NCBI RefSeq assembly: GCF_002443255.2
Contig: NW_019211455.1
Span: 5,748,597 to 5,812,596, forward strand
Length of the DNA stretch: 64,000 nucleotides
Source: Varroa destructor
Lineage: Eukaryota > Arthropoda > Arachnida > Mesostigmata > Varroidae
Reading direction: 5' to 3'
Below are positions 1 through 64,000 of this stretch, piece by piece. The position numbers and the translations under genes are program-made. The notes beneath the pieces are model-generated. The model was not told the DNA's origin, ran no database searches, and was given only the letters and a program-made list of their open reading frames with translations. Every line of letters starts with the position of its first letter. Positions within the stretch are counted from its first letter, which is position 1.

Positions 1-1990
1 ACCTGCTATATTTTGACAATTCTTCTATGCATCATCATTGTGCTGGGCGTGGATCGAGCACTCTATCAGATTCGATGGCTTACAGGGGTAGGTTAAGAAG
101 CAACTGGCTGACATGCTGACAACGTTTATTTACTGCTACACGATGCCTGCCAAACCGCCTGAGTTATTTTGCCTCATATAGAATCTTTTAGTAGAACCAC
201 TTTTGATGGAACGAAGTTTCAATAAATGCTGATGGAAAATTTAAGAAGCTCTAATGAATAAAAAGTTGTAATAATGTCGATCTAGTGATTCGATGACTTG
301 AACGTAACCGAATATAAGCACCCTTGAAAAAACATCAATTTTTTTCTACGTGTACTGATTTTTCTTAATTATCAAATATACTTTCCAATTGAACACTTAT
401 TATTCATTTGAAATATAACCGATTATTATATTATCTGATAATCTATTTTAGGAACTTATTTATACCGCCATTGCAGCGGTGTGCTTCGCCTTAGCATCAA
501 TTGTTCTTCTAGCTGACATCAGTTCTTACGACTGGCCTGGAAGGGACTACAGGACTATTCGCGACCAATACATCGCTGCCGGAGTAAGCTGAGCTAAATA
601 CCTAAGGGCGGAACATAGACACTAAAAGGCAAAGGGCAGGCCTGATTTATGATATAGCAGCATGGCAATTAAAAATTACGGGAATACAAACCTTGCTAAT
701 CTGGTATCTTGACAACCGTAACACCAGTGGACGATCAATAACTAAATGGTAATTAGTTTCATTGATCTATTCGCTGCTACCGAGCATCATCGTCATCATC
801 AAGCTGCTTGTTAGTGCCGTGCGTACGCCCATCTTTACGATGACAAAAGTCCCGTTCCGAATCTGACTGGCAAAAAAAGGTGTCGTTTCATTGAGCTCAT
901 CTGTACACTGTCTTAATTGCTTGACACTAAGTTTTGTTTACATTCAACCTAATGTTGATATTTACAACCTAATGGTGCCCCAAGTTGTAGAGCTGTATAG
1001 GAGTTATCCACTCCATATCAGACCGAGTTGAATAGAAATAGTATGAAGAAAAAGGGGAAGTACCTGTAAAAGGAGCAGGTAGAGACGAACCGTGAAGCAG
1101 GGTCCTCGTGCAACGGTAGGTTAAATTAGCCACTGCAGAGAACTTTGTTGGAAATTCTGATCTTATCAAGCTAACCTCATACTACCGTAGACATTATTCT
1201 TGTTGCAAAAAAGACACTATTCCGTCACTGAGCGCCCTTCGATACCGCCTTCCCCAAACGCCTTCGTTGTTTCTAGTTGGGCGGTATGTTTCCGTTCAGT
1301 TCTAAGGGAACTGCGGATTCACAGAGGAGCGCTGAGGAGTGCGTAAATCACATTCACCATTTTCATATTCACCATCAGCGAGGTAAATTATTGAAAATCC
1401 ATTCAATGCCATCAAGGTCCTCTTCGATGAATTCTGATAACAACGATAATCATATATAGGCTATTCATATCGGAATTATTCACTTACTTTTAAATCGTGT
1501 ACTTTATACCAGAATGGCCGCTCTACCTAGATGAACCTTCCTCAAATGAACGACCACAGCGTGTTTTCTTGACAGTTGTGACGGTAACCACTCATATATA
1601 TATATATATATGTCCTTCTCTGAGAAATCAACAAATGTCCCTAACCGGGGACATTTGTTGTCATTGGACATTGTTTTCTGTCCTGACAAATGACGGAATC
1701 AATTGCGAATCGGACGTGGAACGTCATTAATGTTGTAATAGAGTTCTGGTCATATGTCAGATGCTAAAGTAGTTCGTAGCAATATGTTTATTTGGTATTG
1801 TTTTCACTGCAACTTACTTTTAGACTTGTATGGACATCATGTTAACTTGATGCGTATTTTGGTTTTGCAATTTTTTCAGATCTTTGGACTGGTACAAGCA
1901 TGTCTATATGGATTCGGTTTGTTTTTGTTGTTCATCGAATGGAAAGCAATGAGACCGGTGCCTCCACCTAGAACTGTTACCACCAACTAA
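1..1990 (+). CDS. MARVEL-like four-helix membrane protein, 3' part (three exons)
   Basis: Coding segments are 1-87, 452-583 and 1880-1990, all joined in phase 0; the donors read gtaggt and gtaagc, and the acceptors follow ttttag and ttttttcag. Together they give 109 residues ending at a TAA. Three hydrophobic helices are visible: about residues 3-18 (CYILTILLCIIIVLGV), 31-51 and 74-95 (IFGLVQACLYGFGLFLLF). A short loop with YDWPGRDY lies between the last two, followed by a proline-rich cytoplasmic tail (RPVPPPRT). The missing first helix would lie upstream of the window. Helix spacing, a basic residue right after the last helix and the small size resemble MARVEL/CMTM-type vesicle and junction proteins; the family call is inference from topology, not from a diagnostic motif. 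Other four-helix families (synaptogyrin-like, claudin-like) remain possible. The gene is 5'-truncated by the window edge. Confidence 0.6.
1592..1612. repeat. AT dinucleotide microsatellite
   Basis: About ten alternating AT units, lying in an intron. Confidence 0.8.
1629..1660. repeat. Perfect 13-bp inverted repeat with 6-nt loop
   Basis: caacaaatgtccc at 1629-1641 is the exact reverse complement of 1648-1660, with loop taaccg. It lies in an intron of the MARVEL-like gene, and its function is unknown. Confidence 0.75.
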
Positions 1991-2203
1991 AGTACCCACC
2001 CGTCGCTGACCTCCATTGAGACGCACGATCACAACTGTCGTAGAAATATGTAACCCCAAGAGCAATAATAACAATGCTGCTCGGGGTCGTATTGTTTATC
2101 TTTAATTTTTATAACTTATGTAGGTAAATGAAAGCTATTTAAACATAATGAGTTCTCGCGGTGGCATGGTGTTATTGTATTACCCATTTAAGTGCCTATT
2201 TAA

Positions 2204-2389
2204 CTCAAAGACACGCTCGAAGCCCGACATCGAGACGGTTTGTTTTGTGCTGAAAGCCAGCCATTGGAAGCAATGCTTACCAACCGTACCGGACGTGAAC
2301 TCGATAAGTTTCTTCTACTTGAACATGAAGAAGAAGAAATGTACGACGAATACTCTGAACGACTTCACGGCAAAGGTGACCCGCGATAA
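2204..2389 (+). CDS. Unassigned open segment, acidic C-terminus
   Basis: An open frame of 61 codons runs from just after an in-frame TAA (2201-2203) to TAA 2387-2389. Its composition is protein-like: after ATG at 2273 it reads MLTNRTGRELDKFLLLEHEE, then a Glu-rich stretch, YDEYSERLH and a basic end. A possible acceptor (aactcaaag) ends at 2210. It lies 214 bp past the stop of the MARVEL-like gene and before a possible poly(A) signal. It may therefore be an alternative last exon, an unrelated exon, or chance open sequence in a 3' UTR. I do not recognise the protein. Confidence 0.25.
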   Translation, partial: LKDTLEARHRDGLFCAESQPLEAMLTNRTGRELDKFLLLEHEEEEMYDEYSERLHGKGDPR

Positions 2390-2645
2390 ATAGAAATGTA
2401 TCTGTTGCTGGTGTACGAAATCTCTACAAGGTAGTCAACGAAGTGACTACATGTCCTATAGTTGGAGTTCTCCACGGATCGGTCAGTATAAGAAGTAAAA
2501 ACTATATAAATATAGAAAAGTAAAAATCACGCATTGATGCCAAACTGGACATCGTTAATAATGCATTTTTAAAATAGCTCCTAGTAGTCAATTGTGTCTT
2601 CGGGAGGTAGCCAAATCGCTACGGTTGTATATAGATTTAGCGCAT

Positions 2646-2651
2646 AATAAA
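2646..2651 (+). promoter_or_regulatory. Possible poly(A) signal AATAAA
   Basis: A canonical hexamer about 650 nt after the stop codon of the MARVEL-like gene. It is a plausible 3' end, but AATAAA is frequent in DNA this AT-rich. Confidence 0.3.
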
Positions 2652-3814
2652 CCTAAAAATGTAAAATACGTTACTTAGTTTCGATTGAACATCTAGATAA
2701 TTACCGTAGAGTTTGATTATTTAAGCTTAAAGGTCAATCTTGGTACATTTGAAATGATACATATTCAACAGGAACAAAACCATAGTGGGCCACAGGATTG
2801 ACACGTGGCAACAACCGGTACGGTTTCGTGCTAGAGAAACCATTTAATGTGCATTAAAATGAAGATGATTCAAGACCATAAATCATACTAAGCTTCATGA
2901 TAGTTCTGATCTCCGTAGTATGTATCTTGGCACAGATCCCATCTCCCATACACATTGTTACTTGTAAATATATCGTTCAATTCCAATTAACGCCTAACAT
3001 CTAACAGTCGAATAGGGGGTGATTTTCGCAGCTAAGTTACTTGTTGGGACTGACTTCAAATCATCTATGCTATCTTCACTTGTCAGAGTGGATGTGGTTT
3101 GTATGTACCTGAATTGTACGAATATATTGTTGTATAATTAACGTTTTGCAACTAGAAATGGAAAGTCCATTAACGATGGGTGCGGTATAACTCAACGACA
3201 ATTTTTGCTATCATTACCTAAGGGGATAGGGGCGATTGCGTCCATGTAGCCCAACGGACAAGGTCTTTCATCGATTTATCCGCTACAGTTGACTTTCTTT
3301 TCTTTTGCGTACGGATCATATGTTAGGAACAAACGGTTAATTTGGTACTAATAGAGTAAAGTAGGATAAAAAGGAACCATAGGAATACATTGTTTCATAG
3401 AAGCGGCGATAATATGAGTAGAAACCAGGCTAGAACCAAATGACGCACGGTATCAATATCCATTATATCACAAGTTATATATTTGCGTCGTACAAATTAT
3501 TGACGATTATTGACGGTTGGATTTAAACCTTCTTGGCCATAAGCTTGTTGCTTGCTCTTTGCTTGAGAGACGATATATAACACGCTTTCGTCCAAATCTT
3601 GTACTTCATAGTTCTTAGAGTGTCCGTACTCTGCCATGCTCTAGAGCACAATGTCTGTTTTCGGTAAACTAAGCAGAAAAGGTTTTCCTTTTTATCGTCC
3701 TGACCCAATGATAATCCCGCAGAGATTAACGTCACCCTTCCTCGGTCTATCTGGAGGTTAACACTTGAAGCGTGCCCACCTACTCTTAGCTAGCCAAGTT
3801 TACATGTCTTACAG

Positions 3815-4093
3815 GAATCCCATAGGCATCCCAGCCCATGAAGACAGGTGTTCATTCTTTCGGAAGAACGAAGAAAATGAGATAGTGCAGCATGTGAGTA
3901 GATTAATAAACATACGAGTACACTTGATCAAAATGCTAATTCACAAGGCGGTACGTTAAAATTGAGGAAAACTTTGATGCTCTACCTATGCCTCTATCTG
4001 CCGCTGCAGAGGAAAGCCAGTACGTCCTAGCACAAAGTAACGAATTCGTCATGGCCCATAAAACACTGCGCCGTTTTCGTGATCTGAGCGGAG
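3815..4093 (+). CDS. Two candidate coding exons of an unrecognised gene
   Basis: The first exon-like piece is 3815-3893: acceptor atgtcttacag, donor CAT|gtgagt, 26 codons reading NPIGIPAHEDRCSFFRKNEE and then NEIVQH. A 73-nt putative intron follows, and the frame resumes in phase 0 at 3967 (acceptor ttgag) to 4093, 42 codons including ESQYVLAQSNEFVMAHKTLR, with donor GGAG|gtcagt leaving one base. An alternative acceptor (ctgcag, exon from 4010) is stronger but is not in phase with the first piece. Both pieces look like soluble protein. I do not recognise a family. The phase fits the candidate exon at 14198-14262, which would imply a 10-kb intron. Confidence 0.3.
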
Positions 4094-7000
4094 GTCAGTT
4101 ACCATCTAGTCTTTCCGCACCGAATTTACTCCCAGCAAAGTTTAGAACTTTTTAGGTCCCGAAATCTAATGTTTACGTTATTGCCAGTTTTCACGCGGCC
4201 TGTAAAATATCTGGAAAAAAACACTATGAGATAAACGGAAGATGCCCAATAGAGTTCAGATTAAAATGGCCCGAAAATTGATCAAAATGGTTCGAGAAGC
4301 CATTTCCAATACATACAGCTCATTGCTACGGTAATTAACAGTAGTTCTAGGAAGGAACTATATATTAACTGTCAACTGAGTCCTTCAGATGAGTTAATGC
4401 TTCTTTGCATCCTTTTTTTTCTTGGCTCTTTTGTGTGGAACCATGTGGCACAGGGAAATAAATGAGTTTCGAACGAGGTTGGATTGCTCTTTGTTGCTGC
4501 CAAACAGCCCAAAGATTCCTTTTCAGTCGGTCAGTATATCAGTCCAGCAGAAAACCAGACCAGTTTTCTCCTTTACAATATTGATCTATGTAAACAAATA
4601 TACTATGCATAATATAAACCTGTTTGGAGCGAAAATATTGCATATATCCCACAAAGAAACGCTCGAACTGAACAAACCACAATTCAAAGAGGATTCGTTT
4701 TGATGTTAAAGCAAACAGACAATTAATAGAAATTGGCACAAAAACTCCCATTGGACGAGAATCCTTTGCAGATTGATACGCATTGCGTTCTAGTCATCTT
4801 CAACTAAAAAAATTGTCTGTACTTCTTAGATCCAATTGTTGAAAAGATTTTTTAATTTTCGCTTCGATCCGAGAAGTGCAGGAAGTACTATTTGAATTAT
4901 TCCCTTTCTTTCATGTCAATCATTGATCAAAATTATCGAGCTAAATCAGTCATTGAAAGCGAACATTGTTTGAAACAGCAGTGAGTTTTAGCTGCGGGTT
5001 AAAAGGACTAAGCATATTTGCATCTAATCGGTGTATATTGGCAACAGCAAGGCGTCTTCTTATAAAACTTCGAAACATATAAGATACTTTAAATTCAAAG
5101 CTAGGCCTAATGCAAGGGCAGCAGCGGATTTTAGGCTTGAAACACTTGGAGCCTTGTATGCACTTTGACCTCACTCATGTTTTGGGCGTTAAAAATATTG
5201 ACCTTCTTGCTCAACCTATTTGATGTGGCCAGTAAGGCAATGCCTTTATGTTAATTTCACTTAACGCAAAAACCTTGGCTTATAATAATCTTTAGCTAAC
5301 TTGACCAGAATTAAATGTTTCGTTTGGTAAGTCTGAACTTTTTTTTTTGTTTGAAAAGTTTCAGTCAAATCAATAGGTCAAATAAGTCAAATCAAATAAA
5401 TCAAAGGTTACTTTCGTAATCAATAATTAAGCTAAATAAAAAAACTTCCTTTCGGACCTTTACGCCCATATACGCTAACTATGACGAACCCAAAGGTATC
5501 CGACCGCGTCGACGATACAGACGCTTGAACCGGATTCTCTTTTCCGTGCGATATTCAGTGTTATTCAATGCAATGGCGTACTGGATAGTCCTTTTATAAA
5601 CTCTGTTTTCACCTGTTGAGTCGACTTTTTATAACAAGTGTGAGAAAATTTAAGGACTCGATACATGTCGTGTGCGCAGAGAAGGTGCAACCAGGATCGA
5701 ATTATGTCCTATTTCGCATTAGCAGTGAAAATAGTCTATTGGCCAGAAATCGTTTGAACACTCGCCATTATTCACTGACATTCGCGTTATTTGTTGAGGT
5801 GTACAACACTGAAGGCATCCATATTTCTAAGATAATTGTGCTAGTTTTGCTCGACATTTGTCAAAAGATTACGTTCGAGCACAAAATAGTAAAAGCGATT
5901 TCACTGAAGCTCATTATAATTGAATTATCAAATCAATCGGACGAGGTGCCTCAGAAGTCTAAAGAGGGGGCAATGTTGATCAGAGTAAAAACATCACAGA
6001 TTTTGGTGTTCTCAGAAAATGCACGATGACCCATATATTGTGTGAAATGGCCTAAAAGAATCTATGTGTGTATAGTCGGAAACGTAATGGATTTTGTGCC
6101 TCACCTAAACGTATCAATGTTCAAATAAGTATCATTTTCTATATATGCTATGAATGCAGGATAGGCGCCAGAAATATATAGAGGCCGGCACGAACGTATG
6201 CTACCAGTGAATGGCAACCCTTCAATAACAACCCACCTATATTCCCTCTATGGAGGCTGAGATGGGAAGCATTTCATTAAGGGGGGTCATACTATTTTAT
6301 GGTTAGCCAACATGACATAAACGGTTTAAATCAACGCCACCAGAATTACTCATTTGGCTCTTTTCCTGGGTTGTAATAACTACAACATACTGATCAAGTT
6401 GAAAACCTATGGGTTTCGTCTGACAGAGTGCGTTGCAGCACCCCGTTGGCAGGAGACGAAAACGTGCGTCGTGCAAACAACACCTTTAGAGAGTATAATA
6501 GGCATAGTTCCTATGTAAAACTGTAAGCTTGTCGATACTCAGAAAATAAATTGAAATTATTATTAAATGAGAATACTACCAAAAAGTCTATAAATAAATA
6601 TCTGGCCGGACCGCAGTATGTTTAGGGAACAAATGATAACTCGCAAAGCAAAAGCGTGAGCAGCGCCTGCAGATAGCTTTATACGGCTATCGATAAATAC
6701 TTATCGACGCAACTGATAGCACGCTCGATTGCCCTTGATTGTTTGATTATATGATGCTCTTCATATTATACGCATTTGATATGAAAAGATTATAAATAGC
6801 TAATACTGGATGATAACTAGCGCTTGCAAAGGAACGCCTACTATTGCGCTACCTCCTCGTTTATTCTATTGTACATTTTTTCATTAATACATGAGACTCA
6901 GCGCTATGTTCGCCACTCAATACCCATGTTCCTCCCTTCACCCCCCACCCCTTATTCTACCGTATTTGCAAAAATTCTCCGTATGAAATAACAACCACAG

Positions 7001-10000
7001 TTTGTATGAGTGATTTTCGTTTCCATCGCGTTTTTCGGTCTTTCTTCTGTCTTATTGTTACGTTTTACCTTTAGTCACTTCTAGTGTGTTTTTTTTCTTC
7101 CATTTTGCCATTTGCTTGCTACGCTTTTCTTTTCTCGTAAGAGAAAACCTGAAAGCAAAAGGAAGATGTAGATGTCGATTGCCTACGTTATCACAACTAA
7201 TTCCGTCCCTAAGGCCTCGTTCTCATCTCAGGAGAGGTTCGTTACCGTCCGTTCACAAAAAGAAGGCGGAAAAAACGTCTATGAAGAAAATAGTTACCGG
7301 CTGCTTTTTCGCCCGAACCGGCGGCTCTCAGCTAGTTCCATTTTGTCTGTTCTGCATTCAAGAAGATCTCGTTCGCTACATTTGCAGGCAGTTGAGCACA
7401 GCTCTCAGATGTACAGCTCGATTAGGAAGATGACACAGGCTGATAACAAGGAAAAAGGCAATGGCAACAGTGTTTTCCAATGGTGGACGCAGTGGATTCT
7501 CTAGCCTGTAGCTTCGCTTGTCCATTCCTAAGTGCCTGCGCTTAATATATGCTTTATCCTTCTATTGACAGGACATAGCTACTTTTTTTACTATCGATAT
7601 TTAGCAATTTTGATTTACTATCAGTACGTTTCGTAATAGACACGTACGCACAGAGTGACCAGACTCATTATATTACGTCTAATAAAACGTGATTGCAAAC
7701 GTAAGCTTATCTTACTATTGTAGTTGCGGCGCATTGTGGATATAGTAAATATTATACAGGAGAACGCAGGAGACGCACAGCAGTTCGAAACATGGACATC
7801 CCGTTCATCTCGCAGATTTATCATTTCAATGTTCCAAAACGAAAATCCAAGAATTCTGTACCAGTTGACTTTTTAGACGTATGCTAATCGTAATACACAA
7901 GCTTGCACCGCTCACTGCCACAATGCTATATTCACGATTGCTACATTCGTCGGAGTAGGAAACTAATTTTTTTCCTTTATTCATACGCGGGCAATTCGAC
8001 AAGCAGTCTCAGTTTGAATTTTCTAATTTCGCTTATTTTGATTGTCTCTTAGAACAAAACAAACTTGGCTTGTTGCCTAGCAACTAGGCTAGTAAGTGAT
8101 TCCATTTTGGTAGCCCCCGCGCGCCAACGCCTGTGCGCGAGCCCACCCGTGTAGTCCTAGCAGCTTTCTAAGTCCCCTGGCTAAGTAAAATCAATCTGTT
8201 GGACGCATTCGTACCTCGGATCCGTGAACGTGTTTTTTGTCGGACCCTTCTGTCGAGCGGCTGAGCGCCGCTGGTATTTCTGTCCGACTCACAGTGAAGC
8301 TTGAGGCTTGCCGGCATTTGAAATCGAGCCTTTTTCAACTAACAATGATATATTAGCGTAGAAATTTGCCAGCCTAAGTTTCAGATAAAAACGATTTCTC
8401 GTTATCGGCGTCTTCCTCTATGTCTCGCTATGGTTACGTTATTGATTTTGCTATTGTGTACCCCTCAAAGCTCATTATACAGTATATCGATAATCATAAA
8501 TGAGCACGGAATCTACAAATAATCTGTGCACGATGACTCAATTTGGCTTGTTTTTTGGCTGGATCAGATACATTTTTCCAAGAACAGTATTTATTTTCGA
8601 GTGATTTTAGATTTTTAGAGCTGATAATATCGGTTTAGGGCGAATCTTAACGTCAGATGGTGACTGCCTTCGGGTATAAACATTTTGTCGAATAATCACA
8701 ATAAGAAAGTCAGCTTAGCAAAACTACAATGTGTAATGAGAACCATTGATACAACAACAGCGTCCACCCATTCCAATATGAACAACTTTGTTTGGCAGCA
8801 GTTTTGTACGCCCATCATACCATGAGGCATAGCTATGAACCGTCTGCGTAACGGCGTTGCTTTGTTCTCGCCTGAGCTGTATAGCTATTTAGTATAACTG
8901 ATTTTTTTGCACTGATTCTGCCTAGGCAATGTTAGAGGCAATCTACTAAACAGTCTATACAAGTGGACATATATTTTTCAAGTCTATCATTTTTCTGTTG
9001 CTAAAGGGTGTACAAAACGTTGAAGAGCCAAGCCGACGGTAATCAAAGGTAAGAACTGGCAGGACACTCGTCTGGCCTAGTGACGTTCATGAACAGGACC
9101 TACTACCAACACTATCACTACAGGCAGATGGCCTTTCTAGTCGGTCAGTTACTGTCAGTGATGGTCGTCTTCGGGTGAACAAGCGCCCGCATATAAGAGC
9201 TGGATAGAAAAATACTGAGGGACACAGGGCGTGAGGTATTCGTCATTTCGGCGAAGCAGTACCCAGGCCTTCGTGTATTACCTTCGCTTTCGCCCTAACA
9301 TTAGAAGTCTACTTAGCTCTTTGATCTTTCTATCAGCGCCTGCTGTATTCTTCCGTCAGGCAGGTGTTTTAGCTTCTACACGTTATTTCCCATTTGGAGA
9401 CGTTCGTAGTTCGATCGCTCCCTTCGAAATCAGCGAAAACACCTCGCGTTGCAAAAACGTTTCTCCCTGTCCGATTTACCACCAAATTCTCTGCCAAATT
9501 GCACAACTTATTGAGTAGATAGGTTCATTCGGAGGTACACAGTTTACAAAGTTAGTATTTGAGTGTTTTGTTAGGTAAATTTTGTGAAGCGATGTTAAAT
9601 ATGTTTGTAACAATATTATTACAGCTGTATATAAAACGAATTTTGATCTAACATAGAATAGAACATAATTGTTAGGAGTATTACACGTATATAACGCGAA
9701 TAGTTACATATCCAGAGTCTGTATTATGAACACGGAACATTTGAAGGGCAGCGTCTTGGGATACTTCCACAACGGTTCCTCGGGCGAGCAGTGTAGAAAG
9801 TATGACCGTTTATTTCGTTTATTTCGACAAAAAACGTTCGTAGAAACACTATTCCTCTTAGACACAAATTGCAATGGCCCTTAGCTATTGTGCATTTAGT
9901 CACACTATGCTCACATGGTAACACAGCTATCGTATAAACCTGGGCCACTATTTCGTGTAACAGACCCCACAGATGGCTTGTGGTATTAATGCTTAACATA

Positions 10001-10246
10001 GCCCTGCTTCGAAATTCGGAAATCGTGTTTCTTTCTCTACCTGTCGTTATTCTTAGCTCGAATATAATAAAGAAGAGTTTTAGTATCGTCGAACATTTGC
10101 CATTCACTTGCCTAGCTCTCAAGTCTTGACACAGCCTAGCAAAAGTCGCAGGAGAACAGAAGAGAGTAGCTCTATAAATCAACCTAATGCTGGATTATTA
10201 TACGTCAATCTCGCAGCTGTTGCTGACGCGACAGCCGCTCTACTAG
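4094..10246. other. Six kilobases without a supportable gene
   Basis: AT-rich DNA with short open frames only. The longest are 5616-6029 and two overlapping frames at 7086-7504, with no family resemblance and no coherent splice signals. A small CpG-rich patch at about 8110-8330 could be an isolated promoter or untranslated exon, but no transcript can be modelled from it. Confidence 0.5.
5364..5406. repeat. Short degenerate TCAAATAA direct repeats
   Basis: Several imperfect copies of gtcaaat / tcaaataa in tandem; simple sequence. Confidence 0.5.
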
Positions 10247-10317
10247 CGATACGAACCGCTGTATCAAGACCCTCCATTCAATGGCACTAAGGCAACCCAG
10301 AAAGAGCCGACGGCAAA
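10247..10317 (+). CDS. Candidate small exon, unrecognised
   Basis: After acceptor ccgctctactag the frame reads 23 codons (RYEPLYQDPPFNGTKATQKE, then PTA) to a donor-like aaa|gtgagt that leaves two bases. If not spliced, it ends AAG TGA, so it could also be a last exon. Its phase does not fit the candidate exon at 14198. The aromatic/proline-rich sequence resembles a cytoplasmic tail, but no family is recognised. Confidence 0.2.
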
Positions 10318-13300
10318 GTGAGTTTACGACAAATCTGTTGGTCCTATTTTAGCCAACCGTTAGTTCAAAGGGGAACTGCAAGCGTCATAAACCTGCCATT
10401 TCGGCCATCTTCACAATGGTAAGGGTTTGAGATTGCCTTTTTAAGCCAACTGTTGATTCGACGAAGTACCGCCGAACACTCTCGTGACGGAAAGATTTTG
10501 TTGCAGTATTAAAGGATAGCTTATTTTGCTACCGTAAAATGCTATTTAGTACACATATTGCTCGCGTAGCAAGCTTCAACTCGCTCACCCATACTGGCAA
10601 CGTTACATACTGAACATTGTTTCTATTTAGTTTTTAGTAAATAGGATTTTTCGCACACAGATGTGATGATTAGACACTACTGCAAAATACGTTTCCCCTG
10701 CATGCGTCTCTGAAAGAAGCTATTTAGCTAACCATGTGGTATTTTTCGTTGCGTATCTTAAGGCCAACGCAAAGGGGCAAGCTCTGTGAAAACCCTGCCT
10801 TGGTACGGATTTAGACGATATCCTGCCTTTGGCTTCCGGCTCGCAGTGTAACAGATGGGATGAGTCGGGACAACGTCTATGGCAATTCACTTGCGGTAGC
10901 TTAAAGTGAACTTATGCCAAATTGGATTCATTTGTGCCCCGCTGTCTTTTGGTTAGCTCTAAACTGGCCCTCCCATTGAATTTGCGCTGGCCCAGTCCCC
11001 TTGTGTCCTCCGCGACATATCCAGTCATGAAAAGGCTGCAATCGAATAGGTCTGCCCTGAAAGGAGCAACTTTCACTCAAGAAGCAGATTGACTGACGAG
11101 CTCTTTTCGGCGGCAAAGGACCACGAAAAGTTATTTCACTAGCCTGGTAGAATTGAAACGGTAAGGCGAGGTCCACTAATATGAATACTTCAAGATAGCG
11201 GAACAGCGTTGACACGCGTTGACACGTGCACAATAATTAGAAAAGGTGCCAATGTTACTTACACAACTCTTAAGAGGGTTGGCAATGAAACATTCTATTG
11301 TAATGTAGGACTGACGTTTGTTTTGGATACGTTGGTCCTTAGAGCAGAAGCCTGGCTAGTAACCATATATTAATTATATAAATATTAAATAACATGACTT
11401 TTACAAATAAGGTTTATTGCTTTTTTCGAATAAAACCTTGGCAGGGTCCCTACTAATATTACGATATGAGCCAACGAAGCATACGTAACGGAAGTGAACC
11501 CACCAATATAATTTGCCGCGTGCAGAGCACTTGGACCGATAGGCTGGTTGGACCTTTTTGTTCGTTGGGCATCTATTATGTGTTTCCATTTAGCCAATGT
11601 ATTTTATTATTGAGTTTTAACAAAAGTTCAAATGATTAATATACGCCTGGGTCGTCACCGCATTTGCCATCACTTTTTTCAATTTATCTTCGGTCTTGCT
11701 TGCACTATGCGCAGAAACAGTTACGAGTTTCTGTCCAGGATGTGATTTTATACTGACCATTGCCGAATAGCGCTAATTGATCTGCGGAATGAGTGCGGTA
11801 AAGAAGAAGGTTAACGACGAAGGAACAGTACGCTAGTTGGGATGCGTCCACCGCTTTTGCGGTAGAGGAAGTTGCTTTGTTTTCTAGCTAAAACGAAGCA
11901 ACTTCCTCGAAACGAAGCAAAGGCCAAATTGAAATATCTTTCCCTTGACCTTATCCGTCTGGCTTTCTACGGTCCTTTCATGCTGGGTCCGTTCTCTCAT
12001 TGAAGGACCATCGAGATGAAATAATGTTTGGCCGCAAGAGACATCGTTCTTTCTTTAGTCCTCCTTGCTGATTATCTCGTCCTCGATTCGACCTTTTCTG
12101 GAATCGTTAGCCAACGACCCACGAGACAGACAAGAAAACACAACGGTCACAATGCAGAACGACGGTAATTTATCTTTACAATGTCTACTAAAAATAGAGT
12201 TTTGTAAACACTGGTGGTGTCAAATCGCCTCATTGAGCAATCACAGTTCCTCAAGGAATCGATACTACTACTCAGCTCTTTATGTCTGGCCAGATGTCCG
12301 ATCAAATGATATCGACTGAATCGTCCACGGCGATTACGCGTTTTGATTGCGATCGGATATGTTGAAAGTGCTGTGACAATAACTACTATTAGGAACTACA
12401 ACTTGCACACACGGCTTTCTTACCCGTAGAGTATTCTTATCCGTAACTAAAACGCTATCATCTGACAACTGTCTTAAATTTCGACACCGTGATGAGTAGC
12501 TCGAAACTAAACTGGGGTTATTTATATGGCTTGAAACATGTACCGAAACCCAGTTAATTTTTGAGATGGGTCTGTGCATTTAAAGGCAATAGCAAACGAA
12601 TCGAATTTAATTCTATGTTGATTATGTAAACGTCGCTTACAGAGAGCAGCGATTAGGTTTAATATCAGGCGTCAGGCAAATCATGTATTAACCTATTTTC
12701 GATACATTGATATGGATTGTATATGTACGTATGTTCTGTGTACTTGTATGCAACGAGCCATTGAAGGAATGGAAATAAGACAAGAGGCCGATGGCCTGTG
12801 GGTACTAGAGCTCATTCATTAATATGCCTACTGAGTACGTTTAGATCGCTTAGCAGTATAGTGAAATAAATGTCTCAAATAAATTTTGCAATATGTATAA
12901 CTTTGCTATGAATCGTCCTATTAGTCGATAAATGAAGGAAAAAGCTAGCAACATTGAACGTCATACAAATATATTCGGGAAGTCTTTATTGTTACAGGAC
13001 ATGATCCTGAACTGATCGAAAACTTACTTCTGTTGTGTGATAAAAAACAAACTTAAACAGAAATATAGAGAGATATATTTGTATAAATCATGTTTCAATT
13101 AGTATAATTCAGCTGTAAGTTTCGAGTCAGGTGATCAAAATGAAGAATTAGAGAAGGATAGAATCGAATTTATTCGATAACTTTCTCCATCCTAGCTCAG
13201 CGGTGAACTTTGTCGAAATGCTCGTATATAAAAATTACGACACGGCGAAGTAGACGTTACTCCCCTACTCACTGAACAGAATACTGTCCTATAAACTTTA

Positions 13301-14197
13301 AGAAGAAGGTTGTTTATGCGCGTCATTTCTGTTCTGGAACAGATAACTTTTCCGTTTGAGCACCAGGCCTAGTTACGGGCCGTTTTTGTCACTTATGGAA
13401 GCAGGACAAAGTGAGGCTATATCGTCCAAAGCGTCATCGTCCGAAACAATTGGCGGCGCAAATCAGAAATAAGTAGTTCAGTGTACTCGCTACTGTTCTA
13501 CTATGTGACCGACTAAGTGGGCTTACCACAACTGATTTCCTTTCAGGAAAATGTCAGTTTACCATAGCTATATTGTGGGCCTATATAGCCTCAATGAGTG
13601 GAATTATATGGGGCAGAGGTGGGGTTATATAAGCCACTAGTGATTTTCTGCAAAGAGGTGAGTCATTTAACACAGTTAATAAAAAATATTTTCCTCTATT
13701 AAAATGGCTGAGACTATAGCCAGGAAATATAATGCTTATTGATAATTCACTGGCAAGCAGGTGAAATATAATGATTCGTTTACTATGGGTCCACGTGGGG
13801 TTTTGTTGCACACTGAGACGTCAACTTTTACATGGACCTTATATGGATACACCAACAAGTCATGTTCTCTTCGGAAGGAAGTAAGGAAAAACATTAAGAA
13901 TCTGCTCACCATTCTAACAAGTCGATTTTAGCGCACTGAAGCTCGTGTGGCCGCTGTAGTTACGCGTCCTTCTTTTTTTTACAATCAACAATCCACGGTT
14001 GATCTGAGTGTCCTTATTGACAGTGCATATGTAGACAAAATTTTTCTGGGTGAATAATACATTCCGTTAATAAATTCGTCAACATTCTATTCAAAACATT
14101 GTTGACAACAACATGCGGTCCAAAGAGTGTGGTACGGACATCTACTGAACTGAGTTGGACTTTGAGGCCAAATAATTTTTTTCTAATCTTTCTGCAG
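10318..14197. other. Non-coding stretch with one hairpin
   Basis: No gene could be supported. It contains the imperfect hairpin at 11865-11908 and a doubled gcgttgacac near 11206-11225. Open frames near 10928-11233 and 13581-13811 have no exon signals or familiar content. Confidence 0.5.
11865..11908. repeat. Near-perfect hairpin, 19-bp stem
   Basis: gaggaagttgctt (11865-11877) pairs exactly with aagcaacttcctc (11896-11908). Beyond one T/G mismatch, gtttt pairs with aaaac, leaving loop ctagct. Part of the right arm (aaacgaagcaa) is repeated directly just downstream. Unknown function. Confidence 0.7.
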
Positions 14198-14262
14198 ATT
14201 TAACATCAATGGCTTCCGGTTGCGTACGAGCTTGGAATGCAATACTCCTCAGAGCCCTTAAG
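14198..14262 (+). CDS. Candidate exon with strong acceptor
   Basis: The acceptor context is ttctaatctttctgcag, one of the best polypyrimidine tracts in the left flank. Two bases complete a codon, then 21 codons (LTSMASGCVRAWNAILLRAL, K) run to donor AAG|gtggtt in phase 0. An ATG at 14209 could instead be a start. Its entry phase matches the donor at 4093 and its exit phase matches the acceptor at 15259, so it may link those candidates. The protein is not recognised. Confidence 0.3.
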
Positions 14263-15258
14263 GTGGTTATGTAGTCTAACATAAAACATTAAACATAACT
14301 TGCTTTCAGTTTGCTTCTGAAAGCGTAACTTTTAGACAGGAGAAGCCGTGGAAGAAGAACGACCTGGGTCATTTTGCTTTTTTATGATTTAACACAACTT
14401 GGATCAAGCGCGAGGGAAATATTTAGTTGCTCCAGATAGCTCCACCTTTTAAAATTGAGTCAGAGAAAAGAATCCAGTCACATGAACTGCACTAGATTTC
14501 TGATCGGGTTGATTAAAGACTATGAAAATTTGATAGCATTGCACTTTGCAATGTACGTTCCTTTGCTAAAACAAAACGCAATGACCCATATGGCCCCACC
14601 TTCTTCTATATAAGGCCGTCTATCAACTTGCTTGTTTGCAGAGTGACGCCACCTAATAGCTAATCTAGTTTGCCACGATATAGTGGATTTCCATCGGGCC
14701 AAGCATGCAACATATCTACGAGTGTCTGCTACGTATTATATCACGGGCAGGCCTAATATCCAGTCTGGTAACAAAAGACTTCGTTAGAGCAGTCCGCTAT
14801 CCGCAGCGAACAAACCTCTGCTTGTGTTCTTACCTTGCGGAATCTGTGCTGGCTGAGGCTCAGACGAGAATATTTGCCTAAAGCTTATATCTATGTATAT
14901 GTGTGTATTGGGGTTAGCAATGGACGTCGTCGCCACCGCAGGAGGCACCATTACCACTGTATAGAAAAGCTGAGGGAAAACCCAGTCTCTAAACTTCGTA
15001 ATTACAGCAGGCTCCATCCATTGAGTCCTCGCTCGAGCCTGCATACCATGCCATACCAAAACTCGCCCTAGGCATTGCATCAGCCCGAGCAAGTCAGGCA
15101 GCTGTGACCGAACCAACTACATGGTATTTTTGCCTGAAGGCTAGAAGAAGGAAAAAGGGGAACGGTCCGCTGACGAAAAGCGTTTTTCCTTCCGCTACCA
15201 ACCCTACTCGTACTGGTTGCTACAGCTTGTTCCTATTTTTTGTCCTTCCTCCCTGCAG

Positions 15259-15402
15259 GCCGCTCTGTCGTCACTGTCGGAAAGGGACGTCGTCGTTCTC
15301 AACGTACGCCGCACCCCGGCCTATAAAGCTCGCGTGATTGTGCTAGGGAAAAAACGACGAGCCCTATGGCATGACATGGCAAAGCATAGCACTCCAGACT
15401 GA
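15259..15402 (+). CDS. Candidate terminal coding exon, basic C-terminus
   Basis: A long pyrimidine tract ending ccttcctccctgcag precedes a phase-0 frame of 47 codons: AALSSLSERDVVVLNVRRTP, then YKARVIVLGKKRRALWHDMA with a short tail and TGA. GC content is higher than the surroundings and the frame is compact, as expected for a last exon. It may follow 14198-14262. The family is not recognised. A TATAAAG at 15322 lies inside this frame and is probably coincidental. Confidence 0.35.
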   Translation, partial: AALSSLSERDVVVLNVRRTPAYKARVIVLGKKRRALWHDMAKHSTPD

Positions 15403-15469
15403 AGTTTATCGGTAGCGTGGTGCTCGACATGAGTTTCTACTGCGTGAACCGTGCAAAGTAAGCAGTGCC

Positions 15470-15697
15470 ATGAGCTCCGATCTTATAACCGAGCCGCAGT
15501 TACAGACACCGGTAGCGACAGGCACCTCGTCTCCGAGCTACTTCATTTGCTACACCGTATTACGGCGCTCAAACCAGCTGCAGGTTTTCACATCGCATAA
15601 GCGATGTAAGCGACGCCGAAGAGCGGAACGGATCCCGAGAAAAATGATGGATCGGGTAGCTACGCATAAGCAAATTCCGAATATACAACGCGTATAA
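15470..15697 (+). CDS. Small ORF with very basic middle, 75 aa
   Basis: ATG in gtgccATGa context opens a 75-codon frame beginning MSSDLITEPQLQTPVATGTS, with a cluster KRCKRRRRAERIPRK resembling a nuclear-localisation stretch, ending at TAA 15695-15697. It lies 67 bp after the candidate terminal exon. No family is recognised; it may be a chance frame in a GC-richer islet. Confidence 0.22.
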   Translation: MSSDLITEPQLQTPVATGTSSPSYFICYTVLRRSNQLQVFTSHKRCKRRRRAERIPRKMMDRVATHKQIPNIQRV

Positions 15698-18600
15698 ATA
15701 TGCTGAAAGCACCTTTTTCACATTATTGTTTTTATTGAATCTACCTGTTTTATTTAGTGCAAAAGTACTGTAATGTACAGCCGCAGTTACTTCTTAATTT
15801 TTATCCTATTTTAATTAATTATCCAAAGTATGCGTCTTTGTTCTAATAGTTTACCTGCCAACTTGTTGATATAATCGTCATGGTATTACCTTCACTTTTT
15901 TCACATTACTGCTAAATTGATTTATCTGGCCGTCACCTTTAAGGTGCATTAGAGATCCTGGAGAATATTTCAGGGGTAGTCTGGCTTACAGATCGAATTG
16001 GCGACCTTCCAAGGAGTTGATAGCCCTCTAGCTGGTAGCTGTCGTTTTTATGCCGTCAGTTCATATTCGGAGCAGACGACCCTTTTGCTGTTCTACAGTA
16101 TACCTCTTGCCTTAGACGAACAACCTGCGAGAACTTGCTTCATTGACATTTCATCTACCCCGCCGTTATCGTAATTAAAGGCTTTCTTTCCAAAGATCAT
16201 GTGGAACAAGGACGACACTAATAAGACAGAAATTCACTCTCAACATCTCTTATAAGTAAAATGACCTTATGTGTGTCCTTAACTAGCTGTTCCTGTCAGT
16301 GTATGTATAGGAAGGGATCAGAAAATCCCCATGCTATTTGCTGTCGCGCTAAAGGTCAACTGTAGCATTGTTACATTGTTTTGTGCCTTCTACTTCCTGC
16401 TAGAACTTTCAACAGCTTTTATCATGCATTATTTCGCTGACGTTTCTAGCTTTCCGGAAGCCAAAAAAAAAAACAAGAGTTTCAAATATATATATCCTTT
16501 TGATTGACTCCTTTTAATCAACACTCTTTTCTTCTTGCGTAATGAATTTCAAAATTTTTAATGGGCGAACGCGATCGCTTTAGGTCGCGTCTTATGTGCA
16601 AATAACGGTTTACAAATATTTGTTTACACGTTTAACAAAACATTATAAACTGAATTAGTATTAAAAATTGTTAAAAAATGCTTTTTACACACTAACGTAC
16701 ATACCAATAACATCGTCGGTTTGCCCACATTTAGTCTAAACCGACATTTTTTTTTATTTTTACAATACAAAACTTATCTCAAAAGCTTCATTATGGAACT
16801 TTTCGCCATGGAGAGCAGTAAAAATGCCGAAAACGCGACATTATATGATAATATTTCTTATGTAGCAGCCAAACGATATGAATAAAGCATATTTAACTAT
16901 AAGCTATTGTATTTGTGTTCATTTTAAATACAATCTTTGTTTGTTTAAAGTGCTTTATACACAACGCTCGTGTTTATTTTGCATTTTAGAAGGGAAACGT
17001 GGTCAGAGGGAAGGCAAAAGTATTAAGAAGTGTGAGCTTCGATGGACATCAGTGAATGTTTTACTTTGTTTTTTTACAGAATATTTGAGGATCCTTTACG
17101 CACTTGTCTCTACAAACAAACTCTCGTAAGCGACTGAACAACCAAATCCTTTTAGGTTGGTCCCGTCTGATCGCGTACACACTTGATAGATCAAGACGTA
17201 CCGGTATAGACAATACAGACCAGACAATAGGAGAATATATAGAAGCAAGTATTTTAGGATCTTCTACTTCTAGGAGCTTCTACACATCGTAGGTAGCTTT
17301 GACAAAGCAAAAAAGACCAACTGGCTTCTTCTAACTACTGTAGATATAAAAAACAAACCTTGTTAACATTTCAGTGTTCCAGTGACTGCGGTTACGAGCT
17401 CTTCCAGATCCATGGAAGATGTTCTCGTCGACTTTGTAGATCACATCATCGTTAGGCAAAAACCGCAAATGGCTCAACAGGTCCCAAGCCGAACATACGG
17501 TATAGAAACTTTCCTTTATACATCTACTTTCATAAGAAGCATTCAATCCAAGTGAACTGGATGGCTCTATCGATCGGATCAGACAGTGCTAGAACCCCTT
17601 GCCCTCTGGGGTGCCCTCTAACAATATCGCTTTGTCCATATATCATGACAAGCACGATGAACCTTTTCCGACAGTTTCTAAAAAGCTTCTATATATTATT
17701 ACTCTACATATTATATCTATTCCACGCTATCTGTGTTCGAATAGAGCGACAAAGTGCACTCAAGATGCACTGGACAAAACACTTCAGTCTTATCAAGCTG
17801 TGCATTGATCAAAGCTAAACACATATTTTTAAAACTACAATTATTTATTATCGATAAAATTATATTCTTAGTCGAAGAACTCTTGATAGCTTATTTGTAC
17901 GGATATCACGTTCCTCACGCGTAAATAAAAATATAGATGAAATCCGAAGTGGAAAGAAATCGGATCTTACCTGAGCTTATCAAAAGACTAAACCTGAAAT
18001 AAATACCGTTCTTCAGATGAAGGGAAATGTCCCTGTACACGGAAAATGTCAACATGCACACGGTGGACCCTAAAGCAAAAAGCTCACCTATTTACGTAAT
18101 TAGACGAATGCTGCTTAATAGCCACCTGATAATTCGAGCTAAATGGTAACAGGATTTTTACTGGCTGTACAGCTGTTATGGTGACAAATATCTTAGCACA
18201 AGTGCGCTACATAAATCTAGTAGTATAATAATTGTAAATATAAGAATAATATATTTAATTATATAAATAAAGAATGTAAATATAAAATTGTACATAAATG
18301 TAGGCTTCGGATCAACCGATAGAACGTCATATCAACGCTCAGCTGATATGTGCATAATAATTTGCCTAGTCAGCTAATATCTGTTATTTTTTATATATAA
18401 TATTTTCTTTTTTATATTTTATTATATAGTTATATAATAATTGAAAGAAATACTCTTGAAAAGAGCCCACCGTCAGGAATTAGCATTAGTCCTTTGTTAA
18501 AAAGAAAAGGTGTATAATTGGCCTACAAATACCTTGATACGCAATAACTTTTTCGCTTTCTAAACGAATGTTGTTGTCATCAATTGGCCAAGCCCATTCA

Positions 18601-18991
18601 GGGTTATGATATCCGATCATGAAATGATGATTCTACATGGGTAGGCCAGGTCACACATCAACACGTTCCCATTTACATGCTGTTTATGTTCCGAAAACAG
18701 TAATGCCCGTGCAGTCGGATGACATGTTCGGTAGAAACAGACGCTCACGTGTGGGAATCTACTTAATAATCCATATAGAAGTTGACAATACAACTCCTGT
18801 CGCACTTGCTCCTTCAACTTTATTATCCGTCTTCTCACGTAAATTTAGCAGCATCGCATCCACATATCTAGTATACAATTTTCCACGCTTCAAGATCGCA
18901 AGCAAAAGTCGAAACGGGGACAACCAAAACGCCGGTGTCTTGCAAGTTCTCTAGTATTTTCCTGCTGTTCGTCGCGAGTGCAGTCGTTTAC
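15698..18991. other. AT-rich stretch without a supportable gene
   Basis: Long runs of A/T (for example 18226-18440) and no coherent exon. A minus-strand frame at 17331-17546 looks protein-like but lacks a credible acceptor. Confidence 0.5.
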
Positions 18992-19092
18992 CGCGAAGGT
19001 TCGTAGAGCCTCAAAGGCATCCGGTAGGTACAATGTTGTATGTCCTGACACAGGATAGGATACCAACTGAGTCCTCGGATGGTAAAGTGCTA
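18992..19092 (-). CDS. Candidate internal exon, minus strand
   Basis: Read on the minus strand, acceptor actttttcccag ends at 19093. Two bases complete a codon, then 33 codons (ALYHPRTQLVSYPVSGHTTL, YLPDAFEALRTFA) reach donor GCG|gtaaac in phase 0. A second frame through the same segment is also partly open. No partner exon or family was recognised. Confidence 0.28.
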
Positions 19093-20235
19093 CTGGGAAA
19101 AAGTTCTTGATAAATGAGTCTTTCAATTACAACGTAACAAAGACGCGCCGTGGATGCACAAGAAGCCATTGCCACGCAAAGCTTGTTACTGAGCAATGCA
19201 ATGCTATGCAACAACATTACAACACGCAACAACTCGAAGGGAAGTGTCTAGACGAAAGGCTCACCGAGCTTCTCTCGAGTTGTTGCGTTTCTGCAGCTTA
19301 CCCAGGCCTGTGAAGATGGGAGCAGGGCAAAACTGGCGGTACAAAGTGTAACCTGTTGTTTTGCGACATGCTATCTTAAAAGGAAAGCTCGGTTGCCTAA
19401 TACAAAGAAAAATAGAAAAAATTTGCAAACGTGGAAAATTGGCACACACACACAGACAGTCACCTAATTGTTGGAGGCAAATCAGCTGTCAAAATCCTCT
19501 TTCACAAAATGGTTTCTAATTTGGCAAACAACTCTTTGATCTGGTCCAAAATAAATTAACCGTAAGCTTATTCTTTGCCCTTATAGCCGCAACTTTCTAT
19601 TTTGTTGGTTAGCATCGATCACCCTACGACTTGTCTTTAGGCCAGAACCGAACGGAATATCGAGCTTCTCAACTAAGCATTCCCCCTCTTGTGAGCAAGT
19701 TACGATCTATTGATGTCTTGCTGGAATGTCTGACGCAACAATCGGGACGAGCTAGTTTACTCACATTCTCTTTTCGTTCCAATTATAGGCTTCGTTTTTC
19801 TTTCCCTCCGATCGCACATTCGTGGTAACGCTTCAGGCACCGAATAGGAGGCATCATTCAACACTTGTCCTGAGAGGATGGCCCGCCAACCTATGCTCGC
19901 TTTAACTAACGGTTGCCGGAGGCTAATTCTCGGATAGGACGGCAAATGCTAATGCACACGCACACAGACGAACCAAGAGAACCAGATACATATTAGACAG
20001 GTAAACTTGAATAGGTGACTGCTGCCAACTACCATTATACCGCAAATACTGATGCAGTAAATAGTAAATATTCAACCAGATTAATCTAGCTGGGCAATAT
20101 GGAAATGACAAATATGCCAGTAGAGTTCTTCGACAGACGGCCACGCGTTTTACCGTAGCTGAACACTACGCAGGCGACAAGACAGCTTGAGATACAGAAG
20201 TCATAGCGATATTGCTTTTTATTTTTTTAATATAT
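19093..20235. other. Single-copy DNA up to the palindrome edge
   Basis: No supportable gene; includes a short CA run near 19443-19453. Sequence left of 20236 (ending tttttttaatatat) has no counterpart beyond 49295, which defines the palindrome boundary. Confidence 0.5.
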
Positions 20236-20334
20236 AAAGTAAGAATCACTTTCCCCCGCAAAAATATTGACAAGAGACGAAATCAAGTTCTTATGGTGGC
20301 TTGGAATATCATTGTGCTTTCAATGTCTCCTTAC

Positions 20335-20577
20335 CTGGATAATTGTCTTCTCAGCGGGGTGATTTGGGCGGCATTGAGAATGGATCCTCCCGGGTGCTCA
20401 TGGTCCCTCGGGGCTGGGCTGGGCGCCATGATTCGCCCGATCGATACACCCTCGCCGCCTGCGATCTTGCACATGCGAGCCTCACGTGCCAAGCCAGAAT
20501 TTCGTCGGTGCACGTGCGATGTGCCGCACTCCTTGCGTCTAGCCACCAAATATTGTACTCCTTGATCTCCACCTAAC
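20335..20577 (-). CDS. GC-rich islet with candidate exon (left copy)
   Basis: Mirror copy of 48954-49196. On the minus strand an open frame contains ATG with start MAPSPAPRDHEHPGG and ends at a strong donor ATCCAG|gtaagg (exon end at 20335). Two other frames, on both strands, are also open because the patch is GC-rich, so the coding frame is uncertain. Transcription would leave the arm toward 20235, about 100 bp away, so any downstream exon would differ from that of the right copy. Confidence 0.3.
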
Positions 20578-21043
20578 TTTATGAACAAGCCAAAACATCT
20601 GCAAATAGACGGTCTGAATGCTGCAGTTCGATGAAATTACGCGGAAGCAAGCTATAATGCTCACATGGTCCTCATACCGATCGTCTATAGAGTACCTCTT
20701 TATTTACCTAATTATTATGTATGAGCAATACATAGAATTCATTCCGCGATCTCCATACTAACTCCACTAACTTCAATCGCATAAACAACGTATCCGCCAC
20801 ATATAGCTATCCTTGTACACTCTGACTGGTTTATCACTAACATCAAAAACCATTCTGAAGTGAACTTCTGCCACAGTTTACAGCGAGTGTACTCTTCATG
20901 AAAGCTATTTTGGCCGAAGCAAATTCATAGTGTAGAGAAAACGTACGATTTCATGCTACTGTTTTGACCATATCGATCATTGAACGTCAGTCGCGACTGT
21001 TCTACTCTGAATTGTGAGCTGTAGTAAGTGTGTCTTATGTAAA

Positions 21044-21523
21044 ATGCTGCGCTATCGAAGTACGTCACCGGACTGCCAAAACGACCGTTCGAAGACAAAG
21101 AGTCACCGAAGCAAGCCATCGCATGGCAGAGTCATCTTTCGTTCACCGAACCAGGCATTTTATTGTTTATCTGCTAACAATGTTTTCCTGCCCACACGGT
21201 GCACACACATCGACCCACTCGGCACGACCGTCAGCGACCCTTACCCATCCCGCTATATGCCAAGATACTCCGGCCCAGCTGATCTTAGTCGCAAAGATTA
21301 CACCGGTCAGTCATTCCTCGTTTCTTTATATCGCTGGCTTACGTCTTCTCGCCGGCCCTTTTCTGACTTAATGTTTCTGACCGATACGTGCCTCACATGT
21401 ACCGAAAAAGACTTCGCCACACCGAATTGGCAGCTACTGTGGCCTAGAGTGCTTTCGCTACTCGAAGTCGGACCAATGGAGAGCTTGTGCTGTCTTCCCT
21501 ATGCGATGCTTCCACTACTATAA
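21044..21523 (+). CDS. Longest uninterrupted ORF in the window (left copy), hypothetical
   Basis: From the first ATG at 21044 the frame runs 159 codons to TAA at 21521-21523; the open frame extends slightly upstream without an ATG. A second plus-strand frame is open through most of the same interval. No motif, signal peptide or family resemblance is seen; residues are rich in Ser, Arg, Thr and Pro. It is duplicated at 48008-48487. It may be a non-coding GC-rich patch. Confidence 0.2.
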   Translation: MLRYRSTSPDCQNDRSKTKSHRSKPSHGRVIFRSPNQAFYCLSANNVFLPTRCTHIDPLGTTVSDPYPSRYMPRYSGPADLSRKDYTGQSFLVSLYRWLTSSRRPFSDLMFLTDTCLTCTEKDFATPNWQLLWPRVLSLLEVGPMESLCCLPYAMLPLL

Positions 21524-24500
21524 ATAGTGATGAATAATGATGGGAACTTCAGTTGGCTGGCAGCAGCAGCGAACACGTACCACGATTACTTCATTCACAA
21601 AGGCATCTGCTATCACTACCGTCTTAAGCAGTTACCTGTCTCTATAAAAACAAAATTAGTTTTCAACTGTAGATAACTGAATGGAGCCGCGGCTTACCTC
21701 TACGCTCCCATTTTATCACCGTCGGCATTATGCCTACCTCATATCAGTCAACAGCGATATGGCCTTTAGCATATGATATGTATATGCATATACGAAAGAT
21801 CAGTGAGTCTCGGAACGCGCAGGAGAACGCCGCTTCCTATACGACGATATCCTGACAAAAACCTGATAGGCTAGTAAAAAGGAAACTGGCTAGAAATGCT
21901 TTATAACTATAAATTACGTCTGTTCTGAACTATTGTTTGTGAAGGATCATTCGAATTGGTCGGGCGTCACGATCTGGCTAACAACTAACACTTATACTGA
22001 TTAAACGAAAGAAAAGACATTTTTCTAACTGTATGAGTAAGAATATCAATGAGCTTCAAGTTTTCATTGAGGCAATGCGTATACTTTTTACAGGTAAACT
22101 TTTATTTTTTTAATGCACTACATATATGGAATATTTAATCAACAGCCAGACGAGCCCGCCGCAGCCGCTAACTTCACTTATACTGCGAGAAATATCGTAC
22201 CGCGTTAGTGCATAGCTGAGGCGTGTTGGTAAAGTGGTATTGTGACAAACTAATTATCTTAGGCCAATATTCGATTTCAAACACAAAGAGAGCATAATAG
22301 CAAGCTAATGAGAACTTCGCGAAAAAAACGCGTCGGACTTCACACAATGCTATCCTAACGACGGTTCTCGAGTGGAAAAAACAGCTTGTCTTCATGTTAG
22401 CCGAACATAAAAAATGCGTTGCCACTAGTGCTTTCGTTTGCTACTTTGTAGCTGGATTTGTACATAAATCTCATTGTGATTGCAGCAGATGTAATAAGCT
22501 TAACAAAAATGATGACATTGATTGCGCTGTCCGAGTCGTAACTATGAGATAAAATTATAGGTTCCATCACGACCTAAACTCTGGTGGAGTTAGATCGATG
22601 CTGATCATGTGAATAAGTTGCCAGTAGAGAACAGTTCGGTTACGAGAGCTGGTCTTGGTATTTAGAACTTAAGGTCAATGGCGTACGTTTATAGCGCCTC
22701 CATGTCGACAATATTTAAAGTAACACTTTCATTTTTGCTTCGTAAAGCTAACTAATTCTTACTGCTGTGCCTTCATATGCACAGACTCAGCTACAATTGA
22801 CTCCTTGGCAAAAGGGAAGCAATGTTCTCCTTTAATAGAAAATCTGCATTTCAGAATGATGGCCAAACTTGACCAATAGACTCACTAAGCGTCGCAAATA
22901 TGTTTACCTCATTTTGACTGTCCCTTAATTACATAGTAAGATAAACTTTCAAATTGTAATGCATGCACAGTCTTCGGGTGAGCCTATTTTCAGTAATGCG
23001 GATCCCGCGCACGTCTATGCCACGTACGTTTTACAAGTCAGAAATTCGCCTTTTTTCTCTTCTAGACTTCAAGTGATGTCAAGTCATGCAAAAACGAACT
23101 TGTCACGTGCTCAAAGAGATAGGGCTTTCATGTCATTAGTTCATTTGCAGTGGAAAATAAAATTACGCCATTGCATACGCCTCGTCCCCTGGCCACCAAG
23201 TGTTACTGATGGTCACCACTAATCACCGCGATGGCAGCCGCAGCGAGCAGCGGGCGTCTCCGCTCTCTTCTTTTTCCCCATGCCCTATCCCAAGCAGAAA
23301 AAAATTTAACATCGTATCGTACTATCGTTGCTGCTGCTTCTTATTTACATTTTTGGTCTCCGCTTGTTTCCTTCTTAGGCTGGTGCCAGCGTCAGCAGCT
23401 GCTTCTGCTCTTGGTCAAATTGGTTGTTTGGCCGCCTAGGCTCCGAGCACCGTTCAGGGCGGTACGATGCTATATCGACCTGAGTACACTGTCGTTGCCT
23501 TAGCAGTCGGCCATGAAACAGAGGCTACCAACAGCAGGACAGGGAAGATTCCTGATGTGTGCTGGACCTGCTAGCATCAGCGCGGTGGTCTTCTGTAAAT
23601 GACGCGCATTGGGCGACGGTGAAGCAAGAACGCGGGAAGCACGCGCCGCAAAAGCAGAAGCAGCGGAAGCAGCCTGCCAATCAGCTGCGGCGTCATTTAT
23701 CACTAGGCGAGAACGCAGACCGCCAGGATCAGTATACCCACTAGGCCCGTAGAATACTTGCCAACAGAGTGATCCGATAAAAACTCTCTCTGAGTTATCT
23801 GCACTATTCCACCGGCACTCAGGCTACGGAGCTACGAAATTTTATTTATGAAGAGCGATTATGTAAGAATAGTAATTATGTCAGAAGCATTTTATCCCAG
23901 CTTCGCAAACAGAGAAAGTCTCGTTCATTCAACGTAACCACCATTCCTCACGATTACAGCTCCAATTCAACTTCCGAACTACTCACAAGCTTTTCGTTTA
24001 AGCGATTCCAGGAGTAAGCGAATCGACGTTGTTGTATCGAGGCTTGTTGTTATTGGCTCTCACTCAATAGCGTTACTTATATACTAAAGGTTTCAGATCT
24101 GGGCCGCTCGCCAGCTATGTATTGATTCCACCATGTGCTCGTATGTTCAAGCAGCCGGTCCTACACTATTTGACTTGTACAAATCGATGCACGATTTTGT
24201 TAAAGGACGTATGATTCGACGGTCACCTGAGGTATCCACGGTTGCTTTGCTTAACACCTGGTCGATCATGCAGATATAACTTTTTAGTTATGCGCCCACC
24301 TTGCTGGAAGAAAAAAGCTGGTATAACGTCTCTTTCACTGGACGCTATCCTCAGAACATGAACTTCCCGTCAGAGAGAAATCAACGAGAGTTGACCAGCA
24401 AACAACACCGAATTTTATTGTTCTCAGAGAGCATATGTCTGACCTTCACGACATGTGACATCTACTTATGTGAGATGTAAATAATTTGTGACACCGAACG

Positions 24501-25032
24501 TTTACTCACGTTAAATTTCCTCACTAGAACCCCGTTTGAAACAGAGCTATCATTAGAAATGCACCTTTGGCTGGCAACAATCGACTTTGAAGTTCGCACT
24601 GTTTGTTTTTTTGCTGTCGTGGACTTTCTGTTGCGATGCGTTAATACTTGCTTCTGTTCCTTCTGAAAACGCATACGTTTTAGCTACACGGCAGACTGTC
24701 GATTCGGTACGGTCTAAAAAGTTCATTTTTTTGGTGGCGGTTTGTCTGACGCATACCGATTGGATCATTGCTGATCTTCCCTCGAACGACGCACTATTGT
24801 TCGCTACGATAAATTTACTTTTTTGTAGTAGAAATAATTAATTTTTGCCTGGTACTAGAAGTAGCCAATGAACGCATGCCTGTTACGGCAATCACATTTA
24901 CTATAGAAGTCAAATACACTTAGCTACCGTAAGAAATTCTATACGGGGTTGTTTGAATGAATGGGATATTACTTGAGTAGCGTCTCCGATGGCTTACGGG
25001 CCTTATTTGCTAGCCACTAGGCCATAAAATCC
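21524..25032. other. Left arm, no supportable gene
   Basis: Includes a GC-rich islet at about 23220-23750 with open frames on both strands (one beginning ATGGCAGCCGCAGCG at 23231) but no splice-supported model. Mirrored at 44499-48007. Confidence 0.5.
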
Positions 25033-25100
25033 CGGAATAGCTTAGTGAGTAACGTACTTGCCCGCTAATCTTAGCGACACGTGGTCCAGATTTACACCTG
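25033..25100 (+). repeat. tRNA-like SINE head (left copy)
   Basis: TAGCTTAGTGAG at 25038-25049 matches the RNA polymerase III A-box consensus at nearly every position. GGTCCAGATTT at 25083-25093 is a decayed B box. The 45-nt spacing is that of a tRNA. The body downstream is not recognised; probably an old tRNA-derived SINE. Mirrored at 44431-44498. Confidence 0.4.
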
Positions 25101-28100
25101 AGCATAGACGCACAGTTCGTTCCGTGCTGAGAGCCAGCCAAGCTGATGGAGTGTTTAATGGCGATACCGGATGTAAAAGTCGAAACATGGAACCAAGGTC
25201 CATTGAGCGCAGGTGGACCTTAGCTCCGGTGCTTGCCTGGTTTTTGTTGTCGTCCTATTTAACGCATCTACGTCACTGGCAATGAATATGTATGATGTTC
25301 TGCCAGACGACTACGTATATCAAGACATGTAGGCAGTCTCAAGAGGTGCGCGTCAGGATCAGGTCATAGATAAGGTGGATTGACGCACTCTTCTTGATTG
25401 AATAGTAGAGCTGGAATAGGCAAACGATAACAATTGAATTTGCAACGAATTCAATCACTATCGTATTGTCGGTTGAATAATACTGTGTAATGTCGCTCTC
25501 TTACCGTTTTCACTGCGACTCCGCAGTCTATCGCCTAGCTCGCAAAACAATCTTCTTCGAGATGACAGTACAATTGCATTCATTGCTGCTAATCTTTTTC
25601 TCGCCTTTCGATGTCAGCGTCATTTTATGGTCTCATTGTTTCAATTCATACGAAACTATTATTAAGTAACGAATGTAGTCGATCATGATGCGGTGTGTTA
25701 TGCTGCGATCCTTCGTTACTTGATTTTTTGCTTTTCTATCAATGCTTCACTCATATTTACCATAGATATTGATACGGATTTAACACCATTCCCATCACCA
25801 AATTTTAAGCATGTTTTCTTATATACAGCAGTAGGCACTCGCACACGACGAGCTTTGCTACATGTTTTTCTCTGTAGACAGGGCTCTTCGTATAAATCTT
25901 GACAAGAGACAAGCTATAATAGCCGTTGGTCATCAGTAGCGCGTCCTGATCATTGGTGTCCATTTGCGACAATACCACGGCACATCTTTAACTGGCTTGA
26001 TGGTTTCATAAGATATGGGCCTGTTGCATTTGTCGATGTTGACAAATGCAACAGGCCCATCTTCGGTTTGGGTTTGTTGACGGCTTCATTCTACCACTAT
26101 TTTTTCCCTATTTAATACACTGTATACTAACGTTCTTTCCTGTATACTACGAGTTTAGATATTCTCGTCATATCCGAATCGTTCTGTCGATTTTTTCCGC
26201 TTCCTTAGTTGTCGTAGAACCATTATCTTTCTCTGCTTTATCTTGCGTCGTGTATTTTCGGCAGTTCTATACAGGGCTTCTGCAAGCTAGATGTCAAAAA
26301 GGGACCGGGCGTGACGGTGGCTAAATGTGGACAGACCTTTTGAAAGAAAAATACGTTTGGGCTTAATGTTTATAACCAATCATACAGCAGACGAAATAGG
26401 GAGTGGATTTAGCCTGCCACAGTATGACTGCGATCCATAATCTTGATCCGTAAATGATTTTCTTGGAGGTGTAATTATCATCACTAATGTTTTGTTCGGT
26501 AATACAGCTAGGCGTGCATGCACACACGAACATAACGCTTTTATATGTTATGCATAGATGTATATATATCCATTGAGAATCTAGCACTATCATCAATCCT
26601 GAAATCACTTTTACTACAATTAACGATACGGCTTTTGCTCTAATTGCCATGGATACCGTCTTATCTTGTTTACCAACATTAACAGTGTCATGTTATCGTC
26701 TGTTAGCAGCCGATCTTAATATTCATAGAATGTTTTTCATGGTGTTTTGTATCGGCAATAGCATAGCTCAGCTGCCTATCTGCAGCATGAATAGTTCGTA
26801 GGCAATTTTACTCATATTACTAATTATAGCAATACTCGAATGGTGTATTGACATTTTCTAACGCTTGAGGGCATTGTTCGTCTATTTTGCGGCTGTCCTA
26901 TTATATTTTTTCCGTGTAAGGAAAAAAAAAAGGAAATTTAGACGAAAGCACATGTTCTGTCTGTAGGCCGTATAAATGTGTGTATAACTAGGAGGGATAT
27001 GCTTTTGAATGTAGATATAAGCTATTGTTGTATTTCATTTTTTTTTGTATATATTTATCTATCTCGACATTGATTAGAATTGAACATAATAATTACTAGT
27101 GCTGTAAATATCATGCTATGTCTCGACGCGATTTCTTTGCACGCTTTGGTTCAGCATCGTCATCATTATATCATATTAAGCCACCATTAAGCAAAGGTGA
27201 TCGGTTATATGCACTTAACACTTATTTCCTTCCTCCGCTTTGTTCGGTGCGTTTATGACAGACGTTTACACTATTTTAATGTGTTATGTAAATTTTCTCT
27301 GGGTGTGAAGACTGGCTTCGTCTTTGAAGCCAACATCGCTCTATTTTGCTCTTGTTTGTAATACAACAATAATGTACACATATAAAACATGTATATACGT
27401 ATATATATAAACATTGTTGTTTTTAATCGTCATAGATTATGCCTGTTAAACCCAAAAACTAAGAGTGCTAGCTTTCGTCTGTGAACGATTGCGATTAGAA
27501 AAAAAAATCTCTTGTGGTCCAACTGTCGAGGCAATCTGCTGTAGGCTAGCCATGTATTCATGGATTGATGATATACTATCATTGTGCCGTTCCAACTTGA
27601 TGAATGTGATCAAAGTCCGGCTGGTAGCCATAAATACGATGGGTGACTACAGTGTTTTCCGAGATGAGGTGTGTTCCGAGATGTTGGAGCAGTGAAGACG
27701 TTAATGATGAAAGTGTGAAGCGTGTCTAGTGTTGTACTCACTTGTAGCCGGAACATAAGCGGAAAATACCAACGTAACATTCGATTCTATAACCTTGAAC
27801 AAAGACATTGGTAGAGCTGTTGAACTACCGTGGATGTTCAATTCAGTTAATTAACAACAGCAACGACCGTCATTGTTTATTTATACTGTTTTCCAAACAA
27901 TCATAAAATCGTATATGTTGAACTCACTAACTGAAATTTACGGATTGGGCTGTCTAACTGTCGATAATTATTAGATTTTGATTTCGAGTACGAATTAAAA
28001 ATACTGCTAACGCGTACAACAACCATCTATGTAGGAACGGGCAGGTAAAGATTAGCAAAGAAGCATATTGTACAAAGGCGCAAACGCAACACAGATTTGT

Positions 28101-28933
28101 TGTACCCGCGTTTTGGACTGAGGCGTTTTTCTCGATGCTCCAAAAAATCGTATAACTCGTTGAGCCTAGAGAACCTTTTTGCCTGCGCACGAAAGATAGG
28201 ACGGAAAAGAGCGGAAAATCTTCGTCGTTACGTCGACAATGCACAGTTCAACGAAAGTAGAACCCTGACTACACGAAAGCTTGTCGATAATTTTCTATTT
28301 ATATGCGTATGAGAGTGTAGAAAGAGGGACTTGGCAGGAGGTCTGAGTCGTGGGCAGCACTAGTTGTAGTTAGCAAGGTTACCCGCAATATACATGTTGA
28401 CAGAAAGGAGGAGTCTCCCCTATGTATATCAACATTGCTACGACCCTAAGCCTCGTTGCTTCGGACAATGACGGTGGTAGCTCTAATTAACAAGTAGAAT
28501 TGTTTTACTCTGATTTCTTCTATTCTCCGCTCCGCAGTTGCCTCGTGGCAAGGCGACTGAACAAGCAAAGGCAGTCCGTAGAAGATTCCTAGTTAGGAAA
28601 GTTAGCGCTAGTTAGAAAAGAGAACGATTTAGCTAACGACATAACGGCTACAGCACGCGCCCCAAAAGATCCATGTGAAATTGCATGAGAAGTGAAAAGA
28701 AAATCGTTAAGCCCGATTGTCTCGGCTTTTCGTAGTAGTTGATACAGACTTTCGCTGTGAACTGTTCTCCTCCCGAAACTCCAATTGACGAACTATTTGT
28801 TCGAGCCCATAAATGTGTAGAGTAAAATCTAAAAGTTTACAAACGAAAAGTTGCAAAGGTGATTCTCATACACCTAGATGCAATGATAGAGTCGATAATC
28901 AAAGTAGGTTTTAGGATTTTTTTGTGACACGGT
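25101..28933. other. Left arm, no supportable gene
   Basis: Contains the perfect hairpin at 26015-26060. An open plus-strand frame at 27465-27695 ends near a donor-like gatgag|gtgtgt but has a poor acceptor. Mirrored at 40598-44430. Confidence 0.5.
26015..26060. repeat. Perfect 20-bp hairpin with 6-nt loop (left copy)
   Basis: atgggcctgttgcatttgtc at 26015-26034 is exactly complementary to 26041-26060, with loop gatgtt. It is too short for a normal miRNA precursor. Mirrored at 43471-43516. Confidence 0.85.
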
Positions 28934-28991
28934 GTACTTCACCATCGTATCATGCTAATTAAGGCATCTTATAAAGTAGGTGGTGAAGTAC
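28934..28991. repeat. 11-bp inverted repeat flanking 36 bp (left copy)
   Basis: gtacttcacca (28934-28944) and tggtgaagtac (28981-28991) are exact inverted repeats. They could be the ends of a tiny foldback element, but no target-site duplication is evident. Mirrored at 40540-40597. Confidence 0.5.
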
Positions 28992-29159
28992 GCGCGGAAT
29001 TATTTCAGACAAAGTAACATTATTCACGTGTGTGCAATGCAAACCGATCATAACGTAGCTGATGTCGGCGTAATGATTATCAAGCCCATAAATAGAGTCC
29101 GCCGTTCATCACAGCCAGCAATGCTAAGGTATATAGTATACTTTAATAATAATGAAGCA

Positions 29160-29275
29160 TACTTTAATAAATATAAAGTATAAACATAAAGTATACTTTA
29201 ATAAATATAAAGTATAAACATAAAGTATACTTTAATAAATATAAAGTATANNNNNNNNNNNNNNNNNNNNNNNNN
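29160..29275. repeat. 34-bp minisatellite with assembly gap (left arm)
   Basis: Two full 34-bp units (29160-29193, 29194-29227) and a partial third built on tactttaataaatataaag, then 25 N at 29251-29275. A diverged copy precedes the array. Each unit contains an internal inverted repeat (aaagtatactt), which favours slippage and sequencing failure. The gap lies on the inner side of the array here but on the outer side in the other arm. Confidence 0.85.
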
Positions 29276-29280
29276 TAGTA

Positions 29281-32200
29281 TACTGCCCCATTGTTAAGTT
29301 TAGTGTCCTGGAGATCCCGGCAAGGCTTCCTATAAAACGTACTCTCTATATAATAGTAAAACATAAAAAAAAATTAGTAATGTAATATTAACCTTATGTC
29401 TAAATTGCACAAACTTCATCTTAAGTAGAATATAAGAATGAAATATTTCAGACATTCAGCACAGCAACCGTTTGAATCACGTAATTAGTATGGACGAAAC
29501 ACGTTCTGACATATCGCTCTTAGTATCCTAGGTAGAAAGAAATCAAAATAACTGCTAATTTAATGATGACACATTTTAGTTCTATTAATAGCAATTCAAG
29601 TTGACCCACTGCTATCCGACACGATGCCCAGGAATTAAGGGCATTACAACTACTTTCTAAATAAGTGGACTCTCAAAAAGTCAGGGGTATTTGTACGGAG
29701 AGCAATGTTCGTTTTTGAGCTTTTGAGAACCTTCATAGAGCAAATTCACGTGCGGTCATCGTGGGTCGTCATCCGATCAGGGGAGTGAAAAAACCGACGT
29801 CGAAGGATATCAATAGGCTCAACTGTGGCGCATCGGTAAAATTCATCCCGGTAGTCAGCGTTCGTATCATTAGTCAAGTAAACTTTTTTCCGTATAAGGA
29901 CAATCTCTCTGTGTTATTCGATTATTTGCTTGTGAAGCGGCATTTTCTCGTGAGAAAGGCTGATGCCGATACCGATTTCATGCCTCAGGATGAACTCAAT
30001 TCATCATGGATTTGGAGAGATACATCCATGAGGAATAACAGCTGTACGCCATACTGAATTTGCTAATGAAGTACGTTCTAAATAAAACTTATTTTTCTAA
30101 GCTGCTAAACCAGATTTGCCAGCATGAGGTTGAGGATTCAATTTTTATCTAAGCTTTATGGACTATTTAAAATTGATCGATTTTTTGGTATTCGCAGATT
30201 TCGCGTTTGACTGTTTTTAACAAGTTCATATTCGCTCTGTGTCTAAAATGATTTTCGAAAGAGTAAATTACCAAAAAAATCATTTGTATGGCACAATCTG
30301 GCTTCACGGAAAAACGCTAACTGAGCCTGAATGATCGGAACTTAATTATCATAATGGCTCACAAGCGAATCCGCCTTTTGTGATATTGTTTTTCTAAAAA
30401 AATATCCGCTACACGATTGCCCTGATATACACACAGCATGCTCCAGCTTACGCCATTATGCGGCTATTAATGTTCCCCACTGTCAACCGATCTGAAGAGC
30501 TTCGGTGGTGGCTCGCATTCATTATCATATTTAGGCCATTGCGTTCATACCGTACCTTTAGCGTAAAAGAGTGGGATCTATCACCTACAAAATGTCCGAA
30601 TCTAGTTATCGTTGGTTTTTTCATGATTCTCTTTCGTATGATCGACCAGTACAAAAAATACTCTAGACTAACAACGTTGCTCTCGTTCTAGATGTAGATC
30701 TGATCGACGTCTTACTCTGCTTCTTAAGTAATATAGAGGTGCACTACCTTCCAGCAATACATATATTTGAGAATTTTAAGACCATTTTAAAGTGTAGTAT
30801 AGAAGCCAACTGCGCTCGTTAAAGCCCTGAATAATCTATCGAATATATTAGGTTGATTTGTGACCTCAGTAATGTGCGGATGGAGTCCTGCAAATAATCT
30901 GCCTAGCGAAAGCGTTTTCGAGACAAAGCATTAATACGCGGGCCTGCACAGAGTCTTCGCAACGTCCTTGGCGGATAGTTAACCTACCGAATTGGGCCTC
31001 TTGTTAGCCCTAACTTTTAACTGTCTACCATACAGACAGTCAAACAGCGAAATATTTAGTTATCGATTTTGTAACTATATAATTTCAGTATTAGCCTTGG
31101 AGGGGAAACGTAGAGAAGCCCAAACATACGTATTCAGAATAACGCGTTGACTCGTCGTACGTAACATGCAGTAAGCAAATTGCGTCATGCTGAATAGTGA
31201 GGGCGTGCTATTCATCACCTAACAGCCCTTTCAGAGCGAGGTAGATGAATGAGATCAACTATAATCTTCTCGAAAAAAACGCGCGTGGTCGTCTTCTGAG
31301 CGACAGGCACACAGCAATCAATGTTTAGCTTCGTATGCGGAAAACTCTTGGGTTTGTTGGGCAACTTATAGGCTATGAACGCTTCATTCTGAAAATTCCA
31401 GCGGTTACCAGCGGATGATTCGAGAATAATGCTACCGCCCTGTCATTTCGAGTGTAGAGGTCGGGCAATGACAGCCATAGGTTCGAGAAGAAAATCATAC
31501 AAAAACTTTTACGGTTCGAGAAAACATCGTGCGTCAAGAAACGTTTGTATTACGATTTGCTAAGTTTCGTTCACTTAGAGTCCTTAGTTCTGGGAAAGTT
31601 CATTGCCGAATTTTCTGAAGGGCTCACTGAACTCTTTCCTGGACGATGCTAAAGATTATCCTTGGGAGATAGGCGGAACAAATGATCAGTAGCAAACATA
31701 CTCTAACGCTAATGATAACAACAAGGTCAATTTCTAACGAATTGTTTAAGAAAATATTGCTTCACTGGTAATTCTCGGAGGAGGACAATTCATCTTGTTC
31801 CAACACGAATCGGTACATAAAATCCTTTATGAAGGCGTCTTTCGTCAGGAGAAAAGAAGAAGCTGTTTCTCCTTTTTTGAATGATACCGTCGGAACACTA
31901 GGGCCAGCCCATAACGTTGAAATCTTTAGTGGACGTTCCTGTGAAATCCTGAAGAAAGCGATGATATATCCGTCTACCAAACGGAAACAATCAGATGAAT
32001 TTCACGCTTGCTATAGATAACGCCCCTCTGAGTCAGCGTACTTCAGCCGTTAGGCTCTTAGTCTAACCGTACGGGACTGTTGTGGTCAGGAGTATTTAAC
32101 GACTACGTATTACTATGCGATGAACGCAATTTGACGCTCTAAACATTTTGGCAGTGAATTATTTCGGGAAGGGTAAAAATCGCAAAAAAAAACGGCGAAT

Positions 32201-33019
32201 TCCATGAGTATAGCTCGATTTTGAGGGATTTATGAATACTCGAATGAAATAACTAGCAGTCAACAGAGATACAACAAATGCGTTTCAGGTGTGTATCTCC
32301 CGCTCTGTTGGAAAGTACCCATATGATTATATAAGACAACAATGATTACTATAATTTGAAGTCAGTAGTATTCACTGTGAGATCCTGGCAAACATAATTT
32401 TTTCAACTCTTTCTCTGGAAAAGCCATATTGTAAATATGAATTTAATTCAGCGGAGCGACTAGATATAACAAAGGTAGGTGATTACTATAATAATTATCA
32501 TAAACGTACGCATTCCTTGTATGCCGTATATACTGCAAAGCTATCTGTTGCACATTGAGAGATTACATCCCAGGATAAAAATACACGGTTATGACGACAC
32601 ATAGATATCTGACCTATCACTAAAACCCTTATCGCGTCGCAGCTAATAAACAGATATCTGGGGAAGAGGTGGACTGTGAAAGAATGTGCTTGTGTCTCAA
32701 TGCTTGCGTACAAGCAGCGTTTAAGGTGGAGTATGCGGTGCACTTCACATTGTCATTGAATCTAATTATCCAGCTTCTTGGTTTGCATTGGAAACCCTGC
32801 AAGGATCATTCGTACCCAATCATGGGGTCCCATAAGTGCCTCTCTCAGTAGACGATTCGAATTGCCAAGGTTCTGGATGGGTCCTTTTGCAAGTCTGACA
32901 AAAATAGGATAGGGGTTAGCATTTGTAAGTTGAGCAGCTAATGTGAGATTTACACTGGCCGTAAGTCGTGCGGTCACGCGTCATTGTCCTCGCCTTCGGA
33001 AGCTGAAATAGAGAGGCAA
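29281..33019. other. Left arm, no supportable gene
   Basis: Open frames at 29761-30057, 30448-30691 and 31762-32020 occur in AT-rich DNA without splice signals or familiar motifs. Mirrored at 36512-40250. Confidence 0.5.
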
Positions 33020-33168
33020 CTAAATCGGACGTGGGTCTTGGTGATGGATAACGCGAGGGTGGGGCGAGGCTACACGGCTAGCAATGTGAGCTTCGATATG
33101 ATAGGGCTCGTAAAAGACTCCCAGTTTAGCGGCGACGGGACCCAGTAGAACAGCACCGGTGGGCTTGG
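33020..33168 (-). CDS. Candidate terminal exon (left copy)
   Basis: Mirror copy of 36363-36511; see that entry for the reading. On this strand it would be transcribed from the palindrome centre outward. Confidence 0.33.
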
Positions 33169-34641
33169 CTGAGCTTATGGCAGTAGCGGGTAACAGAAAG
33201 GAAAAACGCAGTGAAGGAAATGTGACGGGGGCGAGCAAGCCAAAGGCTGTCTAGAAATAGGAGGCTTAGTTGTCTGCTTGTCTGCGACTAGCGCTGCTTG
33301 CTATTGATGCTCTTATCCACAGCGGTCTTCCTCAGTCCAGCTCTAATGTGCTGATGTTGTTCAGGCCATAGGGACGTCACGAATAGGCGACAACTGTATG
33401 TGACCTACTATATCCTTCTATAGATATGAGGAGGCTGATGTTTGTAGACGTCGACAGTTATAGCACGTTAACCATCGCATGACACCTCGTATGCTGTCAC
33501 AGGGTGACGTGGGATAAAGAATTTCACCCGTGTCTAGAACTATGGAGATGTGTCGTCCTTTTTGCTCTGATATCTACGGAGTACGGAGTCACCCGTACGG
33601 AAATAGAGGGTAGCTTCTACGAATTGATAAATCAGTATTTCACTAACTCAATGGAAGCCATTTTTCTGTTAAATTGATTTATAGATGCATTGCAATGTTT
33701 CGCAATATATTGGGCTCGCGCTGTGCGTTGCTGCTAAATCATAGTCTGTTCTTCATAGGATATCGAATTATTCAATACAATGTCTTGTTGGATGACTTAC
33801 TAACAAAAATTCTTAGAAGATAAAAACACATGACACAGTACACATACATGCGCATGTAGGAAAAGTATAAGCGTGATTAGTTGATGTGTATAGTGTATCG
33901 GTTTTGTTAAAGGAGATCTTTAGTTCTAGGGCATCGTGCACCGTGCATCGGGCTATTACCTACAGTTAGTGGTACTTATTTTCTTATTTGCTACTACTTG
34001 GACACCGCAGAATCAAATGGCAATTTTCCGAAGATCGACTAGTTCAGGTTTCTCAATGGCCAGCAAGTTACCACGGGATCGATGTCGTGTGCTAATGAAA
34101 ACGATGTCCTAATGTTCTTCAGCGTCATCTCGCTAAGGACATCGTGTCGTTGTGGTCGTAATTGTCGACTGTTAGGTAGGGGCTGTCGGTGATCGATAAC
34201 GAAAGAATGAACATAAACTATCAGCAAACGCTCGTCTCACACGGCACAACGGCATTCAGCATAGACGAGTCCCGTGGCGAACACTAATGAGAAGGAACAA
34301 TATAGGACCCAACAATCCAAGAAGGATATCTCATAAATAATGAAGTCGTCATTGCTCAACGTGTCGGGGAACTTACATTGGTAACCATCGGTGCCAAATG
34401 CGGGACTGATTAGAAAATTGCGACATCGTTCAAACAATATCTTCTTGTGATGTATTCGATCAAGTACATCGTTTGGTTCTCCTAATCTTGGAAACGTTGA
34501 TGTTATCCTTCGAGCGTTGTGTAGCAGGAAACTGAAATCCTTGATAGAAACGTTGTTATCTGTAGTAAGCTTGCGTTAAATATGTTCGCCATACATCTAT
34601 TTATCATCAGAGTAATTAAAAATAGGACCAAAGCACATAAC
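33169..34641. other. Inner part of left arm, no supportable gene
   Basis: Only a weak start-exon candidate on the minus strand, mirrored at 35105-35154 (ATG, 16 codons, donor caat|gtaagt). No joinable partner exon was found. Confidence 0.45.
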
Positions 34642-34889
34642 ATAATAACTCTTAATTAAACAAGAAAATGGTAAACAGGAAAGAAAAAGAACGGTTGAAA
34701 AACACGTATATTAATCGGCGGCTACCACTGGCTATATTCTGTGACCTCGTCTTATCCGATGTTTGCACACTCTAACAGTACACCTGTCGTAAACGATCGA
34801 CGAGACTCGATGAACGTTTATCAACAATGAAAAACCTAGAACATATGCAATATCTGATTTTTAAAAAAATGCCATTAAAAAGCGTCTTA
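34642..34889. other. Unique 248-bp spacer at the palindrome centre
   Basis: Sequence between the two arms with no internal symmetry and no match to the outer flanks that I can see. It is AT-rich at its ends and more balanced in the middle (about 34720-34810). It fixes the orientation of the structure. In a cruciform it would be a loop of at most 248 nt. Confidence 0.95.
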
Positions 34890-36362
34890 GTTATGTGCTT
34901 TGGTCCTATTTTTAATTACTCTGATGATAAATAGATGTATGGCGAACATATTTAACGCAAGCTTACTACAGATAACAACGTTTCTATCAAGGATTTCAGT
35001 TTCCTGCTACACAACGCTCGAAGGATAACATCAACGTTTCCAAGATTAGGAGAACCAAACGATGTACTTGATCGAATACATCACAAGAAGATATTGTTTG
35101 AACGATGTCGCAATTTTCTAATCAGTCCCGCATTTGGCACCGATGGTTACCAATGTAAGTTCCCCGACACGTTGAGCAATGACGACTTCATTATTTATGA
35201 GATATCCTTCTTGGATTGTTGGGTCCTATATTGTTCCTTCTCATTAGTGTTCGCCACGGGACTCGTCTATGCTGAATGCCGTTGTGCCGTGTGAGACGAG
35301 CGTTTGCTGATAGTTTATGTTCATTCTTTCGTTATCGATCACCGACAGCCCCTACCTAACAGTCGACAATTACGACCACAACGACACGATGTCCTTAGCG
35401 AGATGACGCTGAAGAACATTAGGACATCGTTTTCATTAGCACACGACATCGATCCCGTGGTAACTTGCTGGCCATTGAGAAACCTGAACTAGTCGATCTT
35501 CGGAAAATTGCCATTTGATTCTGCGGTGTCCAAGTAGTAGCAAATAAGAAAATAAGTACCACTAACTGTAGGTAATAGCCCGATGCACGGTGCACGATGC
35601 CCTAGAACTAAAGATCTCCTTTAACAAAACCGATACACTATACACATCAACTAATCACGCTTATACTTTTCCTACATGCGCATGTATGTGTACTGTGTCA
35701 TGTGTTTTTATCTTCTAAGAATTTTTGTTAGTAAGTCATCCAACAAGACATTGTATTGAATAATTCGATATCCTATGAAGAACAGACTATGATTTAGCAG
35801 CAACGCACAGCGCGAGCCCAATATATTGCGAAACATTGCAATGCATCTATAAATCAATTTAACAGAAAAATGGCTTCCATTGAGTTAGTGAAATACTGAT
35901 TTATCAATTCGTAGAAGCTACCCTCTATTTCCGTACGGGTGACTCCGTACTCCGTAGATATCAGAGCAAAAAGGACGACACATCTCCATAGTTCTAGACA
36001 CGGGTGAAATTCTTTATCCCACGTCACCCTGTGACAGCATACGAGGTGTCATGCGATGGTTAACGTGCTATAACTGTCGACGTCTACAAACATCAGCCTC
36101 CTCATATCTATAGAAGGATATAGTAGGTCACATACAGTTGTCGCCTATTCGTGACGTCCCTATGGCCTGAACAACATCAGCACATTAGAGCTGGACTGAG
36201 GAAGACCGCTGTGGATAAGAGCATCAATAGCAAGCAGCGCTAGTCGCAGACAAGCAGACAACTAAGCCTCCTATTTCTAGACAGCCTTTGGCTTGCTCGC
36301 CCCCGTCACATTTCCTTCACTGCGTTTTTCCTTTCTGTTACCCGCTACTGCCATAAGCTCAG

Positions 36363-36511
36363 CCAAGCCCACCGGTGCTGTTCTACTGGGTCCCGTCGCC
36401 GCTAAACTGGGAGTCTTTTACGAGCCCTATCATATCGAAGCTCACATTGCTAGCCGTGTAGCCTCGCCCCACCCTCGCGTTATCCATCACCAAGACCCAC
36501 GTCCGATTTAG
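36363..36511 (+). CDS. Candidate terminal exon (right copy), unrecognised
   Basis: A long pyrimidine-rich tract (36311-36350) ends at an acceptor ataagctcag. Two bases complete a codon, then 48 codons (KPTGAVLLGPVAAKLGVFYE, PYHIEAHIASRVASPHPRVI, HHQDPRPI) end at TAG. The patch is GC-rich relative to the arm and the frame ends in a His/Pro/Arg tail. The frame stays open upstream through the tract, so an acceptor at 36280 is an alternative. The family is not recognised, and the upstream exon would have to end leaving one base. Confidence 0.35.
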
Positions 36512-39500
36512 TTGCCTCTCTATTTCAGCTTCCGAAGGCGAGGACAATGACGCGTGACCGCACGACTTACGGCCAGTGTAAATCTCACATTAGCTGCTCA
36601 ACTTACAAATGCTAACCCCTATCCTATTTTTGTCAGACTTGCAAAAGGACCCATCCAGAACCTTGGCAATTCGAATCGTCTACTGAGAGAGGCACTTATG
36701 GGACCCCATGATTGGGTACGAATGATCCTTGCAGGGTTTCCAATGCAAACCAAGAAGCTGGATAATTAGATTCAATGACAATGTGAAGTGCACCGCATAC
36801 TCCACCTTAAACGCTGCTTGTACGCAAGCATTGAGACACAAGCACATTCTTTCACAGTCCACCTCTTCCCCAGATATCTGTTTATTAGCTGCGACGCGAT
36901 AAGGGTTTTAGTGATAGGTCAGATATCTATGTGTCGTCATAACCGTGTATTTTTATCCTGGGATGTAATCTCTCAATGTGCAACAGATAGCTTTGCAGTA
37001 TATACGGCATACAAGGAATGCGTACGTTTATGATAATTATTATAGTAATCACCTACCTTTGTTATATCTAGTCGCTCCGCTGAATTAAATTCATATTTAC
37101 AATATGGCTTTTCCAGAGAAAGAGTTGAAAAAATTATGTTTGCCAGGATCTCACAGTGAATACTACTGACTTCAAATTATAGTAATCATTGTTGTCTTAT
37201 ATAATCATATGGGTACTTTCCAACAGAGCGGGAGATACACACCTGAAACGCATTTGTTGTATCTCTGTTGACTGCTAGTTATTTCATTCGAGTATTCATA
37301 AATCCCTCAAAATCGAGCTATACTCATGGAATTCGCCGTTTTTTTTTGCGATTTTTACCCTTCCCGAAATAATTCACTGCCAAAATGTTTAGAGCGTCAA
37401 ATTGCGTTCATCGCATAGTAATACGTAGTCGTTAAATACTCCTGACCACAACAGTCCCGTACGGTTAGACTAAGAGCCTAACGGCTGAAGTACGCTGACT
37501 CAGAGGGGCGTTATCTATAGCAAGCGTGAAATTCATCTGATTGTTTCCGTTTGGTAGACGGATATATCATCGCTTTCTTCAGGATTTCACAGGAACGTCC
37601 ACTAAAGATTTCAACGTTATGGGCTGGCCCTAGTGTTCCGACGGTATCATTCAAAAAAGGAGAAACAGCTTCTTCTTTTCTCCTGACGAAAGACGCCTTC
37701 ATAAAGGATTTTATGTACCGATTCGTGTTGGAACAAGATGAATTGTCCTCCTCCGAGAATTACCAGTGAAGCAATATTTTCTTAAACAATTCGTTAGAAA
37801 TTGACCTTGTTGTTATCATTAGCGTTAGAGTATGTTTGCTACTGATCATTTGTTCCGCCTATCTCCCAAGGATAATCTTTAGCATCGTCCAGGAAAGAGT
37901 TCAGTGAGCCCTTCAGAAAATTCGGCAATGAACTTTCCCAGAACTAAGGACTCTAAGTGAACGAAACTTAGCAAATCGTAATACAAACGTTTCTTGACGC
38001 ACGATGTTTTCTCGAACCGTAAAAGTTTTTGTATGATTTTCTTCTCGAACCTATGGCTGTCATTGCCCGACCTCTACACTCGAAATGACAGGGCGGTAGC
38101 ATTATTCTCGAATCATCCGCTGGTAACCGCTGGAATTTTCAGAATGAAGCGTTCATAGCCTATAAGTTGCCCAACAAACCCAAGAGTTTTCCGCATACGA
38201 AGCTAAACATTGATTGCTGTGTGCCTGTCGCTCAGAAGACGACCACGCGCGTTTTTTTCGAGAAGATTATAGTTGATCTCATTCATCTACCTCGCTCTGA
38301 AAGGGCTGTTAGGTGATGAATAGCACGCCCTCACTATTCAGCATGACGCAATTTGCTTACTGCATGTTACGTACGACGAGTCAACGCGTTATTCTGAATA
38401 CGTATGTTTGGGCTTCTCTACGTTTCCCCTCCAAGGCTAATACTGAAATTATATAGTTACAAAATCGATAACTAAATATTTCGCTGTTTGACTGTCTGTA
38501 TGGTAGACAGTTAAAAGTTAGGGCTAACAAGAGGCCCAATTCGGTAGGTTAACTATCCGCCAAGGACGTTGCGAAGACTCTGTGCAGGCCCGCGTATTAA
38601 TGCTTTGTCTCGAAAACGCTTTCGCTAGGCAGATTATTTGCAGGACTCCATCCGCACATTACTGAGGTCACAAATCAACCTAATATATTCGATAGATTAT
38701 TCAGGGCTTTAACGAGCGCAGTTGGCTTCTATACTACACTTTAAAATGGTCTTAAAATTCTCAAATATATGTATTGCTGGAAGGTAGTGCACCTCTATAT
38801 TACTTAAGAAGCAGAGTAAGACGTCGATCAGATCTACATCTAGAACGAGAGCAACGTTGTTAGTCTAGAGTATTTTTTGTACTGGTCGATCATACGAAAG
38901 AGAATCATGAAAAAACCAACGATAACTAGATTCGGACATTTTGTAGGTGATAGATCCCACTCTTTTACGCTAAAGGTACGGTATGAACGCAATGGCCTAA
39001 ATATGATAATGAATGCGAGCCACCACCGAAGCTCTTCAGATCGGTTGACAGTGGGGAACATTAATAGCCGCATAATGGCGTAAGCTGGAGCATGCTGTGT
39101 GTATATCAGGGCAATCGTGTAGCGGATATTTTTTTAGAAAAACAATATCACAAAAGGCGGATTCGCTTGTGAGCCATTATGATAATTAAGTTCCGATCAT
39201 TCAGGCTCAGTTAGCGTTTTTCCGTGAAGCCAGATTGTGCCATACAAATGATTTTTTTGGTAATTTACTCTTTCGAAAATCATTTTAGACACAGAGCGAA
39301 TATGAACTTGTTAAAAACAGTCAAACGCGAAATCTGCGAATACCAAAAAATCGATCAATTTTAAATAGTCCATAAAGCTTAGATAAAAATTGAATCCTCA
39401 ACCTCATGCTGGCAAATCTGGTTTAGCAGCTTAGAAAAATAAGTTTTATTTAGAACGTACTTCATTAGCAAATTCAGTATGGCGTACAGCTGTTATTCCT

Positions 39501-40250
39501 CATGGATGTATCTCTCCAAATCCATGATGAATTGAGTTCATCCTGAGGCATGAAATCGGTATCGGCATCAGCCTTTCTCACGAGAAAATGCCGCTTCACA
39601 AGCAAATAATCGAATAACACAGAGAGATTGTCCTTATACGGAAAAAAGTTTACTTGACTAATGATACGAACGCTGACTACCGGGATGAATTTTACCGATG
39701 CGCCACAGTTGAGCCTATTGATATCCTTCGACGTCGGTTTTTTCACTCCCCTGATCGGATGACGACCCACGATGACCGCACGTGAATTTGCTCTATGAAG
39801 GTTCTCAAAAGCTCAAAAACGAACATTGCTCTCCGTACAAATACCCCTGACTTTTTGAGAGTCCACTTATTTAGAAAGTAGTTGTAATGCCCTTAATTCC
39901 TGGGCATCGTGTCGGATAGCAGTGGGTCAACTTGAATTGCTATTAATAGAACTAAAATGTGTCATCATTAAATTAGCAGTTATTTTGATTTCTTTCTACC
40001 TAGGATACTAAGAGCGATATGTCAGAACGTGTTTCGTCCATACTAATTACGTGATTCAAACGGTTGCTGTGCTGAATGTCTGAAATATTTCATTCTTATA
40101 TTCTACTTAAGATGAAGTTTGTGCAATTTAGACATAAGGTTAATATTACATTACTAATTTTTTTTTATGTTTTACTATTATATAGAGAGTACGTTTTATA
40201 GGAAGCCTTGCCGGGATCTCCAGGACACTAAACTTAACAATGGGGCAGTA
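36512..40250. other. Right arm, no supportable gene
   Basis: Mirror of 29281-33019. Includes an open frame at 36554-36769 with no exon signals. Confidence 0.5.
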
Positions 40251-40255
40251 TACTA

Positions 40256-40371
40256 TATACTTTATATTTATTAAAGTATACTTTATGNNNNNNNNNNNNN
40301 NNNNNNNNNNNNTTTATACTTTATATTTATTAAAGTATACTTTATGTTTATACTTTATATTTATTAAAGTA
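40256..40371. repeat. 34-bp minisatellite with assembly gap (right arm)
   Basis: Same array as 29160-29275 in inverse orientation. The gap of 25 N is at 40288-40312, which does not mirror the left gap (that would be 40256-40280). The 32 bases at 40256-40287, read inverted, are identical to left 29219-29250, so the same piece sits on opposite sides of the gap in the two arms. Confidence 0.85.
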
Positions 40372-40539
40372 TGCTTCATTATTATTAAAGTATACTATAT
40401 ACCTTAGCATTGCTGGCTGTGATGAACGGCGGACTCTATTTATGGGCTTGATAATCATTACGCCGACATCAGCTACGTTATGATCGGTTTGCATTGCACA
40501 CACGTGAATAATGTTACTTTGTCTGAAATAATTCCGCGC

Positions 40540-40597
40540 GTACTTCACCACCTACTTTATAAGATGCCTTAATTAGCATGATACGATGGTGAAGTAC
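40540..40597. repeat. 11-bp inverted repeat flanking 36 bp (right copy)
   Basis: Mirror of 28934-28991, with identical sequence in inverse orientation. Confidence 0.5.
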
Positions 40598-43500
40598 ACC
40601 GTGTCACAAAAAAATCCTAAAACCTACTTTGATTATCGACTCTATCATTGCATCTAGGTGTATGAGAATCACCTTTGCAACTTTTCGTTTGTAAACTTTT
40701 AGATTTTACTCTACACATTTATGGGCTCGAACAAATAGTTCGTCAATTGGAGTTTCGGGAGGAGAACAGTTCACAGCGAAAGTCTGTATCAACTACTACG
40801 AAAAGCCGAGACAATCGGGCTTAACGATTTTCTTTTCACTTCTCATGCAATTTCACATGGATCTTTTGGGGCGCGTGCTGTAGCCGTTATGTCGTTAGCT
40901 AAATCGTTCTCTTTTCTAACTAGCGCTAACTTTCCTAACTAGGAATCTTCTACGGACTGCCTTTGCTTGTTCAGTCGCCTTGCCACGAGGCAACTGCGGA
41001 GCGGAGAATAGAAGAAATCAGAGTAAAACAATTCTACTTGTTAATTAGAGCTACCACCGTCATTGTCCGAAGCAACGAGGCTTAGGGTCGTAGCAATGTT
41101 GATATACATAGGGGAGACTCCTCCTTTCTGTCAACATGTATATTGCGGGTAACCTTGCTAACTACAACTAGTGCTGCCCACGACTCAGACCTCCTGCCAA
41201 GTCCCTCTTTCTACACTCTCATACGCATATAAATAGAAAATTATCGACAAGCTTTCGTGTAGTCAGGGTTCTACTTTCGTTGAACTGTGCATTGTCGACG
41301 TAACGACGAAGATTTTCCGCTCTTTTCCGTCCTATCTTTCGTGCGCAGGCAAAAAGGTTCTCTAGGCTCAACGAGTTATACGATTTTTTGGAGCATCGAG
41401 AAAAACGCCTCAGTCCAAAACGCGGGTACAACAAATCTGTGTTGCGTTTGCGCCTTTGTACAATATGCTTCTTTGCTAATCTTTACCTGCCCGTTCCTAC
41501 ATAGATGGTTGTTGTACGCGTTAGCAGTATTTTTAATTCGTACTCGAAATCAAAATCTAATAATTATCGACAGTTAGACAGCCCAATCCGTAAATTTCAG
41601 TTAGTGAGTTCAACATATACGATTTTATGATTGTTTGGAAAACAGTATAAATAAACAATGACGGTCGTTGCTGTTGTTAATTAACTGAATTGAACATCCA
41701 CGGTAGTTCAACAGCTCTACCAATGTCTTTGTTCAAGGTTATAGAATCGAATGTTACGTTGGTATTTTCCGCTTATGTTCCGGCTACAAGTGAGTACAAC
41801 ACTAGACACGCTTCACACTTTCATCATTAACGTCTTCACTGCTCCAACATCTCGGAACACACCTCATCTCGGAAAACACTGTAGTCACCCATCGTATTTA
41901 TGGCTACCAGCCGGACTTTGATCACATTCATCAAGTTGGAACGGCACAATGATAGTATATCATCAATCCATGAATACATGGCTAGCCTACAGCAGATTGC
42001 CTCGACAGTTGGACCACAAGAGATTTTTTTTTCTAATCGCAATCGTTCACAGACGAAAGCTAGCACTCTTAGTTTTTGGGTTTAACAGGCATAATCTATG
42101 ACGATTAAAAACAACAATGTTTATATATATACGTATATACATGTTTTATATGTGTACATTATTGTTGTATTACAAACAAGAGCAAAATAGAGCGATGTTG
42201 GCTTCAAAGACGAAGCCAGTCTTCACACCCAGAGAAAATTTACATAACACATTAAAATAGTGTAAACGTCTGTCATAAACGCACCGAACAAAGCGGAGGA
42301 AGGAAATAAGTGTTAAGTGCATATAACCGATCACCTTTGCTTAATGGTGGCTTAATATGATATAATGATGACGATGCTGAACCAAAGCGTGCAAAGAAAT
42401 CGCGTCGAGACATAGCATGATATTTACAGCACTAGTAATTATTATGTTCAATTCTAATCAATGTCGAGATAGATAAATATATACAAAAAAAAATGAAATA
42501 CAACAATAGCTTATATCTACATTCAAAAGCATATCCCTCCTAGTTATACACACATTTATACGGCCTACAGACAGAACATGTGCTTTCGTCTAAATTTCCT
42601 TTTTTTTTTCCTTACACGGAAAAAATATAATAGGACAGCCGCAAAATAGACGAACAATGCCCTCAAGCGTTAGAAAATGTCAATACACCATTCGAGTATT
42701 GCTATAATTAGTAATATGAGTAAAATTGCCTACGAACTATTCATGCTGCAGATAGGCAGCTGAGCTATGCTATTGCCGATACAAAACACCATGAAAAACA
42801 TTCTATGAATATTAAGATCGGCTGCTAACAGACGATAACATGACACTGTTAATGTTGGTAAACAAGATAAGACGGTATCCATGGCAATTAGAGCAAAAGC
42901 CGTATCGTTAATTGTAGTAAAAGTGATTTCAGGATTGATGATAGTGCTAGATTCTCAATGGATATATATACATCTATGCATAACATATAAAAGCGTTATG
43001 TTCGTGTGTGCATGCACGCCTAGCTGTATTACCGAACAAAACATTAGTGATGATAATTACACCTCCAAGAAAATCATTTACGGATCAAGATTATGGATCG
43101 CAGTCATACTGTGGCAGGCTAAATCCACTCCCTATTTCGTCTGCTGTATGATTGGTTATAAACATTAAGCCCAAACGTATTTTTCTTTCAAAAGGTCTGT
43201 CCACATTTAGCCACCGTCACGCCCGGTCCCTTTTTGACATCTAGCTTGCAGAAGCCCTGTATAGAACTGCCGAAAATACACGACGCAAGATAAAGCAGAG
43301 AAAGATAATGGTTCTACGACAACTAAGGAAGCGGAAAAAATCGACAGAACGATTCGGATATGACGAGAATATCTAAACTCGTAGTATACAGGAAAGAACG
43401 TTAGTATACAGTGTATTAAATAGGGAAAAAATAGTGGTAGAATGAAGCCGTCAACAAACCCAAACCGAAGATGGGCCTGTTGCATTTGTCAACATCGACA

Positions 43501-44430
43501 AATGCAACAGGCCCATATCTTATGAAACCATCAAGCCAGTTAAAGATGTGCCGTGGTATTGTCGCAAATGGACACCAATGATCAGGACGCGCTACTGATG
43601 ACCAACGGCTATTATAGCTTGTCTCTTGTCAAGATTTATACGAAGAGCCCTGTCTACAGAGAAAAACATGTAGCAAAGCTCGTCGTGTGCGAGTGCCTAC
43701 TGCTGTATATAAGAAAACATGCTTAAAATTTGGTGATGGGAATGGTGTTAAATCCGTATCAATATCTATGGTAAATATGAGTGAAGCATTGATAGAAAAG
43801 CAAAAAATCAAGTAACGAAGGATCGCAGCATAACACACCGCATCATGATCGACTACATTCGTTACTTAATAATAGTTTCGTATGAATTGAAACAATGAGA
43901 CCATAAAATGACGCTGACATCGAAAGGCGAGAAAAAGATTAGCAGCAATGAATGCAATTGTACTGTCATCTCGAAGAAGATTGTTTTGCGAGCTAGGCGA
44001 TAGACTGCGGAGTCGCAGTGAAAACGGTAAGAGAGCGACATTACACAGTATTATTCAACCGACAATACGATAGTGATTGAATTCGTTGCAAATTCAATTG
44101 TTATCGTTTGCCTATTCCAGCTCTACTATTCAATCAAGAAGAGTGCGTCAATCCACCTTATCTATGACCTGATCCTGACGCGCACCTCTTGAGACTGCCT
44201 ACATGTCTTGATATACGTAGTCGTCTGGCAGAACATCATACATATTCATTGCCAGTGACGTAGATGCGTTAAATAGGACGACAACAAAAACCAGGCAAGC
44301 ACCGGAGCTAAGGTCCACCTGCGCTCAATGGACCTTGGTTCCATGTTTCGACTTTTACATCCGGTATCGCCATTAAACACTCCATCAGCTTGGCTGGCTC
44401 TCAGCACGGAACGAACTGTGCGTCTATGCT
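40598..44430. other. Right arm, no supportable gene
   Basis: Mirror of 25101-28933. A plus-strand frame at 41900-42085 begins MATSRTLITFIKLERHNDSI and faintly recalls retrotransposon Gag helices, but it is too short and isolated to call. Confidence 0.45.
43471..43516. repeat. Perfect 20-bp hairpin with 6-nt loop (right copy)
   Basis: Mirror of 26015-26060; loop aacatc. Confidence 0.85.
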
Positions 44431-44498
44431 CAGGTGTAAATCTGGACCACGTGTCGCTAAGATTAGCGGGCAAGTACGTTACTCACTAAGCTATTCCG
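44431..44498 (-). repeat. tRNA-like SINE head (right copy)
   Basis: Mirror of 25033-25100, with A-box-like and decayed B-box-like motifs on the minus strand. Confidence 0.4.
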
Positions 44499-47400
44499 GG
44501 ATTTTATGGCCTAGTGGCTAGCAAATAAGGCCCGTAAGCCATCGGAGACGCTACTCAAGTAATATCCCATTCATTCAAACAACCCCGTATAGAATTTCTT
44601 ACGGTAGCTAAGTGTATTTGACTTCTATAGTAAATGTGATTGCCGTAACAGGCATGCGTTCATTGGCTACTTCTAGTACCAGGCAAAAATTAATTATTTC
44701 TACTACAAAAAAGTAAATTTATCGTAGCGAACAATAGTGCGTCGTTCGAGGGAAGATCAGCAATGATCCAATCGGTATGCGTCAGACAAACCGCCACCAA
44801 AAAAATGAACTTTTTAGACCGTACCGAATCGACAGTCTGCCGTGTAGCTAAAACGTATGCGTTTTCAGAAGGAACAGAAGCAAGTATTAACGCATCGCAA
44901 CAGAAAGTCCACGACAGCAAAAAAACAAACAGTGCGAACTTCAAAGTCGATTGTTGCCAGCCAAAGGTGCATTTCTAATGATAGCTCTGTTTCAAACGGG
45001 GTTCTAGTGAGGAAATTTAACGTGAGTAAACGTTCGGTGTCACAAATTATTTACATCTCACATAAGTAGATGTCACATGTCGTGAAGGTCAGACATATGC
45101 TCTCTGAGAACAATAAAATTCGGTGTTGTTTGCTGGTCAACTCTCGTTGATTTCTCTCTGACGGGAAGTTCATGTTCTGAGGATAGCGTCCAGTGAAAGA
45201 GACGTTATACCAGCTTTTTTCTTCCAGCAAGGTGGGCGCATAACTAAAAAGTTATATCTGCATGATCGACCAGGTGTTAAGCAAAGCAACCGTGGATACC
45301 TCAGGTGACCGTCGAATCATACGTCCTTTAACAAAATCGTGCATCGATTTGTACAAGTCAAATAGTGTAGGACCGGCTGCTTGAACATACGAGCACATGG
45401 TGGAATCAATACATAGCTGGCGAGCGGCCCAGATCTGAAACCTTTAGTATATAAGTAACGCTATTGAGTGAGAGCCAATAACAACAAGCCTCGATACAAC
45501 AACGTCGATTCGCTTACTCCTGGAATCGCTTAAACGAAAAGCTTGTGAGTAGTTCGGAAGTTGAATTGGAGCTGTAATCGTGAGGAATGGTGGTTACGTT
45601 GAATGAACGAGACTTTCTCTGTTTGCGAAGCTGGGATAAAATGCTTCTGACATAATTACTATTCTTACATAATCGCTCTTCATAAATAAAATTTCGTAGC
45701 TCCGTAGCCTGAGTGCCGGTGGAATAGTGCAGATAACTCAGAGAGAGTTTTTATCGGATCACTCTGTTGGCAAGTATTCTACGGGCCTAGTGGGTATACT
45801 GATCCTGGCGGTCTGCGTTCTCGCCTAGTGATAAATGACGCCGCAGCTGATTGGCAGGCTGCTTCCGCTGCTTCTGCTTTTGCGGCGCGTGCTTCCCGCG
45901 TTCTTGCTTCACCGTCGCCCAATGCGCGTCATTTACAGAAGACCACCGCGCTGATGCTAGCAGGTCCAGCACACATCAGGAATCTTCCCTGTCCTGCTGT
46001 TGGTAGCCTCTGTTTCATGGCCGACTGCTAAGGCAACGACAGTGTACTCAGGTCGATATAGCATCGTACCGCCCTGAACGGTGCTCGGAGCCTAGGCGGC
46101 CAAACAACCAATTTGACCAAGAGCAGAAGCAGCTGCTGACGCTGGCACCAGCCTAAGAAGGAAACAAGCGGAGACCAAAAATGTAAATAAGAAGCAGCAG
46201 CAACGATAGTACGATACGATGTTAAATTTTTTTCTGCTTGGGATAGGGCATGGGGAAAAAGAAGAGAGCGGAGACGCCCGCTGCTCGCTGCGGCTGCCAT
46301 CGCGGTGATTAGTGGTGACCATCAGTAACACTTGGTGGCCAGGGGACGAGGCGTATGCAATGGCGTAATTTTATTTTCCACTGCAAATGAACTAATGACA
46401 TGAAAGCCCTATCTCTTTGAGCACGTGACAAGTTCGTTTTTGCATGACTTGACATCACTTGAAGTCTAGAAGAGAAAAAAGGCGAATTTCTGACTTGTAA
46501 AACGTACGTGGCATAGACGTGCGCGGGATCCGCATTACTGAAAATAGGCTCACCCGAAGACTGTGCATGCATTACAATTTGAAAGTTTATCTTACTATGT
46601 AATTAAGGGACAGTCAAAATGAGGTAAACATATTTGCGACGCTTAGTGAGTCTATTGGTCAAGTTTGGCCATCATTCTGAAATGCAGATTTTCTATTAAA
46701 GGAGAACATTGCTTCCCTTTTGCCAAGGAGTCAATTGTAGCTGAGTCTGTGCATATGAAGGCACAGCAGTAAGAATTAGTTAGCTTTACGAAGCAAAAAT
46801 GAAAGTGTTACTTTAAATATTGTCGACATGGAGGCGCTATAAACGTACGCCATTGACCTTAAGTTCTAAATACCAAGACCAGCTCTCGTAACCGAACTGT
46901 TCTCTACTGGCAACTTATTCACATGATCAGCATCGATCTAACTCCACCAGAGTTTAGGTCGTGATGGAACCTATAATTTTATCTCATAGTTACGACTCGG
47001 ACAGCGCAATCAATGTCATCATTTTTGTTAAGCTTATTACATCTGCTGCAATCACAATGAGATTTATGTACAAATCCAGCTACAAAGTAGCAAACGAAAG
47101 CACTAGTGGCAACGCATTTTTTATGTTCGGCTAACATGAAGACAAGCTGTTTTTTCCACTCGAGAACCGTCGTTAGGATAGCATTGTGTGAAGTCCGACG
47201 CGTTTTTTTCGCGAAGTTCTCATTAGCTTGCTATTATGCTCTCTTTGTGTTTGAAATCGAATATTGGCCTAAGATAATTAGTTTGTCACAATACCACTTT
47301 ACCAACACGCCTCAGCTATGCACTAACGCGGTACGATATTTCTCGCAGTATAAGTGAAGTTAGCGGCTGCGGCGGGCTCGTCTGGCTGTTGATTAAATAT

Positions 47401-48007
47401 TCCATATATGTAGTGCATTAAAAAAATAAAAGTTTACCTGTAAAAAGTATACGCATTGCCTCAATGAAAACTTGAAGCTCATTGATATTCTTACTCATAC
47501 AGTTAGAAAAATGTCTTTTCTTTCGTTTAATCAGTATAAGTGTTAGTTGTTAGCCAGATCGTGACGCCCGACCAATTCGAATGATCCTTCACAAACAATA
47601 GTTCAGAACAGACGTAATTTATAGTTATAAAGCATTTCTAGCCAGTTTCCTTTTTACTAGCCTATCAGGTTTTTGTCAGGATATCGTCGTATAGGAAGCG
47701 GCGTTCTCCTGCGCGTTCCGAGACTCACTGATCTTTCGTATATGCATATACATATCATATGCTAAAGGCCATATCGCTGTTGACTGATATGAGGTAGGCA
47801 TAATGCCGACGGTGATAAAATGGGAGCGTAGAGGTAAGCCGCGGCTCCATTCAGTTATCTACAGTTGAAAACTAATTTTGTTTTTATAGAGACAGGTAAC
47901 TGCTTAAGACGGTAGTGATAGCAGATGCCTTTGTGAATGAAGTAATCGTGGTACGTGTTCGCTGCTGCTGCCAGCCAACTGAAGTTCCCATCATTATTCA
48001 TCACTAT
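44499..48007. other. Right arm, no supportable gene
   Basis: Mirror of 21524-25032, including the GC-rich islet at about 45781-46311. Confidence 0.5.
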
Positions 48008-48487
48008 TTATAGTAGTGGAAGCATCGCATAGGGAAGACAGCACAAGCTCTCCATTGGTCCGACTTCGAGTAGCGAAAGCACTCTAGGCCACAGTAGCTG
48101 CCAATTCGGTGTGGCGAAGTCTTTTTCGGTACATGTGAGGCACGTATCGGTCAGAAACATTAAGTCAGAAAAGGGCCGGCGAGAAGACGTAAGCCAGCGA
48201 TATAAAGAAACGAGGAATGACTGACCGGTGTAATCTTTGCGACTAAGATCAGCTGGGCCGGAGTATCTTGGCATATAGCGGGATGGGTAAGGGTCGCTGA
48301 CGGTCGTGCCGAGTGGGTCGATGTGTGTGCACCGTGTGGGCAGGAAAACATTGTTAGCAGATAAACAATAAAATGCCTGGTTCGGTGAACGAAAGATGAC
48401 TCTGCCATGCGATGGCTTGCTTCGGTGACTCTTTGTCTTCGAACGGTCGTTTTGGCAGTCCGGTGACGTACTTCGATAGCGCAGCAT
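48008..48487 (-). CDS. Hypothetical 159-aa ORF (right copy)
   Basis: Mirror copy of 21044-21523, with identical sequence on the opposite strand. The same doubts apply. Confidence 0.2.
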   Translation of the reverse strand: MLRYRSTSPDCQNDRSKTKSHRSKPSHGRVIFRSPNQAFYCLSANNVFLPTRCTHIDPLGTTVSDPYPSRYMPRYSGPADLSRKDYTGQSFLVSLYRWLTSSRRPFSDLMFLTDTCLTCTEKDFATPNWQLLWPRVLSLLEVGPMESLCCLPYAMLPLL

Positions 48488-48953
48488 TTTACATAAGACA
48501 CACTTACTACAGCTCACAATTCAGAGTAGAACAGTCGCGACTGACGTTCAATGATCGATATGGTCAAAACAGTAGCATGAAATCGTACGTTTTCTCTACA
48601 CTATGAATTTGCTTCGGCCAAAATAGCTTTCATGAAGAGTACACTCGCTGTAAACTGTGGCAGAAGTTCACTTCAGAATGGTTTTTGATGTTAGTGATAA
48701 ACCAGTCAGAGTGTACAAGGATAGCTATATGTGGCGGATACGTTGTTTATGCGATTGAAGTTAGTGGAGTTAGTATGGAGATCGCGGAATGAATTCTATG
48801 TATTGCTCATACATAATAATTAGGTAAATAAAGAGGTACTCTATAGACGATCGGTATGAGGACCATGTGAGCATTATAGCTTGCTTCCGCGTAATTTCAT
48901 CGAACTGCAGCATTCAGACCGTCTATTTGCAGATGTTTTGGCTTGTTCATAAA

Positions 48954-49196
48954 GTTAGGTGGAGATCAAGGAGTACAATATTTGGTGGCTAGACGCAAGG
49001 AGTGCGGCACATCGCACGTGCACCGACGAAATTCTGGCTTGGCACGTGAGGCTCGCATGTGCAAGATCGCAGGCGGCGAGGGTGTATCGATCGGGCGAAT
49101 CATGGCGCCCAGCCCAGCCCCGAGGGACCATGAGCACCCGGGAGGATCCATTCTCAATGCCGCCCAAATCACCCCGCTGAGAAGACAATTATCCAG
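48954..49196 (+). CDS. GC-rich islet with candidate exon (right copy)
   Basis: A possible acceptor (ataaagttag) precedes a GC-rich patch open in three overlapping frames. One has ATG at 49102 and 31 codons (MAPSPAPRDHEHPGGSILNA, AQITPLRRQLS) plus two bases to donor ATCCAG|gtaagg at 49196. Another, starting VEIKEYNIWWLDARSAAHRT, runs to TGA at 49178-49180. Because GC-rich DNA has few stops, the choice of frame is open. It points out of the palindrome toward the ninjurin gene but is not in evident continuity with it. Confidence 0.3.
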
Positions 49197-49295
49197 GTAA
49201 GGAGACATTGAAAGCACAATGATATTCCAAGCCACCATAAGAACTTGATTTCGTCTCTTGTCAATATTTTTGCGGGGGAAAGTGATTCTTACTTT

Positions 49296-50590
49296 GACGC
49301 ACCCTTCATTTGTTATTTGCAAGCAATCATATCCTGTCTAATACCACTTTAAGCCTATTTAGCCACTCTACGAAGAGCCAATGCTTAGCGGCAATAGTGG
49401 ACGTTTGCTTCTGCTACACTCAATTCTTTCATAGTTCTATTTCGTTCACGAGCGATTTCCTTGAGCCAAACGATGGTTTGCAGTGCGAACTGTAGGAGTG
49501 TGTTTGTGTGTAGACGTGAACACTCTGTTTTTCGTGCCGTTTATCCAACGTGAGTTATCCTAATCTGTGCGCTGCAGTATAATCTTTCGATTCTCAGTGT
49601 AAACGTGGTCTAGTAAAGCTCATTTTACGCTTACAAAGCGTTAAGTAAAAAGATAACAACACCCAACCGTATCTGAATCTTGATTTTTGCGCTTGAAAAA
49701 TTCACTGTTGTCAATTGGGCGGAATTGGCATTATTGAACCAAAGCTAAATGCGTGCATTAAGACGCGTGACAATACTTTCCGCTGGGTTATTATTTCCGC
49801 GAAACGATATCAACACTGTGTCTTGCGCTTTGCTATGTCAAAATTGCCGCGTCACTAAGGTGGAATACACGCAGCACAAACACGCAAAGATTCAGATCCA
49901 TCCGTGCACGGTTGTGTTTCACACTATATATAGTTGAAGTGCTATATATGTATGCTAAAGACCCAATGACCCTTGACAAATGATCACCATATCACATCGA
50001 AGCAAAGCTCCATAATTATAATTTTTCTTAGGGTATTAGACGTTTCTATGGATCCCGTATTAGAAGTTAGCAAGTAAACGAACGTCGCAGATATGACCAC
50101 ATAAGACTTTCACAGGACTCTTTCTCAATATGCGACATTACGATGTCGTCGGACACAACTGGTACCATAAAATATTAAGCATTTCCAATAAGTAGCATTG
50201 TTCCGATTTTGTTACTGCTAGTGGTAATTAAACTTAGTAATCGGTAATTGTGAATCAACTATCAACTTACAACAACTGTCGAATTCATTGAGTTCCGCTG
50301 GCCCACTCGCGGCCTGCCGGTCCTTGTCTGGCCTTACGTTTGCCTACCTGTTTACTGTTCTTGCGGCTGTGAAGTGTCGTTATCGGTTATTGTGACTGTA
50401 GCTCGTTACGATTGTTTGTGTCTGTATTGTCCTTGGGTGTCTTGTGGCTACTCATTATTTGTTCCCGTGTCCTGCGGTGTCCCGCCGCGTTGTATTACTG
50501 CTGTTGCGACCTCAATCGCTTAACGCTACTTTGGACGTTTTGTTCGTCGCTTCACTCGATCGGCCGCCGCTTATTCCGTGTGTGACGCCG
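49296..50590. other. Upstream region of the ninjurin gene
   Basis: Single-copy DNA from the palindrome edge to the ninjurin start. The last 300 bp (about 50280-50590) are pyrimidine- and GC-richer and probably contain the transcription start and 5' UTR. The open frame continues upstream of the chosen ATG to an ATG at 50444. No clear TATA box is placed at a useful distance. Confidence 0.5.
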
Positions 50591-53500
50591 ATGAACAAAA
50601 GCGTTGGCAGGTGCTCTTCGCTCGACACCAAATTCCACCGATCGCACAAACACCTTCTGGGACTCGAAGTTGAAGAGCTACGCGAGCTGAACAGGCCACC
50701 AGGCCCCGACCGACTCGTCTTCGACAAGGATGAGGTGAGTGCTGCTGCTGCTGCTTAGATGATGGTGGACATTCATTTACAAGCGTACAGCAACGATGTA
50801 CCTGACTCGTAGTTTTTCTTATAGAACCGCGCAGTGAAGTGGCTGACCAGTCCGTACTGTAAGTAGTGCTCAACTGTTGATTGCGGTAACAACAGCAAGA
50901 ATTTGAGCGTTAGATCGTGAGCAACAAAGATGGAGCGACATATCGTAGATGAAGCATGTAAAGCCAGTTAGCGCGAAATAGGCCATGTCTAGTTCTGAGA
51001 TTTCTATAGATGTGCCAGCCTGCTAGTACAACATGGATTACACATGGGGTGAACAACTGCCAAATTTCACCTGAACTAACATTTATATCTAGTAGATAGT
51101 CATGATAAGAAAAAGCAACATCAAATAGTTTTTGTGAGGTTTACCGACGAATATATTCAGGTAAGTTCATCTACGTGACGTTAAGATGACAGCCTTTCGA
51201 TTACGGTGACCGGTTTGTGTGCAACTTGCTAAAGTGGAAATTCTTCAGCCCGATTATCTTCCGTAGAACGCTTTATTATTGTTATATGGTACTTTGTTAG
51301 GCTATATTGATTTTATCCTCAGGTGTGCTTGCGATAAACCGATTTCCTGTAAGGATATATTTACACGAAATCTGCTCCCAATGAGACATGATTATTACCT
51401 TTACTCTGACGTACTGTTTTATAGGCCCAATAATTAGGTTTCTACATATAAAAACAAAAGGCTATTGACAATTGGACTATTTTAACACGTAACCTATCCT
51501 ATTCCCTGTAAAGATTCAAAGGCATGTTTTTCATTGGATGTGCGGGAATTAAAAAATAGGCATTTACGTTATACACTCTAAGATCAGTCATTTAGAACAT
51601 GAAATGCGACGCTAAAAAAGATTTCAACCCGAATCTTCGTTTCCATGACGATCAAAATTGTACTTCTGCCTCAGTTTGGTGATACTCAGTAATTTCAGTT
51701 TCACAAAGTTCGATCGCTTTAGTGAAATTTAATATATTAGTTGAGTTTCGAAGATATCGCAGTTATCAGCAGCAACAGAAGGTTTGCTGCTGCCAGGCGT
51801 GACGTTGCTCTCTGTGCCCGACTGCCCAGTGGCCATATTGCGTACAGTTCGATAGCGGGGTCGCCCACACACTTCTTTGGCTTGTATATGTGTACTTAGA
51901 AGCAACATAATTCTACATATAAAAACAGTGACAGTCTGGTGGAAAAAAAGAAAGAAAAATTCAATTTGACAACATATTGACACACGTTGTTACTTTGTGC
52001 GAATGATCCTTGTTGAACTAAGATATCTTTATACGATATAGGTGTTGCGAAATAGTGGGCACCACTAATATGCATTTACATACAGCGACTATTGTGTGCC
52101 ATTAGCACAACTAGGGGGCGGAGTTGCTCCTTGTCAGTATCGTCGATGTTGCCTAGCATTAACAAACACAAATCGTTTTTTCAACTCGAGCTATGATCTG
52201 CCATTTAAGACAGCTTGAATTGCGGAAGAACATTACTTAAAAATCAATTATTCAGCAATACACAATAGCCACGAACAACGACACATTCATCCGTACTCTA
52301 GAACTAATATTTTAGTGTCAAAAACCTAAAGAAAACGGTATGTATATTTGTCGTTAATGAGCTTTTACCTTTTGCTAGTGTATAATAAAATATACTGATA
52401 TCAAAAGTAAATAAATTCCGCGAACTCGTTTCATTGAGCAGATCTCACAAATATCGATAGTCCTTCTTTCATTTGCTGAGTAAGACATTCGCGGTAACTA
52501 CGCGATCCAATGCATTACTATATGGCGTCTATAAATAAATTATTTTCTTTATTAATACAATAGTGGATTTTTCACAATCATTTTCAGAACGGTCTGGATG
52601 GCGGAGGCGGAATAAACTCTGACGAGCTTCGATTGGACATGGACCGTTCGCTGGCAGCTGAGGCTTCTTCGGGCGCAGGCACTCATTCCTGGATGGATAT
52701 GAACCTCTATTCAACGAAAAATGCGATTTCACAAGGTTAAATAGATTAATAAAATAATTAACATAGAATCATACCCCCCTCAATAACACGAACTGTAAAC
52801 AGGCAAGTGCAGTCCAGATATCAAACGATGTTGATATTAATTTCGTTCAAGCTGAATTTACGTTTTTTTTTATGCACATAAAGATTTGCATAAACAGGCA
52901 TAAATGAATTAAAAAAGAAAACAGAAGCTAGCTATGACCTGGCGCGCGAATATAGGTTACATAAATGTCTCTAATTCTAATTTCGCTCGCGTGCTCACCT
53001 AATAGCCACCCTTACTTTACACCAGGGATATATGACCAAATTTCTGATAGAGACATGCGCCCTCGTTTCTAGACGATCATCCAAACTGATAGAATCCAAA
53101 GATAACGTTTGTCACTATTGGCAATTTAGGCCTGCTGACCCTGGCGCTGCTCACATCAAATGCATCTCAGCTCCGAAGCATCCTGCAAAACGGTCCTAGG
53201 GCCAACCGTTTCTATCTCATTTGCCTCTCTGCTGTCGGCACGGCTCTTACTCTCCAAGTCACTGTGGGCATTCTTCTCATCATCAAAGGAAGGTGCACTC
53301 TTCTTCTAGTATTAATATATTCTGCAAATTTATCTGCTCAGCCATAGCTAGCGTAGAGACGCGCCGATGGCTTCCGAAAGGCTTCAGTCACTCAGTTATA
53401 TCATACATAGTTGCCTGACTAACGAAACAGAAGGTGATTAGTTAGAAAAATAGAGCATACTTTTCAAAGTAGCAATATTATAGGCTACATATTTAGAAAA

Positions 53501-54993
53501 CAAAAATTGAGCCGATAGTAATTTTTTTTATAGAAAATCCAAGACGAAATCTTAAAAAGCTTGCAAGGCTATATTCATTTAGTAGGGTCAAGGTGTTGGC
53601 TCATACATTCATATATTACGTATAATACAATGACCCCATTCGCTTCCATACATTTGAGAAAACGTATGCATGTAGATTAACTGTTTGTCCCACCTGCTTT
53701 TTTTCTCAGACAAATTTGTGAAGAGAAGGGCAAAAAAGCCAAAACCCTCTGCGAAGTTTAACTAACACTTGCAGCTATATAACGAAGGTAAAACATTATA
53801 GATTATTTACAGTAAGATCTCTTAATAAGGCAGATTTAAGCTAAGGAAGCCCTTGATAGCAGTGAGGAATTGCAGCATTTCGACTTTTGACAGTACAAAA
53901 CATTGCGTAGACATACAGAACCTAAACAAGAGGCTGGAATTGGCAACTGTGCGAACGAGTAAATTCCAGATGTTCTAGCTAGGACCACTTAACGCTCTTC
54001 CAATTATCCTGATATTTGATTTTCTGTATTATTGGGAACTCCAGCTGTTTCTTTTAGTTTCTCATATTCACCAAAATCATATACAACTGACCGCCACAGT
54101 TCGTTCGGGTGAACACTTTTCGCGTCGTGCATTCAAAATCTGCGTGCCATTATATGTTAACGCTTCAGCAATATATTGAGCACTTGATTTTCAATCTCTA
54201 GTAGTTTCTATCGCTACACATTTCTCGTCGTGCACTCTCGCAGTTTATAGTTGTCTTCATTACCCTAAATCGGTAGATCGACCTAGATCGACGCTGTCGT
54301 CAGAATTATGCAGCCTACATTTTAAACAATCCTTACCTTCGTTTTACAGTCACAGTGTCAATTTTCCGAAATTTTATTCCCACTTCCTTTGCCTTTCTCC
54401 AAATGATTTACCTTGTATATGACGTTGAGCAAAGGGATAAAAGGCGGATCTGGATTAGTCTCTGGCCATTTCTACGAATGCGTTGAAGTGAATAAAGCGC
54501 GTGAGTGTTAGTGTCCAATGTTTTTCAGAATTGCGATGTGTAACGAGCATTTATTCAAAAGAATTCCGTTGTTTTGAACCAATTAGCTTCTGCTTTGTTA
54601 TTTAAACACATAAATTTAGCATAGCAGGTTTGTCGCATAGTAATTCTTTCAACAAGTTAACAGTCGAATTTAGGAGAAAAATAATCTTTAGCTGGAATAT
54701 ATTCAGTAGAAGGTAACGGCCCGCAACAGGTCTTTTAGAATGGAATATTAACATATTAGTCTCATAAATTTCAATTCTTTTTAACTTGTAGATTCAACAT
54801 TAATCGTGCAGTACAACAAAGACCAGCAGAGTTGGTGAATAACCTTGTTCTCACCGGTGTTTTCCTTGTCGCTGTGGCAAATATCTTTCTGACGGCTTTC
54901 GTCAGCTCGGGCGAAACGATCGGAAGACCATTTGAAGTGGAAAATGTCACCGTATCGACGCAGTCACGAGAGTCAGCAGAAGACTTTAGGTAG
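50591..54993 (+). CDS. Ninjurin family membrane protein, four coding exons
   Basis: Exons are 50591-50734, 52588-52735, 53130-53292 and 54792-54993 (phases 0, 1, 2). Donors are gtgagt, gttaaa and gtgcac; acceptors end ttttcag, aatttag and cttgtag. They encode 218 residues. Residues 1-85 are a hydrophilic, acidic N-terminus. Residues 88-117 (NLYSTKNAISQGLLTLALLT onward) match the conserved ninjurin amphipathic-helix region. Two transmembrane helices follow at about 125-150 and 166-187, separated by FNINRAVQQRPAELVNN, which corresponds to the family's linker. Ninjurins are plasma-membrane proteins; in vertebrates NINJ1 oligomerises to rupture membranes in lytic cell death, and insect forms act in adhesion and damage signalling. 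The start was chosen at 50591 because the longer in-frame extension to ATG 50444 has a UTR-like hydrophobic composition. The C-terminal tail (residues 188-218) is acidic and polar. Confidence 0.92.
50735..52587 (+). other. First intron of the ninjurin gene
   Basis: 1,853 nt, gtgagt to ttttcag. I see no nested gene. A minus-strand frame at 51729-51983 lacks exon signals. Confidence 0.8.
50741..50755. repeat. GCT trinucleotide run
   Basis: Five GCT units a few bases after the first ninjurin donor, intronic. Confidence 0.7.
53293..54791 (+). other. Third intron of the ninjurin gene
   Basis: 1,499 nt, gtgcac to cttgtag. AT-rich, nothing recognisable inside. Confidence 0.8.
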
Positions 54994-55003
54994 CTTTTCT
55001 TTC

Positions 55004-55009
55004 AATAAA
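55004..55009 (+). promoter_or_regulatory. Possible poly(A) signal of ninjurin
   Basis: AATAAA only 11 nt after the stop codon, followed by T-rich sequence. Use of this site would give an unusually short 3' UTR. Confidence 0.35.
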
Positions 55010-57463
55010 ATATTTAATTTTCTTTAATTCTTATAGAAAAGGCATTTTGATATAGTATAGATTTTATGCTAGTTGAGTTTATTATGGCAAATCATTTAGA
55101 TGGTGTCATATACCAGAAGTTCCGAAGTTTGCATTTCAGCATTGAGAGACACCTGATTTAAACTGCCATGATATAACAATGTGTAAATATTCAGCACTGC
55201 CAAATACAGTATAGTTTCAACCGATCAACCATAATGTGATTAAGGAATCGCTGTGCTCATAGAGAAAAGTTAGAATAGGTTTTACAATACATCTTAACAC
55301 CTCGTGCTGGCTGTTGCTGCTGGTTCGCCAATTGCGTAATTATTCATTTTCCAGTCATGCTCGATACCAGATATTAGTGGGCTTAGAGAGTGCTTGCGGT
55401 CTGATGTCCTTATCGGATATCAAGACAGTCATAGACAATCAACGTAAATCCAATTCGTATTAAGTTGTGTGGCTTGACTAAAACGTAATTTAAGATAATG
55501 TATCTCCTGAATCAGAACAAATTTGAGTAACCACTCATTTCGATGGAATAAGAGTAACAAACCACACATATGGCATTTATTTAGACGTTGACCACTAAAG
55601 TTTATTTAGTATGTATTGAAAAAAAAAAAAAATATTAATGATTTCGTTAATGTTACGTCGCTACGCTGACGCGAGTAGCCCTTACAGGGCGACATACCTA
55701 CAGAGGGCGCCTCCAAAATCTTAGAAAAAAGAGAGTGGTGAAAATCAGTAAGAACCTGCTTGCTTACAAGAGCATAGAGCGCCATGACACCATTATTGGC
55801 AACTATCTAATTATGAAATTTATATCAAATTGAAGTAACTTCATCCCCTTAAGGGCAGACGTAACCTTGAAAAGTTAATGATCGTGTGAGAACTATCTCT
55901 TCGACTAAGAAATTAAAGCGCGATCGTAGAAGAAACCATTCCTATCACAACTCAGTTAATTAATAATAAATAGCAGTAATATCGCATGCTGTTTGGTAGG
56001 AAATATGATATAGTGAACTCTAACTTTGCAAACATTTTCCACTAGCTTAGCTTTTTCTTTAGTTTCGATCGAAATATGATCTATAACCCTCCGCCATTGG
56101 AATGATATATATATTTCACCGCTGTAAAAGCCTGCGTGATACAAGAGTCTACAATATCGAAACGCAACTTAGACATGTTGAGATTTGATAATTTTTTCTA
56201 TAGAGAGGTTGTCAAAGTTTTGAAAATATGATAATCTATTTTTGATTTTGATCCTCGGTCAAATCACACTGCACTCATTTGCCCAACCATTCTACTTTAT
56301 TGATTCGATCAATAGTGATAGACGATTAGGTGGACGAGTATGGTGTTTATAGGTATATTTAACCTGTCACGGTGGCGGCGTAGTGAGTAGCACAGTAGGG
56401 ACGCGTAGCGGTCTGGGTTCGAAACGTGGAAACACTTTGTTTCCTCTTGGGAATGTCTAACAATGAACGAACGTGTGTGATAACACCCGCGCACTAAGAA
56501 ATAACTCAATTTCTCATTATTAGCCTTCATAAGGTGTCTTCGAGAAAAGTTATATGATCGTGTTCAAAATTCACATACCAGAACTATTTGAACCAATGGC
56601 TCAGAGTGTTTTTAACAATAAAACGATCATCGAATACGAGGTTTATAAGGCGAGCTGTTTCCTGTGCTGTAAGTCTAAGATAAGATGGAGCTTACCATTC
56701 GAATTTTCTAAGTTCCCATCTGTCATTACAACTCAACTGTGAAAAGCCAGCGTAACGACATTCAGTTCGTAAACGGTCTTAGCTTTCAAAAAGTACTAGC
56801 GCATCACAACTACAAAAAAACAATGTCGCGAAATATCTTACCGATATATAACAGCGTCATTTTGAAATATGAGCAAATGCTGGTCTAATATAATTGTATA
56901 TAATAACAATGAATTTACAACGTTCAATATTTCAGCATTGAAATAAAAGTTTCTTTCCATTATAGTTGAAGATCTAGAATTATTTGTACAAACCCAAAGT
57001 CGCAATGTTTTTGCTTGGTATTATGTCTATATGTATGTGTATAGCAACAGGCTTTACCCGAAATTAACATTAATTCACCCTTTCTTGTTGGAATTCGAAA
57101 AAAAATTACTCCCAAGTATGTTACTACGTGTTACGCAAGCACGTGAACGATGCAAGGGCTGTTGACCAGAATTATTGACAAACGTTATTTTTTTCTAAGG
57201 GTTAAATACTCGAGGGTAAATAACTCGAGGGAGCCAAGTGGACCATAAAACGTTTGTCTGCCTTTTTAGTCCGCAACCTGCGACCCAATGATGCTGGCAC
57301 CCAATATCGAACTACGTCCTTCCAATTAGAGCGCCCATAGAATCCTTCTTCTAATGTGTACGCGGTTTTGCATGCAAACAAGCAGTTTAGGAAATTCAGA
57401 ACTACCCTTAGATGTTTATATTAAGCACGACAAACCCAAAAAGACTCCGAACTTAAAAGCCTG
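55010..57463. other. Interval between two convergent genes
   Basis: Non-coding DNA between the 3' ends of ninjurin and ALKBH1. It holds a tRNA-like element (56376-56426) and, near 57200-57230, two imperfect copies of a ggttaaatactcgagg-like motif. No gene model is supported. Confidence 0.5.
56376..56426 (+). repeat. tRNA-like RNA polymerase III promoter (probable SINE)
   Basis: CGGCGTAGTGAG (56376-56387) matches the A-box consensus at about ten of twelve positions. GGTTCGAAACG (56416-56426) matches the B box at nine of eleven. The 40-nt spacing is within the tRNA range. The flanks do not close into a tRNA acceptor stem, so this is more likely the head of a tRNA-derived SINE than a tRNA gene. 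Confidence 0.45.
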
Positions 57464-57625
57464 ATGTTTGACGTTGAACACACTTGCGGAATGAGTCTAA
57501 GCAAAGAGGAAGTCAATCCAGAGGTTCCCGTGGCGGTGCTGAGTAACATCTTTGCTTCCTTAAGCAAACAGGAAGTCAATCCAGAGGTTCCCGTGGCGGT
57601 GCTGAGTAACATCTTTGCTTCCTAA
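57464..57625 (+). CDS. Small ORF with an exact 21-residue internal repeat
   Basis: ATG at 57464 opens 53 codons ending at TAA 57623-57625. After MFDVEHTCGM the frame carries two copies of a 21-residue unit (EVNPEVPVAVLSNIFAS core), differing at one position (Glu versus Gln). The duplication period, 63 bp, keeps the frame. The minus strand is also open here. No family is recognised. It may be a duplicated exon fragment or a pseudogene, as it stands alone between two convergent genes. Confidence 0.3.
   Translation: MFDVEHTCGMSLSKEEVNPEVPVAVLSNIFASLSKQEVNPEVPVAVLSNIFAS
57498..57623. repeat. 63-bp tandem duplication
   Basis: 57498-57560 and 57561-57623 are the same 63-bp unit with a single G/C difference (gcaaagagg versus gcaaacagg). 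Such high identity implies a recent duplication. Confidence 0.93.
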
Positions 57626-58709
57626 TCGTAGGAACACGTGAGATGATCGAAGTTCGAAACCGTGCATAAATCAATTTCCTAATCGTACTAGAAGTCAGCC
57701 ATCCGAAATAATACTTAAAAGCAATACTGGACGTAAAAATCGAACAGTTTAATGCATCCAATAGATTACATCGGAAATTTTACTTCATTCTATCAAGTAC
57801 AATAAAATTGTAGGTATACTATATTTTATTATTTATGTGAAAATTGCTAATCTGCCAAAACATTTTTAGCCTCTTTATAAGATGACGATAACATATATGT
57901 AGGTCAGATAATGCAAGTGATTTTTTTTATTATCTAAACTATAACACGCATTTGAAAGCAGCATTTCGATATGACTGGAAGAAAATTTATATGATAGCAA
58001 TGATGATTGAATGATTTATTATTGTGTTATGCGAGTCTCGGTGAGCATTCATTTTATTGTTTTTTTTTTTTATTTGCTTGAGAGGTTTAGTTCCGATGTT
58101 ACGAACAAGCATGGGCATTACCTTCTCACTAAATGGCGGCCATTTCACTTAACTAAAACGGCAAACATTATTGGGCAGCAACTTCATTACATAACTTGAA
58201 CGACAGTATGTGCAAAAATAAACAGCAATCCGACATCAAGTAGCTTAGCTTATCGTAAAGTTCCTAACCTAATAATTTCTCAATACAGGGTCTAAGACTG
58301 GTCACTACCGAGTCACTTTATACACAAAAGTGCTTAGATTTACATAAAGCACACCGTATCTGTCGTGACAAAGTTCGTTCCAGTATTTCTGTATAAGGAA
58401 TTCAGCAACGTTCTACCCTACTGAGTTATCAAAGAAGAGTGATATGCCAGAGTCCTATCTAATATTAGGGCTACCGAGGTGGACTCTCCATCGTTTGATA
58501 ACTATATCCACGTATGGCGCTAGCAATTGTCTAACAGGCAGGTTTGCTTTGTTTGCATGACATTGAAGTTTGTACCAAGACGTTTGCTTTACGATTAAAA
58601 AGGTGTATGTTCTTGATAACCAAATACGTGGCAAAACCACAAGTAGTTCCCGACATCAAACGCAGTTAGAGAACCATCTAGGTTTGAAACCAAATCCCTA
58701 CTTGAGTCG
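57626..58709. other. 3' side of the ALKBH1 gene
   Basis: AT-rich DNA with no gene. A complement of AATAAA at 58053-58058 could serve the minus-strand ALKBH1 transcript. Confidence 0.4.
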
Positions 58710-61575
58710 CTAGATGTCGGGTTTGTGAACTTGTCGAATATTAATATTAATTCGGTTTTTTTTTAAATATGAAAAGCAGATGGATTCCTTGCATTCTACT
58801 GATTGATCTAATTGTTCATCTTCATCACTTGTATGCTCCGCATCAGTTTCCCATTTTCCTGTAGTACGACATTGGGAAGAATCATCAAAATGACGGTTTC
58901 GAAACGATCCCTTTTCTATAAACACTCTTGGAACGCCGTGATATGCAAGTCTGGAAGCCCCTGTCATAAGAGCTACATCTCCGTGTCGCAAGAAGATTGG
59001 CGTAGGCCGAGTTGAGCGCTCTGTACCCCCAATCAGGAAAATGGCCGTGCAGCCGAGCGAGATGGATACCAACGGGGCAGACAGATCTTCTTCCGAATGG
59101 TCAACGTGACCTATATTGACAAAGTAGGCCAAACAGAGAGAACAAGCTTACAATGGATAGAAACGTTGTATTAGTCGATTGTAGATTATTAGGGGGTCAC
59201 TTATGTGATAATTTTGTTTATCACCGCTTATTCCAAACTGTCGGCATTCTGTTGAGAGCAATACATAAAAATACTGCTCTCATGTTCGGCGATACACACG
59301 CGTACATATCTTAACCATGTGAACGCTGTTGTTTACCTGCTGTTAATTGTAGCAGTGAATCGTAACATTATTATGTGCGCTTTAAGAGCACCTTATTATA
59401 CATCTGTGCCATTTAGCATTAGCATAAATGTGCTTAAAGTAAAACAGAAAAGTACCACGTGAAGAGTCGATCACATAGTATTTCCACATGTGTGTTCAGG
59501 TAATAGCCCTTTATGTTCGTATAAACGTTTTGACCAACGAATAAACCGTTACCTGATAAGGTGGTACCAACAGGGTAGTAATTGACTATTGCCGCCTCTG
59601 CCTGATATTCATAGGCGTACCCAGCCACCTGTTCAGCAAAGACAGCCGCACAGCGTGCCAAATCCGATGGGAAAGTGGTATAATTCGCTAAGTCGTATAC
59701 CTGTCAATGAGAGAATCGTGTCTAAGTAACCATTTATATAAAACCTACGCACCGGAATTACAGAAACATGTCAAATAAGAAAATTAAAAAGCGTGATTTA
59801 ACTTACATTGCTGCCTACTGCTAGCATTCAATGCCAACACTACAACATGGAAATAGAACAGAATGCGACATGTATGTTTTTTGAACACGATTCAATGCAG
59901 GCTTTCGAAATATAATAATAATTATAATAAAACCCGAATCAAATATTAGTCGAAATATATCAGTGACTTACAAGTAATTATAAACTATAACAACCTTTTT
60001 TTTCCCTTTTTTGAAGAAAAAAAAGTTAAAAAGCATCCTTTTTTCATAAAAAGGCCATGGCTACAAGGAAACCTGCGCCTCTTTATCGTACATCAAGAGA
60101 AAACATTGCATAGAATGAAAGCATAATGGAATGCAGAGAGCACATTAACTAGGTTATAAGAAATATATAGTTGTTCATGCTGCGTACTGACCTCAGAATC
60201 GATAGCAAGCATCGGAAGCGTCTCCTTGCATTTTGCTAATAGCACAAATATAACGCTATTGTTGAATCTGACTCAGATGTGTAAAGGAACTGAAACATGA
60301 GATTATACACTATTATGTAATTTCATTTTCGTACCTTCGAGTTCCAGTCGTGATGATATCCCAGCGTTGTCCAGCGGAGCTTCTTGCGCAATTCGACGTC
60401 AAGAACTACCTGAAATGTATTTTAAAAAGCGCGGCAGTAAACTTATTTTTATCATTTCATTATGCTCAATCTAATGCTGGGCTAGAGGGTAGGGGTTTCC
60501 TAGCTCACACAAATAGATTTTTACTATACGTAGTGCAGGGCCTTAAGAATGGTTGAACATGCTCGATACCATTCTTGAATGGAGACCTTGAATATAATTT
60601 CTCCGTTGCATACAATAACTTATTTTGGGGCAACTGCATTACACATTAGTACATTATAGGATACAGCTTTGAAAAACTAAATAGGTGTCATCAGGCATTA
60701 CTATAAGGTTAAAAATAAATAGGTAAAAAAAAAACTGTACGTTTAATACCCTGCTCTCCCCTATGCGTCTCGTGACGGAGGCCGGCAGAGTTTCTAGATT
60801 GGTTACATTTGGCCTTTCAGGGAAATCCAAAAGAGACCGGTGAGTCCATCGATGAAGACCTTCTGGTGTAAATGCTTCAGGAACCAGAAGAAGACCCGGC
60901 ACACTAACCACTTCGCACACCTATATGGATTTATTGAAGGGCATTTGTAACAGCGTTATAAGCACTATCTGCTTGGGACTCCTTTCGAGGATATCAGTGT
61001 TTCGGTAATTAATTATCTTTCAGATTTACTTGATACGGGCAGCATGCTTAACTTTCTCGGCACGCAACATCATAAGCTAAATTGTTACAATTAAACAAGC
61101 TATATCATTCGCTTAAAACAGCACCTGAATATACTTAGGTATCGCTTTGACATAAATTATAAAACCGGTTTCTAAATCTTTAAATACGCAGCTCAGATGG
61201 TTTGCGACTGAAGGATGTATAATCAAAAAGTAGCGTATTAAAGTATTTTTGTTTCTACCATGGCATATACTACTCTGATAACAACAATCAGAATCCCGAT
61301 CAACAATTACAATTATTTCCATTTTGCAACAGTCGACTCACCTTTACAGTAGAGTTTATCCCCGAATCGTTGTCGCCGATTTCAATTTGTCTCCATGTGA
61401 AGTTTGCCGCGTCTTTTCCGACGTCGAGTACTTGTGATAAATCGGGAGGGCTTTGCCGGGCTTTGTAGTACTTGAACTCAAGTTTATAAAGATCTTCTTC
61501 CAAAGAAAGGCAATAACCCTCTGCAAGAGCGATAGGAAAGTTCGAGCCTTGACTATAACAACAAATTACTGGCAT
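58710..61575 (-). CDS. ALKBH1: ALKBH1-type nucleic acid dioxygenase, five exons
   Basis: Minus-strand coding exons in order are 61575-61342, 60920-60750, 60409-60335, 59700-59553 and 59110-58710, with phases 0, 0, 0 and 1. Donors are gtgagt, gtatta, gtacga and gtaacg; acceptors end tatag, ttcag, gacag and tatag. The protein is 342 residues, against roughly 390 for human ALKBH1. Key AlkB-fold features are present: LRWTTLGYHHDW near 147-158, NYY at 200-202, the iron ligands His211 and Asp213 (HVD) and His267 (LAYHGVPR), and Arg329 and Arg335 (RININIR) for 2-oxoglutarate. The family is an Fe(II)/2-oxoglutarate demethylase acting on tRNA m1A and related marks, in mitochondria and nucleus. An acidic insert (about 299-313) precedes the last strand. 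The start at 61575 is tentative: an acceptor-like cttgcag just inside this exon, and an ATG in caccATGg context at 61664, hint at an additional 5' exon. Confidence 0.93.
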
Positions 61576-62554
61576 TTTGTGATAAACAAAAGATTGCTGT
61601 CCATTTCGCTGGTATTACTTATATCCCAGCCTTCTCAGACAAATAATTTTATAATCTTCGCCATGGTGCATTAAAAAAAAAGTTTGCGGATTTGGGGAGA
61701 AAAAGAAAACTACTTATGCATTGATACGCCGTCTAAAAAAATCGTCCCGTATTTGACGAGCATTTTAAAAAAGCGACTGAAAATATATCACGGAAAAAGC
61801 ATATTTTCTTGTTTATGCAAAGCAGACGGCAGAGCGGATTCGCAGTTTTCAGGGACCCTGGCTTATGTTGAAATAGGCTGAATAAGAGTCAAGGTACAGA
61901 TTAATTTGGAACAATAGTTATGCTATTTGAAATGAATGACAATTAATAGCATCTGGATTAAAGATTAGGAAATTCAAGCGAAGAAATATAATAGATGCAA
62001 CATAAAGTATAATGTGAACTTCGCGGACGTCCATTACACGACACTTCACGAGTTGAATGCCAAGTTGAGCCTCTTACATCGCGTTACATGTATGACATTT
62101 AATTACTACAGATCTCACATTACTGCCACCCGAATATAAGTCTATCTTCTTATTACATATGATTTGCGCTTAAACGTAAGTACAAACGGTACCTGCCTGT
62201 CTGGGTTGACATCGTGCTTATTCAGAAAGACCTAACCGGTGCGAGGTTTATATACCGCCCCATCACAGAATTCAACAAAACTGACTTTTTTTGCTTGTCA
62301 CTTTCACATAAGTACTTATCGTTTAAAACTGTAACCGTCGTCACCATCATGATTGCAGCCAGCTGATTCCATCAATATAATACGTTTCATTTAGAGACAC
62401 GTCGTTGTTTCGAAGAGTATCAGGTGCGATAAATATGTATAGCAAATCAGTTGGACGGAACATTATAGTATTAGAAATTTAGTATTCGATTCTGCCACCC
62501 ATACGAAAAAGTGAACACACCCCAAAATCTGTATGTTGTCCCTTCCTCTTACAG
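61576..62554. other. Upstream of ALKBH1, no supportable gene
   Basis: Probably contains the ALKBH1 promoter or 5' UTR. A minus-strand ATG at 61664-61662 has a good context but meets a stop after eight codons unless spliced. Confidence 0.4.
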
Positions 62555-62723
62555 CTCTGCCTACGACAGGCATACACATAAAAACTGTGGCCTTAATGAA
62601 TCAGCTGTTCGACACATTCAAAACAGCACCTCCTCGCCCGCCATCGATGCTGATGTTGATCCTGTGTCAGTTCTGAACCTGACCATCTTAGACAGGAAGT
62701 GTAAGCTTTCTTCAATTAAATAA
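62555..62723 (+). CDS. Candidate last exon with strong acceptor
   Basis: The tract gttgtcccttcctcttacag is one of the best acceptors in the window. Two frames stay open after it. One reads LPTTGIHIKTVALMNQLFDT and onward to TGA at 62674-62676; the other starts from SSAYDRHTHKNCGLNESAVR and continues to TAA at 62721-62723. Neither is recognised, and no upstream partner exon on the plus strand was found. Confidence 0.3.
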
Positions 62724-64000
62724 ATTGTGATTCAGCACGTTTCGTACTGCTTCGTCCGATAGATAAAAATGGCATGAATGCGTGCTTTGCACGATTCCTC
62801 AATACGTTTAGTAGAAAAAAGCCGGATAATCTTAGTTTCGTGGTTTTCGAAAATGATGGATCCATCTCGATTCGACCGCGCGATTTTAGCGTTTCGATGT
62901 TCGTACCGCTGTCGCTGTGTTCGACCGGACCTCGTTCTGTCGATTGGCGGCCGCGCGTCAAAATGTGGAGGTTCAGCAGCGCTCCATGACAACTGTGTGT
63001 ACCGATGGCAGTGTTTGGTGGTGAAGCAAGCGAGAGAAAGTGCACGGCGGCAGTGGCTGAGGGGTAGATGTACTTCCCGTCGAGTTAGCTTGCTTGAAGG
63101 TTCCCCAATATCGCGTGTACCTATCTCTATGTCTAGCTCTCTATCCGTGTGCCTATAAGTGTGGATATCGACATGAAGAGAGGTAAAATGAAATGATTAT
63201 GATGATCTTGTTTGACGCGCATGCCCAGAAGGAAAGGTAGAAAAGCTCGGGTCAGCCGTGCGCGTATGCCTCTGCAGCCGTTTGTTCGTACCTTATGCTC
63301 TCGGAGCACCAGCATTACCGCAGCAGGCCGAAACCGATAGAAAGCTGTGTACATCGCTATGTCGGCTGGGGGGAGCACTCGAAGAGAGGAGGCGGTCACT
63401 ACTGCTGGGTCTTGCTCAGCTCTCAGCATCGGTTATAGCGGCTGAAACAAGCAGCTATGCTACTACTTCTACTAGTAGACCGCACTAGAACGAGCACACG
63501 AGGAAATAAACGGCGCGGGGGCCGCTACTGCAGCCGGCAGCTCCGTCGCCGCTGCCATTACTGCTGTTGCAGGCTTAGGGAAAGGAGCACCACGGCAGTA
63601 GCTGCATTAGTACAGGCCTCTGCTATAGTCGATCGGTCCGTCCCTCCTTCTACATCTCTCCCCGTCGTTTCTTATTCGATGTCGTCTGTGTCTTGCCGGG
63701 CTGCCGGCTAACTGCGATGTTCGCTGCTCGGCCTAGCGACCCTGCTGTGCTTGTCAGCGTGTGCCGCTCCTGCCGTTCTTTCCCAACTACTACGACGACG
63801 ATGAGGAAGACGAAGTCGCAGTCGTCCGCGATCGTCGTCGAGGAGCGGAGAGCCTTTCTGGAGTAGAGAAGGAAGGGGCTGAGTGCTGCTGCTTGCCTCA
63901 CACGGGTCGGTGCAACTGCGGCAACTGGACATATCATCCAGTTGTTGCCTCCACTCAACGGACCCTGTCGCCTGCAATTTCTGCTGCGACTACAACTACG
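62724..64000. other. GC-rich window end, possible promoter and first exons
   Basis: Base composition shifts to GC-rich, with many CpG and CNG triplets, particularly from about 62840. Open frames appear in most frames of both strands, as expected of such composition, so none can be preferred. One plus-strand frame, 62774-62989 (MNACFARFLNTFSRKKPDNL onward, 71 aa), reads best. The region looks like a CpG-rich promoter with 5' exons of a gene that continues past the window. Confidence 0.4.

What the first reader, a model, noticed from the sequence alone, without database searches (positions are those of the whole stretch)
20236..49295. 29-kb near-perfect palindrome: two 14,406-bp arms around a 248-bp spacer
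The arms are inverted copies with no substitution seen in any stretch I compared; all pairs satisfy x + y = 69,531. True inverted repeats this long, identical and closely spaced are rare in nuclear genomes, because they form hairpins and recombine. If real, this is a very young inverted duplication or one homogenised by arm-to-arm gene conversion. If not, it is an assembly artefact that would double 14.4 kb of annotation.
Basis: partly seen in the sequence, partly recalled or inferred. Interest (0 to 1): 0.9.

Follow-up and report, generated by a model that had tools for sequence, protein, structure and literature searches.

The report
Mite genome's 29-kb mirror-image repeat
The reference genome of the honey-bee parasite Varroa contains a 14.4-kb stretch written twice in mirror image, but matching gap marks suggest one assembled sequence was printed twice, so the identity of the copies proves little and original reads must decide whether two copies exist.

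Summary
Arms 20236-34641 and 34890-49295 (14,406 bp each) are reverse complements around a 248-bp spacer, with no A/C/G/T difference outside one gap block. The window is Varroa, almost certainly V. destructor Vdes_3.0, scaffold C2, built from Newbler contigs, Hi-C and PBJelly. Gaps of exactly 25 N are a PBJelly mark. The N runs are not mirror images: both lie right of the same 32-bp block in scaffold orientation, and without Ns the arms are identical. So both arms probably existed before gap handling and carry one consensus. "No substitutions" is then no evidence of youth or gene conversion. Four sharp, N-free junctions, with no bases shared at the breaks, modestly favour a real inverted repeat, collapsed and laid down twice. 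False duplication is nearly as likely. No Pfam domain reached cut-off in the arm. No reads could be examined.

The parts
20236..34641 (+). left arm (A), 14,406 bp including 25 N
34642..34889 (.). 248-bp spacer, 35% G+C, no 8-bp inverted pair inside it; four of its 12-mers recur elsewhere in the window, at three places
34890..49295 (-). right arm, reverse complement of A, 14,406 bp including 25 N
29155..29250 (+). 34-bp tandem array, 2.8 copies as printed, in which both assembly gaps fall (mate in the right arm)
29219..29250 (+). 32-bp array block lying immediately left of the gap in the left arm
29251..29275 (.). 25-N gap in left arm
40256..40287 (-). the same 32-bp block in the right arm, again immediately left of the gap on the + strand
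40288..40312 (.). 25-N gap in right arm; an exact mirror would be 40256-40280
20235..20236 (.). left flank/arm junction, sharp, no N
49295..49296 (.). arm/right flank junction, sharp, no N

Best explanation
The locus most likely holds a real closely spaced inverted repeat (left flank, A, 248-bp spacer, reversed A, right flank). Its two arms were collapsed into one set of short-read contigs (A1 and A2, broken at the 34-bp array). That one consensus was then laid down twice, once in each orientation, and the A1/A2 gap was handled separately in each copy, in scaffold orientation. Shown: the structure, the zero base differences, the two 25-N gaps and their non-mirrored placement, the identity after removing N, and the N-free junctions. 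Inferred: the collapse, the double use of contigs, and that two copies exist in the mite. On this reading the true arms may differ by as much as the short-read assembler merges, so age and gene conversion cannot be judged. It could have arisen by fold-back or template switching at a broken end, which leaves an asymmetric spacer (general knowledge, not tested).
For: Both gaps sit in the same array with the same 32-bp block on the same (+ strand left) side, and the N-free sequences are identical. Exactly 25 N is described as a PBJelly mark and PBJelly was used on Vdes_3.0. All four junctions are free of N, and the bases directly beside each arm end differ between the two sides, so a false join would need chimeric reads at two places. 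The one arm piece searched (1,601 bp, 33000-34600) was found at two places in the 366-Mb assembly, both here (the tool calls such counts lower bounds). One long PBJelly fill would not be expected to be error-free: PBJelly fills averaged 88.61-95.17% identity to truth on simulated reads of three species in one benchmark (passages).
Against: In the published pipeline I would expect each contig to be placed once, so I cannot name the step that printed A twice. No reads, depth or second assembly could be examined. Long, near-identical, closely spaced inverted repeats are rare in nuclear genomes, which favours artefact beforehand. The proovread-processed PacBio reads used here might have given an error-free fill, which would weaken the same-contigs argument. 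Short AT-rich matches of 6-10 bp occur within 60 bp of the breaks, though not at them, so some homology at the joins cannot be ruled out.
Confidence: 0.5

Rival explanations
1. False duplication: the mite has one copy of A, and the assembly (contig redundancy, scaffolding or gap joining) inserted a second, reversed copy between the spacer and the right flank.
For: One consensus appears twice, with the same gap footprint. Zero differences over 14,381 bp include homopolymer runs up to 10 bp. The assembly paper itself removed one 100%-identical histone gene copy on a minor scaffold as a possible mis-assembly (passage). The PBJelly paper attributes its overfilled gaps to scaffolding errors or suspected problems in the input assembly (passage).
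Against: Needs two false joins, each sharp, N-free and without bases shared at the break. The non-mirrored gaps speak against a second arm copied after gap handling, so a late fold-back read is a poor cause. The spacer has no 8-bp inverted pair. Three PacBio samples in one survey showed no systematic fold-back, but they were HiFi, Mas-Seq and Iso-Seq, not the RSII used here (passages).
Confidence: 0.38
2. Real palindrome with truly identical arms, independently assembled: a very young fold-back duplication or arms kept identical by gene conversion.
For: Zero differences in 14,381 bp. Inverted repeats with short spacers and near-identical arms are described in Caenorhabditis (passages). The array itself could break contigs in both arms.
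Against: The shared footprint at the array, to the base, suggests the arms are not two independent measurements. Newbler at the stated -mi 98 would be expected to merge arms this alike.
Confidence: 0.12

Closest known systems
Caenorhabditis long inverted repeats (for example F44E5.4/F44E5.5: 2,207-bp arms, 126-bp spacer, 99.7% identity; PMC1803023, passages read)
   Same: Invertebrate nuclear genome, short spacer, very high arm identity.
   Different: Those arms carry paralogous genes and the structure recurs in three species; here the arms are about 6.5 times longer, without a detected gene, and seen in one draft assembly only.
Mammalian X and Y palindromes (search listing only: PMC3723533, PMC8981503)
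   Same: Large inverted repeats with arm identity above 99%.
   Different: There, gene conversion was studied directly (abstract starts). This one lies in a haplodiploid mite, its chromosome's role is unknown, and its arm identity is not independently measured.
False duplications and gap-filling errors in draft assemblies (PMC3504050 passages; PMC8848313 passages)
   Same: Identical copies and PBJelly gap marks.
   Different: All four junctions are N-free and share no bases at the break, which I would not expect of an ordinary mis-join.

Membership tests
Large closely spaced palindrome (inverted duplication) | Two long reverse-complementary arms around a short spacer in the sequence | tested here: met
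Large closely spaced palindrome (inverted duplication) | Two physical copies in the organism (depth or spanning reads) | not testable with these tools
   no reads available
Large closely spaced palindrome (inverted duplication) | Arm identity measured independently for each arm | tested here: inconclusive
   shared gap footprint argues against independence but the assembly's intermediate files were not seen
Gene-converting palindrome | Conversion tracts, or arms more alike within than between sister species | not testable with these tools
   no V. jacobsoni DNA was reached; no arm differences to map
False duplication | Same contig sequence printed twice | tested here: inconclusive
   same gap footprint at array, but depth unknown
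PacBio missed-adapter fold-back (features recalled) | No spacer or an adapter remnant; sequence beyond the arm also mirrored | tested here: not met
   248-bp spacer without inverted 8-mers; flanks 28% identical when mirrored
Transposable element inserted twice | Encoded transposase/integrase domain and dispersed further copies | tested here: not met
   no Pfam domain at cut-off in six frames; the one 1.6-kb piece searched was found only at these two places, a lower bound

The most novel reading that the evidence does not exclude
A genuine tight 14.4-kb-arm palindrome on a major scaffold of a haplodiploid mite, either fixed very recently by fold-back in the invasive lineage (nearly clonal, recalled) or held near-identical by arm-to-arm conversion, and tolerated despite a 248-bp spacer.
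Probability: 0.3. Interest if true: 0.5.

Novelty: new member of a known kind. Interest (0 to 1): 0.3.

Why it matters
If real, it would be a large, closely spaced palindrome in an animal nuclear genome, useful for asking how such structures persist and whether haplodiploidy matters. If false, it adds 14.4 kb of spurious sequence to the reference of a major bee pest. In both cases the gap footprint is a simple test for whether inverted repeats in gap-filled drafts are independent copies.

Tried and rejected
Considered and set aside. Transposon: no Pfam domain at cut-off in the arm, and the one arm piece searched found at two places only. Late PacBio fold-back: the gaps are not mirrored, there is a 248-bp spacer, and the flanks do not mirror. 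Bacterial or plasmid DNA: animal-type spliced genes flank the arms and one 7,965-base plasmid comparison found nothing. No tRNA and no Rfam match at gathering score in the window.

Led nowhere. The longest arm ORF (21014-21520) matched one protein at E<=0.001 of 19 candidates, itself (a 2-member cluster on 3 contigs, longest 17,230 bp, sources not shown). In viral contigs no pattern matched; in genome contigs 16 stretches matched a pattern, none a relative. Nine ninjurin homologues, none named Varroa, gave their strongest matches in the right flank (52633-54951, output cut, seen in part), so they show no gene crossing a junction; exons before 52633 were not found.

Paper searches: 8. Among the rows listed (11 of 11, 1 of 1, 11 of 11, 15 of 17, 15 of 456, 6 of 6, 12 of 15, 12 of 39; titles and starts of abstracts) I saw none describing this locus. 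PMC6618069 (passage) uses 25 bp only as a counting limit for gaps. A proovread paper was not held.

Not done: copy number of the outer arm, spacer and flanks elsewhere in the assembly, because those searches (20236-23235, the spacer, both flank pieces) did not complete. A base rate of inverted repeats elsewhere in the genome was not obtained. Pfam was not run on 5001-5235, nor separately on the right arm, which is the same sequence.

Full report
Observation. Column-by-column comparison shows arms 20236-34641 and 34890-49295 as reverse complements (sum 69,531) around a 248-bp spacer. The 55 differing columns all lie in 29219-29275 and its mate, and come from a 25-N run in each arm. With Ns removed, both arms are 14,381 bp and identical. 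BLAST of the window on itself returns no other match longer than 63 bp. In 264 kb of surrounding scaffold a low-complexity-filtered self-comparison found no other repeat of 150 bp or more at E<=1e-20, and the only N runs are the two 25-N gaps and one run of exactly 5,000 N.

What the sequence is. Three ORFs of 150 aa or more occur in 64 kb, two of them mirror copies. G+C is about 40% and CpG is not depleted (observed/expected 1.09). Six-frame Pfam scans with X at stops found nothing at cut-off in the left arm plus spacer (one sub-threshold CRIM1_C, E 0.19) and nothing in 5236-20237. Positions 1-5000 gave only sub-threshold matches. The right flank holds a ninjurin gene on + and an ALKBH1 gene on -. 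My ALKBH1 model is 98% identical to the V. jacobsoni protein over 327 columns, with two substitutions and a 3-residue gap at a splice site I chose, and 66% to Tropilaelaps.

Which assembly. The window lies at C2:5748597-5812596 of a held 366,193,577-bp, 112-contig assembly whose first two contigs are 76.9 and 60.6 Mb. PMC6773775 (passages) reports for V. destructor Vdes_3.0 seven major scaffolds of 39.4-76.9 Mb, 1,426 scaffolds and 368.94 Mb in all. The held copy is thus slightly smaller; I take it that short scaffolds are missing. Vdes_3.0 was made from one haploid male's Illumina reads with Newbler (-mi 98), RNA and Hi-C scaffolding, and PBJelly gap filling with proovread-trimmed PacBio reads from 1,207 pooled females. 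That the window is Vdes_3.0 is inference from sizes, gap marks and ALKBH1; the record itself is unnamed.

The gap footprint. PMC6736295 attributes the 25-bp gaps of another assembly to PBJelly, and PMC6733440 says PBJelly inflates gaps under 25 bp to exactly 25 (passages). From the Varroa paper's table, 4,498 contigs in 1,426 scaffolds give 3,072 gaps, one per about 120 kb, mean 88 bp, so two gaps at mirrored places are not coincidence. They could share a cause in the array itself, yet they also share their exact bounds. In both arms the same 32-bp array block lies directly left of the N run on the + strand (29219-29250 then N 29251-29275; 40256-40287 then N 40288-40312). A mirrored gap would sit at 40256-40280. 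So the right arm does not look like a reverse complement made after gap handling; both copies were probably present, with the same contig ends, when gaps were handled. Two independently assembled copies would not be expected to share ends to the base and abut to the same total length. My reading is that one contig pair was placed twice, and that the identity of the arms is then largely by construction.

Is it real in the mite? For: all four junctions are free of N. The left and right flanks meeting the arm's outer end share no bases at the break, nor do the two spacer ends meeting its inner end; within 60 bp of the breaks the longest chance-like matches are AT-rich words of 6-10 bp. A false join without overlap or N would need chimeric reads at two places. 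A 1.6-kb arm piece was found only at these two places (a lower bound). Against: no pipeline step known to me prints a contig twice, long tight inverted repeats are rare, and PBJelly closes gaps with imperfect sequence (PMC8848313 passages, simulated reads). The balance is near even; I put 0.5 on a real but collapsed repeat, 0.38 on false duplication and 0.12 on independently assembled identical arms.

Comparison. The nearest described structures are long inverted repeats in Caenorhabditis with short spacers (PMC1803023 passages) and mammalian sex-chromosome palindromes (listing only). As a structure in sequence it matches that kind. Membership as a biological palindrome is untested on copy number and doubtful on independent arm identity.

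Noticed in passing
57498-57623: 63-bp unit in two tandem copies, 98% alike, between ninjurin and ALKBH1.
   Followed up: no
26015-26060 (and its mate 43471-43516); 11865-11908: Imperfect short palindromes of 46 and 44 bp, 87-91% self-complementary.
   Followed up: no
52633-52746, 53129-53293, 54790-54990 (+): Ninjurin-like gene in at least three exons; best of nine listed homologues was from the scorpion Centruroides.
   Followed up: partly
50570-50755 (+): End of an open stretch (50402-50755), with an alanine run, that looks coding by eye; not assigned to a gene.
   Followed up: no
G000:C2:5868909-5873908, outside the window: N run of exactly 5,000 bases, either a scaffold gap or a withheld stretch.
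   Followed up: no
21014-21520 (+) and mate: The longest ORF in the arm is on record as a 159-aa protein on 3 contigs, longest 17,230 bp, sources not shown; those contigs could show what lies beyond the arm.
   Followed up: partly
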